Positions 1 to 64,000 of a stretch of DNA of 64,000 nt are shown here, piece by piece (the stretch's first letter is position 1; each line of letters opens with the position of its first letter). The DNA is from Seison nebaliae (Eukaryota > Rotifera > Pararotatoria > Seisonacea > Seisonidae). The translations under genes were made by a program, and so were the position numbers. The notes under the pieces are model-generated. The model saw only the letters and a program-made list of their open reading frames with translations, was not told the DNA's origin and did no database searches. Where the stretch lies: NCBI GenBank assembly GCA_023231475.1, contig JALJEE010001600.1, positions 1 to 64,000 of the forward strand, given 5' to 3'.

Positions 1-84
1 TTTTTGGGAAAAGAGGGTTAACATCTTTCTTCTTTGGGAAAAGAGGGTTAACATCTTTCTTTTTGGCAAGGTTAACATCTTTCT
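1..84. repeat. 30-bp tandem repeat, about 2.8 copies
   Basis: Positions 1-30 and 31-60 are near-identical 30-bp units (core GGGAAAAGAGGGTTAACATC); a third, shortened unit follows at 61-84. The GGTTAAC core recurs loosely to about 130. The array starts at the window edge, so its true length is unknown. Confidence 0.85.
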
Positions 85-1397
85 TTTTCGATGAGTATGG
101 GTTAACTACTCCTTAAAGGTTAACTCCTTTCACCAATTCATTGGCTCTTCCTTTTGTCGTACGTATTTTTCGTTCCTTAATCGAGTCAAGTTCTTTTCTC
201 TTTGAACAAAAATCTCTTTATTTACTATGCTAATCCAACCACTATTCGGACTCGATTCTCTCTCGAACTCTTTGTTAGCGATTGACAGATGTTTTTATAG
301 GGCCGTTCGTTGTCTCGTCGGTTGCGTTCGTCGCTGTAATAGAGCGTTCTTCTTTTCTCTTACGGATCTGGTTACTTTTCCGATGATATTTGCAAAGAGT
401 GCCTTAGGAAATTTGAATGGAGTTTCAGCTTATCCCTCGTTCCAAGGAACTGATTTGTTAATCGTGGAAACGCTTGAATCTGACAGATCGATTCTGGGCC
501 ATGTTCGAGATTATTATGATATACAGTAGTCGTCAAGTTCTCGTGAATTTAAGAACCTTACTTATAATTTCGCACCAATCAACCTTCTCCCATTAATAAA
601 CCTCTTTTTTCATCTTTCTAATGCTCGAAATATGCTGGATCAAAATAGATTCAGTGAGTTATCGGAGTTTCTGAACGAGAACACCTTGTATGATTATTAG
701 AGTACTCTAACATTTGGTCATGGGTGTTCGTGAGATAGTTTTTCCTTTCTCTCTTTTTCTTTTTTTTTAATTTTATTTTTTCTAATTTTGTTCTGTCGTT
801 TAACTTATTTCATATTTTATCCCTCATGAGAATTTTCCCTCACTATTTGTGAGTAATAAATAATAATAATTTTGCAAATTCACAACCAATATTGTTTCCT
901 GTAGTTTATAGTGTAAAATATACAGGTCTTCATCTTATCATACAGAAATTATGCTAAATGTATAAGAAAAAACTAATTACAATAAAATTAACATTTGATA
1001 TAATTTGACGATTCTTATTCTTGAACATTAATAAATGAATATTAGAAGAAAAATATGAAAGTTATAGTACAATTACAAATGTCCACCATTACGGAAAGCT
1101 TATGACAAATGAAACATTTCCTTCTTTTGAAAATAATAATTGATGATTTACTTACGACCGAACTTCTCATGAGAGAAATTAAGGACAAATCTTCTTTATT
1201 TCAACATTATTGAGTTAACATATGAACATTCATTAGAAGTAATTTAAGACTTAATGGGAAGATTAAAATAAGATGACTCGAAAATGTTCCCAACTGTTTT
1301 TAATTAGTAAAATGTTGAAAAGAAATCGAGTTTTAAATGTTCAATGCAAATTTCAGAATTGTTTTTGATAGAAAAATTTTCTAAGAAATCTAGAAAG
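85..1397. other. AT-rich intergenic DNA
   Basis: No gene is supported here. An open frame of 100 codons at 227-529 (+) shows no recognisable domain or signal peptide and no neighbouring exon. From about 730 on the DNA is extremely AT-rich, with T-runs and short AATAAT repeats. Confidence 0.5.
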
Positions 1398-2021
1398 ATG
1401 ATTCATTTATTAATTATTGCAATTTTAAATTCATCAGTAATTCTTGCATCTAATAAACAATCGGAGAAACCTTTATTGACATTGATCAAACGAGAATACC
1501 AAATCCCATATGGACAAACTGTTAAAGTAGAAGTTGAATTAACCCGTGGCACTGAACCCATCGATTACAAATGGGAGTTCGATAGTGGAGACTTACCTTC
1601 GGGAATGAAAAGTGACGGATTAATTCTTTTCACTGACAATTTCAAAGAAAGTATGAAAGGAATTTACAGTTTGAGAGCTCAAAATAAATATGGTTGGTAC
1701 AAACTTTATCTTAAATTTCAACCGAAAACGAGTAGAAACATCAAAAAAGGTGACAAACCGGTTTTATACCTTCAAAAGAGAATTTATGTGATATCTATAG
1801 GGAAACGGTTTGAATTAGAAGTAAAGAAAATTGGAGGGACTGAACCATTACTGTACAAATGGTCATTTGACGATAAAGATATTCCCAAAGGGATTGATGC
1901 AAAAGATCTCAATTTGAAAATAGATAAATTTGAAGCAGCGTTTGGTGGAATATACACGTTACATGCAACAAACGCTTTTGGATGGTACAAATTATATATT
2001 CGTCTCGATGTACAAAAATAA
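1398..2021 (+). CDS. Secreted protein with two tandem Ig-like repeats lacking cysteines
   Basis: I chose the ATG at 1398 because it is followed directly by a signal peptide (MIHLLIIAILNSSVILAS); an upstream in-frame ATG at 1344 would bury it. The mature protein is two homologous units of about 85 residues, each starting KP-(L/V)-L, with a central W-x-F-D, a GIY-(S/T)-L-x-A-x-N motif and ending FGWYKLYI/YGWYKLYL. The Y-x-L-x-A-x-N-x-x-G pattern resembles the F/G strands of I-set immunoglobulin domains, but the usual disulfide cysteines are absent. No intron is needed. The product is probably extracellular; its function is unknown. The Ig assignment is an inference from the motif only. Confidence 0.65.
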   Translation: MIHLLIIAILNSSVILASNKQSEKPLLTLIKREYQIPYGQTVKVEVELTRGTEPIDYKWEFDSGDLPSGMKSDGLILFTDNFKESMKGIYSLRAQNKYGWYKLYLKFQPKTSRNIKKGDKPVLYLQKRIYVISIGKRFELEVKKIGGTEPLLYKWSFDDKDIPKGIDAKDLNLKIDKFEAAFGGIYTLHATNAFGWYKLYIRLDVQK

Positions 2022-2331
2022 CTATAAATATAACGTCATATAATGAACATACTTCAATTTTTATTTTTTTCATTCATTAACAGAATAAAAATTGTACAAT
2101 TCTTTGAAAGCTTTTACTGGAACTGAAATGATTTATTATTTGGTAAACATTCCTTGTAGCATGGTTTTCGGGTGCGATTTTCTTGGCCTTCCACCATTAA
2201 ATTAATATTATGTATTAAATGCAAGTATTTCTGTGGGCATGCTACTACAGATACCGTTTTTCTACACCTTTCTTCGTTAATTTCGTAGCAGTGTTTCTTG
2301 TCGACATCATAAACAACTCGCTGTTACCACG
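2022..2331. other. Intergenic, AT-rich; right end is internal LTR-element sequence
   Basis: Nothing coding is recognised. The last bases (CTGTTACCACG) match those next to the second LTR copy at 28841-28850, so they are probably the start of the element's internal region on the minus strand, including a TGGTA primer-site-like sequence. Confidence 0.4.
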
Positions 2332-2543
2332 TGAAGCGTTTTGATAAATAGTCTTTATTTAGATACAAATAGGAAGATAGGAAATAGGTACGAGAGAGAA
2401 CGAGAGATAATTCTTAGGAAATAGGTAAAAAGATCAAGAATGTCATTATATCTTCCGTATCAAACGAGTGAGGATCTATGGTCTGGTGACTGCTTTTATA
2501 GTCGCTCCCCGAATACTTCGACCTCCAAATTTGCTTAACTTCA
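2332..2543 (-). mobile_element. LTR of a retrotransposon, copy 1
   Basis: This 212-bp block aligns along its length with 28851-29070. Read on the minus strand it begins TGAAG and ends CTTCA, the TG...CA inverted ends typical of LTRs. It carries a TATA box (CTATAAAA, about 2494-2501) and downstream an AATAAA polyadenylation signal (2354-2359), in the U3-R-U5 order. Two bases past its end lies TGGTA, which could start a primer-binding site. No coding relic is recognisable next to this copy. No target-site duplication is visible. Confidence 0.8.
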
Positions 2544-2762
2544 CTTAAATAAGTAATTACCCGATTGACATCTGAGCGATGCTTAATCGGCAAATTTTAA
2601 TCGTTTGAGTTATTAAGAGCAAATAAGAACATTATTTTATTATCGTAAAATTTAATGTATAATTAATGAAATTCAAAATTTGAAATTATTCTGTGAAATT
2701 AAAATCCGTGGAAGATATAAATTGGAAGATATAATTGGAAGATATAAATCTCGTTTTTAACA

Positions 2763-3980
2763 TTGTCTATGGATATTAATAAATTGTTTAATAATTCTGA
2801 TGATGGGGACTACGAAGAGTTGTCCGAAATTGACAATAATGTTGATTGTGTTATGAATAATAATTCCGGAGCGGCGGAAAAGCCAATTGATGAAGGCAAG
2901 AGAGGAAGGGGAAGGCCGAAAGGTTCTAAAAATACCTGTACACCTTCCACGAATAAAAGAACCTTTTTGGGTACAGGTGTCGATGGTAATTGTTCTATTA
3001 AAAAAACGGAATTGGTGTCAATTGAATTAAAATTGAATCTGATTCTGTCTGAAAATGAAATATTGAAAAAATAATTAACAACTCTCTCGACGAAAATAGT
3101 GGAGCTATCCAATGACGACAAAATTGTGGATAATATATCGGAACAGAATCAGTTGATCTCGATTGTCAAACCGATTACCGGAAATAAGATTTACGTTGCT
3201 AACAACAACATTGATCAAAAGGACACGTCGATGTTATGATATCCAAGTTGTTTAACACGAAGTATAATTGACGTCGATATTCATCAGGAAATGATGTCAG
3301 TCGATTCTTTCACTTCTATATATGATTCTAATTGATCTTATTCTATATCAATTTTTTCTTATATCAAGCTATCAAAGTTTGATTTCGTCAATTGATTCGT
3401 CAAGTTTTCGTCGATTCCATATAACTTTGCTCCAAGAAACTTGGTTAAATTTTCTACCGGTAGGCTTCAGCGAGTCGATTCCGTCATCTTATATTTTATT
3501 TTCCCATCCAACCATTCCTCCAAGAGGAACATCCGGAAGGGACGGTGCTCAGGAGATTTGATGTTTTTGATTAGGAAATGCTTATTTCCTAAAAATTTTC
3601 GTATCATTTCAGATTACATATGTTCGATACAAATTGGAGACGTTCACATTGTTAATCTTTATGGTTGCACGATAGAGCGACTAAGAGTATTTGAAGAAAT
3701 CAAAGAGACTCTTGAAAATGTCGATACCTATAACTCATACCTATGCCGTGACGTAAATACGTATCGTCCAATATCTATTTCCAGTGGAATGATTAAACTG
3801 ATCGAAGTCATCATTAAGCAACGATTAGAAAACATCTTATTTTCAGCCAAATGTCAATTTGCATATCGATCAACCGGAAAAGGTACTCTTCCGCTTATTC
3901 TTCTTTTACGTTATTTCATCTCGAATTGTAAAAATGCGAAATCGAAATTTATAATCTGGACGCATCATGGAAGATAGATA
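2763..3980 (+). mobile_element. Decayed non-LTR retrotransposon (ORF1-like, endonuclease, RT fragment)
   Basis: A first frame (2763-3236, broken by one in-frame stop at 3072) encodes an acidic N-terminus, an AT-hook (GKRGRGRPKGSKN) and a coiled-coil-like stretch, as in ORF1-type proteins. Then, in shifted frames, come pieces of an exonuclease-endonuclease-phosphatase domain (LLQETW near 3430; a GxSGGLM-like region near 3540; DVHIVNLYG near 3640) and the start of a reverse transcriptase (YRPISISSGMIKLIEVIIKQRLE, split here as YRPISISSGM then IKLIEVI, then QFAYRSTGKGT, 3760-3890). Frameshifts, the stop and loss of the RT core make it inactive. The order EN then RT is that of LINE-type elements. 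Confidence 0.8.
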
Positions 3981-4499
3981 TTAATTGTGGTATTGTGTTA
4001 CTTATCTGTTAGATAGGGTGGTGTTCATGAGAATTATATTCTTTTAATTGAACTGAACGTCTCTCTAAGGTGTCATATGGACAAGTGAAAGTAAACCAGG
4101 AGGTCGGAAGTGAGCTCTGTATTAACAAGGGAAGGGAATGGAGGACTCATTGGAAATGATCGAGCGAATGGAGAATGTGTATGTTCGGTTGCATTCTTTG
4201 TAATCATTAAACATTAACATAAGATTATGATGTTTATACAACGATAGTTATATTATCATTATATAATATATGATATTTTTTAAGTTAAGGAGAATGTATG
4301 CTTTTGGAATTCCAATTTCCAATTGTTAATTTCATCAACTTTTTTAGGTGAAATAAAATAAATAAATTCATTTTATAAACCCATAAAATTAAATAAAAAA
4401 AATTTAAACTTAATAACCCAAATGAAAAAAATTGTTGCGAATTAATTTCAAATTCAAAATTCCATTTCATCATCTGGTTCTTATTTCAACAACGAAACA
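3981..4499. other. Intergenic DNA between the retroelement relic and IMMP2L
   Basis: No coding potential recognised. The DNA becomes very AT-rich toward 4500 and probably includes the 5' region of the next gene. Confidence 0.4.
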
Positions 4500-4943
4500 A
4501 TGGGAATTTTCCGCCAATTAATCTTACCAATAACGGGAGCATGTTCTCTCATGATATTCGCGACGGATCAAATTGGGTCGATTGCTCGTGTTGAAGGTTT
4601 ATCGATGCAACCCACGTTGAATCCAACGAGAACGTCGAACGATATTGTTGCATTAAGTCGACTGGATAATCTCATGACTCCGGAACGTGGTGAAATTATC
4701 TCAATCAATTGTCCGACAAATAAGAAATTCAAATTAATCAAAAGAGTTAAAGCGATTTCTGGTGATCATTTAAAGTTACCTGAAGGGAAGAGTATTGTGG
4801 TACCAGAGGGGCATTGTTGGATTCTGGGAGATAATGAGTTACATAGTTATGACAGTCGTGAATTTGGACCGATTTCAGTTGGATTAATTAATGCGAAAGC
4901 AAAATATATAATATGGCCACCAAACCGTTGGGGCAGATTGTAG
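4500..4943 (+). CDS. IMMP2L: Mitochondrial inner membrane protease subunit 2
   Basis: This 147-residue, intronless protein belongs to the S26 signal-peptidase family. It would sit in the mitochondrial inner membrane and cleave sorting peptides on the intermembrane-space side. The N-terminus (residues 7-22) is a hydrophobic anchor. The catalytic serine is Ser35 in VEGLSMQPTLNP and the general base is Lys81 in KLIKRV; the later motifs GHCWILGDN, SYDSREFGPISVGLI and a C-terminal IIWPPNRWGRL match IMMP2L and not IMMP1L. Length is close to the mammalian protein. The catalytic dyad is intact, so it should be active. It is convergent with the galactosyltransferase on the other strand, with stop codons less than 20 bases apart. 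Confidence 0.93.
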   Translation: MGIFRQLILPITGACSLMIFATDQIGSIARVEGLSMQPTLNPTRTSNDIVALSRLDNLMTPERGEIISINCPTNKKFKLIKRVKAISGDHLKLPEGKSIVVPEGHCWILGDNELHSYDSREFGPISVGLINAKAKYIIWPPNRWGRL

Positions 4944-4961
4944 AAGATAATTTTTATTTAA

Positions 4962-6512
4962 TTAGAACGAAATTAGATAATGAACATAATTATCTTGACG
5001 TGATTGAGAAATGAAATCGAATCTAGTTCGACTTAACCGATTACGAGTTCGTTGTGGATTTCTTAGAAGTTTCCATCGTCCCAAATTCCTCGGTGATTGA
5101 GAATGAGGAAGACGCTGATATTTTATTTGTTTGTCAATAGACGGACGATAAATACAAATATTGAATTGTTGAATTGTCATTGACATTTCATCATCTTCAC
5201 CTCCCCATCCATTAAATTCATTAGAATAACCGTCGATCTGTTCGAACACTTTCCTCCAAATACAGAGCACTCCTCCTATTTATGGAATGACGTTATGTAT
5301 GAATAAAGAAAAAATGAAATGGAAAAGAAGAAAATACCAACCAAGTAACATTTGATAAGAATTATAATTCTGGACGGAAAATGACAAATGTTTTACCGAT
5401 GCAAATTTCGTTTTTTCACATTTATATTGCATCGAATTCAAGTCATTCGGAATCAGATCTACATCATGTACAACGAGACAGTCAATATTGTCAAAATGAT
5501 TCTCTATTAATCTCACTCCCGAATTGATGACACTTCCTTTATTGAACTTTTCAATATCTTCCACTAATTCAATTTGAATATCTTTCCCCAAATTATTAAG
5601 TGAATCAAAAAATTCATATTTTAAATTATCGTCGTTATTCAGTCGATATTTCTGTAAATATTTCATATAATTGAAATGTATATCAGAAAATTTCAAATTG
5701 AAATTTTTACTCGAAATTCGGAAATTATGTTTGGGTTGATGTTCAATGACGAAGATGTAATAATTATATTTTTCTTTTTGTAAATATAAATAAATTTTCA
5801 TTAAATTTAACCAAATCTTCAAATTTCTTCGCCGATTCCGATATGGAACAATTATTCCAATATTTTGTTGTTCTCCATCTTCCATACGTCTTATTGGAGA
5901 AACTGGTTCGATCAATACAGAAGAAGATAAATTGTAGTGCAATTGAATTTGAGATAATAATCGTTGACTTTCCTCATAAATATCACGTTCATCATTTATC
6001 GATATTGTCGGTGAAATTTCTCGTACTATTCGTTCATAACTTTTCCGAAACTCTATACAAATATCATTTATTACGCTTTTTTCCAATTGCTCTTTTTTCA
6101 CTCGAATTGGGAAAGACGTAATGTCTTTATTTGTTATTTGTTTAATTTTCGGTTGTTTGTCATTATTGGGTAATTTTTCTGGTGGAAGTGATGGTTTGAT
6201 TTCAGTCGAATTACAATTATTCTTCATCGATTTCAATTGACTCCATGAGAGAAGTCGTGTATAATTTCTTTGTGTTAAATTCCAGAATGGAAAGGATGAA
6301 TGAATTCGAAAATTTTTCGTAAAAAAATTAATTTCATTTGAGAAATAAGGAAGTAGATAAACTGATTGATTTGGTGAATTGTTTAATCGAAGTGAGGAAA
6401 ATGTAGAAGTTGGGAATGTTTCTATTCGTCTCGTGATATGACAAGAGAGAATGAAGATGATAAATAAGAAGAGTAGAATGAAATATGAACGTAGTGGACG
6501 GTCAGATTTCAT
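4962..6512 (-). CDS. Beta-1,4-galactosyltransferase (GT7 family), two exons
   Basis: A type II Golgi enzyme that would transfer galactose to a terminal sugar of glycans. Exon 1 (6512-5342) has a short cytosolic tail, a signal anchor (YFILLFLFIIFILSCHI, residues about 10-26), a long divergent stem, then the GT7 core: IGIIVPYRNRRRNLKIWL, YIFVIEH and the metal-binding LVVHDVDLIP. Exon 2 (5275-4962) supplies GGVLCIWRKVFEQIDGYSN and the acceptor motif WGGEDDEM, then a NLGRWKLLRN segment as in the C-terminal GT7 domain. The 66-nt intron starts GTTGGT; it is fixed by restoring the conserved LLGGV. The catalytic motifs are complete. Which subfamily it belongs to is unclear: the stem is unusually long and lysine/asparagine-rich. 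Confidence 0.88.
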
Positions 6513-6830
6513 TAGGGATTTCCATAAGAATATTTTATTTCATTTTCCTTAAATTTCTTCCAAATGTATTCTCGATTCACTACATTTATTAAAAGATCAA
6601 TAATATGAATTTAATGATTATGATTTCACTTTTCTATTAAAACAACAGAATTATCAGAAATAAATCATTTCCTCTATATCCATTATGAAGTTTTTATTCC
6701 AAACGAAGTAAAGAGAACAATATCATTTAGCAGATGAATAATACATTGTGGAGATGATTACATAAGCCGTAAAAAATAAGAATTGATTGTTTCTATAGAT
6801 AAGGAGAAGAACGATGGAACATCAATCTCG
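6513..6830. other. Intergenic DNA
   Basis: No gene seen. It should contain the 5' region of the galactosyltransferase and the 3' end of the neprilysin-like gene (both minus strand). Confidence 0.4.
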
Positions 6831-9800
6831 TTAATAAATATTGCATTTCCTCTTTGCATTCATTTTTGCACTAGCCGAACATTGGAACGCCTGTTGAAAT
6901 TCGTTGGAGAAGCTGACTGCCGCATTTAACCTGAAAATGGAGAAATGAAATAATTATAAATGTCGAATTGTTTGACATTAAGGAAGTCATTAATTCTCAG
7001 AGATAAAAGGTTGTTCTCAAACAAATCGAAATGATTATACTAACGCCAAATCTTCTTCATATTGTCCGCGCAACGTTTGATAATAAGAGTAGAAATCGAG
7101 TCGATTAGCACAGAATTTCTATGATAAATAATCAGAAATATTTACATGAAATATGAATAAATAATATAAAATTCAAGAATTTTAAAATAATGTTATGGAA
7201 CCTGAGCATATGTTATGAAGAAGGCTTGTTTTGGTGAAGGAGCACCGAAAATTGCAGTGTCAACATTTTTTAACCGATTATTTGCCACCCAATTATTATA
7301 CGCCTATTTTCAACAAATAATTTATATAAAAATTGATAGATTAAGGAAACTTCATATGCAATTTTTAATGCTCCAACATGGTTGATTGTTTGATAGGAAT
7401 AAGTAGCACCATGAAGAATAATTTTTTTCAATTGATTATTCACCAGATATGGTCCAACAGTACGATTTTTGTAGTAGTCGGTGAAGCATTGTCGTAATGG
7501 CACATATTTGTTTATCGTATCTTTTGTCCACCAAGAATATGATAAGTAATGACCAGTACGATCATATCGTCGACCTCCTTCATCAACACTTTTTAACAAC
7601 TGTTCGGCTAACTGAGTTCCAGCTGTGGCGAAGTTAGCTACTGCCGGCCATGATGATTTGAAGAAATTGGGTTGCATAAATGCGGCAGTAACAAAAATCT
7701 TCTGTAAAGATCGACTAAAAACAGTTCCTACTTCAAACGGCTTTACGTTTTCCCAAAATTCTTCAATTCCCACACTATTCCGCAGTTCATCAATTTTCCT
7801 TAATCGTCTCCAGGTGGCATGATTGACTAGAGTGTTAAAGATGGATTTCGTGTCCACTGTAAACTAAAGGAGATTAGATAAAAATGAATAAGAAAAGAAT
7901 TTTCAAACATTTAAGAAATGGTAGTCAAGAGCCACGTCACTTCCCACAAAATTTGGATAGCCCATTTTGAAATCTATTTTATGAATTTTAGATATGGCAT
8001 ATCTCAAAGTCTTCTTGTCCATCCACGTTTTAGCATCTTGTGTCAATCGTTTAACCATCGAATCTTTTATCATATCAGAAATGTCATGTAGAACTGATTT
8101 GGACATACCGGCGAATTTTTTATCGATAAAAATTTTTGATAAAGCTTCCGGCATATTATTCTTCATTACCGAAAAACAATAATATTCATTTCCTAAGAAA
8201 TCTTGCGTATTGTAGATTTTGTCTACCACTTCTCTTTGTGCCGCAACATAATCCGGTCCCAAATCTGATATATAAGTTGCAACCGTTTTCCACATAATGT
8301 AATTGAATAATTTCCTGAAAGAATAGAAATTAGAATAAGATTCGAATTTTGACATTGAAGGTCAAGAACGTCAATAATTAATAATATATTTTAGAGAATT
8401 ATCATTCACAGGAGTTTTAAGACAAAACCTGGGTTCGGCCGTTTTAAAATATTTCAATAATTCTTGGAAGTAAGCGATAGAATGAAAAGCGATTTGTGTT
8501 CTACTCGTAATAAGTTTGCTGTTGAAATAATTTTGTAACATTGTCCTTAATTCCTAAGATTTTGAAAAAAAGTTCAGATAATGTTTATGAAGATTTCAAT
8601 TAACTTGCGAGTTATTTAAATATTTCTTCTCCAATGATGAAAGATTGACAATATACGCTCGAATGGTATTATTAGACGTTTTGTCGACAATCTAATAGAA
8701 AAAAATAATAATTTAATAAAAATAAAATAAAAAATTAAGAGAACTTGTGCTAAATTTCTTTCGACATCTAAAATATCTGATTGTACTTCATTCAAATTAG
8801 CATCGAAAGTAGTTGGATTTAAATTATTATCTGTTTTGAGAATCGTCAAAATTTTTTTAATAAAATTTTTGTACAACGTAATTTCCTATATTAGCGAAAT
8901 ATTTAAGCGAATTATGAAAAACAAATAGATAACCGGTGAATCAAATGGTAACAAGAAGAATTTGATAGGAATTCGGAATGTTGGTTTTTCTAACTAAAAA
9001 ATTTTCATTGACATCTTAATGAAAATGGGAAGGTGTTTGAACAAACCCACAACATATTTTTTGTGTCACTTAAGGGACTTCGTTCGACGTTCATTCGAAA
9101 GAATCCTTCAACGTCCAGATACATTCTTAGATGCATCAAGTCATCTAAGACGGCTTTGAGGGACCATCCGATAGCGGTCGAGGATCCTTCGTTAAACAAA
9201 TACCAGCCTTGTTGAACGCCTCCAGCTGTTACATCTTTCTTTATTAAGTCCATTAAATGTTTTGGAGCAGTTGTCTTTGCTTTATAGTCATCTAGACATA
9301 GATTATAGAATTGCTGTAGTAAGTTCATAGTGAGAAAATCGGATAAATTGTGAAAATATTTCAAAACTTTTACTTTCTTCTCCCAAGAAGTATCTGTATT
9401 ACGAATAATGGTTGACTCCAACTCATTTTTCAATGTTTCATATGCTTGTTCAGCTACGAGAACCTTTTGTGTTACTTCGGTCTCTAAAGGAAGTAAATCA
9501 TATTTATTGTTCCACTTTCCACAAGCATATCTAATTTCATATAGTTTGAAAGTTATGAAAAATAAATTTTGGTGAACTTGTAAAAATCAGTACATGGATC
9601 TACTTTCGTGTTTATCAAATCAGCCATATTCGCACCGACCTCTAAACATCCGATTGTCTGACATGTTTTTTTTGGATCATCTGGATTTGGAGGTTGATAG
9701 AACCATTCGCCAATTCCACCAGGAGGTAGTAATAATGCTTCTCGTTTCACATTAACCAATAAATAATCACTTACAGTTTTATGAGCTGAAAAATTTATAT

Positions 9801-10115
9801 TAAAAAAATATATTAAAATTCGTTTCTCTAAAATTTTAATTTATTCTAACTGATCACAACTAAAAGAACGACGACTAAGATTGACAAGATGGCACCCAAC
9901 CACATGATGACTTTATAACACATAGATGAATTGCGATAAAAAGAGAAATTAATTTCCTTCTTATCATCCTCATCATGCAATGCAGTTATCGCTTTTTGCA
10001 TACGTTCTTCATCAGGAACTGGTTCTTCACCTGCATGTTCAGTAGTTTCGATCGGTTCTGTTTCAGTATCATTCTTTGGTGTTTGGATATCTCCAGTCAC
10101 ATCACTTAAGCTCAT
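6831..10115 (-). CDS. Neprilysin-like M13 protein lacking the zinc site (pseudo-peptidase), 12 exons
   Basis: Exons: 10115-9851, 9785-9578, 9530-9047, 8993-8934, 8885-8745, 8691-8605, 8553-8429, 8314-7909, 7863-7351, 7303-7202, 7118-7045, 6930-6831. Together they give about 750 residues, the usual M13 length: an acidic cytosolic tail, one membrane anchor (about residues 67-88), then a single extracellular M13 domain. Family landmarks are DPCTDFYKYACGKW, WKTVATYIS, WMDKKTLRYAISK, FMQPNFF, EGGRRYD, GALKIAYEAYNNW, and the C-terminal CSASAKMNAKRKC. However, the HExxH helix reads AEQLL, the ENxAD motif that brings the third zinc ligand reads QTINHVG, and the NA(Y/F) substrate motif is lost. It cannot bind zinc in the normal way, yet the frame is open in every exon, so it is probably a conserved non-catalytic homologue. 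All 11 introns begin GTT. Confidence 0.9.
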
Positions 10116-10375
10116 TTTCGGTTAAGAGATTGAGTAAGTTCTCATCAATTCTTTATAATCAAATAATAAAAATGAATTTAATTTGTGAACGAATATTTCA
10201 ACGACACATTCATCCGCTTATTGTATAAACAAAAGAAGATGTTATCTACATAAAATTTTGATGACTTTGAACTTCACCAACCAAACGTAGCAGGTTTATA
10301 TGGAGATTATTTGAAAATTAAAGTGTAAGAGATTATGGTATTTCAATGAAATTAAGTGGGAGAATTGTAAATTCT

Positions 10376-11891
10376 TTATTTATTTGTTCTACAATGGCAT
10401 TGTACAATTTTTGTATAAAATATTAAATATATAAATGGATCAGCGGCACTATTTAAAGTTGTAAATAAATGCGCATAATTAATCCAAATTGGTGGAACAT
10501 AAAAATTTGGAATAAGATTAAGGAGTTCGATAACGAAAAACGGTAATGTACATAAGATGAAAGCACTCACAATAACGAATGTTAATTGAACTGTTCGAAT
10601 TCTTGCTTTCGATATTCGATTTATTCGAATACTGCCCTTCGCCGACCTTAGACTGTTAGAAAAAATGACAGAATTCTTATAAATTCATAGAAGAAAATTA
10701 TTTTTCATTATATTCAAATTTACTAACCGATAATTCAGAGTCGGGTCTCGATTGGCTCATTTGATCGCTGCCTCGATAATTTTTAATTTTTGATAACGCT
10801 TTCCTCATACCATTCAATTTCTTTGGAATGACCATTTGGTAACTTATCTTCGACATGCGATAACCTTTATCTAAATTTTCAATCAATCAAAAATTAATTT
10901 TACGGAAAAATAGTTCGAAAATAAACTTCCGTTGAATTTAATAGATTTCGTCTCAAATAGAAAAAGATAATTGGAACATATTTAATTAAATTAGACAATT
11001 AATTGGAAACCGTTCGATAATCTGGTGAAGTATTTACATTAAAAGTTGGAGTCAAGAAAAGCTTGTTAGATTTTTTCAAGTTACGATAAATCAACACGTA
11101 TGATAATACGACGATTATTAGTGGAACAATAAAAACTGCTAAAAGTAGGAATGTATACCATATCTGAAAGATTTTGAAATGATTAATGAAAATTTAATTA
11201 TAAAATATTACAGTAACCGAAATGAAGAATTCCGTCGTGAAGATATCACAAACATGATTTTTTATTTGTATAAATGAAAATATCATTGAGGTTGAGCATA
11301 CAGCCAATAACCATGCACCGGTTACGAGACCAAATCGAAATTCTTAAAAATAATGAAAATTTATTAAAAATTTTAAATTCTCAACTTTTATCTGCAGTGT
11401 ACATTGGATGGCAAATAGCAAACACTCGATCAATCGCCACCACCACAACAATAAAAGGTGAAGCAAATAGTGGTAAAACCTGAAAATGGAAAATTGAAAT
11501 GTTTGGGAAATAGTTAAAATTTTGAACTTGAAGTGATCGAACGATGCGGCATGCGATAATTGCAGTCATTTGATGGTTCTGATGTAAATTAACAAATAGA
11601 ATGTTTAATTGATGTACAACAATACTATAGCCGATGGAGAAGAAGCCAACGGAGAGATCTTGAATTAAAACCGCAAAATATTTATAATTTTTCAACATCA
11701 ACAAATATTGTCAAACCTGCTATGGCTAAATGTAATATGAAGAAATGCATTCGAGTTTTCTTCTTTAACTGAATCCGAAAAATTACAATGGTATTCGCAA
11801 TTGTTATTGCTATGAATAATGTGATTTTAATAATATCCTCCAAATGATAATAAATCTCCATAGGTTCTGTTCCATTGACATGTTTGTTCAT
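10376..11891 (-). CDS. Class A peptide GPCR (vasopressin/GnRH-receptor-like), multi-exon
   Basis: Exons placed with confidence: 11891-11717, 11658-11528, 11479-11386, 11342-11218, 11163 to about 11029, and a last exon ending at 10376. They give TM1-2 (FFILHLAIADLSVGFF), the extracellular TM3 cysteine and CRIVRSLQVLPLFASP, a DRVFAICHPM form of the DRY motif, the TM4 tryptophan (TGAWLLAV), TM5 (PLIIVVLSYVLIYRNL), TM6 (TFVIVSAFILCTLPFF) and TM7 (LNSAADPFIYLIF, a D-P-x-x-Y variant of NPxxY). The KARIRTVQLTFVIV start of TM6 and the SLQV...ASP TM3 favour the vasopressin/GnRH/AKH group. Exon edges in the third intracellular loop (about 10700-11030) are uncertain. The ligand is not predictable. N-glycosylation site NGT near the N-terminus. 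Confidence 0.82.
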
Positions 11892-13743
11892 ATTCTAAGT
11901 TGAGAGAAGTTCGTTATCAAACATAAATTGAAGAGTTTGAAAAAAAAGATATTTCTGAATTGAATATCTTCTAAAAAGAATTTGGAATTGAAGAAAATTC
12001 TATTAGGGAAAAAGATTCTATGGATTAATATTATTCTTACCGAACGGAAATTGTTGAAAAGATTAAAATTATTAGTACGAGATTCGTGTAGAAGTTTCAT
12101 CTGGTATTGAATGTAGAAAAAGTGAATTTAATTTTAAATTGACATATTCCAAATAGAGGCAACATGAAATATTCATAGTAAATTTTATAAGATATATTTT
12201 TTGGGTAAACATCAAATCGTTTCGCATTCTATATGACCAGCTAATAAATTATGCAAAGAAGACTGGTGCTATTCATATATGCAATTGTTTTTCAAAGAGA
12301 CATGAAATAAAAGGTTGTTTAATTGACAAATATGAGAAGTACATTCTATGGTGGGTAATGGTGCAGAATGATTGTACATATAATATTTTTATATTTGATC
12401 CATCAATAAATTAACAAATAAATCATAATAGATCAGAAATCGAAACTGTTAATTTATGCGAAAACTGATTCTTAAACTTTACAATTCTTATTATACGTTT
12501 TATTATTATAAACCATTTTGTTTATGAAGAATAACGAATATTTTCGACGACTGCTTAAAGGAACATAGCAGTATAGAAACATTTGAAGGATTTTTTTTCA
12601 GCTAACCAGCAATTTCCATATAGATGGAATATTATTCTGAACATCCTTTGAACTAATTAGTATACATCATCATTAACAAGGAAAATGAACAAAATGTGAA
12701 AATAATACCCGCTTAAAAGAAAACTCAAAAAAATAAACAAAAAAAGTTGTTGTAAATCAGAACGTCGCCAAGGAAAATTTGAAGGGATAGTGTTGGATAT
12801 CGAATTGGAAACTTCTAATTATCAACTAGAAATGTTAAAATAATATACTTGATTCCATAATCATAAAGTCAGAAATTGTGCACTATATTTCTATCTTCTC
12901 AAACAAGACTTCCTATTTATGTCATATTGAAATTGAAATAATTATAAAATTGAGAATAAAAAAAATTAATAATAATCAAAAACACTTTTATTATTATTAC
13001 TAAAATTGTCATATTTCTCATTTAGATTAGACAATTTAAAGAAATCGTATCCGAATTATTGGAAGGACTTCTTCCAAAATTAATTAAATTTTATTAATAA
13101 TATTGTTAATGTCCTATTTATTGATTTGTTGATGATTTTCATAGTTCTTTATTCTCATTAATTTTAAATATGGCACAAGTGCATTGTACTACTCATTGGC
13201 AGTAAAATAAAGAAAAAGAAAAGTTTAGTATGAAAGTATGAAATGAAAATTTTATGCATATTTACTGATGGGATAATAATAAACTTTATACGAAAGTTCG
13301 TCCCACATAAATTTTCTTCATGTCAATTCTAATTTTTGGATATTATATTATTTAAGATCTATATCATTGTCATCTGACTCCCTAGTGAACAGTATATAAT
13401 GGACATCCTTCCCAATTGATTGTGCAGACAAAAATAAACAAACTTTCAAACTATAAAAATAAAAGGAAAATACTGTTTAATGAATTTTTGGAAATTCTAT
13501 TAAAAAAAAACTTATCTGTATGGAAACAGTTAGAAAGGATGAAAAAAATACTATGATCCGAATAAATAACTTATTCTTATGAGACATAGTAAGTCATATA
13601 GTTTAATAAGACTGTTATACATCCTTTTATTCATCCAATTCAATTTTAACCGTTATTTCATCCACATATAATGCACACAGACAAAATATATTATTCCAAC
13701 GACAACCTTTTTCATTAGCACATCTTGAATTCTCAATGAAATT
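11892..13743. other. Large AT-rich intergenic region
   Basis: About 1.85 kb without a supported gene. Many stops in all frames, poly-A/T runs and no motif recognised. It separates the divergent GPCR and C-type lectin genes, so both promoters should lie here. Confidence 0.5.
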
Positions 13744-15282
13744 ATGTCTGCATGGAGCATATGGATAGTTATCGGATACTTTTTTACTTTTCGCATGAAA
13801 TACGTTCTACTTATAATTATCGACGACTGTACAACTAAAGGTATTTTATATCCTGAGCCATGGGTTGAGTTTGCTGGACGATGTTACTTCTTCTCAAAAA
13901 TACCTGCTAATTTCACCGAGTCTATAAGATATTGCTATGCAATGTTAGTTGTTATTAATATACATATTTATATATATGAGAATTAACTATTGAAAAACTG
14001 AAAAAGAAGACAGATTTATATGAGAAGACTGAGAGAAGAGACTTATATCAATCTGAACTGAAATATCACATTCGTGATATCATTGAATGATCAGCAGAAA
14101 AATTAGATTTAATTAAATTTATAATTTGGTATGAAAATTGTTGAATTAGATTAGAATTGTGTTTTCACTAGATTAAATTAAGGGGAATTTTTTTATCATA
14201 CAATCATTCGTCGGATCAAATCCCCCATAATTTCCAATATACGTAAGAAAATTATTTATAAATTAGAAGAATAACAATAAACTAATAATATTACTTATTA
14301 TCATTCACGTATAATATTCTTTTCCTGAATGAAGGTCATCAGATTTGGTTTATATCGAAACCGAAAGGGAATTCGAATGGATTCAACGAATTGCATGGCA
14401 AAATGCATGGCCAGTAATGAAGAACCGACTGGTTCGTCTAGAAACTGTTAAATTAATGAGATATCAATCGATCTACAATGAAGATATCGAACAAATTCGA
14501 AACTTAATTTTCGATGTTTCTAAAGAACGGACTTTACAGAAAGGTATGGTTTTCTCTCACGAAAAAATTTGTTAATATCTGTTTTGCATGAATTTGCAAG
14601 AGAAGAAATGGAAATCCACCAGTCGCTTCAAGACAGATAAAACACCGGTGATGATTTTTGCCTTTTCTTCTAATTTAACAAGATTTTTCTTCCTGTTTCT
14701 AATAAATAGAAAACGAAAATTATATTATTCAATTTAAAGAAACGGATATTGCCCGTCGGTTATTACATAGGAGCATACGATTTCAGAGGGAAGAACGATG
14801 ATGTATATTGGATTAATAACCACCCATCAAAGTATCGTTTTTATCTTTTTTTCCCTTATATCCATATGATGTGGAAATTATTTGGCAATTATGTTGAAAT
14901 TTCATTTCGATTTGTTTTATTTCGGAAAGAAGAAATTTCTTCCATCTCAAACTAATACAAGACGACACTTGTACATTTGATGACATGTTAGAAAAATGTG
15001 ATAAACACCTTCACATTATGATGACTAACAAACAAAATATGAAAATGATTAATTTCTAATGTGAGACTTTTAATTGTGAAATATAATGATTATCTCGCAT
15101 ATCTTCTCTTAGAGTGCGTCGATGGGGCAAAGGTGAACCAAATGACGCGACTGGATCTGAAAGAGCAACAGCGCTCTTATGGGAACTCGGCTATCTGTGG
15201 GGTGATGTGAAAGAAGATGAAGAACTTTATTTTATTTGCAAAGCACCCATATTTAAAGACAGAGAATTTCCTCGAAAACAAG
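13744..15282 (+). CDS. C-type lectin domain protein, at least four exons
   Basis: Exons: 13744-13943, 14335-14548, 14740-14836, 15115-15282. Spliced together they give a hydrophobic N-terminus followed by a C-type lectin fold: PWVEFAGRCYFFSK and NFTESIRYC (first conserved cysteines), LVYIETEREFEWIQ, YYIGAYDFRGKNDDVYWI (the WIG-like core), RWGKGEPND (EPN, the calcium/mannose-type motif) and LWGDVKEDEELYFICKAP (W-x-D and the final cysteine). The EPN and W-D pattern suggests it may bind calcium and sugar. Introns here are long for this window (about 190-390 nt). The 3' end is unresolved: the frame leaves exon 4 at a GTTTGT donor and does not join directly to the PAN-like exon at 15868. Exon 2/3 edges are moderately sure. 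Confidence 0.72.
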
Positions 15283-15793
15283 GTTTGTTCCTTTTCTTTC
15301 CCATAATTCTTTCTTGAAAATATTTATAATGAAACTGGAGATGAAACTACACATATTGTGCACATACTTTCTATATAATCATTATTGCCACTTCACCCTT
15401 ATGAGGTAATGGGTAATATCAATTAATTTAGTCCATCTTAGAGGATATCCTATTTTATATTGGCTTCAATACATTCAATTTCTCTTCAATATTCACTGGA
15501 AATGTCAGACAAATTTTTGGTCAATCCATCCTCACCAGATCCAACTCATGAAAATCCCTCCAATTTACAATGAAATAGCAACTTTCTCGAAATTATTCCA
15601 TAATCTAATCAAACACAAACAGATTCTTCCCTTCATAATGTCTTCCCATTATTTATTTATTACACAGCGAATTATTAAAAATGGAAAAGAAAAACTAATT
15701 GAATTCGACAAACGAAAAAATTTATTATTATTAAACGGACGAAATAAGCAGCGGATTATCTAATATTGAATGATTTTCATGGAATAAACAAAT
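15283..15793. other. Unassigned stretch between lectin exon 4 and the PAN-like exon
   Basis: It probably is intron or contains a further small exon of the lectin gene. An open frame at 15548-15763 shows no domain. Confidence 0.3.
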
Positions 15794-16207
15794 ATGACAA
15801 AAATGATTCCACGCGAAAAACATTTTTGTCCTTCTCGATTTAATTTGTTTTGTTTAGTTCATTTTAGGTATCAAACATCAGGGACACCTCAAGCTCTTTC
15901 ACAAATAACACGTGAATCCAATGTGTTCTCTGGTGATCGTTGTGCGGCACTCTGTCATAAAGATCAGACATGTTTCGGATTTACTTATCAGCGATCGACC
16001 GTTTTCAAGACTAAAGTCTTCCACAACAACAGCATGGTGACGAATAGTTCTGTTATCAAACTAAGAAATGTACCTTTGATCGTTGACGGATTGATAATGA
16101 AAGTTGGGAAAGGAAAGAACGTAACACGACCGATATGTTCATTATATCAATATTTTTATTCATTCCATGTTGATTATACGCCAAACAACTTTCTTGAAAG
16201 ATATTAA
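15794..16207 (+). CDS. PAN/apple-like exon, separate gene or 3' part of the lectin gene
   Basis: The useful part begins near 15868, after a TTTTAG acceptor. It encodes SGDRCAALCHKDQTCFGFTYQ and, further on, RPICSLYQ: the C-x3-C-x5-C-x-x-F-x-Y ... C-x-L spacing of PAN/apple domains, which bind proteins or carbohydrate outside the cell. If translated from the ATG at 15794 it would have a weak hydrophobic N-terminus (FNLFCLVHF). Its frame does not fit directly onto lectin exon 4 (phase 1 versus phase 2), so either a small exon is missing or it is its own gene. The domain call is an inference from cysteine spacing. Confidence 0.5.
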   Translation: MTKMIPREKHFCPSRFNLFCLVHFRYQTSGTPQALSQITRESNVFSGDRCAALCHKDQTCFGFTYQRSTVFKTKVFHNNSMVTNSSVIKLRNVPLIVDGLIMKVGKGKNVTRPICSLYQYFYSFHVDYTPNNFLERY

Positions 16208-17021
16208 GTCGTTATAAGTCCAAATGATTTTTTTATAACACATTTCTTTGAGTTTAAAGTTTCCATTTTTGTTAAATAAATTCTTTTTTATTTCTCCGTC
16301 TTATCTTTGTCTTTCACGTCTTACTTTCAGAATCTCAGACGTCGATAAAATGCTTGAACGACGAAATGGTTTGTAGACTTTGGTAGTTGGCTGCTGAAGG
16401 TCGAACTGACGATGAAAATTGTAGATGGATTACCTTGCGAGATTGCCTTTGTACCATCTCAAACGTAAATTAACCAACAGATGTAAACAAAATTAGAGAC
16501 GGGAAAGTTAGGGAAGGTCGAAGGGAATATGGTTGGGAAATAGTTTAGTGGAGCGTTTAAATAAATTGATTGAAATTAATTTAGGAAAATAAATTTACTA
16601 ATTTAGATATTACTATCTATCCCAATCGATTATCTAGTCGATTTTCACTACAATCTATTAGTAGATGTACATGGAATAAATGGTGGAAACTACATGTTTT
16701 AACATGACACACCATCAAGGAATAAAGAGAAAAAGAGAGTGGTTATAATTCATGAAGCAATACTGGGATGGTGGAAAGTGTGATTCATTTCCCATTTCCA
16801 CCTAGAGTAATTGAAATAAAATGTGTGAGTTGAAAAGTTTGTAGTTCTGATACGATTTCTTTAGTGAAATGTAATGATAATGTAAGTTGGATGAATACGC
16901 ATAGTTATATTGCAAGATTGTTGCTTTCTTTTTCCCACCACAGTTTACATAAATTGTAATATTTCTAATAAATCTAGGAGATTTTATATTTTCTTGTAGT
17001 ATATCTAATAACTAATCTAAT
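16208..17021. other. Intergenic DNA
   Basis: No coding region recognised. It should hold the promoter of the SPRY gene. Confidence 0.4.
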
Positions 17022-17981
17022 ATGGAACACGTAACGGATAAACATCAACATTCTTCCACTTATCCAACGGATGTGACGAGTACATTGTTCCTTGCGAACG
17101 GTAACTTACTAGCAGCAATTCGAAGCACATCAACAACGAAAAAGAAAAAGAAGAAGAATGTAGATTATAAAAAAATTACGTGTTCAATTCCATCGGATGT
17201 AATGAAAATCATCAATCGTCCCATCAACACATATTGTATCTTAGCGAAGCATATGTGGAATTATCGGAATTTCAGTCAATTTTATCCATCTGCAAATGAC
17301 GTATTCTGCGCTTGTCATACATCGAACAATTTGGATTACTTGTTTGGAAAGAAAGCATTTCCTCTCCACGAGAAAGGCGTACATGTGTGGGCTTTCATTT
17401 GGTGTAGTTGTCAACGAGGAACGGATGCCAGTGTGGGCATCTGTACTAATAAGAATGACAACGAAAACACGACGAATTATATGAATAAAGTAGATTGGTG
17501 GAGGTGGAACTTAAGCCAAGGCTCCTTCTTACATAATAGGAAACGTTTTACTAATTATCCGAAATCACTGAGCGTGGAAACGATGTACGTATTGAGCGAT
17601 GCATTTTTGATGATATTAAACTTGAATGAAAACTACTTGGCATTCCTCGATCAAGGACAATTCGTTGGAAAAATTAAATTGGACTTGGATTGTTTAGATA
17701 CCCAAACTGAATTGTGTCCCGTCGTTACAACGAGTGATGAGAACAGTCAAGTGACCATGTATTACGTTGGCTCTTCTCAACCTGATAATGAAATTGTATC
17801 GAACACTCGAAAAACAAATGAACGAAGCAAATCGTCCAGAAGGAAACACACGAGAAAATGCCTGGGAAATACAGTGAATCATCAGATTTGTCAAAATTCT
17901 TCTTCATGCGGATTCACCAATCTTATCAGTGTCAATTCATCTCGTTTGTGTTCTCATCGGCTTTATTGTGAAGGTCAATAA
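17022..17981 (+). CDS. SPRY-domain protein resembling SPSB (SPRY/SOCS-box) proteins
   Basis: A single open frame of 319 residues. The central part matches the SPSB1/2/4 SPRY domain: HEKGVHVWAFIWCSCQRGTDASVGICT (the family has H-x-W ... QRGTHAVVGV), WWRWNLSQGSFLH, NYP, then a LNENYLAFLDQGQFVGKIKLDLDCL segment like the family's L-x-x-x-x-x-G-x-Y-L-G, and CPVVTTSDENSQVTMYYVG. In known relatives this domain holds a target protein for ubiquitination by an elongin/cullin complex. The usual C-terminal SOCS box is not visible: the tail is basic (RSKSSRRKHTRK) and cysteine-rich, with no elongin-C-binding pattern. Either the SOCS box is lost or it lies in an exon I did not find. A lysine run (KKKKKK) lies near residue 45. 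Confidence 0.72.
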   Translation: MEHVTDKHQHSSTYPTDVTSTLFLANGNLLAAIRSTSTTKKKKKKNVDYKKITCSIPSDVMKIINRPINTYCILAKHMWNYRNFSQFYPSANDVFCACHTSNNLDYLFGKKAFPLHEKGVHVWAFIWCSCQRGTDASVGICTNKNDNENTTNYMNKVDWWRWNLSQGSFLHNRKRFTNYPKSLSVETMYVLSDAFLMILNLNENYLAFLDQGQFVGKIKLDLDCLDTQTELCPVVTTSDENSQVTMYYVGSSQPDNEIVSNTRKTNERSKSSRRKHTRKCLGNTVNHQICQNSSSCGFTNLISVNSSRLCSHRLYCEGQ

Positions 17982-19499
17982 TATCAGAATACCCATCACA
18001 TACAATGCTAATAATATTGTTCTTATAATCATTATCACCTTTTTATCAATATTATCCGATGAGACTGAAGAGTGATGAAGAAAAGAAAGAAAAAGAAAAG
18101 AAGTTCAACACCTAAAGTTCGAGATGTTTTATATTGAATGATGATTATCAAGCAGTTCACTCTTATTCCGATGCTTCACATTGGAAGGAATGATTCGCTG
18201 ATGAGAGACGAACAATAACGAGGGATGACATCGAGATATTTGACAGGCAAATGAAAACAACCTGTGTCCAATGTGTTATTTTTTAAAAAGTCGTTATGCA
18301 TCTCATTATGTGGACATCGAAAATGTTTGTGTCGTTGACAAAATTCGAAGAAAAATACAAAAGGTGTCACTTTTAATTTTAATCATCAATTCGTACATTA
18401 TTTGCTCGAAAATGATCATCAGCATTTCTTTTCTAATTAATTTTATTTTAATCAAATGCTTTCTCTTCTTTCTCCACCAACTTCTTCTTTCTTTTTACTT
18501 TTCCTCCCACAAGAGGATCCCACTGTTTCTAATTATTATTAATATTATTATTGACCACAGTCTAACAAGAAAATCAATTTTCAAGAAAGAAAGATGAACA
18601 ATAAATATTCAGAAAAATTTTATATTATCTTATTTTTTTCAACATATGAACCATTTTAACATATTTTATCTCTGTAAATTACTCCAAATGATTTCTTCCC
18701 AATTTTCATTGATCTAATTAATTCTCTATTATTCAATAAACAAATTATAATGGTACTAAATTTTTGTTCGTTATGAAAGTCATTCAGAGAAAAAATCATA
18801 TTTCTTCTTCACTTCATTTACAAATCTAGAGAAGATTTGATGAGACCAAAATGCTATGATATTCTTTTAATATCATCAATCTTCACTAATTTTCTTCGGA
18901 CTGTATCATTTTCATTCAACTTTATAGTTTATTGGAACAACATTTTTGTGCACAAATCACAAAATTGGAAAATAATTTTTTATGATTCATTTCCTACACA
19001 ACAACTATAGTGGAAAGAGTAATCTCATAAAAATATCATATTTTCCGACAGACTGAAATATCATGTTTACCAATCTTTGAGAATGTCTACTGGAATTGAT
19101 TTCCCTGGAATTTCTTTTTGTGAATTTATAAATTGTTCAAATTGGGTTAGACATTTCACATGGATCAACTACAATGAGAGAAGGTCCAACAACAAATAAA
19201 TTTTTCATCATACACAAAAATACAAAATTTCTAAATATAAACCGTTGTCAATAGTAACTTATTCGGTTACCACTTCTAATCTGACTGAAAGTTGAGTAGA
19301 ATAATTCTGAAAAAAAAATCTAAGAATATTTATCGTTTCTTTGTTTCTTTGTTTTCTTGATTCTTCATCACTGTTTCTATAACAACTTATCAAATTTGAC
19401 GATTAGCTTGAATGGGATTAGGTGGAAATACATAAAATTTTATTCGAAACTCAAATATCAGAATTCAAATTGAAGGAAACTTCATAATTCTATTACCAA
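17982..19499. other. Intergenic DNA
   Basis: About 1.5 kb. An open frame at 18271-18597 (+) is very hydrophobic and has no recognisable match, signal or exon neighbours, so I treat it as chance in AT-rich DNA. Confidence 0.4.
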
Positions 19500-20234
19500 A
19501 TGGGTGGTACCGAGGCAGCACATTTCGAAGCAAGACGCCGACAACATATTTTGGATAAGCGTCACGCTCATCACATTACATATAAGCAAGTTGTTTTATA
19601 ATATCATAATTCAATTGAAAAGTTTTCTCTTGTTCTCCAAACAACTCACTTCAAGTTTAGAATACATTAAATGACACGAGTAATGTTTCAAAGATGCCTT
19701 ATGTGGAAACGTTGACACCGAAAGTGTCGAGAGAGTTTCCTAAAATTACGGAAATTTCTGGACGTTTAACCAATTTGGTGGGCGGTACAAATCGAGGAAG
19801 AAGGAAGGAGAATAATTTAAGAAATTCGTTAGTTTTTTTTCAGTTCATTCATTATTTATTCATTTTCAAGGTTGGACGAACTAGAATTAAGTAGAATAAT
19901 TAATTCTCATATTTACTCGAAAAACGATCAAATCTCACAAATTCTTTCACCCTGGCCAGATGAGAAACATCGAACGCCAAAAACTTTAACTTTAGAAACT
20001 GTTTTCAAACCAAAAGGAGTGAATGGACCACAATATAGTTCGTCAATTGATGTCGATTTAGAGAATCCTCAATACATTCCAAGTCGAACATATGGGAAGA
20101 AAATTCAATCGCAACATTCGAAAAGGAAGATTCCTGGGAGAACTAAAGAGTTACACTTTCCCCTAGCAGTTCTACTCTTAATTCATGATCGTTTAGAAAT
20201 GAACAATTTCGTCTATTCCCACCACTTGACTTAA
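19500..20234 (+). CDS. Unrecognised protein, three exons
   Basis: Exons 19500-19589, 19694-19827 and 19871-20234 join in frame (introns start GTTGTT and GTTAGT) to give about 195 residues. The protein starts MGGTEAAHFEARRRQHILDK, is basic and hydrophilic, and has no signal peptide or membrane segment; the C-terminal half contains PKTLTLETVFKPKG and many S/T/P. The small hydrophobic patch FPLAVLLLIHD near the end might be an unrecognised intron boundary. I do not recognise the family. The clean phases of both introns argue that it is a real gene. Confidence 0.55.
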
Positions 20235-20382
20235 ATTCAACATCACCAATGCTACACAATCGATTTAGTTCGAAAGATTATCTAATGCAATGGTAAGAAG
20301 AAGAAAGAATATTTTGAACTATAAAAATTTTATACGTATGTCTTTTTCTTCATTGTTGTTCATCGGCAGATAAATGAAATAT

Positions 20383-22363
20383 TTAAGCTCGATAGGAAGT
20401 GGAATTATTGTCCATATTATAATCTTTTGATTTGCTTTGACATTTACATCGGTATTTGAATGTGATACATCTCAACACAAAATCGTCATATCCCAATAAG
20501 AGAGCTGAAATTAAGAGACATCCATGTGCTGTCCATGAATAGATGTAGCCCAATTTCCAAGTGACTTTCAAATCTAAATAATTTTCGATAGTTCCATTTC
20601 GAAGATATGTACAAGTTGACGCTAAGTCATTGTCAATCTTCTTCAATTGATCTGATAAATTTATTAGATAGTTGTTCGGCATCAGAGTGAAAGCAATCAT
20701 GACGGAAATACCTAAAATAACTATGAGATTCATTAGTTAATTTTTATAAGAATTAATCAAGCCAAAAATATGTGTAACATGCAGCTAACATAGCTTCGGA
20801 AGCTGAATGGAAATAATATGATTTGTCATTCGGTAATGATCTTTGATTATTCTTTCGACATACGAATGATACAATTATCAATATGATTCCTAAGATGACC
20901 AGAGATATTGTCAACAAATTCAAACAAACAATTGCGTCATGCCAATCTAGAAAAAAAACTACAATTAGATAATAGAGAGGAAAGGGAGTGACCTGCTTTG
21001 AAGAAAATCATAAATCTTGCATCTTCCAAGAAATTGATGGTTGATCGAACAGTTTGTGTTAAATTCTTTTCCAATTCTTGACTATTCCATGTTTCATCCA
21101 TCAACAGTAGACTAGCTGATGTTGGTAAACGAACCATGACTAAACCGATATCCAGTTGAATATGTGTTATAACGGGTGGCTTGCTATCTGCAATTTTACG
21201 AAAACATCCCAACATTTATCGAAAGGTTTTATGAGAAAATTAATTTAACAATAAATCACTTTCAACCATTGACAGTGGAATAAGCTGATGATTAAGAATG
21301 AGAAGGAGATTAGTTGGAAAAGGAAACCGATCAAACGGATTTCCTTCGTAAATGGTGGTTGCCAAATATATGATTGTAGTACATCGTTGAAATGAACTTT
21401 TTGCGATGTGGGATACATGTAATTCGTTTGTTTTGTGTCATTTGTAGAAGTTGTATATGAATCTTTTAAGTCATTTTTGATTGATGATGAATCAGAATAT
21501 AAAACGTTTTGAGCTTTCTTCTTTGCTGCTATTTGTTGTTTGGACCATTCATGCCAAGAGGGAAATTGAGTAAGTGAAGCATTCTGAAATAATTTCATTT
21601 CATCATTCTCATCTCGATTATCCACTGGAGTCAATATACTATTCTTCTTCGCATATTCAATAATTCCAATTACATTAGATGGATCGATTACGAAATGGGA
21701 AACTCGACGATTCTTTCTCTTATTCGAATTCTTCCTTCGAATCGACGACGCTGCAACCAACATATCTTCTGAATTGCCACTTTTACAAATGCTCTTCTTT
21801 CCATCATTCTTATCAATATAATTAAACTCATCATCTATTATCTTATCAGTGAGATTTTCTTCTAAATTTCCTGAATTTATTATTACATCAGTACTCTTCC
21901 GTTTTCGTATACCTGAATTCTTCCCGACAATTTCATTAATTATCGAATCATCAACATCATCATCATCATCATCATCAACAACAACAACATCATCATTGTT
22001 CGGTAATGTATTATCTGATAGAATTGTTGTTTGCGAATGTAAAGATTTCATATTATTCTTATTTGAAATATATTTCCTCCTCTTTTCTCCAATCTCTGAT
22101 AGTTTTTTGGGAGAAATTAAATTTTCATCTTTTCTTTTCAAATCTTTTATTCGTTTATCACTCACAGAAGGTTTCGATGGTTTTGGAATTTCTTCAACTA
22201 TTCTTTTCTTCTTTTCAAATTTCTTATCGTTCGACGATTTTTTTGTCTTCTCCTTTAACTTCTTTTCTTCATTTTTCGCCAATTGAAGTAATTTGGGCCT
22301 TTCAACACTCTTTGGTGTTTCATGAATATCAAATAAATCGATAACAGAATCCGAATCAGACAT
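20383..22363 (-). CDS. Charged N-terminal region joined to a four-pass membrane domain
   Basis: Exons: 22363-21267, 21183-20993, 20946-20779, 20711-20383. The first about 325 residues are highly charged and low-complexity, with K-rich clusters, a run of seven aspartates (VVVDDDDDDDVDD) and RKRK/KRKNRR patches that look nuclear. Then follow four membrane segments: LIGFLFQLISFSFLIISLF, a loop, LLTISLVILGIILIIVSFVC, ISVMIAFTLM, and WTAHGCLLISALLLG, with a loop between the last two carrying an N-glycosylation site (NGT). The splice from TM1 to the rest is my inference: donor GTTGAA and acceptor GATAG keep the frame. The second intron starts GTCACT, one of two non-GTT donors. No family recognised. 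It could also be two genes: a nuclear-type protein and a tetraspan protein. Confidence 0.55.
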
Positions 22364-22548
22364 TAGATATTTTTGGTTAATTCACGAAAGATATAAAGTT
22401 TCAACAACAATTATTATGAACAATAGACAATGTAAATGATGAAGACTACTGAATTATTTCATAAAAATAATTTCCATTGAAATAAAAAGAAACGAATTAA
22501 ATGAAGAAGAAAAAAGAGAAAGAAGAAAGAAGCAGATGGTATACTCAT

Positions 22549-23767
22549 TCATTGTAAATCAACATAACATCGTCTATAAGAATGAAACATTTGGGCACGT
22601 CGTTTTTTCAGTCGGGCATCATCATTTCTACAAAAGACACTGCACCATAATTCTCCACAATAATCGTCAATCGAGTTCAGTTTGGCGTAAGGAATCCTAT
22701 CAGATTTTCGACATTTCTTCCTAATACAAAGTAATTTCACAAAATCCTTTTCTGCAGCTCTCTGCAACGCCTCCGAATGTAAATCATCGAACTTTGATAA
22801 CCAGAAATAAACAAGCGGATGAAAATTTGTTAGAAATTTGATGTTTGAAAGTTTCAACGGAAAAGCAAATTTTCCAAAAGAAAATTCTCCGTTACAAATA
22901 AATTATTCAAGAAAAAAATTAGAAAATGTGAAGTAAAATGAGAAAAGAACAAACTTCGATCCAAGGAACATAAGTGACGCCAGCCTTATCAGTTTCCATA
23001 TGGAGATATTCCGTAAAATTTTCTAATAACTCCTCTCTCTTCTTAGCACATTGACGTAAATTCTCAAATTCTACGTATGTCTTACTGGCACATTTACGTG
23101 AAGCGGTTAGAAAGATATTAGTATCTTGTGCGACTCGAGTAAATTCATCTGCTGCCAAACTCGCGTTGCCGGAGAAGGTGTCTTTGAATAATGGATAATC
23201 GAAATAATTTCTACTCATACTACAACTCATGAAATGTAAGACTGAATATAATTTATTAGTGATATGATTCGTCATCCTCATGATATCTGCTAAAGTATTC
23301 AACATATATTTCGATTCAAGATATTGAACAAATTTCGTATAATATAATAAAGAACATGCGTGTAACCGATTACCGTAACATTCATCAGGTCCATGTTGAC
23401 ATTCTAATTGTCCATCAACAATTTTAGCATTACCAAATGGCATGAATTGGATGGTTGGCATATCTCTTCGACATCTGAGCGGTGCCTTCTCTTCATATGA
23501 ACGCAAATGTGCAATCAAATTATCAACTTGCGAATAAAAGAAACTGAAACAATCATCACAATGTGTCTCGTAATAAATTTTGATTATTTCCGGTAATTTT
23601 TCTAATTCTTCAATATTCTCCTTATCATCAAAATATCGTGCAATTCTCCTCTTATGTAATGCGTAAAGTGGATTTAATTTGAACTTGATTGAAAGCATTT
23701 GAATTCTAATAGTGACTTGCAAGATGAGAAAAATTATGAGAAAAGTATTTTGCAAATCAATTCTCAT
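22549..23767 (-). CDS. IFI30: GILT-like thiol reductase
   Basis: Two exons, 23767-22955 and 22791-22549, with a 163-nt intron starting GTTTGT. The product would be a secreted or lysosomal thioredoxin-fold enzyme that reduces disulfides at acid pH. It shows a hydrophobic signal segment (residues 8-24), the active-site CDDC at residues 70-73, the family helix MPFGNAK, and the GILT signature CQHGPDECYGNRLHAC at 123-138. The intron is fixed by joining VPWIE to FDDLHSEALQRA, which matches the family's PW-I-x-x-N-G-x-H-T-E-x-x-Q. The N-terminal part before the CxxC and a cysteine-rich, basic C-terminal tail of about 50 residues are longer than usual. Confidence 0.88.
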
Positions 23768-24041
23768 AATAATTCTGTTGATTATTTTTTGGACGACTGT
23801 TGACGATATATATTTTAACTTCTCTTCATGGAATCTTCATTCATAATTTAATTTGAAGAAAACGTTGAACATACTAAAAACCATTACTTTATAATCGTTT
23901 CTAACGACATTCTTATTGTCAACCGTTCTTCAACGGTTCATCAACAATTTTTTCAAAAATACAAAGTTGAATAAAATTTACGTTCGGGACTTTTAAGAGG
24001 AGACAAATTAAATTTATTTGAAAAAATTTTCCAATTAGTAA

Positions 24042-25547
24042 TTAAAAATTTAAATTTTTGGGAAATGAAGCAAGTATAAAATCTTTCTCCTCATTTGTAA
24101 TTTCATCATCTTGAATTAATCCCAATTCCCGATTCTTCATCGAATGTTGCCATAATTTCAGATTATGTTGTCTGTAAAGCTCGTGTAGTTTAGACGTGTT
24201 CTTCCTCATTTCATCTTCCGCCGTTTTGAAATTTTTATATTTGGTTCTAACTTTCAATTCTAATCGATTTTTGAGTTCTTTTGAATTTTTATGGAAATGT
24301 TTCGCCATTCTCAAAAGGTATTTGGGTAGAAAACTATTATCTTGTGCAATTGATAAATGTGTTGTGATGAATGATATTAGATACATCGTATGTGGTTTGA
24401 CATAATGCATAGAAATAAAGTAGCGAGAAAAACTATCTTCATAAGGTAAATTAATGAATTGAGGATATTTCACCATCCAATCATATTTACCATCAGCATA
24501 CATTTGTCCAGGTGAGAGATAATGGAAACGATGACGACCATAATTATCTCTAGAGTCACCAGGTGTTGCTCCCAATACTTGAAGACATTTTGATACAACC
24601 ACATCTTCAGCACCCAATCCCCAATCACATGAAGCGGCCGCTTTGTTGTAATGACTTGCATTCTTCGCATAACTGTACACCTCCATTAGTGGATAATTAA
24701 ATGGAAAATGTTTGATGTACATTTTTCTCGTATGAAATCTCGGTTGATAATTATCGGTGTAAACTCGGTAGCGTTGTAATTTACAATAATTCAATAAAAT
24801 TGCTCTAGAAAACACATATCCGCCACCACCCGAATGATAACCGTTGGGCAATATAGTTTTGAAATTATAACCGAATGTTGACGTGATATTATTTCTTTGT
24901 TCATATAAGAAGCGTCTAAGATTCTCCACCGCCACATAAGTATCATCATCAGCCTTTAAAATCCAATCGAAACGTTTCGCACGTAAACCATACATAAAGT
25001 TTTGATAGGTTTTGGTTTGATTCGAACTTTCATTCAATGTCATATTGCCATAATATTTATATCTTGGAGTACCATCATTATATCCTATGTTCGGTGGTAC
25101 TCCAACAGTTATGAAGTTTTCCGTATCATAATGTTCTATGTGAGAACAAACAAATCGAAGACCACGAAAAACTTTTTCAGGCAAAGCATTTCTTGTATCA
25201 TTCATGTCCAACTCTAATATTCTCATATAACTCATAACGGGATCATTCATTAAACTTCTTTCGATGAATACTTTATTTCTTGAAGATAATGCAATAAAAC
25301 CATCACATTTGAATCCCCATGTCTTCCACACAGCGGCTAGAGAACTTGAATATTTATTTGGTGTCGTAATTACTAAGCAGAGGATTCTTATGGGAATCTT
25401 TCTTCCATAATTTCCAAAATATCGAGAAGACTCAAAATTATATGAATTGTTTAATTTTAATAGAAAGTTAATGAAATAAATGAAATTTCCTAAAAATAAT
25501 ATAAATAAGAAGAGAAAAAACAAATTTTTTACACTATATCTAGCCAT
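24042..25547 (-). CDS. C1GALT1: Core 1 beta-1,3-galactosyltransferase (T-synthase)
   Basis: An intronless 501-residue type II Golgi protein. It would add galactose in beta-1,3 linkage to GalNAc-Ser/Thr, forming core-1 O-glycans. Residues 9-30 are the signal anchor. Family motifs: RILCLVITTP (53-62), VWKTWGFKCD, WILKADDDTYVAVENLR with the metal-binding DDD at 200-202, YHSGGGGYVFSRAIL, AAASCDWGLGAEDVVVSKCLQ (the E-D acceptor motif) and GRHRFHYLSPGQ. The catalytic features are all present. The C-terminal 90 residues form a basic, helical extension beyond the family domain. Seven or more N-x-S/T sites occur. The gene lacks introns, unlike most neighbours. Confidence 0.92.
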   Translation of the reverse strand: MARYSVKNLFFLFLFILFLGNFIYFINFLLKLNNSYNFESSRYFGNYGRKIPIRILCLVITTPNKYSSSLAAVWKTWGFKCDGFIALSSRNKVFIERSLMNDPVMSYMRILELDMNDTRNALPEKVFRGLRFVCSHIEHYDTENFITVGVPPNIGYNDGTPRYKYYGNMTLNESSNQTKTYQNFMYGLRAKRFDWILKADDDTYVAVENLRRFLYEQRNNITSTFGYNFKTILPNGYHSGGGGYVFSRAILLNYCKLQRYRVYTDNYQPRFHTRKMYIKHFPFNYPLMEVYSYAKNASHYNKAAASCDWGLGAEDVVVSKCLQVLGATPGDSRDNYGRHRFHYLSPGQMYADGKYDWMVKYPQFINLPYEDSFSRYFISMHYVKPHTMYLISFITTHLSIAQDNSFLPKYLLRMAKHFHKNSKELKNRLELKVRTKYKNFKTAEDEMRKNTSKLHELYRQHNLKLWQHSMKNRELGLIQDDEITNEEKDFILASFPKNLNF

Positions 25548-26784
25548 CTGCCTTTCTCATATTTTTTCAATGACAATGATATTATGACATTATTAAACTT
25601 TTTTACTTGTTTCTTCAAACAATACACAACATCTGCTCCTGAACAGTAAGTGGAAAGTAAGAAACCTATTAAATTAGACTACTATTTCCTCATGTTTCGA
25701 CTTCACTCCTTTTACTAACATATATTTAAGCAATTATTTGACAAATTTAATTAAATAATCTCTTCTGTTCTTCTAAAATAGAGAAGTTGTGATTCACTTC
25801 CTACTTGCAACGATTGGCCGGCATATTCCATAAAGTTGAGTATTAAGGAATTTGAGAAAATAATTTAGATATTCCAAACCAAATGAAGTTTTCGTTCAGA
25901 TCAAAGTTCCTTGGTATCGTACTTAATGTTCTGTTATGTGATTCATTGAAATCGCTGAAATTAGAGTCATCTTTGAATTTGAAAGTATCGAAATAGAGAG
26001 TGTTTGTCATGTTCAGATTAATAATAATTTTTCACATAATAATATTAATCCTGGAATGGGACAACCGTTGAAGAACTTCATTTCTCGCCGATATTAGTTC
26101 GATAATTGTTCGAGGAAAGGAGCCACATCAATGTTAGACCAATAATTTTTCCAAAAGTACATTTAATCAGTTTTTAATAATTCATTCGAAAATTCTCAGC
26201 AGGTAGGACATCGGGCGTCCATAGATTAATGCATAGAATAGAATTAAGTTAAAATTAAATGTTTCATAATTTTAGAGATGTTTTCTAAAAAGATATTCAT
26301 AATAAAAAGAATAACTCCAGGCGGTCGGAAAGAAGAAATTCTTGATAAACATAACATTTCGCCTTCTGATTCTAACGACATAAGATAATGATCAACTCTA
26401 TCTATTAACAATCTATCTTGTAAGTAGAATGAAAGTTTGCTTACATCGTTTGGAATAAAAATTTGGGAATTTTTGAAATTTTGTTAGCGAAAGTATAGTA
26501 ACGGTAAGATATATGAAATTTGAATAATTGATCTAATTTAAATTTATAGAATTGTTTATTGTTCATTTTTAGTGTCGCTAATTGAATTGTATTGAGAAAA
26601 AGTTCGAACTAATAGTCTCGAGATCCGAAGATTAACATTAACAAATTTGAATATTTTGGATATTTTGGACATTGAACCTTAAAAGTTAGGAACAATTTAA
26701 TAAAGAAATCTTCCAAATTACCAAAATTTACAGTTTCCATGGAATTCACGTTTAACTCGTCACTCCTCAAAACATTATAAAACA
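25548..26784. other. Intergenic DNA
   Basis: About 1.2 kb with no supported gene; the right part leads into the second retroelement relic. Confidence 0.4.
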
Positions 26785-27560
26785 TCACTGTTTACAACCC
26801 ATCAACAAAGGCAGAAAATATTCAAAAACATCTGATAAATAACAGTTACGGACTGCAAACAAATCACACGAAAGATGCCTTATTGGAAATCAAACAACAT
26901 TTCAACTCCTTCGAGTTGAACAAATTGACCCAGAAGAAGCAACCATCGTAATTGGAGATTGGAATATTGATTTTCAAAAATCTGCCCCAGGAAGTATTCC
27001 TAAACATAATGATTTTTATCCCCAAAAAAGGAAAACCTGCCAATGAACCGAAAAATCTTCCTCCAATAACAATTGATTCAACAACTTTAAAACTGATTGA
27101 AAAAATGATTCTTAACCGATTAGAGAAACAAACAAAATTCAACCAACTGTCATTCAGTTTTCAAAAGAGTGTCAAATGGCGACAACTTTTATTGTCAAAC
27201 TTTTATGCCAGGTCAGAAAACAAACGAAACAAAAAACATATATTGCAGCAATCGACGCATCAAAAGGCTTCAATAACATCGGAGATCCAGAGAATCAACG
27301 GAGATCCAGAGACATTGACCTTAAATCACATGAAAATTCAAACCACGAATGAATTGAATATCCTTTTAATTACCATCAATCACGATCTTAACGATAATAC
27401 AACGATCAATATTATCAAAAATAAAATAAAAGCAAAAGGAAATGAAATACTAACCAAAATGGCTCAAATGGATACGAACCTGAAAATGAAAATACTCAAA
27501 TATTTCATCAACGATTTATATGGCAGTAATCATATAATAAAAGGCAGTATCAAAAACTAA
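26785..27560 (+). mobile_element. Second decayed non-LTR retrotransposon fragment
   Basis: Reading several frames in order recovers an endonuclease piece (VYNPSTKAENIQ at about 26790, then IVIGDWNIDF at about 26950, the GDWN catalytic motif), the start of a reverse transcriptase (KLIEKMILNRLE, 27090-27125) and the palm motif A (YIAAIDASKGFNNI, about 27240-27280, with the catalytic aspartate). Frameshifts separate each piece, so it is inactive. Relic-like sequence may run on to about 27960, where it meets the gag relic on the other strand. Confidence 0.78.
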
Positions 27561-27994
27561 CAGACTGGACGATACATACAACACAACGATCATCAGAAAC
27601 ATGGCCAGATTGCCCAAAGTATCGAATAGAGCTGCTACCTTCTTTGTCGCAGGATATAAGCCATTGCTAATTCTGCTAAACCAGAGACAAGAAAAATTCA
27701 TCAGCAATCAGAATATCAATTTCTCTATACGGAACTACGAAGTCGATCAAACGAACCATATCTATTAAGAATATATATTAAGAACATATTATCATATTAT
27801 AATATAAGAAAAGAAAACCTAGAACATTTCATGAAGACGTTTAAAATAGAACAACAAATTCCATTCGAGATCAACCAATCGGCAAGAGAACTCAAAGATA
27901 CATTGGAGAAAAAGAACTACTACCAATACGAAGAAAAATGTCAAAAGAAGAAGTATCAACATGTAAAAAAATGAAAATGAAATGTAAAAAAACT

Positions 27995-28840
27995 TCAAAT
28001 TCGAAATATTGGGTATATATTGTTAATTACCTGGGATTGGACGAAATCAGGTTTTATTTCTGTATCGAATTGTCCCATCACTGTTTCAGTACCCTGGTAT
28101 TTCCGAACGCTGTTTAGGATGGATATTAATGTAGAATTGAAATTTATTAAGTCCGCTGCCAATCTGTGTTTTAAGGATTTCTCAGTTATTTCCTGAAAGA
28201 ATTTCTTCTTCGTTTCGGCCTTTTCGGTATTGGGATATACCTCTTTTGCCAGTCCTACCAATTTTTGGCTTGCTTAGTTAGTTTGGTTTGTATAATTTGT
28301 AAGATTATATAGATATAATATCTCCAGATTGTCATCTTCGATAAATATGGGCATATTCTTCTGTAAGTACGCCATAGATGGTTTCCTATCTCTGATAGAA
28401 TACAATACATTTCCTACCTTCTTTTCCACGGAGGCTTCTTCTGACATGGAAGATTTTCCTCTTTCGCAAGAAGTACGTCTTCTTTCGCAGAAAGTTCTTC
28501 TACCTTCATGGGAGGATTTTTTTCTCTTTGTATTTCCGTCCGTAATGACTCACTTCCACGTGAACGTTCCACGGTAATATAAACAGTCAATTGCCTGATT
28601 TGTTCTACCTTTTATTTATTATTGTACCTATTATTTATCTTCTCTCGTTTATTTTCTTGTGTCAAGGCTCTAATTTGGTTTACTAACTCAATGTCCTTTG
28701 GCCTAGGTTTCACCATCGCTACCAATTTTTCTGGCGAATTCTTCCATTTGAAGAATTTTCCCGAAAGACTAACCAACAGCTTCATTCCATTGAATCGTTT
28801 TGTAACTCTGTGAGAATAACTCTTTTGAAGAAGGCACTAA
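27995..28840 (-). mobile_element. gag relic of an LTR retrotransposon
   Basis: On the minus strand, directly inside LTR copy 2, broken frames encode a hydrophilic N-terminal part (LVAMVKPRPKDIEL, then QIRALTQENKREK) and a part starting LVGLAKEVYPNTEKAETKKKFF that resembles the helical capsid region of retrotransposon gag (L-A-x-x-x-Y-P ... F-x-x-x-L). Several stops interrupt it. No zinc knuckle, protease or polymerase follows, so the element is truncated. The position relative to the LTR supports the call more than the weak sequence similarity does. Confidence 0.6.
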
Positions 28841-28850
28841 CGCTACCACG

Positions 28851-29070
28851 TGAAGCGTTTTGATAGATAGTCTTTATTTGTATATAAATGGTGAGATATG
28901 AAATAAATATGAGAGGAAACGAATGTTACTTCCCAAGAAGTATAGAAAAGAATCCTAGGTATGACTGTGTCTTCTTGATCAACTGAGTGAGGATCTAGTG
29001 ACTGTTTTTATAGTCGCTTCCAGAATGCTTCGACCTCGGTGTTTACGGTGTAATTTTTTGCTTAACTTCA
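28851..29070 (-). mobile_element. LTR of a retrotransposon, copy 2
   Basis: This 220-bp copy aligns with 2332-2543. On the minus strand it starts TGAAGTTAAGC and ends GCTTCA, with a TATA box near 29005-29012 and AATAAA at 28873-28878. Just past its end is TGGTAGC, a possible primer-binding site, and then the gag relic, giving the correct LTR-gag order. The outermost 25 bp around its upstream edge reappear inverted at 33751-33775. Confidence 0.82.
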
Positions 29071-30057
29071 CTTTTCAATCCATGGAACTAATGCAAAATA
29101 AAAAGAAAATATCTAACTCACATATTGTGAGTAGTACATAGAACAAGAATACATTGACTCGACTCAGACTGTCCATGTCTGGTATAGATTCTGAGGAATC
29201 GTAAGAAGACGATGAAATTTCGGAAATCTTGAAGAAGAATATCACGAGATAAACCCTAGTATCGAACAATATGACTAAAAAATGATTCATTTTGGAAATG
29301 TGTAGAAGTTCGATTAGGAAATTTTGTCGATAAGAGTAAAAACGCGACGAGAGAATACCTTAGGCAGAAGCAGGACACTAACCAAATTCCTTCCTATATT
29401 GGATATTAGTTCTGTATATTTTCAGAAGATTTGTTCTTGTATAACTTGTTGTAAAATAAATTACATGAAATAATATAATTTAATTGATAATTAACTGTAA
29501 TTTTTATTAAGTAAAAGATGATAAATAAAGAAAAAGTGGATAATTAAGATAAGAATAGAAAATGGATATAGGAAAAAAGAAAGAACGTAATACCTGGTAA
29601 CAAGAAGAGTTGACTTCTCAGATGTATGGATCAATGAGTGAGGAAAGATTTTCGTTCGATGAAAGTATATGGTTTGGATTGGTCTTGTGTTTGCACATTT
29701 CTGAGTTTGCGATAGTCTAATTTATTGAAGTTGAATGATTCATAACATCAGTATGTATTTTTTGTTCATATTATGAACTTTTGGCGGTGGGACGAGAATT
29801 AACTTATCAATTTGCCATTAGTTTCTGTAACTCTTATTGATTATTTAAACATCCAAAATGTTCTGAAATTGTTTTAAACTACAATAGTCTTGATTTATAT
29901 TTCATCTTTTATCAATTGCTATTTAGAGATTTATAGCACAATAAAAAATATTAAACATGAAAAAATGGAAATATGAAAAAATGGAAATAAGAAAAAATGG
30001 AAATATTAAATGGAGTAAGGATGGATTAATTAAATAAAATAAGATTTGTTTTTTAAG
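29053..30057. repeat. Left arm of a large inverted duplication
   Basis: Two blocks of this arm match the right arm (32695-33775) in reverse complement: an outer block of about 55 bp at the LTR edge and an inner block of about 370 bp (29689-30057), nearly identical and including a triplicated AAAAAATGGAAATA motif. Between them the arms have diverged or hold different insertions, with a short match (ATCCAAACCATATAC in rc, 29667-29681). The arms enclose 2.6 kb. Confidence 0.85.
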
Positions 30058-30101
30058 AAATCTGTTCTAAATCACATGAAATAATCAGTTTGATTAATGA
30101 A

Positions 30102-31826
30102 TTAAGTAAAAGTAGCTCTGGGAACGATCAATTCATGAAAGTATTTTAAATTTCTCTCACATATTTTACAAGTCCACATTTTCTCTTTTGGTTGAAATGT
30201 CAGACCAAGTCCAACATTTTCTTTCACCCTATAAACTACATTTCCCCATGGTAATTTGTCTCTTAAAAACTTCAGTGGAATTCTGTCGAAATATTTCTCT
30301 AATTTTTCATATTTTTCTGTGTATTTCTTTAATTTTTTAATTTGTTTTTTATCCAACGATGACAAAATGGTCCCTAAACTTGGTGGGTTGGGTAAATTGA
30401 GATCTTCTGCGAGACAATATAAACAGAATATATGGCCACATGGATCTGCAGATATTAAAGGTAATTTGGAATTTCTTGAATGACATTTGTTACAGTTCGT
30501 GTTCTTTAAGTTTTCGTCGTCTAAACTGGAAGAACTAAGTTGTTCAATTGATAAATCTAATTCTTGATTGGAAGTGTTTAAATCAATTGGAAGTTTTTCC
30601 AAAGTTTCTGTTTTAGTATCTCGAATGATATTTGTGGGAGCACTCGTTTCTATGTCTTCTGAAACTATATTTTCGTTAACTTCGATTTTAGAGTTTTTGG
30701 AATTGTTTCTTATTAAGCCCAATTTTTTCCATAGAGGTCTCCCCAAATTCCGAAGAATATTTTCAGTCTTATCAACGTTAGCCGATTCGTTTGATGTTTT
30801 ATTTTCAACTAGTTTATCTTCATCGATTCTTCGCGGCTTATCAATTTGTATGTTCTGTTCCTTTTGTATTTCCTTTTCAGTCGGTTTGTTTAATTTCTTT
30901 TTCTCTAAAGCGGTTCTAGTAACAAAATTTTTAAGTTTATCTATATTTTTTGACATTTTCGATTTGTTCTTCGATAATTCTTGTTTATTAGATATCTGTA
31001 CATCTGGAACAGAATTAACAATCGAATTGTTATGAATATTAATTTCATCATCTACAACTTTATTCGAACCACTCAATTTGTAACAATTTGTTTCAATATT
31101 CTGAATCGATGATTCAGAATCAACTGGAAACTTCTTAATATATTGAAATGAATCGTTCTCAACTTTTGTATGAGATGAACGGTCTCTTTGAGGCATATGC
31201 CAGTTTTCTGATCGTTGTTTTTTTTCTATCTTGACATATCTTGGAGTTAATCGGAAGTTTTTCGAGGGATAAGAATGGGATATATCTTTCTTTAGCCATT
31301 GTGCTCGTTTTTCGCAAAGTTCTTGTTCCGTTTTTGAAGTAGCTCTTTCAAATTTTTTTTCATTCAAACAAACATTATTTTTAATATTTTTCTTATCATA
31401 CTTATCGACCTCTGTTATGTTTCTTTGTATTTTCTTTCTTAATTGGTCCAGATCTAGATATGTACGATTTTTCGAATCGCCAATACGACTGTATAACTTT
31501 TTAGAATCTCTTGAACCATAGAGTTTCCGAATTTTCATCAATCGACCACTCCGTTGATACTTTTCGAAAATTTTTAATTTTAAAACCGCCTTCACTTTCT
31601 TCACCATCGTTTTGATTATAAGAATTGTAGTATATGCAAGAATGACCACGAATAAGAAAAAAATGAATGTTCCCATCACCGTGAACTCGAATTGCATTGC
31701 ACAATTATTTATCTGTTCTAACTTGGATATACTGAATCTCTCAATTACACCAAAATTGCAGAGATCCATTGTAATCAATTCATAGTTCAATGCATAATAA
31801 ATTATGTAGTAGAGAATTTGGAACAT
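30102..31826 (-). CDS. Membrane protein with an incomplete RING-like zinc motif
   Basis: A single open frame of 574 residues inside the inverted duplication. Residues about 50-75 form one membrane segment (GTFIFFLFVVILAYTTILIIK); the next about 380 residues are charged, disordered and lysine-rich. Near the C-terminus is CNKCHSRNSKLPLISADPCGHIFCLYC, which matches the first half of a RING finger (C-x2-C ... C-G-H-x-F-C-x-x-C) and is closest in look to peroxin-type RINGs. The expected last C-x2-C is not nearby: TCKICE comes about 90 residues later. It might be a ubiquitin ligase relative with a split or damaged finger. Family not recognised. Confidence 0.6.
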   Translation of the reverse strand: MFQILYYIIYYALNYELITMDLCNFGVIERFSISKLEQINNCAMQFEFTVMGTFIFFLFVVILAYTTILIIKTMVKKVKAVLKLKIFEKYQRSGRLMKIRKLYGSRDSKKLYSRIGDSKNRTYLDLDQLRKKIQRNITEVDKYDKKNIKNNVCLNEKKFERATSKTEQELCEKRAQWLKKDISHSYPSKNFRLTPRYVKIEKKQRSENWHMPQRDRSSHTKVENDSFQYIKKFPVDSESSIQNIETNCYKLSGSNKVVDDEINIHNNSIVNSVPDVQISNKQELSKNKSKMSKNIDKLKNFVTRTALEKKKLNKPTEKEIQKEQNIQIDKPRRIDEDKLVENKTSNESANVDKTENILRNLGRPLWKKLGLIRNNSKNSKIEVNENIVSEDIETSAPTNIIRDTKTETLEKLPIDLNTSNQELDLSIEQLSSSSLDDENLKNTNCNKCHSRNSKLPLISADPCGHIFCLYCLAEDLNLPNPPSLGTILSSLDKKQIKKLKKYTEKYEKLEKYFDRIPLKFLRDKLPWGNVVYRVKENVGLGLTFQPKEKMWTCKICERNLKYFHELIVPRATFT

Positions 31827-32460
31827 AATTTATATAGAATTTGACTTGCGAATTGAATGAAAAATTTTTTGTTTTAAAGTTTTAATGAAGAATTTATTTG
31901 CGCTTCACTTTATATAGAATCATCATCATTCTATTTTAACAATATGAAATACTAACTGGAAAAATTTTAAAAAAATGCGCAATTATTTTTCGTCTCATTA
32001 TTTTTTGTTTAATTTATTATCAATTTTTTATACTTATTGACAATTTAATTGATGAATAATAATACGATGAAACATATCATTTTCGATCATTTTACACTAC
32101 AAACAACGACATCGGCTCAGCATATGCTTAGTGCCTATCTTCACCAAATGATCTCGTTCAAATTTCTCAATCGTACAAAAATTTCAACTGATTAGAAAAC
32201 TTATTATATTATTTCCATGTTTTTAAGTTCTAATTCAGTTGTGAAATAATTCTATGTTCCCTTGAAAACATCAATTTTCCTCAATTACTTTCATCATTTT
32301 AGTTTTAACAAATATCGAAATTCGTCAGTATTTTCATTTCGCAATAAATTAAAATTATTTATTTATTTATTGGTTAAAATTCCCGTCGGGATAAACTTGA
32401 AATAATGGGATAAATGCTTTATAAAAAATTTCTTCAATCTTGGTCATAATTATTATTTTA
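31827..32460. other. Non-coding spacer inside the inverted duplication
   Basis: AT-rich. At 32376-32396 a short stretch repeats the end of the module at 32461 (rc encodes LSRREF-stop), so the module's tail is locally duplicated. Confidence 0.45.
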
Positions 32461-32706
32461 TTAATTAAATTCTCGTCGGGATAAATTTAAAAAAAGTTGA
32501 TAGAAATTCCGGTCATCCTCAGCATTGATGTAATAACGAAGTTGATCGAGTGACTCGCGATCGATTGTTATGGTAGAACTTGGATTATAAGAGAATATTA
32601 AAACTTTAAAATCAGGTAACGATATATCTCGAGAAAGACCATAATATCTTACGGTATGGGTAAAAATAGAATGTGCATGGAAAAGATAAAAGCACTTAAA
32701 AAACAA
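32461..32706 (-). CDS. Orphan C-terminal module, open copy
   Basis: The frame ends HTVRYYGLSRDI ... LFLNLSRREFN-stop. Its last 65 residues align without gaps to the + strand at 34731-34922. Only the last part is shared; the first residues (MFFKCFYLFHAHS) lie at the junction with the inverted-duplication arm, so the true start is unknown. It is probably the last exon or a fragment of a larger gene. Function unknown. Confidence 0.45.
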   Translation of the reverse strand: MFFKCFYLFHAHSIFTHTVRYYGLSRDISLPDFKVLIFSYNPSSTITIDRESLDQLRYYINAEDDRNFYQLFLNLSRREFN

Positions 32707-33775
32707 ATCTTATTTTATTTAATTAATCCATCCTTACTCCATTTAATATTTCCAATTTTTCTTATTTCCATTTTTTCATATTTCCATTTTTTCGTGTTTA
32801 ATATTTTTTACTGTGCTATAAATCTCTAAAGAGCAATTGATAAAAGATGAAATTTAAATCACGACTATTGTAATTTAAGAGAAGTTCAGAACATTTTGGA
32901 TGTTTAAATAATCAATAAGAATTACAGAGACTAATGGCTAATTGATAAGTTAATTGTCTTCCCACCGTCAAAAGTTCGTAATATGAACAAAAAATACATA
33001 CTGATGTCATGAATGATTCAACGTCAATAAATTAGACTATCGGAAACTCAGAAGTTTGCGACCAATGTGCAAACCTTTCAAAAAATGCCTTCAAAATTTA
33101 TCTATGAATCCAAACCATATACGAAAATCGAAAACATTAATCGGACAATAGAGTAAATCGAGATCGAACATAGAAGATTTATCGGCGCTGGGTGTCGACG
33201 AACGATGGATTCCCCCATGACTGGAAGAATCATTGAGATGATGGTAACGGTTTTATACTCTAAAACTAAAGAATGTCTAAAATTTAGAGAGAGACGAATT
33301 ATCGCAGGAACTTTTTTAAAAAAATCGATATTTGGGTGCCTTCTGTCCGGAAAACTTTTTCAGGATGCGACGAATAATAAATTGAATCGGTCTATAAAAG
33401 TATTCCCCCTTTTGATTCTATTGTGAGAATATATTTTTGTTAGAATTTAACCGACTAATTACGTTGCGAATGTAGAATGATCACTTCAAAGAATAATAGG
33501 ACAACTAGCTGTATCAAAATTATTCGAATTTCATCGCGATCAATAGCATATGATCAAACATTGAAAAATGAAATCAGAAAATATTGGAATTTTATAAATT
33601 TCCCTAAGAAACTAAATAAAGTATGTAAGTGGTCATATCATCTAATGGAAATTAATCTAATATTACGTTAAGTGCCGATCGTATATATTTCAATAAAAAG
33701 TTTTATGAATAAGATATTTTCTTTTTATTTTGCATAAGTTCGAATTGATTGAAAAGTGAAGTTAAGCAAAAAATT
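32695..33775. repeat. Right arm of the large inverted duplication
   Basis: Reverse-complement partner of 29053-30057. The inner block spans 32695 to about 33075; the outer block, about 33720-33775, includes the first 19 bases of the LTR (TGAAGTTAAGCAAAAAATT at 33757-33775) and its outside flank. The open frames in this arm (33205-33426, 33477-33671) show nothing recognisable. The arm stops 11 bases before the ATG of the next gene. Confidence 0.85.
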
Positions 33776-33786
33776 GTTTTTGAAAA

Positions 33787-34620
33787 ATGTGTTACTTTTG
33801 GATTATACTGTTATATATCTTCATGAATTTATCTTATCTAACAGCAACGAATTATTATTTGCATTATTCTAAAATTCAACGAACCAATTGCTCCTTACAA
33901 CATGTTGCTCGTATAAGTTTGAAATGTAAAATGACTGAAAATTGCGTGGGTTATAAATTGAGTTCTGATAGGAACAACTCAATCAACGTTGATTATTTGA
34001 TTTATTCAAAATCATTTGAAAATGATATGAATGATTTTCTGGAAATTTCTAAGAATTCAATTCTTATATTTCTCCAAGGATGTATATGTCGACAATATCC
34101 ATATCGCCTTAGATTACCAACAAAAACCATATTGAAAGAATATGAAAGTTTAAATTTACATAACGGTACTTACGAAATTTTTGGTTGGTATTCAACTCAT
34201 ATGAACGAAAAAAGAGCCAAATATCGAACAGGTTTTTATCACAATGAAACAAATTTCTTCAACGGTCTAGAACGCTTATCAAAATTAACCTACAAATATC
34301 CGAAGCTAAAAATGGTCTTTACTCTAATTAAACACAACGAAAATTTTTCAGAATGTTTCTTCACTTTCGATAAATATGTCAATTGTGCTGACAATTACAA
34401 ATTGTATGGTACTCTTTATTCAAGCGAAGAACAAACACTAAAATTGGATTGGGAGAGTAATCAATTAAATTCACAATTTACCAGTACCGATTCATCTGGT
34501 TTTGGTTTTTGGTTTAGTAATACACCATTGTTCAAGCACGAAGGTACTTATCTCAGAATGTTCAGTGGTGGAGAATTTGACGTGTTTGATGAGTTGAAGG
34601 TAACACTTATGGAAAATTAA
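33787..34620 (+). CDS. Secreted protein with a PAN-like N-terminus
   Basis: A 277-residue intronless frame. Residues 1-21 are a signal peptide. The next part, CSLQHVARISLKCKMTENCVGYKL followed later by CICRQYP, has PAN/apple-like cysteine spacing. The C-terminal half (GFYHNETNFFNGLERLSKL; SGFGFWFSNTPLF; GTYLRMFSGGEFDVFDELKV) recalls the N-x-F-W-x-G-x-x-x-x ... fibrinogen-like extracellular folds, but I cannot confirm that. Several N-glycosylation sites. The start lies directly beside the truncated LTR edge of the inverted duplication, so its promoter may be derived from, or displaced by, that event. Function unknown. Confidence 0.6.
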   Translation: MCYFWIILLYIFMNLSYLTATNYYLHYSKIQRTNCSLQHVARISLKCKMTENCVGYKLSSDRNNSINVDYLIYSKSFENDMNDFLEISKNSILIFLQGCICRQYPYRLRLPTKTILKEYESLNLHNGTYEIFGWYSTHMNEKRAKYRTGFYHNETNFFNGLERLSKLTYKYPKLKMVFTLIKHNENFSECFFTFDKYVNCADNYKLYGTLYSSEEQTLKLDWESNQLNSQFTSTDSSGFGFWFSNTPLFKHEGTYLRMFSGGEFDVFDELKVTLMEN

Positions 34621-34730
34621 GTTTTAAAAATAATTATAATAAGTATGGAATCAAGTTTCATATTTCTCATCTACACTTCTCATATTTCGAACAAAAACTT
34701 CTTACATAATTGATCAGTATTTTCACATAC

Positions 34731-34925
34731 CGTTTGATACTACGGGTTATCTCATGACATTCGACTTCAGCATTTTAGAGATTTCATTATTTCCTACGAT
34801 ACCAGAGATCCTATGCCAATCGAACGAGAATGTCTCGCAGAATTACACCGATTGATCAACAGTGGCGAGAATCGAATTTTTTTTACATTTTTTTCTATTT
34901 TAACCCGACGGGAATTTAATCAATA
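34731..34925 (+). pseudogene. Orphan C-terminal module, broken copy
   Basis: Translates as HTV-stop-YYGLSHDI ... ILTRREFNQ-stop. It aligns without gaps with the open copy at 32461-32660, and the internal TGA stands where the other copy has an arginine codon, a single C-to-T change. It follows the PAN-like gene by about 110 bases on the same strand. No upstream exon was found. Confidence 0.55.
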
Positions 34926-36345
34926 ATAAAGTATTATTAGTCATTATTCTTTTTTCATAAAACAAAATACAAGTTATAAATTATATAAATATTAAATTAA
35001 TATGGATCATAAGTAGTGGGCAGTAATTATTGATTATTATGACTTTATATATAGGAAACATGTACAAGAGTAATCGGACACTTTTTGGATTTTATTAGAC
35101 ATTTCATTTATTAAATGGGGGAACGAACTAAACAATTTCGCTTTGTTCTTCGTATCCTCATCACTACTTTTAAGTTCGCTCAAAGATGTGCACATTTTGC
35201 CTGCAAAATCGATGAAAATCTGTACACATCTGTGTAAAATGCACAATAATTTCGTCATTTCTTAACTTTTTTTGTAATGTTTCTAATGTAACTGAACATG
35301 CTCTACAACATAAACATAAAGATTTATTTTTATTATAAAGAACAAAATTTTTAAACTATAATTTCGTAACATGCTGGAGAGAAAAAACTGAATTCCTATC
35401 GAGATGCATCAAATAATCTTAAAGAACTTGAATGGGGATAATTTGTAAATATGCACCATTGTAAAAAAGACCTAATTAGACAAAAGTTATGATCTCTTTT
35501 GTAAAATCCTAAAAGTGTCCGATTACTTTAAGTTTTTACTATATATGTTGATAATTATCAGAGGATTTAAAACTATCAAAATAAAACTCGGCGGATTATT
35601 TTCATAATAAATATAGTATGTTAATAGACTTGGTTAGAAACAAAAAAAATCGTAAATTGGTTTATTTTTCCCAAAAATTTCATTCTTATCTCAAAGATTA
35701 TCTCGATATATACTGATTATATTGATATATAGTATATATTATATACTGATTATCTCAAATATATATCAGACCAATATTGTATGGATATCGTTAACATAAC
35801 GATATATAAATTGTATCTAACATGTACATTTCCATGAGTGTACGATAAACGTTCCTTATGTTTAGTTGGGAAAGCGCCATCTACTGACAATTGAGAACAT
35901 AATTCCTTATATTCATTACTATACTCTATTATACTATATGCTCTTGTAGTTCATATTGTAGTTCAATGCAGTTCATATTGACCAAACTTTTCTTTGTTCG
36001 TAGAAATTTTTTTTTTATAGATTTTATACGTAATTACTTAAGAAACTTGTGTAACGTAGATGATAAACCGGTACGATGGAAAACTAATATGAAAGCTTAA
36101 TTTTTGAAACTGGATGGTAGTTTAAATCATTTCTTAAGTGATTACTAGAGTAACGATTATTAACTATTTTATTCATGATAGGATTAGTGAAATTATTATT
36201 GATTAAACTCTTTTCCTTCCAACGAACTTATCAATGAATGAGGAATAATTCGATTTCGAACTCTCTAAAAATTTATTGATCCGAAAAATTTTCATTTGTG
36301 AATTGGAACAGTAAAATTTAATAATCCTTGTTTGGAATTCTTTTA
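34926..36345. other. Intergenic DNA holding a small TIR element
   Basis: Apart from the TIR element at 35047-35548, nothing is recognised. From 35700 to 35830 there are TATA-rich simple repeats. Confidence 0.45.
35047..35548. mobile_element. Non-autonomous element with about 48-bp terminal inverted repeats
   Basis: The left end (35047-35096) and the right end (35501-35548, read as reverse complement) share GTAATCGGACACTTTT plus flanking bases, ending outward in ATATATAG with TA at the border, as expected for Tc1/mariner-like insertion at TA. The 400-bp interior has no transposase. A related about 105-bp piece lies at 47898-48004. Confidence 0.65.
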
Positions 36346-37465
36346 ATGTTACAGAGAATGAGACATATAAATTTTTGTGTTCTGTTTTTCTTCTCCATTT
36401 CCATCACCGGAATGTTGACCGTCGAAGTAGAATCAGAAGATACGGATGTTCACCAACTCGCACTGAGACATACGATACCGATAACTTCGAAAAATTATAC
36501 GGAAATGTTTCAAAACAAATGGTTCGTTGCAATGTTAGTAAAGAGAAAGAAGAATGTTTTATAAACTTCTTATTTTTGAAATTTCTTATTGAAGATTAGC
36601 GCCTTGGTGTGGAGCGTGTGCACATTTCCATCCGATTTGGGAATCGATAGCGGAAATGAAATCGTCAGAACCAGAAAAAATGATTGATGATAATGATGAG
36701 CTAGTTAATAAGGTTGATACGAATGACAATCATCAAATATTGAAAGATATAAATTTTGCAACGATTATTGTGACGGAAAATCCTGAATTGGTAGCACAAT
36801 TTGGTGTAACTTATTTCCCATCGATTTATTTGTTGGAATAATTTCAAATGTTTATTTTAATCAAAACTATTTTGTTTAGTATAAAAAATGGAGAATTTTG
36901 GTTTTATGAGGATGAGAATACTTTAGACGATTTATATGATTATATTAAATATGAACGATGGAATCATTATCGGTCGTTGCCTTGGTATTCGTCTCCGAAT
37001 GGACCAGTGCTTAAAGCCGCGTCGTATTGTATAAAGATTTCGTTGAAATTGAAAGAGATATCGGAAGGATTTGAAGCAAAATATAATTTATCCAAATCAT
37101 ATGTATATCTCATCATTGGTCTGATAATATTAGGCATTCTAGCAATACTCTCCTTATGTTTCGTCATCATGATCGATATATTACAAAATTATTATTTGAA
37201 ATATTTCAAAGTGAAAACTGAAGAAAGAATTATTAGTCCCATGAAAATGTATCCAAAAGAGAATTATGAAATTCCAAAAGAACCATCAGGCAAATCTTCA
37301 TCAAATGACGAAGATGATATGATTATTATTCCATCGTCCGTATCTGAATTCTCGTCTTCAACATCATCAATTGATGGGAAAATTGAATTAGAAACAAAAG
37401 GAGAAAAGACGAATGATGAGGAGACAAATACGAAACTTCGGAAACGACTTCCGAGGAAGGAATAG
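36346..37465 (+). CDS. Thioredoxin-related transmembrane protein (TMX1-like)
   Basis: Exons 36346-36533, 36595-36831 and 36880-37465; the introns start GTTAGT and GTTGGA. The product is an ER membrane oxidoreductase: a signal peptide, a thioredoxin domain with active site APWCGAC, the cis-proline loop VTYFPSIYFIKNGEFWFY, then GLIILGILAILSLCFVIMI as the membrane segment, and an acidic, serine-rich cytosolic tail. The splice after VAI restores FVAILAPWCGAC; the second restores SIYFIKNGE. An insert of about 20 acidic residues follows the active-site helix. TMX1 is the best guess; other TMX paralogues are possible. A second ATG at 36358 could be the start. Confidence 0.85.
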
Positions 37466-37991
37466 TTCTAATTTGAATTCTAAGAAGACATCGTTCTCAT
37501 TTATCATTTTCTTTATTAATCTTATTAAGAATTCTAATCAAATTACCATTTCATCCAATTTAACTTTCGTTATTTATTTCAATCATTTTTTTTATGTTTA
37601 TTTTTCTCATTCATCCATTTTCTTCCATATCTGAATATAATTTATATGTCGTTTTTTAAATGATTAAATATAATAGATAATTGACAGAAAATTCCATTTC
37701 TCCTATCCTTAACAATTCAGTGATCATTTTTAAAATTAGATATGAGAAAAACGAATGTGGACATGGGACATACTATTAAGAATATATGTAAAAAAATGTC
37801 GAATAGTGTTAGATGAAGAATTAGAACAAAAAGTATCGTTAAATAAACATCTAATCTGACATGAGATTACAGAAAAAATTTGGATAAAACTAATAAGTGG
37901 GGAAAGTGTAGAGAAACAAGTTATAATGTCAATTGATCGACGATATAGATGAGTCTGATTAACATCTGATTATGATAATCAGTCGTCTCTA
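37466..37991. other. Intergenic DNA
   Basis: Nothing recognised; AT-rich. Confidence 0.4.
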
Positions 37992-40900
37992 ATGGACAAA
38001 GAAGAAGTTCTTAGTGAAATATCGATTATATCGAAATATTTTAATGAGATTGATGATTGTAATAAGATAATGACGAAGAACCGTTCAAAATCTTTTTCTA
38101 ATACACTATCCGATTTAATAACCATATCAAACACATCGAAAGAATCGAACGAATTGTCATTAATTAAATTGAAAGATTTCTCCATTAGAAAGCAGCGACG
38201 ACATGACGAAATTATACCTAACGATTATATCTCCAATCCAATATCAGTACAGAATAATCAAAACGTTCCATCAACTAAACATGTTTCTTTATCCGATCAT
38301 CTTTATCAATCGACTATGCAATTTTGTCCCACAAATAAAACTCATTCATTTCTGATGTCGGAGAATGTGAAAGAAACAAAAAATCGGGAAGATTCTGCGA
38401 AATTTTTCTTTTTCGATTCTTTGGAGAATATTCAAAGGTCTTTACGAGAAAAACAAAATGAAAAGAATTCAGGTATATTATCCAGAGAACGAAAGACAGT
38501 AGAAACGACCGATAAAAATTTCGTAAATAGTGATGACAAATCGTTGAGAACTTCATTTTCAGAAAATATGAAATTTTCCAAATTCGAAGAATCAGTTATT
38601 TCTAAAGATTTCGCAGTAAACTTCACAAATTCCATCGATCAAAATTCACTTGGACATTTTTATGATAGACGAATTATTTCTTTGTGTGATAATAAACTGA
38701 ACAATATTACTCATATCAATCAATCTTCCACTCCAATAAAAGAATTGAATCAGTCAGAATTACCAGATATTGAATTCCATCAAAGTTTCCTAAGCAAATT
38801 CGATCTATTTGAAAGAAAAGAAAAACTCAAAAGTTCAATTGGGAATTTTTCAAAGTTTTTTTCCTATGAAAATTCTTTGATATCTTTCAATGATTTTTCG
38901 GTGAGGAAATCGAGAAAATTTCTATTTTATTCACTCATTTCCGCTATATTGTTAGTAGGATTGAGTTCAATTTTATTCTATTTCATCAGTCGTTCTAAAA
39001 GAAATTATAAACATTTCAATATGAAACAAATATTTAATAAACAATCCTTCAACGAAATTTTTCTAAATTATGATTTGAATGTTAATGATTGTGGGAGAAT
39101 CGATTGTTTACCATTCACACAATTCATTAAGAACGAAAGTCAATTTAAATTAATTTCATCTAAAAATTATTGTGAATCAATTGGTTGTGAATATGATGAG
39201 AAAGAAATTCCTCGAATACCATCATGTTATGTGAAAATGAAAAGAGTGGAAAAGAAACGGAAGATAAATGAATTTGACAATCTCATTAATTTTCAGATGA
39301 TTACTAATGAGATTGGAATGATGGAAATAATTGACCAATATCGAAATGATAATGAACAAATAAAAGATATTTATAATATTACTCAACTTTATAATAATCA
39401 AAAATTAAAAAAGAAAGGGAATATTGATTTTGATAGGAAGAATTTAATTTTAAAATCGAATGGTCGGAAATTATTGGAAGTGAGAGACATTATGATGAAT
39501 GAGAATGAGAAAAGAATATCAATCCAAATTCAGAATAATACAAAAGTTCTCTTACCCTCCGATAAATTTCGAGGATCGAAAGATTTTTGGTATTGGACAT
39601 CCATCATTTCCAAAAGAAGATTCTTGAAAAATGGTGAAAATTTCTTGTTTTTCCCATTGATATATTTCGTGGAAATCAATGGAAATTGTTATGGTTATCT
39701 TTTAGACACTTTATCAGATATAGAAATATTTTTTACTCCTGTACCGAATCTAATTAATATTCGATGGATGTTTGGAAGATTGAAGATTTACTGTCTTTCC
39801 GGATCTTCGATAAATGACGTCCTTCGACAATACCGTTCATTCTTTGATGAAATTCGTTTACCATTATCTTTATTGGAAGAAGAAATTCATCAACTAACCA
39901 ATTCCGTCAATGATGGAATTTCGATGACTGATAAAAGAGAGTTATTTGATGGCATGAAATTCCTTTTGAATTTATCAGAAAACAAATTAAGGAATGAAAT
40001 TGATTTGAAGGATAATGGTTTGATAAAATGGTTAAAATATACATCACCATATTTCTTTCTGTATCGAACAAATGTTGTTTATTCTTATGATAGTGTTGCA
40101 CAGAAATATATTCATCATATTGATTATACTTCTCAATCATTCCAAAAACGACTAAATGATCACTTCCCTAAATTGATTTCACAAACAAATAATAAATCAG
40201 ATAAATTTATTGGAATTTACTTCCATAATAATAATCAGTTGAAACGTGAAGAATGTTTCGAGAACTTTTATGATAATCAGGAGAAACAATTCTCGTTCAT
40301 TCATCAACAATCCCATCAATATTCATCGTTGTGCAATATCGTTCAACATGAGAATGGAAATATTCATTATTATTCTAAATATTTCAATTCACTTTCCAAA
40401 TGTCAACAATTGGGAAAAATAATAAAGAAGAATCAGTTTCTCGTCATGGACGAAACGGTTATCGGTTGTCAAATTTCTTCAATTTTTTTAATGAATAAAA
40501 ACCATTTCCATTTTTCTGAAAATTGTTTAAATGATTTAGAAGTAATTCATCATTTTATTCTTCAATATAATTTTTTTGCATCTTCTTTACTCGGTGCCAA
40601 CATCGATATTTGTTCGATTTTGATCAACAACGATGGAAATTGTTTTCAAAAATGTTTGTTGCTTTTATTTTCACTTCCGTTAATGGTAATCGATGAAAGT
40701 GGACCAATATCACCATACAACTTACATGATATTCAAGAAATTCTTAAAATTAGAAGAGCATTTTCCAAATATTTCCAATCGGCCATAATCGACATGAAAC
40801 GAAATCATCAACTCTATCAATGGGATGAGACATTTTTGGATTATTTTTCATCGGAATCCTCCTTCCATATTGGTAGGCATTTATCGATAAATTTAAACAA

Positions 40901-41436
40901 TTCTCCCACCAATCAATTAAAAGATTATTATAGTCTTAAAAAAGTTTAATTTCATGTTCATCAGAAGACTAAAAATTCGTTTAGATATTTTTGGTCAACC
41001 AATTGGATTTAGATATGGGATATAATTTAAATTTCTTACAAAATATTTTCATAAGAAAACGTTCAATAATTTTATTAAATATCGGAAATAATTTGAGTCT
41101 TTTCATCTTACCAAATGAACGAGGCGACGCTCGCACTATTCATTATTTAAATGGTTTCTTTAATTTATTTTACTTTAAAATATTCCTCCAATTTCAACTT
41201 TGTCAGATGATATTGATGAAGAAATCGGAATAAAAATTAGTTTCAATAACAATTCCAAACTATCTTGGAAATGTTCGTTGAAATCAAACAAAAATATTTT
41301 CATCAACTCAATTCAATTCGTAAATATTCCTCATCAGCCAAAATTCATTATGATAACTTCGTCGTCTAGTAACATCAGCAGAAATCATAATAGTAATTCA
41401 AATATTCATTACGATACTGAATCAGTTAAATTTTAA
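37992..41436 (+). CDS. GH31-family membrane protein with lost catalytic motifs (pseudo-glycosidase)
   Basis: Exons 37992-40943, 40985-41153 and 41207-41436. A disordered, serine-rich cytosolic region of about 310 residues is followed by one membrane segment (about 310-333), a trefoil-like region (RIDCLPF ... CESIGCEYDEKEIPRIPSCY, about 368-412) and a GH31 domain. Landmarks: FLFFPLIYFVEINGNCYGYLLDT, IRWMFGRLKIYCLSGSSINDVLRQY, HHIDYTSQSFQKRL, SSLLGANIDIC. The nucleophile motif WIDMNE has become FLVMDE, so its aspartate is valine, and the acid/base motif GDN is missing before GANIDIC. It therefore should not hydrolyse alpha-glucosides. The architecture recalls sucrase-isomaltase-type membrane glucosidases. 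Confidence 0.75.
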
Positions 41437-41802
41437 TTATTTTTTTTAATTTTCTTAATATTTTTTTAGAAATTTCTTATTGTTGATAATTTGAATCTCG
41501 ATTTAACAGCCACAACACAATTGTCATTACAATGACATAATAATCAGCAATATATTGACGAGTATTCAATAAATTATAATTCATTTAATATTATTTATTT
41601 TTTTTCAATAAAAATACTCAATTACTAGACAAGCTCATGTAAACTATATTTTATTTGTTCTTGTGTTGATGAATGAAAAAATTTTGATTAATTTGAATTA
41701 TAATAAAACTTTTTAGCTTTCTCCATTTGAATTTTAAGAAGAAATTATATGAAATTATATAATCGGTGTCGTAGAATTAGAAAAGAAACATAAAACGGAA
41801 CA
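41437..41802. other. Intergenic DNA
   Basis: AT-rich spacer; presumably the ABCB7 promoter. Confidence 0.4.
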
Positions 41803-44255
41803 ATGTTCCGTTCGTTGAAATTCTTAAAGAAATGTTCGACTTTTTATAAAATTTCATCATATCAGAGATATGTGTCAACGATAAATCATAATAAAATTTT
41901 TTCCCGTCAACACGGTCAAGTGATGGGAGGAAATGTGTTGGGTAAATCGGATATAATGGATGGAGAGAAAGATATTTCCAAAAGAGAATTATTGGCATTA
42001 ATTGGAGAATTCATCTGGCCAGCAGATCAACCGAAAATTCGTCGTCGAGTAATGGCCGCTGTCGCATTATTATTCTCATCAAAAGTTTCTATAAAATCCT
42101 TCGAAAATGTCTATTTATTTTCCTATTTATTTGTTGAAAAGGCGTTGACGGTTTCAGTTCCATTTCTCTTTAAATATATCGTCGATGGACATACCAATCG
42201 CGAAATGTTAGAGATGATGCAACATGCAGATAACGTTCTATTTACTACTGGATCAGCATTGATTATAGGATGTTCATGATTTTCATTTGAATTTCTATTG
42301 ACCAATAATATTCTTATAATTATTCGTTAGATGGTATTGCTCGAGTTTCTGCTCAAGGCTTCAACGAATTAAGAAATGCAATTTTCGGAGTTGTTGCCCA
42401 ATCTTCGATTCGTACGATTGCCAGACGTCTATTTCTACATTTACATAATTTGGATCTTAATTTCCATTTATCGAAACAAACTGGTGGATTATCGAAAGCA
42501 ATCGATCGAGGAACACGGTTCAATTATTAATACAGTTCTCAATTGTTCAAATTCACAATTTTAGAGGTATCAGTTTCCTTCTCAATTCTCTCGTGTTCAA
42601 TGTATTTCCTACAATATTGGAAGTATCAATAGTTTCCGGAATTTTAGTTAGATAAATTTATTTTTTGAAATTTTTTGTAAAAATTTTCTTTTCTGATTTA
42701 GTACTATCGATTTGGAATCGAATATGCAGCTGTCACTTTAGGTTGCATTGGCAGTTATGCTGCTTTCACATTCTTGACTACCAAATGGAGGTGAGAATTT
42801 TTATAAGTTATTTAATATTGTTTTTGTGTAGAACAGCATTTCGTATTCAAATGAATAAAGCTGACGGAGAAGCAGGAAATCGAGCAGTCGATTCTTTAAT
42901 AAATTATGAAACAGTAAAAGTTTATTTTTATTTCAATTGAAATTTCAAGTAATTGAATTGTGAAGTATTTCAATAATGAGGAATATGAAGGTGATAGATA
43001 TGATCAGTTGTTATTGGAATATGAAAAAGGAGCAATTAAAACTCAGACTAGTTTAGCTTTCCTGAATTGGGGACAGAATTTGATTTTTTCAACCGGTTAA
43101 TTCTATTTTAATTTTTATCAAAACTTTTATTTCTTTATTATCTTAAGGTATTACGGCAATGATGTGGTTGGCATCAAAAGGAATTATGGACGGTTCGATG
43201 ACAGTGGGTGATTTGGTGATGGTGAATACTTTATTATTCCAATTGTCAATTCCATTAAATTTTTTGGGTACTGTTTATCGGGAAGTACGTCAATCACTCA
43301 TCGACATGTCAACCATGTTCCAATTAAGTAAGATCGAACCATCCATTAAAGTTCTTTATATTTAAATATTAAATTAATAATAATATAATATATAAATTTT
43401 ATGAATTTATAGATCAATATCAATGCATATCCGTTGAGAGTTGATCGAAATAATTGTGATATAATTTTCGATAATGTCTCCTTCAAATATCCGTCGGGTG
43501 ATGGATCTCAAGAGATTTTCAAAAATATTTCATTCAATATATCGAAAGGAGAGAGAACTGCAATCGTCGGTTCATCCGGTTCTGGTAAATCAACAATAGT
43601 TCGATTATTATATCGTTTCTATGATCCGTCAAACGGAAAGATATTTATCAATGGACAAGATATAACACGAGTTGATTTGAATTCATTAAGAAAGACGATT
43701 TCAGTTGTACCTCAAGATTGTGTCTTATTTCATGATACAATTTATCATAATATTCATTATGGTGATTTGAGTAAATCGATGGAGGATGTTATTCGAGTGG
43801 CTAAAATGGCAAATATTCATCAATCAATTGTCGGTCACTTCCCCAAACAATACGATACGATGGTTGGCGAACGTGGATTGAAATTATCAGGCGGAGAAAA
43901 ACAAAGAGTAGCGATAGCTCGTGCTATTTTGAAAGATTCCCCAATATTCATTTATGACGAAGCAACGGCGTCATTAGATGCGATTACTGAACAAGTTGAA
44001 TAATTTAAATTAGTTTAAGAACTTTTATTTTTTTTCTAGAATGTTTTATTGGCGATAGAGAAAGCATTCGATTCCAAAACCAGTTTGATAATAGCACATC
44101 GATTATCAACCATTATGAATTGTGATAAAATTATCGTATTGAACGAGGGGAAAGTGGTGGAATCTGGACGACATAATGAATTGATTGAAAGAGATAATTC
44201 ATTCTATTCCTATTTATGGGAACAACAGAACATGAATCGAAAACTTAATAAATAA
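41803..44255 (+). CDS. ABCB7: Mitochondrial ABC transporter ABCB7/Atm1
   Basis: Ten exons: 41803-42084, 42142-42271, 42331-42517, 42565-42646, 42702-42790, 42832-42919, 42965-43095, 43147-43350, 43413-43994, 44040-44255. A half-transporter of the inner mitochondrial membrane that exports a sulfur/glutathione compound needed for cytosolic Fe-S clusters. The N-terminus is basic and serine-rich, like a targeting sequence. The membrane part has [57 protein letters not shown] and [14 protein letters not shown]; the ATPase has Walker [11 protein letters not shown]-loop, signature [14 protein letters not shown], Walker [11 protein letters not shown] and H-loop AHRLST. All are intact. The intron after exon 5 starts GTGAGA, the other eight GTT. 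Confidence 0.95.
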
Positions 44256-44399
44256 AATTAGTTTTAAGGAAATTCTTTCTTTTGTTTTACTTTCAATTTT
44301 TTTCTATTTTCTACTCAACAAAATTTCTATTATCTTTATTCGTCACATTTTCTCGATTAGAAAGACATCGTCTGATTTTAATTTAAAGATCTTGAAAGA

Positions 44400-45959
44400 A
44401 TGATCAATTATATCGGTATTGATATTGGTACGACGAGTACGAAATTATATTCAGAATTATATGATTCTGATAAGAAGAAAACGATTAATCAAAATCGATT
44501 TCAACTCAATCATGAAAGTGATATAAGTTTGAAGGAATTGGAGGAAACATTTTACAAGAAAATGAAAACTAAATTGAAAGATGAAATGAAACTATTTCAC
44601 GAACAATCAGTTCAACGTCATTTGGCAACATTCATTCATATCGTTGGAATGATCGATAATGAAAGAGTTAGAAATCGATTAGGTGTCTCTGGACAAATGC
44701 ATGGAGTGGTATTATTGAATCGGCAGAAATGGCAAATATTTCGTCGTCAACTACTTCTGCGATGGAAAGAATTATTGAAATTGAGTATTGATGATATAAC
44801 GAAAATTATTAAAGAAATCGAAATGACGACAGCAGTTGAATCATATGAAATCCATTCGAATCTCATCAATTGGCAAGATCAGCGAACCATCAAACCATCC
44901 ATTAAAGAGATGAAGATTAAGCAATATAATTTAGATATATTTCCTGGATCTGCTTATAATACATTGCTCTGGTTCGAACAATATCCGAAAAAGTTCTACG
45001 ACTACAATTTTCATACATCCATTATGGATTTATGTTTAAGTTTATTAAAAGAAGAGAATAATGATATTCATATATCGAATCAAATCCTTCACAGTTTTTC
45101 AATGACAATTGATAATGAATATTATCGGAAGGAAAAGAATCTTCTCATCGATCTCACCAAATCTCAACATCACAAGAATTATGTTGGAGGCAATTCGATT
45201 GCTGGGAAGAATTATCAAATTTTACCAGCTAGTTTCGGTGATTTACAAGCAGCTGTTCTTAGTATTCCATCCACACACAATTATGCTATGATCAATATTT
45301 CCACATCATCACAAATCGTATTTAATGTCGACATTGAATTGAAGGAAGTGGAATTACCACCTTCTCTTAAACATTGGCCGTTTGTTGCCGATCGAAATTT
45401 ATATGTTTGTGCGTCGTTGAATGGAGGGAACGTGTTGGCATGGTTCGTTAATTCTGTGAAGAATTGGTTCAACCAATTAGCAGAAGGAAGTGAATTGAAC
45501 GAAGAAATGATCTGGAAGAATTTAAATCAATTGTCACATGATGAAATCCAACAACAAGATTGTTTTCCGAAAATCTTGTGGAATAATGTTCATTCCTTAT
45601 TCTCGGAAAGGAATGTTGTCACTACCGGCAATTGCTCCTTGGCTGGAATTGATTTACATAATTTCTCTGATATTCGAACGATATTTGCTTCCCTTTGCTT
45701 CTTTGTAACTAAAAATTTGATTGACTTAGCAACTTTAGATATATTCAAGAAATTGAATGTAACTACCGTTTATCTCACAGGTTAGCCTACATATTCAAAG
45801 AATGATAATTAATTACACATCTTATTAGGATCTGCTTTGTTAAAAAATGTAAGAGTAGAACGAGCAATTAAAGAACTATTGAAGAATACGAAATGTGAAG
45901 TTCGAATAGAACATCTAACTGAATCGTCCATTGGACTAACAAGATACCAGTTGAAATAA
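44400..45959 (+). CDS. SHPK: Sedoheptulokinase
   Basis: Two exons, 44400-45780 and 45829-45959, with a 48-nt intron starting GTTAGC. An FGGY-family sugar kinase that would phosphorylate sedoheptulose to the 7-phosphate, feeding the non-oxidative pentose phosphate pathway. N-terminal ATP-binding motif YIGIDIGTTSTKLY; family motif GVSGQMHGVVLLN; NWQDQRT; substrate/catalytic loop ILPASFGDLQAAVLS; C-terminal TVYLTGSALLKNVRVERAIKE. The cytosolic location and intact aspartate loop suggest activity. The ATG is 144 nt after the ABCB7 stop. Confidence 0.92.
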
Positions 45960-46501
45960 ATTATAAATTTCTCACTAATTTCCTCACAAGGGAACTATGT
46001 GGATTTACAATTTTTTTTTCGCTATCTTTTTATCATTGAAACTTATCTTATGGATTAACGTAATTTACTTCGGATTATTCGTAACTTCATAACGTTGAAT
46101 TTTTAAAAATTGTGAAATATTTATCAAATAAACAATTTCTTCTTCATTTTGTTCGATAGAATTTCCCGACAACTCTAAAGTTCTTTCAGGAAATAAGATG
46201 AAAACAATTTTCATTCGATTTCTAATTTTCGACTTAATTATCCATATTAACTATTGTTCACACAAGTTATGGAGAAAAATGTTATGTTGTGGAAAATATA
46301 TTATTTACTTTTCGTATAATGGAATTAGATTCTATGAATTTCAAAATGAATGACGTGTATGAATGTTACATTGTTGGAAAATAGTTTACACGTTCCTCGA
46401 TACATCGTGTCAATTCAAATTCGTTGCTTTTTTCAACGTAATAATTGAATGTACCTATTTATTTTGGAAGTATTAATTGAGATTAACCAACAGTTGTTGA
46501 A
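45960..46501. other. Intergenic DNA
   Basis: AT-rich spacer between SHPK and SAR1, with no coding evidence. Confidence 0.4.
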
Positions 46502-47347
46502 ATGTTTCCAGAATCATTGTGGAATTGGATAAATAAAACTCTTTTTGATCTTGGTTAACTTCCAGTTAAAATATGGAAGTTTAGTTAAAAATTTTATTTC
46601 AAGGTTTATGGAACAAAAGTGGGAAACTTGTATTTTTGGGATTGGATAATGCTGGAAAAACGACACTTCTCCGAATGTTAAGAGACGGGAAAATTTCCCA
46701 ACCAGTACCAACATTTCAACCAAGTTCATTCCATCTGTGAAATTCTTTTCAAGTAGTTCAATTTTTATTTCTTTTTCTTTATTAGCTTCCGAAGAACTTA
46801 AGTTGGGAAATATAAAATTCACAACTTATGATCTGGGTGGTCATAAACAAGGTTAATTGAATGAATTTTTTAACAAATAAAAATTATTTTCCAATCAGTG
46901 AGAAAAGTGTGGAAGAATTACTTCCCAGTTGTTGATGCAATTGTTTTCCTCGTAGACATCAGTGACAGAAGTCGAATAATTGAAGCACGATCCGAACTTC
47001 AAGTTTAATTTTTTCAAAACTGTTTAAATACTTTGGACTTAACTAGAGTTTAATATCTGACGAGCAAGTATCCCAATGTCCAATATTAGTTTTGGGTAAT
47101 AAGATGGATGAACCGACTGCAATTAGTGAAATGGAACTCAAATATTACTTAGGCTTACTGGGGACATGTACTGGCAAAGTTTTACAATCTTTCTACTTTA
47201 TTTTCCATTCTTTTTACTTTACAAATTTGTTAGGAAAATGTGTTACGAACAGAATTGGCGAGTCGTCCTGTCGAATTATATCTATGTAGTATTTATAATC
47301 AAGAGGGATATGGCGAAGGCTTTCGCTGGCTTTCCGAATTTCTGTAA
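46502..47347 (+). CDS. SAR1: Small GTPase SAR1
   Basis: Six exons: 46502-46553, 46604-46723, 46786-46851, 46899-47002, 47047-47178, 47234-47347. The GTPase starts COPII coat assembly at ER exit sites. The N-terminal amphipathic helix ([23 protein letters not shown]) is typical of SAR1, which has no myristoylation glycine. G1 GLDNAGKTT, switch I PTFQPTSEEL, G3 DLGGH, G4 NKMD and the CS of G5 are present. The C-terminus reads [11 protein letters not shown] ... [11 protein letters not shown]. Five introns of 44-62 nt, all starting GTT. Confidence 0.95.
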
Positions 47348-47619
47348 TTCAACAAATCGTCGTATAAAAATGAAATTATAATTACAACCTAAACAAACGG
47401 TACCTGATTAAATCTTCCCGATGGTATTATCACATAATAAGATAATAATTATTAAATAAAAAGAATACGATTTTGTATAATACAAATATAAAATCTCTGT
47501 TTAATTTTTACTAATGTAAATTGTCATATGAATAATATGAATTGCCTATATATGAAAATACACTAAATTTTTAATTAGTATATTATTATTACATAATTGA
47601 TAAACATATGTTAAAATTT

Positions 47620-47785
47620 TCCGGAGTTCCGCTCCGAAAATAGAGAAGAGGGTGAACTTACTCAGGGTGAGTTCCTCTCCGAAATTGAAAAAAATGGGTG
47701 AGTTCCGCTTCGAAATAGAAAAAATAGGGTGAGTTCCGCTCCGCAATGTGAGTGAGTTCCGTTCCGTAACCCGTTCTTTCCGAGG
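47620..47785. repeat. Degenerate minisatellite, GGTGAGTTCCGCTCCG
   Basis: Five imperfect units containing GAGTTCCGCTCCGAAA, spaced about 35-45 bp and separated by A/G-rich linkers (AAATAGA.., AAAATAGGG..). Strikingly GC-richer than its surroundings. Confidence 0.8.
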
Positions 47786-47897
47786 TGTAAATAATGGATT
47801 TTTCAAAAATGTTTTCAACCGTGATTTTAGACTGTTGTAAAACACTGTGTATACACAGTTACTAAATTCGCTCAGGCATCGTGTTTTAAACGCAAAT

Positions 47898-48004
47898 ACA
47901 CGGTAAAAACTTAAAGTTATCGGACACCTTTGAGGTTTTATAAAACAGTTAATAACTTTTGTCTAATTATGTGTTTTTTATAAGGTTGATAAATCTTAAA
48001 CTAT
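47898..48004 (-). repeat. Fragment related to the 35-kb TIR element
   Basis: Matches the right end of the element at 35.4-35.55 kb (reverse complement): AACTTAAAGTTATCGGACAC, then ACTTTTGTCTAATTA. About 105 bp align; the other terminus is absent. Confidence 0.7.
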
Positions 48005-48176
48005 GTTTTTATTATGAACCATTACTCCCGACAATTGAGTTGTTTCAATAAATTTTTGAAAATTTTATTCCATCGAATGATGGATATTACAATATTATTT
48101 CGTGAGAAATATAAAATATTATTAAACGTTTTTATAATTCGTCTATTTCTAATATAATACCCAGAATGATAAGGTA

Positions 48177-51107
48177 TTAATAACAAAATTCACATTGTAG
48201 AAGAAACCGTATTATGGTTTGTTCTTCTTTATAAATCAGATATTCGGATTGACCGAAAGAAGATTGTGCCGCTTTCGTAATTTTCTTCACTTTTCCTTGG
48301 GGCACTATAATTTCGTGGTTATCTATTTCAATTAATAAATCTTGTGCACTATCTGGTTCTGTTCGTCCAACAGCATGAACTGAATCATAACCTTTTGGTG
48401 CTGCTTTTAATCCACAATTGTCTTTCATAAGTTCATAGGTGCTCCCCAAAAGAACTTCATTCAAAAACATGAAACCGATTTGTTTCGAATTAACATTAGT
48501 TGTTCCAACTATTTTTATCGATCAAAAAACATAAATGTCAAAAATAAAATAACCATATCCTGATGATTTTCCATTTTCAGATGCGAAATAAATTCCTCTA
48601 CCGACACGTCCACCTGAATGTGGTAATATTCTTAGTCCCGTTTTTAAAATAGCTGCCACTACTGGTACCGAAGTGCCGTGCCATAATAATTTTCTGTTTT
48701 CTATAGAATCGAATTTATCTGCTCTTTCGAATTCTCCATCACGTTTCACTTTCCAAATATGTAAAATTTTACATTTTCTAAAACCTTGAGTATTCGTACA
48801 ATAATTTTTGATGTATGACGCTTCATCTTGTGTTGGAGCTACATAATTCAAGTTACAGTTCAGCGAATCATATTTTGAGTCTAAAGGATTTGGCTTAACA
48901 AGAACTTCTTCTTCTTTTATCGTTTCACTTTTCTTCAATAAATCCTGTGCAATCTCTATATCTGCCAATACGTTCAACATATTATATTTATCCTGTAACA
49001 TCTCCTTTGTGTTGATGGTAGGTGGTCGAGTTCGACCAAAAGCGTGTGGAATTAGAGTATAGAATTCTGATGATATTTCTGCTAATTTGCTGACTAAGAA
49101 AACGGAATTAATCCAAATGTTCATTTAAATATACCAACCACTTGTAGTTTCCATTGCATTTTCCAATTTCTCTAAAACTACATAACCTTTCGCCAATTGA
49201 CTTTTACTCAAGTTACCCAATGGCATTTTCTTAACATCTTTCCAAAAGAAAATTTTATAAAAATTGAAAAATTAATAATTATAAACTGATATTCATTTGT
49301 TTCAATGATTCAGTGAACATGTTAGAACTAAATATTAATTCTATCAATCGCTGAGTAATTAAAAGTAATTTGGATGATTCAAATGTTACGGTCGTAACTG
49401 GTGCTACATCTAACACCTGTCTTGTTTCTGAAGGTACCTTTGGAAGAATTTGTAGGAAATAGTTAAATAATTTAACTTCTTTTGATTGAATTTCAATCAA
49501 CGTATATTTACCAGCAACTGGTTCAAATTCTTTTCTCGACTCCCAATAATTCTTTGTTTTATCCAAAAACTTTTTCTCGAACGCTGTTATTGCTTTCTTC
49601 TTATCTCCAAACGTTTTAGAAGTCTTTTGTCCATTTTCACCCTTGTCAATGTCAATTGATTATAATTAATGAAAATAAATAATAACAATTCTTCCCCAAC
49701 GATTCCACATATAATATGATGACCCATCGGTTAGTAATTGAATAATGTAGAATTTGTTATTATTATTATTAATGTTTGTTTGGTTTAACATACAATCATA
49801 ATCATCTAACACCTAAACGAAATTAGAAAATTTTATTTCTCGCAAATTTTTGAAAGATTACCTTATTTTCCTAAGTGTATACACATTACGACATTACTAA
49901 GGTAACAAGAGGAATTCCGTTAAAAATATAACGATTTATTATTGACATTTTTGACGAAATAAAAAAAATAGACATAAAAATTGAACATCATGAAAATTGA
50001 TTGTCTCACAATATGCATTAAGAAAAGATTGTTTATTTCTTTGACGATATTGTTGTTTACCAATAAAACCACCCACAACCTTAATTTACTTAACAATGTT
50101 TATTTCACTTATTATCATCAGAAAAATGACTCTATTCATTATTCTTCTATATTCTGATCAAATTCTGTGACTTATTCAATATACGTACATTATTCTTTGT
50201 ACAAATTTCTCCTGTAATTATAACTGTTAGAAAGCGTTTGAAAACGGTTACTAAAAAAGAGGACTCCTTTCCGAATATAACTTGTTATTATGAAGATTAT
50301 GACCATTTAAAGAACAAATTTGTTGTCACTTTTGAACAGAGCTATGTATCAAAGATAATTGGCGATTATTCCTTAAGAATATCCATTTTCTTATATTATA
50401 TTATACTTATATATGTATATTTTCTTTATCTATTTTGAGAATATATTGACAAGACTATAATTGGAAAAAAATAAAATATATTGAACAAAATGAAGGACAA
50501 GATCCATACGGACCAATATTACATAAATATTTGGTTATCGTCTTATTTAGCTACTATGAAATACGTCAATTTTCATAATATTGAGTAGAACTATAATATG
50601 TACATAGAGATAAATTGAATAACAATTAGATGTACATACAATTTAATGAAAGTTTCTGAATAATTGAAAACTGTTTTGGAAAAATGAGAAATTCTCTATA
50701 CGGATTTTCGATTATGATAATTAATCAATATAATTTTCATAATAACATTTATATGTCACTAACAAATTGAATAGAAATACTTAATGGAAATTTCTAATTG
50801 ATAATTGAAACGACAATCTAACATGATGAGCATCGGCAAATGGATATAACGAATCAACTTCATGTTTTATTTCTTCCTTTGCCATCGCAAGTTTTTTTAT
50901 CGTTTCCGAATGTGTGCTGGTCGTGGTAGTTGTTATTTCAGTTTCAATTTCATTCTCTTCTTCCACTTCTTCATCCTCTTCAATTTTCTCGACAATTTTC
51001 CCTAACAAATTGATGATAAAATGAAAGTTCCGACTCGAAAGATTCGAGTGATATAAAACGAACTTTTTTTCGTAGTTCTTCGTCCTCTTGGCATGATTAT
51101 TGAGCAA
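48177..51107 (-). CDS. PARP3: Poly(ADP-ribose) polymerase, PARP3-like
   Basis: Exons 49812-49687, 49641-49287, 49237-49139, 49093-48554 and 48508-48177; an N-terminal exon ending at 50823 (to 51107) is joined on weaker evidence. A nuclear DNA-break sensor. The WGR domain (DDYDCMLNQTNINNN, FYIIQLL, WNRWGRIGENGQ) is followed by the helical regulatory domain (KYTLIEIQ, MNIDVKKMPLGNLSKSQLAKGY, SSEFYTLIPHAFGR, LADIEIAQ) and the catalytic domain. The H-Y-E triad is present: RKLLWHGT, GRGIYFAS, SQSEYLIY. The segments LKTGLRILPHSGGRVGRGIYFASEN, KGYDSVHAVGRTEPDSAQD and IVPQGKV point to PARP3 and not PARP1/2. The proposed first exon encodes an acidic region ending VDSLYPFADAHH, which joins to VLDDYDC across a 1-kb intron. 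No N-terminal zinc fingers. Confidence 0.9.
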
Positions 51108-51323
51108 AGAATTTCACAATAATTATCAACTATTTAATTATGTCCACAAGAGAATTATGTAAGGTTATCGGGAACGACGTCAGTCTAATTTGTGAGAGAT
51201 GGAAATAAAAATGAAAAATTGTCCCAATTGACATTGAATGATGAAATAATTTGTTTAAACAGACGGCCAATATTTTTTCGAATTTACACAACTTTTTTTA
51301 GATTTACCAGTTTCACACTTGTT

Positions 51324-52569
51324 ATGTCGACTGGTAGTCAACCACTTGTATGGAAAGGTTGTCCATCGAAACCGAAACCGATGGAGGAAAAGAATTTGTC
51401 GAATATTTTAATCATAAAGAAGCCGACGACTGATCTCATCGATCCGTTTCAACAATTGATATGTTACCTGATCTCATCGAACAATTTCGAAACTTTAGTT
51501 ATCGAAGGACGTGATTGGCAGAAAACAGCGTTGGCACAAGATCCCTCATCATTGACATGTGGATCGACGAGGATTAAATTTCTTCATGTAGAGCAGGCGA
51601 TGGATAATGAGAGGACGTTCGACGAATATAATCAATTATCAGAAGAAGCGAAAGAAATTCTAAATAGTATTGATATCGTTATATGTTTAGGTGGTGACGG
51701 TACATTCCTCTATGCGTCTTCATTGTTCCAAGTTCTTTTCTTTCCCAAACATCTTTTCTCATTAAGATTTTCTATTTCTTTTGTTTAACTAAAAAAATAG
51801 GGTAAATGTCCTCCAATTCTCCCATTTAAATTGGGCTCCTTAGGATTCCTCACGTCCTTCAACTTTCTTCAATATCAATCAGTTCTCAAACAATGTTTCA
51901 GTGGTTCTCATTTTTTATTTTATTTTAATTCAAACAATTCTTTAAACGCATTTTTTTAAAGGTGAATTAAGTACAATGAATAGAACACGATTAAACTGTC
52001 GAATTAAATCAGAAAATCGCAACGGCAATTTTCTCATTTTAAACGACATCACTTTCGATCGAGGAATTTCACCTAATTTCTCTTTTCTTCGAATTTATAT
52101 TAACGACAAATTCGTTACCACTGTACAGGGTGATGGACTAATAATCGCCACACCCACCGGATCAACATCATATGCGATGTCGGCCGGATCATCTCTAGTT
52201 CATCCTTTGGTTTCCGCTATGCTCATCGTACCAATCTGTCCACACACTCTATCATTCCGTCCAGTAGTCATTCCAGCAGAAAATGTTCGTTTACGAATTA
52301 CAATGGATGATTCGTCCAGATCGAATTGTAACGTTTTATTTGATGGACGACATAGAATGGCACTCCAACCTAACGAATCGTTAGTGTTTCTTTCAAGAAG
52401 ATATTTATGAGAAAAACTTATTCTCTTTCGTTCATTCAGAATCGAAATAACATTATCAGATCATCCTATTCCCACCGTCTGTTTAAGAGATTCGATGCAT
52501 GATTGGTTCTCATCGTTGGCCGAATGTTTACATTGGAATCATCGTGTGCAACAGAAAGCAATGGATTAA
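51324..52569 (+). CDS. NADK: NAD kinase (cytosolic, human-type)
   Basis: Exons: up to 51731, 51801-51903, 51962-52379 and 52440-52569; introns start GTTCTT, GTTCTC, GTTAGT. It phosphorylates NAD to NADP. Motifs: WKGCPSKPKP, NILIIKKP, CLGGDGTFLYASSLFQG (the GGDG site), PFKLGSLGFLTSFNF, LNDITFDRG, TTVQGDGLIIATPTGSTSYAMSAGSS, PICPHTLSFRPVVIPA, VLFDGRHR, and the C-terminal VCLRDSMHDWFSSLAECLHWN. The start is uncertain: the ATG at 51324 precedes the conserved part, and an upstream in-frame ATG at 51192 would add 44 residues. The last intron is fixed by restoring ESIEITLSDHPIP. Confidence 0.94.
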
Positions 52570-52579
52570 ACAAAATTTA

Positions 52580-53363
52580 TTATTCTTCAAATTCTTCTTC
52601 ATCTGATGATGTTGGAGGCAAATCTCGATTTGGTGTTTCTAGAAAAAGATAATTATTTTTCAACTATATTTATTCATATCCTCTCTATCAATAAAGTATC
52701 TTTTGTCGAGTTTAAAATAAATATGTTAAAATTTAACAATTTTTCTTTTTTGATAGAACAACAGGAATAAAAATTCAAACCATTTGCATCAATATATTTT
52801 TGTATGATTGATTGTTGTTTTTCAACGATCTCCTTCGAATCCATACACTTCTTATATTCGTCCAACAAAACTTTATTTAATTTAATGAAAGAATAGCCCC
52901 AAGTAAAACAAGTGAGAACGTCGATAGCTTTCTCTTCGAAACCTGAGTCGATAATGAATTGGATAATGTTCATAATATAATTGTAAAAAATCTAACCAAC
53001 TATCCAAAGAGCAGCAGCAAATGCTTCAGCACAAGATAAAATTTCAGGACGCCCATAATTGATGGGATTGGCTGCAATTAGATAAGGCAAAAGACGATCA
53101 GCTTTTGAACGAACTTTCCTTTCACTTACATCATCTAATCGATGCCATGAACAATCGATTGTTGCCAATCCACATTGTGCCATCAAATTTCGATCAGTTC
53201 TAGATAGAATTATTGTTCCATTTGATGTTAATGCAACACCGGGGAAATATGATGCCGTTTTCAATAATCGACATCGTCCCATTCTCACTAATCGACGACC
53301 ACTACATTTCTTTGGATCACAATGTCCAAAATCCCATAACGCCAAATGAACATTCTCTTCCAT
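52580..53363 (-). CDS. TSR3: TSR3, 18S rRNA aminocarboxypropyltransferase
   Basis: Exons 53363-52997, 52942-52781 and 52638-52580; introns start GTTAGA and GTTTGA. The enzyme uses SAM to add an aminocarboxypropyl group to a hypermodified uridine of 18S rRNA late in small-subunit maturation. Motifs: WDFGHCDPKKCSGRRLVRMG, GLATIDCSWHRLDD, RLLPYLIAANPINYGRPEILSCAEAFAAALWIVG, FTWGYSFIKLNKVLLDEYKKC, and an acidic tail SSDEEEFEE typical of the eukaryotic protein. Complete. Its stop codon and the NADK stop on the other strand are 10 bases apart. Confidence 0.94.
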
Positions 53364-54076
53364 CGATCGTTCGGAAATGGATAATTGTGAAGTAATGAAA
53401 TAATTATTATCTATATATAAATAATAAGAATGAAATTTTTCTCTTTAATTTATATTGGAACATTTCAATTTTTTCCATTTTATAATTTCAATTTTTTATC
53501 TTATAATTAAGAAGGAAACGTGTTAAATAAATTGTCGATGGGAAGAAATTTGAATAAATTTTATTTTATATTAATTTATCTGATTCTTTTAATTTTATTC
53601 TACTTCTTATTAACTGGAACGAAAAATGAAATAAAATGTAGTTTCTGTAATTAAAAGACATTTCTCAAAACCGATTGAAATTTCATATTCGAATAATAAT
53701 TTGGGAATAAATATTTTTCTCGAAAGAATCAATATGAAAATGATTTCTTTCGATATGACTGAATCAATTGTAAGTTGTTTGATTTTTGATTTCAATAATT
53801 TCTTCCAACAAATTTGTGTTTCTTAATAAAAATTATTCTGATTCGATTTTAAATAAAATTATGTCATTAAAATATTTTAATTTTTGAAAATGAGAAATAT
53901 TCTTTAGAATGAAAATTATTTCTTATTTCTACTGATGTTCAATATTTGAAGGTTTATAGTGAAAAGAAGAAGTTGACATAGAGGAAAATTGAATTTAAAT
54001 ATGGAAAAAATAAGTGGAAATTTATAAAGTATTTGAATAAATTTACTAATGAAAGAAGAAGAAAGAAAGAAACGAA
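53364..54076. other. Intergenic DNA
   Basis: AT-rich; no gene supported. It contains the TSR3 upstream region and the 3' flank of the next minus-strand gene. Confidence 0.4.
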
Positions 54077-55579
54077 TTAATTATAATTATAAAGTTTTAA
54101 CAAGAAATTAAAGTGAATTGGACCTAAAGGAAAAAATGATTGCAAATAATAAGTACCATTACATTCTTGACGCATTGTGACGAATGATGGTTCTGTCGAC
54201 ACCATTGAACAACTAGAAGAATTCAATCGACCATTATTTATATCTGTCAACATTTTACCTCTTGGAACTTTGATTACTTGATTCCATAATTCGTCACGTA
54301 GAAGACCAGTAATAAGTATATTATCATCTTTCAACGTTTTAATATAATCACTTAAAATGACTATTTTTCGAATGAATGTTGGTTGAATAAGATAACCGGA
54401 TGCAGTACAATATGGAGGATTGTATTCGTACGGATATTCCTGACAATTCTCCGAAGACGATTTCTCATTCTCCATCAATTTCAAACATGAAATATCACCA
54501 GTAGTAATTAGTTCCTGTTCGTTTTCTTCGAACGATTCTAATAGTTTCGAAATATTTGGTATGATATCATCCGTTAATTTCATTATTAGATCAGGCATAA
54601 TATATTTGAAATTCCATTTGTTGACATCCAAATGAAATGAACCTAATAAATCTTTACAGTTATTATAATGTTCGAGATGGTCAATAGTCTGACAAGCAGT
54701 GATTGATTTGAATGAGAAACGTGTGAATGAAGAATGGAACCATTTCATCCAACTAATATGTTTAGCTGCTTCATGATCATCAATCATATTAAAGAGTAAA
54801 TAATTGACGATTTGATGAGATATCTTCATTTCATTAAATATCTCACTTTTAGATATAACTGATAAATGATTTATTCTTAATAGATTTGTTAAAGATCCGA
54901 AAATATGTCCATGTTTCTTATCCAAATATTTCAGTTCAATTAAATGATCATTCACTTTCGCAAATTCATTCAGATATCTCAATTCTCTCGCGTCTTTCAT
55001 ACCCAACACAAAAACAACATGAACGAGATATTTATCGAATTCTTGTTTTGTGGAAAATAGTTTTCTTATAGTTTCTCGTCTTTGCACATGTATTGCATCA
55101 CGTCCAGTATGAATGATGATTAATAAATATTTCTTTTTTTTTCCATTTTTAGGAATTCCAAATATTTTCATTTTTTTCTTCTCCTTCAATGGAGGAATAA
55201 TTATCATCGGTAATGAGAATGGTTCTAATTGCACTGGATAATTCAGATCTCCAAGCAACAGATCTGTATTATTCTCTCCTAAAAAGTTATTCAGTTTTTC
55301 TGGTCGAAAACAACCTTCCTTCAATTTATTTCTCCAAACACTATCGAAATCACGTCTTGACGATTGCAAATTTTTCACAATTGTTTTTTTCAATTTATCA
55401 TCTTCAGTTGAAGAACCCAACGATTTCTCAACAATCTTCTCAGATAACAACAACAATCTGAAGATAAGAACGATCGAGAGAAGGATTATGAATGGCACAC
55501 AGAAATACCAATAGCGAAGTCTTTGATGCAAATATTGGAAAAGGAGATTGCGTTTTCTACTAAATTTCACTCGCAACAT
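54077..55579 (-). CDS. GT31-family glycosyltransferase (beta-1,3-galactosyltransferase-like)
   Basis: An intronless 500-residue type II membrane protein: signal anchor FCVPFIILLSIVLIFRLLLL near residues 27-46, a stem, then a divergent GT31 domain. Matching segments are YLLIIIHTGRDAIHVQRRETIRKLF (family: R-R-x-A-I-R-x-T-W), VHVVFVLGMKD, a K-L-T-D-D-I motif at the DxD site followed by IPNISKLLESF, and YNPPYCTASGYLIQPTFIRKI (family: Y-P-x-Y-x-x-G-x-G-Y). It would work in the Golgi. The domain is far from well-known members and the metal motif has only T-D-D, so substrate and even activity are uncertain. Confidence 0.68.
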   Translation of the reverse strand: MLRVKFSRKRNLLFQYLHQRLRYWYFCVPFIILLSIVLIFRLLLLSEKIVEKSLGSSTEDDKLKKTIVKNLQSSRRDFDSVWRNKLKEGCFRPEKLNNFLGENNTDLLLGDLNYPVQLEPFSLPMIIIPPLKEKKKMKIFGIPKNGKKKKYLLIIIHTGRDAIHVQRRETIRKLFSTKQEFDKYLVHVVFVLGMKDARELRYLNEFAKVNDHLIELKYLDKKHGHIFGSLTNLLRINHLSVISKSEIFNEMKISHQIVNYLLFNMIDDHEAAKHISWMKWFHSSFTRFSFKSITACQTIDHLEHYNNCKDLLGSFHLDVNKWNFKYIMPDLIMKLTDDIIPNISKLLESFEENEQELITTGDISCLKLMENEKSSSENCQEYPYEYNPPYCTASGYLIQPTFIRKIVILSDYIKTLKDDNILITGLLRDELWNQVIKVPRGKMLTDINNGRLNSSSCSMVSTEPSFVTMRQECNGTYYLQSFFPLGPIHFNFLLKLYNYN

Positions 55580-56011
55580 ATTATTGTAATGATATTTAGA
55601 AAATAAAAATCCGAATCATATCTCCTATTATTCCTAATATTCTCATGAAATGTACCAGTTGTATTGAAGACGTACTTCAATAAACAGTTGGAGAATATTA
55701 GAAGAAAGAATATTTCCTTAAAAATTATACCGTCGAAAGGAATTTTAACATTTGCTCCTCAATATTCATGTTTCATATTATATTTACCATCATTATACAG
55801 AAATCTTATAATATTATAATATATTATCTTTTTCTAATTGCTTTATCATCATCAAATGAGAATGAAAATTGAAAGAACCTAAATACGATTTAATTGAATT
55901 TATTGGAATGTTTAAATTATGTTGTGATTAGAATGAAAGATTATCAAAAATTATACTGAAAATTTAATTTTCATGTTTATCAATATCCTTAGAAGGATTG
56001 TGAATATTCAC
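55580..56011. other. Intergenic DNA
   Basis: Nothing recognised. Confidence 0.4.
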
Positions 56012-56146
56012 CTATGATTTGTAATTATAGTCATCTGGCATCTGATAATCAGGTTCTATTTGATCTCCGCTGTAATCCTTGTATTGGCCATTAACATATG
56101 ATATTGCAAAGAAGAAAGCAAAAAGCAATTGTAAATCAAATTCCAT
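56012..56146 (-). CDS. Small secreted peptide, 44 residues
   Basis: The frame reads MEFDLQLLFAFFFAISYVNG, then QYKDYSGDQIEPD and ends YNYKS-stop. The first 20 residues look like a perfect signal peptide; the remaining 24 are acidic and tyrosine-rich (5 Y), with DY repeats. A polypyrimidine tract ending in CAG lies just upstream of the ATG, so an untranslated first exon is possible, and a TATATAAAT stands about 70 bases upstream. There are no dibasic cleavage sites, which argues against a classical neuropeptide. Inference: small extracellular or venom/saliva/cuticle-type peptide; function unknown. Confidence 0.5.
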   Translation of the reverse strand: MEFDLQLLFAFFFAISYVNGQYKDYSGDQIEPDYQMPDDYNYKS

Positions 56147-56653
56147 AAGAAACTGAAAAAAAACATAAATTGGAGAATTGTGGAATTTCTAATTTATTTA
56201 TATACTTAATCCAATTCATATTTCTTATTGTGTTGGGGCGGATAACTCTCATCAACTCTTCAAATTTATCGACTTAATGTTAACTGTTGTTAGAATTTGG
56301 TTAGAGAAACTGTTTTATCATCATGTTCTATTACCCCCAACGAGTACGCGGTGTACATTTTTTTTAATAGTTGAATTTTTCACATTAATTTAATCGAACC
56401 CACATTCTTTATGTTTTTCATTCCCTTCTTTTTTCTTGAAACTAACTTAGAATTTAAAGTTCGTTTGAAGAAAATTAACAAATTTCTTTGGATATCGATA
56501 AAAATCGGAAAATCTCAGATTTATTTGTCAATTCAATGAATTACCGATTGTTTCATATATATGGTTGAAAAAAATATCCTAAATTATTAGAATTAGTACA
56601 TATAACAATTATAAGTATTATATATAATGATGATTGAAACAAGGTTTCGAATA
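56147..56653. other. Intergenic DNA
   Basis: AT-rich; no gene beyond the peptide's possible 5' region. Confidence 0.4.
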
Positions 56654-58186
56654 TTATTTGCTCTTGTGATCTGGTGGTGGATCGAGACTGAACATCTTCT
56701 GACATTTTACAGTAATATTATCTAGAAATAATAAAATAGACATTAAAAAAATGGAATGGAAGGAGATTAAACTCATTACAGAACTGAAAGATTTCTTGCC
56801 AATACCAGGATTTAGGAAGATGAGATAAAACGGAACTCCAGATAAGATGAGAATGATAGCAATGAAAAAATTCCGTTTATTGTAGATAGCTGCTAAACCG
56901 AATATCAGAATGGACAATATAACATAGATGTATGATAATATAATCGGAGGTTTAAATTCTCCGATACCTTCAGGATGTTTTCTCCTTAAATAAATAGAAA
57001 TTCCAACTGTAACGGCTATTGGACCCCAAGTGGCAAGACCGGCACATTCCACTAACAGTTCTATACTAGGAAACATTACAAAGAATATTCCTATCACTCC
57101 AGCCATAACAAATGCGACAATTGGAGTATTCTTCTTGTTGTGTAACATTGTTAAGACGGTTGGCATTTGTTCTTCTCTTGCTCCCACGAAAAAAAGTCGT
57201 GATAAATTGAATATTTGTCCATTACAACTGCCCATTGTGGAGAATAATACAAAAATCGGCATTACATATACTAATGGTTGATATATTTTTTGTACATAAG
57301 TCACACCGATAGCATTGGAGACTAATGCTTCATCAAGACTAATGACCGTAAAGTAACTACAGAGAGTAAGAAGGTAACAGGAGACAATGATGGTAATGGA
57401 CATCATGATTGCTAAAGGAATGTTTCGTTTCGGGTTAATTACTTCCTCCGCCACCGTATTCAAATAATTCCAAGAATTATAAGAGAAGAGAGCATGATAA
57501 CATGCCATACCAAATCCAGTGATGGAATATGATGTACCCAACCACATCGTTCGATAATTGTCAATTTTGCCTTGATAGAATTGAAGAATTCCCAATCCGA
57601 TAAATAGAATTAAAGCGAACACTTTCATGACCATCGTCACATTTTGTAATCGTAAACTGTGTCTAGTACCGACAATGTTAATTGAAACGAGAAACAAAAT
57701 AAGACATATGGCAATTAATTTGATCGCTGGTTTTGGAATATTAACACAGTCACCATAAAATGGAGCAATTGAATAATAGGCGAATGTGAGTGCGTTGATA
57801 GTTATCGTCGTTCCTCGAACGATGAAACAATCGACATACAATTTGAGAAATCCACAAAATTTACCAAAATAGTCCATGATGTAAGCATAATCACCACCCG
57901 ATTTCGGTATACCAACTCCCAATTCTCCATAAGAGAAACAACCGCAAAATGAATAAAATCCACATAACACCCAAACCACCATTGCCATGCCAATGCTTCC
58001 TGTGGTTGTTAAGACTCCTTTAACATTAACGAAAATTCCTATAATTAATTGAGCATTCTATATGTTCATAATGATGATAATTTGATTATAACCTGATCCA
58101 ATAACGCTGCCAACAATGATACTGATGGCATTGAAGAGAGTGATGGTCCGTCGGAGATTGTTCGATGCATTATCATTCTCCGTCAT
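56654..58186 (-). CDS. SLC7 amino-acid transporter (LAT-type light chain)
   Basis: Exons 58186-58093, 58038-56785 and 56721-56654; introns start GTTATA and GTTCTG. About 470 residues with 12 expected membrane helices. Substrate motif GSVIGSGIFVNVKGVL in TM1; SYGELGVGIPKSGGDYAY; the cysteine (FYGDCVNIPKPAIKLIA) that in LAT proteins forms the disulfide to the heavy chain (4F2hc/rBAT); YNSWNYLNTVAEEVINPKRNIPLAI; GSCNGQIFNLSRLFFVGAREEQMP. The C-terminus VKCQKMFSL resembles LAT1. It would exchange neutral amino acids at the plasma membrane. The last intron is chosen by keeping KSF-NNITVKCQK in frame. Confidence 0.9.
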
Positions 58187-58741
58187 TTTGAAGTTACCGA
58201 AATTATCAGTTATTCGTTTTGGTAAGAGACAACAAATGTCGAATGGCCAAATAGGAAACTTTCAATATTGAAACGTCATCATGGAAATGATGAAATCGAT
58301 TATCGAAGGTCTCTATAATGTTCGTATAATTCATAATGGCAAAGAATTATAGGTGAATTGATCGATAAAATGTTCGATGCCTAGTTCAGTCTGATAGTAT
58401 CTCTTAATACAACGCACAATATTGACCCGAAAACACACAGAAACATTGTTGAAAATTAATTAGTTACTCACTTTTTTATCATGAAATAGAGTCTCCTTAT
58501 TGAAACTATTTCCGAATGAACAAACCATCTAATTTACTCACATTCATTTAGAGAAGAATAAGAAAGTAAATTTTATTTAAAAAAATACAATATATTATAA
58601 TGAAATTAAAACTAAAAGATGATTCACCAAATGAGATGTATGATCAACTTCAATCCATCCATGAATATTTACAAGGAGATGTATGTTCTTATAGAACAAA
58701 TTAAATTGGAAATGAACGAAAAGAAAAATTTAATGGAAAAT
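58187..58741. other. Intergenic DNA
   Basis: No gene recognised; presumably the SLC7 promoter region on the minus strand and the 3' flank of the coiled-coil gene. Confidence 0.4.
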
Positions 58742-59829
58742 TTAATCACGTAAAATGTCTTGTAATTTTTGCAGTATCGATCGATATGGCGGGGTCAATG
58801 ATCTACTTTCCCTTTGTTCTCTCAACATTTCATTATTTAATTTATCATCATCATCATCATCAACAACATTGTCATCATTGTTTTTATCATACAAACGATG
58901 ATTATTTATCGTACAATTCATTTCTTCCTCGTCGTCAGTTGTTGTTCGACGGGCGTTATCATATTCTTGAATTGTTGTGAGCGAATCAGGAAATTTCACC
59001 GAAGATTTTGATCGTCTCAAATTATTATTCGTTTCATTCCGCACATCAAACATTGATTGGAAATGACGATTATTCTGATATTTCTCTTCCAATTCTCGAT
59101 AGCGAGTTAGAAGAAGATTATACAAATCGAAAATTTCAGTGAAAAGTGAAGGACGTTCTTCAACTGGATCAATTTCATTAAACTGTTCCGTTTCATTTAT
59201 AATATCATGATCTCTCTCGTCTTCGTAAATCTCTTCAATTGTCGTCGATTTGGGAAGTGGTCGATGTTTCTCATATAAATTAATCAATTCTTTCGATAAA
59301 GTTTCACAATTCGTACAGTTTAACCGACAATCGATTTCTTTATCAAATTTTTTAGTTTTTGGACTTCTCCTCAATTTCTCTTTAACATTTTCTATTTTCT
59401 CCTTCTTCATTTCCGTCATTATTCCAATGGATCGAGTTTCAACCATTTCCTGGCATTGTAATTGCATTTTCTCATACATCTTTTCATTTGATAAAACTAA
59501 ATCTTTCCATCTTTTCAATTGATGAATTCAATTACAAAAAATTCAGAAACTTTCGGATTTCCTTATCTTTCTCTTTTACTTCTTTCGTCAATTCCTTCAA
59601 TTTTGTCATTTGTTGCCGATTGTCTACTTCCAATGAATAAGCGTAACTTGTTTCTCGTTCACGATACTTTTGAGCTTCTAATCGTTGACAATCTAATGTC
59701 TATAAATATTTATAATTTTAGAGAGAATTAAATAAAAACCTTAATAATTTCATCTTTCATTAATAAATCTTTTTCCATTTCGGTGAATTTCTCGATGAGT
59801 AATTCAATTTTTTCTTCTAAAAATTCCAT
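58742..59829 (-). CDS. Coiled-coil protein, family not recognised
   Basis: Exons 59829-59740, 59699-59551 and 59510-58742; introns (40 nt each) start GTTTTT and GTTTCT. About 335 residues. The N-terminal 110 residues form a heptad-rich coiled coil (MEFLEEKIELLIEKFTEMEKD, EEK/KELTKEVKEKDKEIRK). A C-x2-C pair (CTNCETLSKELINLY) follows, then a second coiled coil (FDLYNLLLTRYRELEEKYQN) and an acidic, disordered C-terminus with a run of aspartates (VVDDDDDDK). It may be a cytoskeletal or cargo adaptor, but I cannot place it in a family. Confidence 0.65.
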
Positions 59830-60090
59830 GAATCAATTAGAAAAACAGGAGATGGTAAAAGTTGAGATGAAACCATGACTAAAAATGTGAGGATGATCAA
59901 CATCATTTTTTTCATTAGGATATTCACTCATCTTTTTTTCTAATTCATAATTTCTTCCAAGAAAATGATGGGAGGAAGATGAATTTGTTATATATTTGAA
60001 GAAGAGACTAAGGAAAAAATGGAATTCTAATTTTATATAAATACGAAAGTTTTTTTTACGAATAACAATTAAAATATTTGAAAAATTGAG

Positions 60091-62859
60091 TTAGTCATCA
60101 ATCATGTAAAGGTTACAATCATCCATATCATATTGATCGCTCCTCTCACTGATCGTTCGACGGATACGACGAACTTTTCCTTCATCATCAAATGTGATTT
60201 GATCATTAATATTCTGGAAAAGTGAGAGGTCGTTCGAACAATTCCGTTGAACTGAATGAAATAGAGATCGTAGTGAATAGTTGACGAAGGAGAGACCGTC
60301 AAATGGAAATGAAATTCGTAAATCTTTCATGATGGAAACGTCTTCATTATTCATCTCATTCCACGATTGGTTGAAACCATGAGAAACGGAGTAATTAGAA
60401 GAAGAATTATCATGTCCGACAAGAGTATCGTCGAAAGTATAAGTGAATAAACGGTAGAATTTAGCAACAAATAAAAAGTTTTTTATAAGTTTTCTTGGAA
60501 CGAATCGAGCGGGATTTAATCTCGAGAATAATAATGAATGGAGAAACCACTCTCGCTGAATAACATCGACATAAGAAGAGGAAGGAGATAAGAGTACAGT
60601 GTGACGATGAACAAATACGTAGAAGATAATTTGACAAAATGAATAAAAGAGAATATTTCTCTTGTAATTCAATATATCTGTCGTAGAAAAGATATCTGAT
60701 GATGATGAGTGGATGATTGTTGCATCGGTACTGAATTTATCACGAATATTCTTTCCACTCGTCGCAAGAGACGAATTAAATTGACTCAATAATTTCTTCG
60801 AACACTTTACCAGTTTGCCCAACTGCTCAAAAATGCATTTCGTCGAAATGGTACGACAATTTACGAGGAAACTTCCTAGATAATAAATGGAAATTTGTTG
60901 GAGATTCGTCTGTTTCCCAGAAATGAATGACCAAAGTAATTTGAGAAATTTCTCTGTTATATCAGTACGTAACGACGCGAAAATTAAATAAATGGATGGC
61001 ATCAATTCTCTTCTTTCCGTTTTCAATAATTTCTTCTCGAACAAATCGAAAAAGATTTTCATATAATAGTTAAGGACATTCCGATTCATTGGCATCTGAT
61101 GTAATTGAATTATGTCAATTTTACTCAAATTATCAACAACCGAATTTAATGACAATTCTTTCGACTCTTTATCACATAATTTCCTCTTCCGATCGTTTAT
61201 TCTTACATCTATCGTTGTGGTGACATTTTGGAATGAAATCGAACTACTTAAAACAACGTTCAAAAAAATGTATTGTGTTAAATCATAAATCTTATTCTCG
61301 TCACTCATCATATGATAATGGAGTAATTGTTCGAAGAATTTATCGAAATAATTTTCGAACGGAATTTCTGATTGACAATTCGTCGATTGGAAATAATCGA
61401 AAAATGTTTGGAGAATTTTATCCTTGTCTTTCGATTCAACGAAATGTTTGAGAATTTCTTCTAATTTTAATTTCTTCGATTTAAATTGATATAGTTCCAT
61501 TAATTCCTTCTCCTTATTTGACAAATTGTTCTGATATTCTTTCGTTTCATTTTCATCATCATCGTCGTCGTCATCTGATGATTGATCTTTCTTCTTTTTC
61601 TTTTGACTCTTAAAAAATACTGATTCCAATTGACTGAAATGTTGGAAGAGAATTTCATAAAAAATCGGATTAAGACGTTCATATCTAAATTTGACATATT
61701 CATTTCCAATACTCTTTTTTGATGATAAATGATCAATGAATGATATTTGATCCATTTCATCTAAAACGGAGAATTGTTCATCCTTTTTCATTCTCTTCTT
61801 CTCATTTCCGTTCGACGAATTAGTTTTAATATAAATCAATTTATGAATAAATAAAATGAAAGATAATTGTTTGGTCAAATCATCATAACTGACAGAGATT
61901 GAGGTTGGTGATAATGAACGGAGAATCGTCGACAATTTATCATAAACAAATATCGAATTACAATAAATGAGACGATCAATTGACCATGTCGTCAAAAAGA
62001 GAGCATAACACCAAAATGATAAATTTGCATAATTTCTTTTATCTTTCACAAATTCATCATAATCGAACATTTCTTTAAATGTTTCCTTGAAAATGATATT
62101 TTTGATGATTCCATTAATCACTTCCACATTTATTGACGATTCATTATTGAATGCGAATATTATTCGAATCCATTTATTATAAACTGATTCACTCAATAAA
62201 TTGGACGTTAAACGAAACTCGAAATCTTTCAATTTCTTCAATTTCTCTTTCACGAGTAAATAATGGAAAATGATTCCAATCAATTCTTCAGCTGTTCGAA
62301 AAAGATTCAGGAGAATTTCCTGAAGATAATACGAATCGGCTAATCCGATCGACATGAGCAATTGTAATCGTCTCAGAAACACATTGAAATGAGGAAGACT
62401 TCGAAACAATTTCATTAAACCATCACAATCTTCTATTTTGTTTAAACGATCCAAAGTGAAAAATTGGTGAAGTGACGAAAGTGGAAACCATTCTTTCAAG
62501 AAAAATTTCATCTCAATAAATTTGAAGATTTCCTTCTTCTGTTTGCATTCCACATAGAAATTTTGCGTGTCATTTTGAGTTACATCGATGGAAAGGATTC
62601 GATGAAGATTCTTCAAACAAAAATTTAGAGCATCTTCTCCTTTTTTGAAATTTGACGAAGTGATGAAATAATTGATTGCTGAGAAGCATCTGTTGGTTTT
62701 TTGATCTTCTGATTTATTATTTTGGATTTTATTCTCCTCCGATTTATTTTGTTTCTCAATTTTCACTTTCTTTTCCTCAGTTATCACTTTCTTCTTTTCA
62801 GTTTTCACTTTCTTCCTCTCACTTTTCACTTTCTTCTTATCAGTTTTCTCTTTCTTCAT
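60091..62859 (-). CDS. RRN3: RNA polymerase I initiation factor RRN3 with a long N-terminus
   Basis: An intronless frame of 922 residues. The last about 330 residues match RRN3/TIF-IA: MKIFFDLFEKKLLKTERRELMPS, EKFLKLLWSFISGK, ISIYYLGSFLVNCRTIS, NILFYSFCQIIFYVFVHRH, FSRLNPARFVPRKLIKNFLFVAKFY, and the closing SFPFDGLSF (family: FPFDP). RRN3 bridges Pol I to its promoter-bound factors to start rRNA synthesis. Ahead of this lie a lysine-rich tract of about 50 residues (KKVK-type repeats), about 380 residues of helical sequence I cannot assign, and an acidic run of seven aspartates near residue 430. Animal RRN3 is about 650 residues, so this is about 270 longer: either a diverged N-terminus or a fusion. 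Confidence 0.82.
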   Translation of the reverse strand: MKKEKTDKKKVKSERKKVKTEKKKVITEEKKVKIEKQNKSEENKIQNNKSEDQKTNRCFSAINYFITSSNFKKGEDALNFCLKNLHRILSIDVTQNDTQNFYVECKQKKEIFKFIEMKFFLKEWFPLSSLHQFFTLDRLNKIEDCDGLMKLFRSLPHFNVFLRRLQLLMSIGLADSYYLQEILLNLFRTAEELIGIIFHYLLVKEKLKKLKDFEFRLTSNLLSESVYNKWIRIIFAFNNESSINVEVINGIIKNIIFKETFKEMFDYDEFVKDKRNYANLSFWCYALFLTTWSIDRLIYCNSIFVYDKLSTILRSLSPTSISVSYDDLTKQLSFILFIHKLIYIKTNSSNGNEKKRMKKDEQFSVLDEMDQISFIDHLSSKKSIGNEYVKFRYERLNPIFYEILFQHFSQLESVFFKSQKKKKKDQSSDDDDDDDENETKEYQNNLSNKEKELMELYQFKSKKLKLEEILKHFVESKDKDKILQTFFDYFQSTNCQSEIPFENYFDKFFEQLLHYHMMSDENKIYDLTQYIFLNVVLSSSISFQNVTTTIDVRINDRKRKLCDKESKELSLNSVVDNLSKIDIIQLHQMPMNRNVLNYYMKIFFDLFEKKLLKTERRELMPSIYLIFASLRTDITEKFLKLLWSFISGKQTNLQQISIYYLGSFLVNCRTISTKCIFEQLGKLVKCSKKLLSQFNSSLATSGKNIRDKFSTDATIIHSSSSDIFSTTDILNYKRNILFYSFCQIIFYVFVHRHTVLLSPSSSYVDVIQREWFLHSLLFSRLNPARFVPRKLIKNFLFVAKFYRLFTYTFDDTLVGHDNSSSNYSVSHGFNQSWNEMNNEDVSIMKDLRISFPFDGLSFVNYSLRSLFHSVQRNCSNDLSLFQNINDQITFDDEGKVRRIRRTISERSDQYDMDDCNLYMIDD

Positions 62860-64000
62860 TCCAGACTAATCAAAGATGATAAGGGAAAATTCTGATGATC
62901 AATCTTGGATCTCAATTAGATGCCTTATTTTCACGTGAAATAATTATGAACAAAATTTTTTTTCAACTTTTATTCAAAGAATATTGTTCTCTAATTTGTT
63001 AGAGGAGAAAGAAATGACGAGAATCATGTTTTAGAATAAATAGCTCAATAACAAAACACATTTAAGGAATATTTAAAAAATTTTTTTTATAAGGGATAAG
63101 GTAATAATTGAAATAAATAGGAAGATAACTCATATCTCGTTTAGACATTTTGTTTTGGTTAAAGAACTTAAAGAATGAGGCAAAGTAAAAATTGTTTATT
63201 ACACACATGAAAGACCAAAATGGAATTCGAATTTTCTATTTTTTAACTGTCTGCGACATCTTCCGCACTGTTTAATTCTAATACGATCAAATTTCGAACT
63301 ATTCTAAGGGAAAGTTTGTTCCGAGATGTTCTTATGTTCATTCTCCTAATGAGTCGATTATATGCTTGGTACATGGACAGAAAAGACCGACGGGAGCATA
63401 GAAAAATGGTCTCCAAAGTGTACAGTGGTAGCACTAGACTCCTGAATAGTGAAAGATAGAAAAACCATAGAAAAAAAATTTTTTTTTGCCTGAAAATAAA
63501 CGTATAGGCCTTTGAAACGATTCTGAACATGATAGTGTTTTTAAAATTTCAATTTTCGAATTTCTAAAAAATTTAGTTTAAAAATTTTTCGAAAAATTTT
63601 AGGCTTAACTCAAACTACCAAAAAAGATACCTTTAACAAAAAAATTGTCTTCTGACTATATCCCGGTTTCTTCTTCAGAAGAAGAGCTAGAAGAAGAATT
63701 AGTCGGAAATTATTTTTAATTTTAATACTAATAACACTATCATGTTCAGAATCGTTACAAAAGTCTATACGTTTATTTTCAGATGGCATTTTCTGTGGCG
63801 TTCAAACAGACTGTTACCATTAACTTAATTAAGTAAGTTAAAATTTTGACTTATTTATCTAATTCTATCAAATTATATCAAAATAGTTTTTAGATTATTT
63901 TATTAACAATTATAGCGTGTTATTTAATACTTGGGTAGTAGAAGCTTTAAGTTTAAATTTGAAAGTGATCTCTATAAGTATTTAAAATTAATTAAACAGA
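62860..64000. other. Intergenic DNA with an inverted repeat
   Basis: The only structure seen is the 50-bp inverted repeat at 63489-63782. Short frames here (for example 63243-63530, minus) have no recognisable domain. Confidence 0.45.
63489..63782. repeat. 50-bp inverted repeat, 190-bp loop
   Basis: Left arm 63489-63539 and right arm 63733-63782 (reverse complement) share AAATAAACGTATAG and ACGATTCTGAACATGATAGTG with few mismatches. The loop contains a poly-GAAGAA stretch (63676-63700) and an acidic open stretch (SSSEEELEEELVGNYF). Could be a MITE or the end of a larger element running off the window. Confidence 0.7.

Follow-up and report, generated by a model that had tools for sequence, protein, structure and literature searches.

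GTT donors and altered U1 snRNA genes suggest co-evolution of the 5′ splice site and its guide in Seison nebaliae

Introns at the locus

The window analysed here is a 64,000-nucleotide stretch of a contig of the tiny marine rotifer Seison nebaliae that carries, among other genes, those for neprilysin, a tetraspan protein, ABCB7, SAR1, PARP3 and NADK, in which a sequence-only reading had placed almost every donor at GTT. Outside proteins were aligned to the DNA with a spliced aligner that allowed GT..AG introns only and had no preference at intron +3, and a donor was taken as homology-fixed when its margin over every other donor reached 10 score units or more. GTT was found in 24 of the 25 window introns fixed in this way, which bears out the earlier rule for junctions that alignment can place.

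Nine of these introns lie in ABCB7 (+ strand). Eight are GTT: GTTTCTAT (42085..42141; margin 25, 6 homologs), a 57-nt, in-frame and stop-free intron that is spliced out in the public Seison protein too, GTTCATGA (42272..42330; 86.7), GTTCAATT (42518..42564; 56), GTTAGATA (42647..42701; 38.7), GTTTATTT (42920..42965; 22), GTTAATTC (43096..43147; 99.7), GTTCTTTA (43351..43412; 65.7) and GTTGAATA (43995..44039; 43.8). The ninth, GTGAGAAT (42791..42831), is the homology-fixed exception (GTGAGA; margin 86.5, and -86.5 for GTT only), and its donor matches canonical U1. All four fixed introns of SAR1 (+ strand) are GTT: GTTCATTC (46724..46785; margin 53), GTTAATTG (46852..46898; 37), GTTTAATT (47003..47046; 49) and GTTTTACA (47179..47233; 41). 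The same holds for both in PARP3 (- strand), GTTTATAA (49238..49286; 27) and GTTATTTT (48509..48553; 44), and for the three in NADK (+ strand), GTTCTTTT (51732..51800; 87), GTTCTCAT (51904..51961; 17) and GTTAGTGT (52380..52439; 17). Neprilysin (- strand) is GTT in 7/7: GTTAGAAT (9786..9850; donor margin 12 with a coral homolog and 47 with the Seison protein, the acceptor following the public Seison protein where the distant homolog placed it at 9738), GTTCACCA (9531..9577; 15), GTTTTGTC (8315..8428; 16), GTTTGAAA (7864..7908; 15), GTTTCCTT (7304..7350; 23), GTTCCATA (7119..7201; 31) and GTTAGTAT (6931..7044; 23).

Four small-margin introns were left out, one each in PARP3 (GTA, margin 6) and NADK (GTT, margin 1) and two in neprilysin (GTT, margin 2; GTC, margin 5); with them the window total is 26/29. 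The tetraspan gene, which was read without a homolog, contains a GTCACT intron (20947..20992, - strand) that the gene finder described below called at posterior 0.98 with +3 uninformative. GTGAGA at 42791 and GTCACT at 20992 are the two exceptions named in the sequence-only reading, and both were found again when +3 carried no information. Homology fixes donors in the conserved genes; those that this reading placed in weakly conserved genes are putative.

Donor use in sampled sequence

In four genes outside the window, 10/12 homology-fixed donors were GTT, and the count for window and outside together, including eight weakly placed introns, was 39/45. Public Seison proteins, with their models taken as deposited, were re-mapped with the same aligner and gave GTT in 8/9 introns (SNEBB_001584) and 20/20 introns (SNEBB_001575).

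An unsupervised gene finder was run on 20 stretches (252,237 bases) and converged on GTT in 257/318 donors from a uniform seed, 242/313 from a canonical GTRAGT seed and 253/303 from a GTC seed. In a blind run the trained finder was applied with donor positions +3 to +6 made uninformative and a posterior cut-off of ≥0.9, and GTT was recovered in 114/135 donors (window 34/38, outside 80/97), with coding and acceptor parameters taken over from a training round that had also learned donors. T occupies the third position in 40.5% of 22,105 GT sites (binomial p = 8e-26 for 114/135 against this background). Six mock donor pairs treated at the same posterior had T third in 4/21 (GA; background 29.7%), 12/40 (CT; 40.4%), 16/55 (GG; 25.6%), 2/11 (TT; 35.9%), 12/37 (CA; 37.1%) and 4/8 (AT; 40.1%), the last being the highest share; GG and AT were slightly above background and none came near GT. 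The donor yield at ≥0.9 was 135 for GT versus 8 to 55 for the mock pairs, so that the comparison places GT at the intron start, as in U2-type introns. AG at the acceptor was a requirement of the aligner and part of the finder's starting seed; the finder retained it, with G at the final base in 98%.

Of the 19 stretches having a donor at ≥0.8, 16 were mostly GTT (exceptions L015, L016 and L024). The GTT donor is confirmed, with the correction that outside the window roughly one in six donors departs from GTT (2/12 homology-fixed, 17/97 by gene finder). Some of the 21 non-GTT donors of the blind run may be gene-finder errors.

The usual animal donor consensus is (A/C)AG|GTRAGT, in which +5 G and -1 G are the strongest positions after GT. 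Seison donors do not follow this pattern: GTT donors at ≥0.9 had +5 G in 18%, -1 G in 19% and -1 A in 54%, and the 37 homology-fixed donors had +5 G in 9/37, -1 G in 11/37 and -1 A in 19/37. The change therefore extends beyond +3, with A now exceeding G at exon -1 and +5 G strongly lowered.

U1 snRNA genes

U1 genes were collected with Rfam model RF00003 (gathering threshold 69.5 bits). Four matches scored 97.4-112.9 bits, each spanning model positions 1-166 with the full-length fold of the family. Their 5′ ends read AUACUAACCUG in two genes, AUACUAACUUG in one and AUACUUACCUG in one; the canonical end, AUACUUACCUG, occurs only in the gene at C208:6576-6739 (U1c). Three of the four thus start AUACUAAC instead of the usual AUACUUAC, a change of U to A at position 6 (U6A) that supplies the complement of U at intron +3. 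The gene on C762 (U1d) carries in addition C9 to U (C9U), which matches the A most common at exon -1. A changed U1 had been the first option of the sequence-only reading, beside a changed U6/U2AF contribution and an unusual recognition system, and was to be checked by reading the U1 5′ end; these sequences support it, with the refinement that one canonical copy persists.

Mean column identity among the four genes is 76%, and 15/41 predicted pairs show double-sided changes. The U1 fold with compensatory changes and the U1A loop AUUGCAC are kept in all three A6 genes, which by their sequence are U1 genes with an altered guide and not canonical U1; in the canonical copy the U1A loop is altered and the 3′ motif differs at one position. 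This motif, AATTAAACT, was chosen by eye (exact match in 0.4% of shuffled regions) and lies 9 nt beyond the model end in 3/3 A6 genes, and an exact copy also follows the U5 gene and one U2 gene out of three. Upstream, a word search for a common element gave nothing clear. The motif TYRCACTTTY, read by eye afterwards and so giving weak support, is exact only in U1c, U1d, U2a and U5; it is absent within 250 nt of U1a and U1b (best 3 and 2 mismatches). The Sm site of U1d appears imperfect by eye.

GTT introns are present on C208 (10/11 donors at ≥0.8) and on C647 (4/6 homology-fixed and 12/20 gene-finder donors), which assigns U1a, U1b and U1c to Seison and rules out host contamination for these two contigs. 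The two sampled stretches of C762 are gene-poor with doubtful models (GTT in 5/11 donors), so that its introns give no confirmation of this contig; what would tie it to Seison are the 3′ and upstream motifs that its U1 gene has in common with the others.

Pairing between U1 and the donor

By pair count, U6A is the largest gain among 33 single changes of canonical U1 (+0.75 pairs over the 135 blind donors, +0.86 over the 37 homology-fixed donors), and once it is made, C9U tops the 30 remaining changes (+0.39 and +0.36, respectively). At random GT sites A6 gains 0.09 (4.92 vs 4.83 pairs). A stacking-energy score, unlike the pair count, puts U6G before U6A (-1.9 vs -1.53). Donor positions +4 and +5 match poorly to all Seison U1s found (+5 G, 18-24%), and the weak overall pairing (about 6/11) leaves scope for other determinants of donor choice.

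Other spliceosomal components

The standard U2, U5 and U6 core motifs of U2-type splicing were found unchanged: ACAGAGA in the single U6 gene found, loop 1 of the U5 gene found (CGCCUUUUACUAA) and the branch-site region of the U2 genes found (GUGUAGUAUCUGUUC). A changed U6, part of the second option of the earlier reading, is accordingly not favoured as the driver of the donor shift, nor is a U5-driven shift at exon -1. The LUC7 and zf-U1 families have matches in Seison. Loss of the U6 m6A writer was also considered and set aside on one Methyltransf_10 match, but this family includes other methyltransferases and also matches in bacteria, so METTL16 itself is unproven. U12-type introns were considered as well; a search for U12 snRNA returned no match in Seison and none in control genomes either, so that this silence carries no information on them.

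Discussion

We consider it probable (about 80%) that the 5′ splice site and U1 co-evolved in Seison nebaliae. Seison would splice U2-type GT-AG introns whose donor has shifted from approximately (A/C)AG|GTRAGT to roughly AA|GTT, and U1 would have shifted along, U6A in three of four genes pairing with U at intron +3 and C9U in one gene pairing with A, or wobbling with G, at exon -1. The order of events was probably a U1 duplication, the rise of an A6 copy, and a drift of introns to GTT as +5 G and -1 G were relaxed. The A6-type genes would be expressed and dominant and would select the donors, while the ancestral end kept in one copy probably reads leftover GTA and GTG donors. Splicing by two guides, with the A6 and A6+U9 U1s reading the majority AA|GTT and the ancestral U1 the residual GTA/GTG, is a more tentative proposal to which we give slightly less than an even chance.

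Several other accounts were weighed. That the pattern is an artefact of base composition, or of donors picked by a GTT rule, draws on the facts that GTT already makes up about 40% of GT triplets in Seison DNA, that the sequence-only reading had applied its rule to some uncertain donors, and that the AT mock, the strongest at ≥0.8, has some T excess (22/35); we regard it as extremely improbable given the agreement of alignment and gene finding blind to +3, three seeds, six mocks and public annotation. U6, U5, Prp8 or another protein might instead have set GTT first, with U1 adapting second or drifting. Commitment has been argued to fall at the hand-over to U6/U5 (PMC11732430), yeast donor shifts happened without U1 change according to PMC10581693, and the Seison U1-C zinc finger is altered next to its RNA contacts when set against a human sequence. 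Against this stand the unchanged U6 and U5 motifs in the genes found and the matches to LUC7, zf-U1 and Methyltransf_10 (the last with the reservation on METTL16 given above). The two U1 changes are the two best donor fits by pair count, which neutral drift would not predict, although later adaptation of U1 would give an equally good fit. Overall we judge an origin outside U1 unlikely.

Less likely again is that the A6 genes are silent or minor, that canonical U1 does the work and that GTT has some other cause. Human variant U1 genes offer a precedent (PMC5159530), U1a and U1b have no upstream motif, and the canonical copy, which has it, could be the main U1. The A6 copies, however, all keep the U1 fold, compensatory changes, AUUGCAC and the 3′ motif, features in which it is the canonical copy that departs at the U1A loop and the 3′ motif.

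Co-evolution of donor and U1 sets Seison apart from the systems most like it. GT at the intron start, U1 fold and U2/U5/U6 core sequences, and probably AG at the intron end, are those of canonical metazoan splicing, from which Seison differs in A6 in 3/4 U1 genes, +3 T and much weaker -1 G and +5 G. Donors also start GTT in Entamoeba histolytica, with the intron consensus GTTTGT; that species is reportedly without U1 snRNA (PMC13292270), whereas Seison has U1 genes. In humans canonical U1 dominates and donors are not known to be shifted, and variant and engineered U1 have changed 5′ ends. As in Seison, such altered copies stand beside canonical U1 (PMC5159530, PMC13172311). The tunicate Fritillaria borealis is likewise an animal with a genome-scale departure from the usual donor; according to PMC13326754 the 5′ ends of its two U1 versions are conserved and the same in both, and the changes lie in U2AF and m6A, so that Seison would have evolved its U1 end where Fritillaria did not. 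Saccharomycotina show a comparable lineage-specific shift, the +4 A/U switches, which the text of PMC10581693 links to METTL16 and SNRNP27K, with U1 ACUUACC and U6 ACAGA invariant in species whose genes were found.

Few stretches of RNA in eukaryotes are as conserved as the 5′ end of U1. It is described as invariant in Saccharomycotina and outgroups even where donor preference shifts (PMC10581693), and a multi-species donor study (PMC10599564) states that variation among donors has yet to be clearly correlated with the sequence of U1. It is debated if the 5′ splice site is decided by U1 pairing or by the subsequent hand-over to U6/U5 (PMC11732430). Seison resembles a natural compensatory experiment on this point, with U1 altered, the U6/U5 core motifs not, and donors that track U1. 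Two-guide splicing, if true, would be a natural, genome-scale co-evolution of U1 guide and 5′ splice site in an animal; our literature search found no report of Seison GTT donors with a matching U1 change. Seison also illustrates how -1 G and +5 G, both normally strong in donors, can be weakened in an animal, and its genome may be mis-annotated by gene predictors that were trained on GTRAGT.

Source sequence and prior reports

The assembly of Seison, a rotifer of the order Seisonacea, spans 36.03 Mb in 846 contigs, one of which (C815) contains the window; the ABCB7 protein of the window matched the Seison nebaliae protein SNEBB_001584 at 97% identity. A genome of ~46 Mb with compact genes has been described (PMC8351084), and in the accessible part of that paper the intron and splice passages do not discuss splice-site sequence and the words donor and snRNA are absent. 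The words intron, splice and snRNA are absent from a later Seison paper (PMC12256650), and the accessible part of a lamin paper (PMC10125929) mentions alternative splicing in Seison with nothing on donors. No report of a U1 snRNA or splice-site change in rotifers or Seison was found in the literature searched, outside which most subscription papers fall.

Donor sites

Donors were placed by a spliced protein-to-DNA aligner in which introns were restricted to GT..AG and position +3 was ignored, and were considered homology-fixed at a margin of 10 or more above all alternative donors. The claim of the sequence-only reading, that nearly all introns begin GTT, was borne out without a GTT rule: GTT was present in 24/25 homology-fixed introns of the window (ABCB7, SAR1, PARP3, NADK and neprilysin), in 10/12 outside it (DDX, RNMT, GAS8 and YEATS4 homologs), and in 114/135 donors of the blind run described below. 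The three homology-fixed exceptions (GTGAGA, GTACAT and GTGGGA) each carry a purine at +3; with the 8 small-margin introns that were excluded from the homology-fixed set, the GTT total was 39/45.

An unsupervised gene finder, applied to 20 stretches (252,237 bases; 0.7% of the assembly), ended at 77-84% GTT whichever donor start was used (257/318, 242/313 and 253/303 for uniform, GTRAGT and GTC starts, respectively). For the blind run, donor positions +3 to +6 of the trained finder were stripped of information; the GTT share climbed with posterior, from 212/296 (0.5) through 139/176 (0.8) to 114/135 (0.9), against a background of 40.5% of 22,105 GT sites in the sampled sequence. With mock donors at posterior 0.9, T occupied the third place in 4/21 (GA), 12/40 (CT), 16/55 (GG), 2/11 (TT), 12/37 (CA) and 4/8 (AT); GG and AT exceeded their own backgrounds (25.6% and 40.1%), the AT excess being largest at 0.8 (22/35), and none of the six reached a T share near the GT level. 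GTT was the majority in 16 of the 19 stretches having a donor at posterior 0.8. Introns were short (median 51.5 nt; 256 GTT introns, trained model).

Beyond +3, the 114 blind GTT donors had A (54%) or G (19%) at exon -1, A at -2 (56%), T (42%) or A (36%) at +4, and G at +5 in only 18%. At both -1 and -2, A was more frequent than in coding sequence at large, where it makes up 35.6% (p 7e-5 for -1, 6e-6 for -2); mock sets at 0.8 had 23% to 36% A at -1, with the exception of TT (54% of 26), and between 31% and 40% at -2. The 37 homology-fixed donors had A (19) or G (11) at -1, A at -2 in 26 and G at +5 in 9. The Seison consensus is close to AA/GTT (exon/intron). G is still favoured to a degree at -1 and +5, but far less than in usual animal donors.

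U1 snRNA genes

At least four U1 genes were found by covariance search, a lower bound because 41/293 first-look candidates were scored. U1a (C208:8280-8439, (-)) and U1b (C647:4426-4585, (-)) have AUACUAACCUG as their first 11 letters, U1d (C762:47440-47598, (-)) has AUACUAACUUG, and U1c (C208:6576-6739, equal to L002:1501-1664, (+)) has AUACUUACCUG, the sole canonical 5' end found. The exact pattern ATACTNACCTGG matched U1a, U1b, U1c and two other sites, where N is C or G; no Rfam family was matched at either of these. Intron +4 lies opposite U1 position 5 (PMC10581693, accessible part), so position 6 lies opposite +3 and position 9 opposite exon -1; therefore U6A fits U at +3, and C9U of U1d fits A at -1. 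The sequence alone had suggested a changed U1 as one of several options, to be checked at its 5' end, and U6A, the complement of +3 U, was indeed carried by three of the four genes (U1a, U1b and U1d; A6 genes), which are predicted from gene sequence to encode a U1 with an altered guide. U1c and U1a face each other ~1.5 kb apart (C208:6576-8439), an arrangement compatible with origin by duplication.

When each of the 33 possible one-letter changes to the canonical 11-mer was scored by pairing with the 135 blind donors, U6A ranked top (+0.75 pairs), and C9U was the best of 30 changes on the A6 background (+0.39); the homology-fixed donors gave the same winners (+0.86, then +0.36), and both are changes actually present in Seison U1 genes. 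A cruder stacking-energy score placed U6G (-1.9) ahead of U6A (-1.53) and C9U (-1.45) and again preferred C9U on the A6 background; the ranking of the first change therefore hangs on the score chosen. Across 22,089 GT sites in the sampled sequence, the A6 gain was only 0.09. GTT donors formed 6.04 pairs with A6 U1 and 5.04 with canonical U1, one full pair more, whereas the 21 non-GTT donors formed 5.17 and 5.76, a contrast that is mostly built in because the two classes are divided at the same letter.

The four genes have diverged (mean column identity 76%), and double-sided changes preserve pairing at 15/41 predicted pairs. The U1A loop AUUGCAC (Rfam consensus) is retained in 3/3 A6 genes; in U1c it reads AGAGCAC, so that the association of this copy with a standard U1 protein may be eroding. 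A 3' motif, AATTAAACT, follows the model end of each A6 gene at a distance of 9 nt. It recurs unaltered downstream of a U2 gene and the U5 gene, with one mismatch in U1c and a second U2 and two in a third U2; it was chosen by eye and had an exact match frequency of 0.4% in shuffled regions. An upstream motif, TYRCACTTTY, also chosen by eye and scanned for afterwards, occurs without mismatch between -95 and -71 of U1c, U1d, U2a and U5, with no exact copy upstream of U1a or U1b (best 3 and 2 mismatches). U1d thus has both motifs, U1c the upstream one, and U1a and U1b the downstream one.

Host contamination as the source of the contigs carrying U1a, U1c and U1b was disfavoured by GTT introns on both, at 10/11 donors on C208 and 12/20 on C647 (posterior 0.8; 4/6 homology-fixed on C647). 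On C762 the two sampled stretches were gene-poor with GTT in 5/11, so U1d is tied to Seison only via the shared flanking motifs. The finder gave only short, doubtful models there (L015, L016) and the GTT excess was gone, which may reflect either noise or sequence of another type.

Other spliceosome components

U6 ACAGAGA (one gene) and U5 loop 1 (one gene) are standard, and U2 retains GUGUAGUAUCUGUUC (three genes). Relative to the Rfam consensus, 3/3 U2 genes (L031, L032 and L033) have an extra U right before the branch-site recognition stretch, in the context GAUCAA-U-GUGUAGUA (GACCAA in L033). Matches to the LUC7, zf-U1 and Methyltransf_10 families are present. The U1-C zinc finger, read from L037 (contig C664), has N-Q-G-K-N in the stretch adjoining RNA backbone contacts; the human equivalent is C-S-G-R-K, from which Seison differs at residues 25, 26, 28 and 29. 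The last two of these positions are the sites of a double mutant mentioned in the accessible part of PMC4383343.

Proposed mechanism and comparison with known systems

From these sequences we infer an order of events and a division of labour among U1 copies. Most likely, U1 was duplicated and one copy acquired A6; with two kinds of U1 coexisting, introns could have shifted harmlessly from GTR to GTT. The A6 form would have multiplied, one copy gaining U9, with the constraint on +5 G and -1 G relaxing, and the single canonical copy retained may handle residual GTA/GTG introns. The Seison case was classed as splicing of the U2 type in which the U1 guide is altered.

Of the systems described, those nearest to Seison are Fritillaria borealis, yeasts and Entamoeba. 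The Entamoeba donor is GTTTGT. U1 snRNA is reported absent from Entamoeba (PMC13292270), whereas Seison has U1 genes; yeasts show +4 donor shifts with ACUUACC invariant (PMC10581693); and in Fritillaria borealis U1 ends are conserved, unlike most of those found in Seison, U1 evolution not being the route followed there according to the authors (PMC13326754), each as stated in the accessible part of the source.

Other features of the window

At about 7540-7660 (-), the window neprilysin has AEQLLKS at the position of GHEISHG in a coral homolog (P0126; by eye) and, seemingly without the HExxH zinc motif, may have lost its catalytic activity; L025 holds a paralog that retains GHELTH (by eye). The publicly annotated Seison protein SNEBB_001575 (6831-11900 (-)) combines a GPCR and neprilysin in a single model (PF00001 with PF05649/PF01431), probably two genes fused by annotation. 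ORF fragments at 2769-3977 and 27009-27974 are reverse-transcriptase-like (by eye), looking like broken non-LTR elements.
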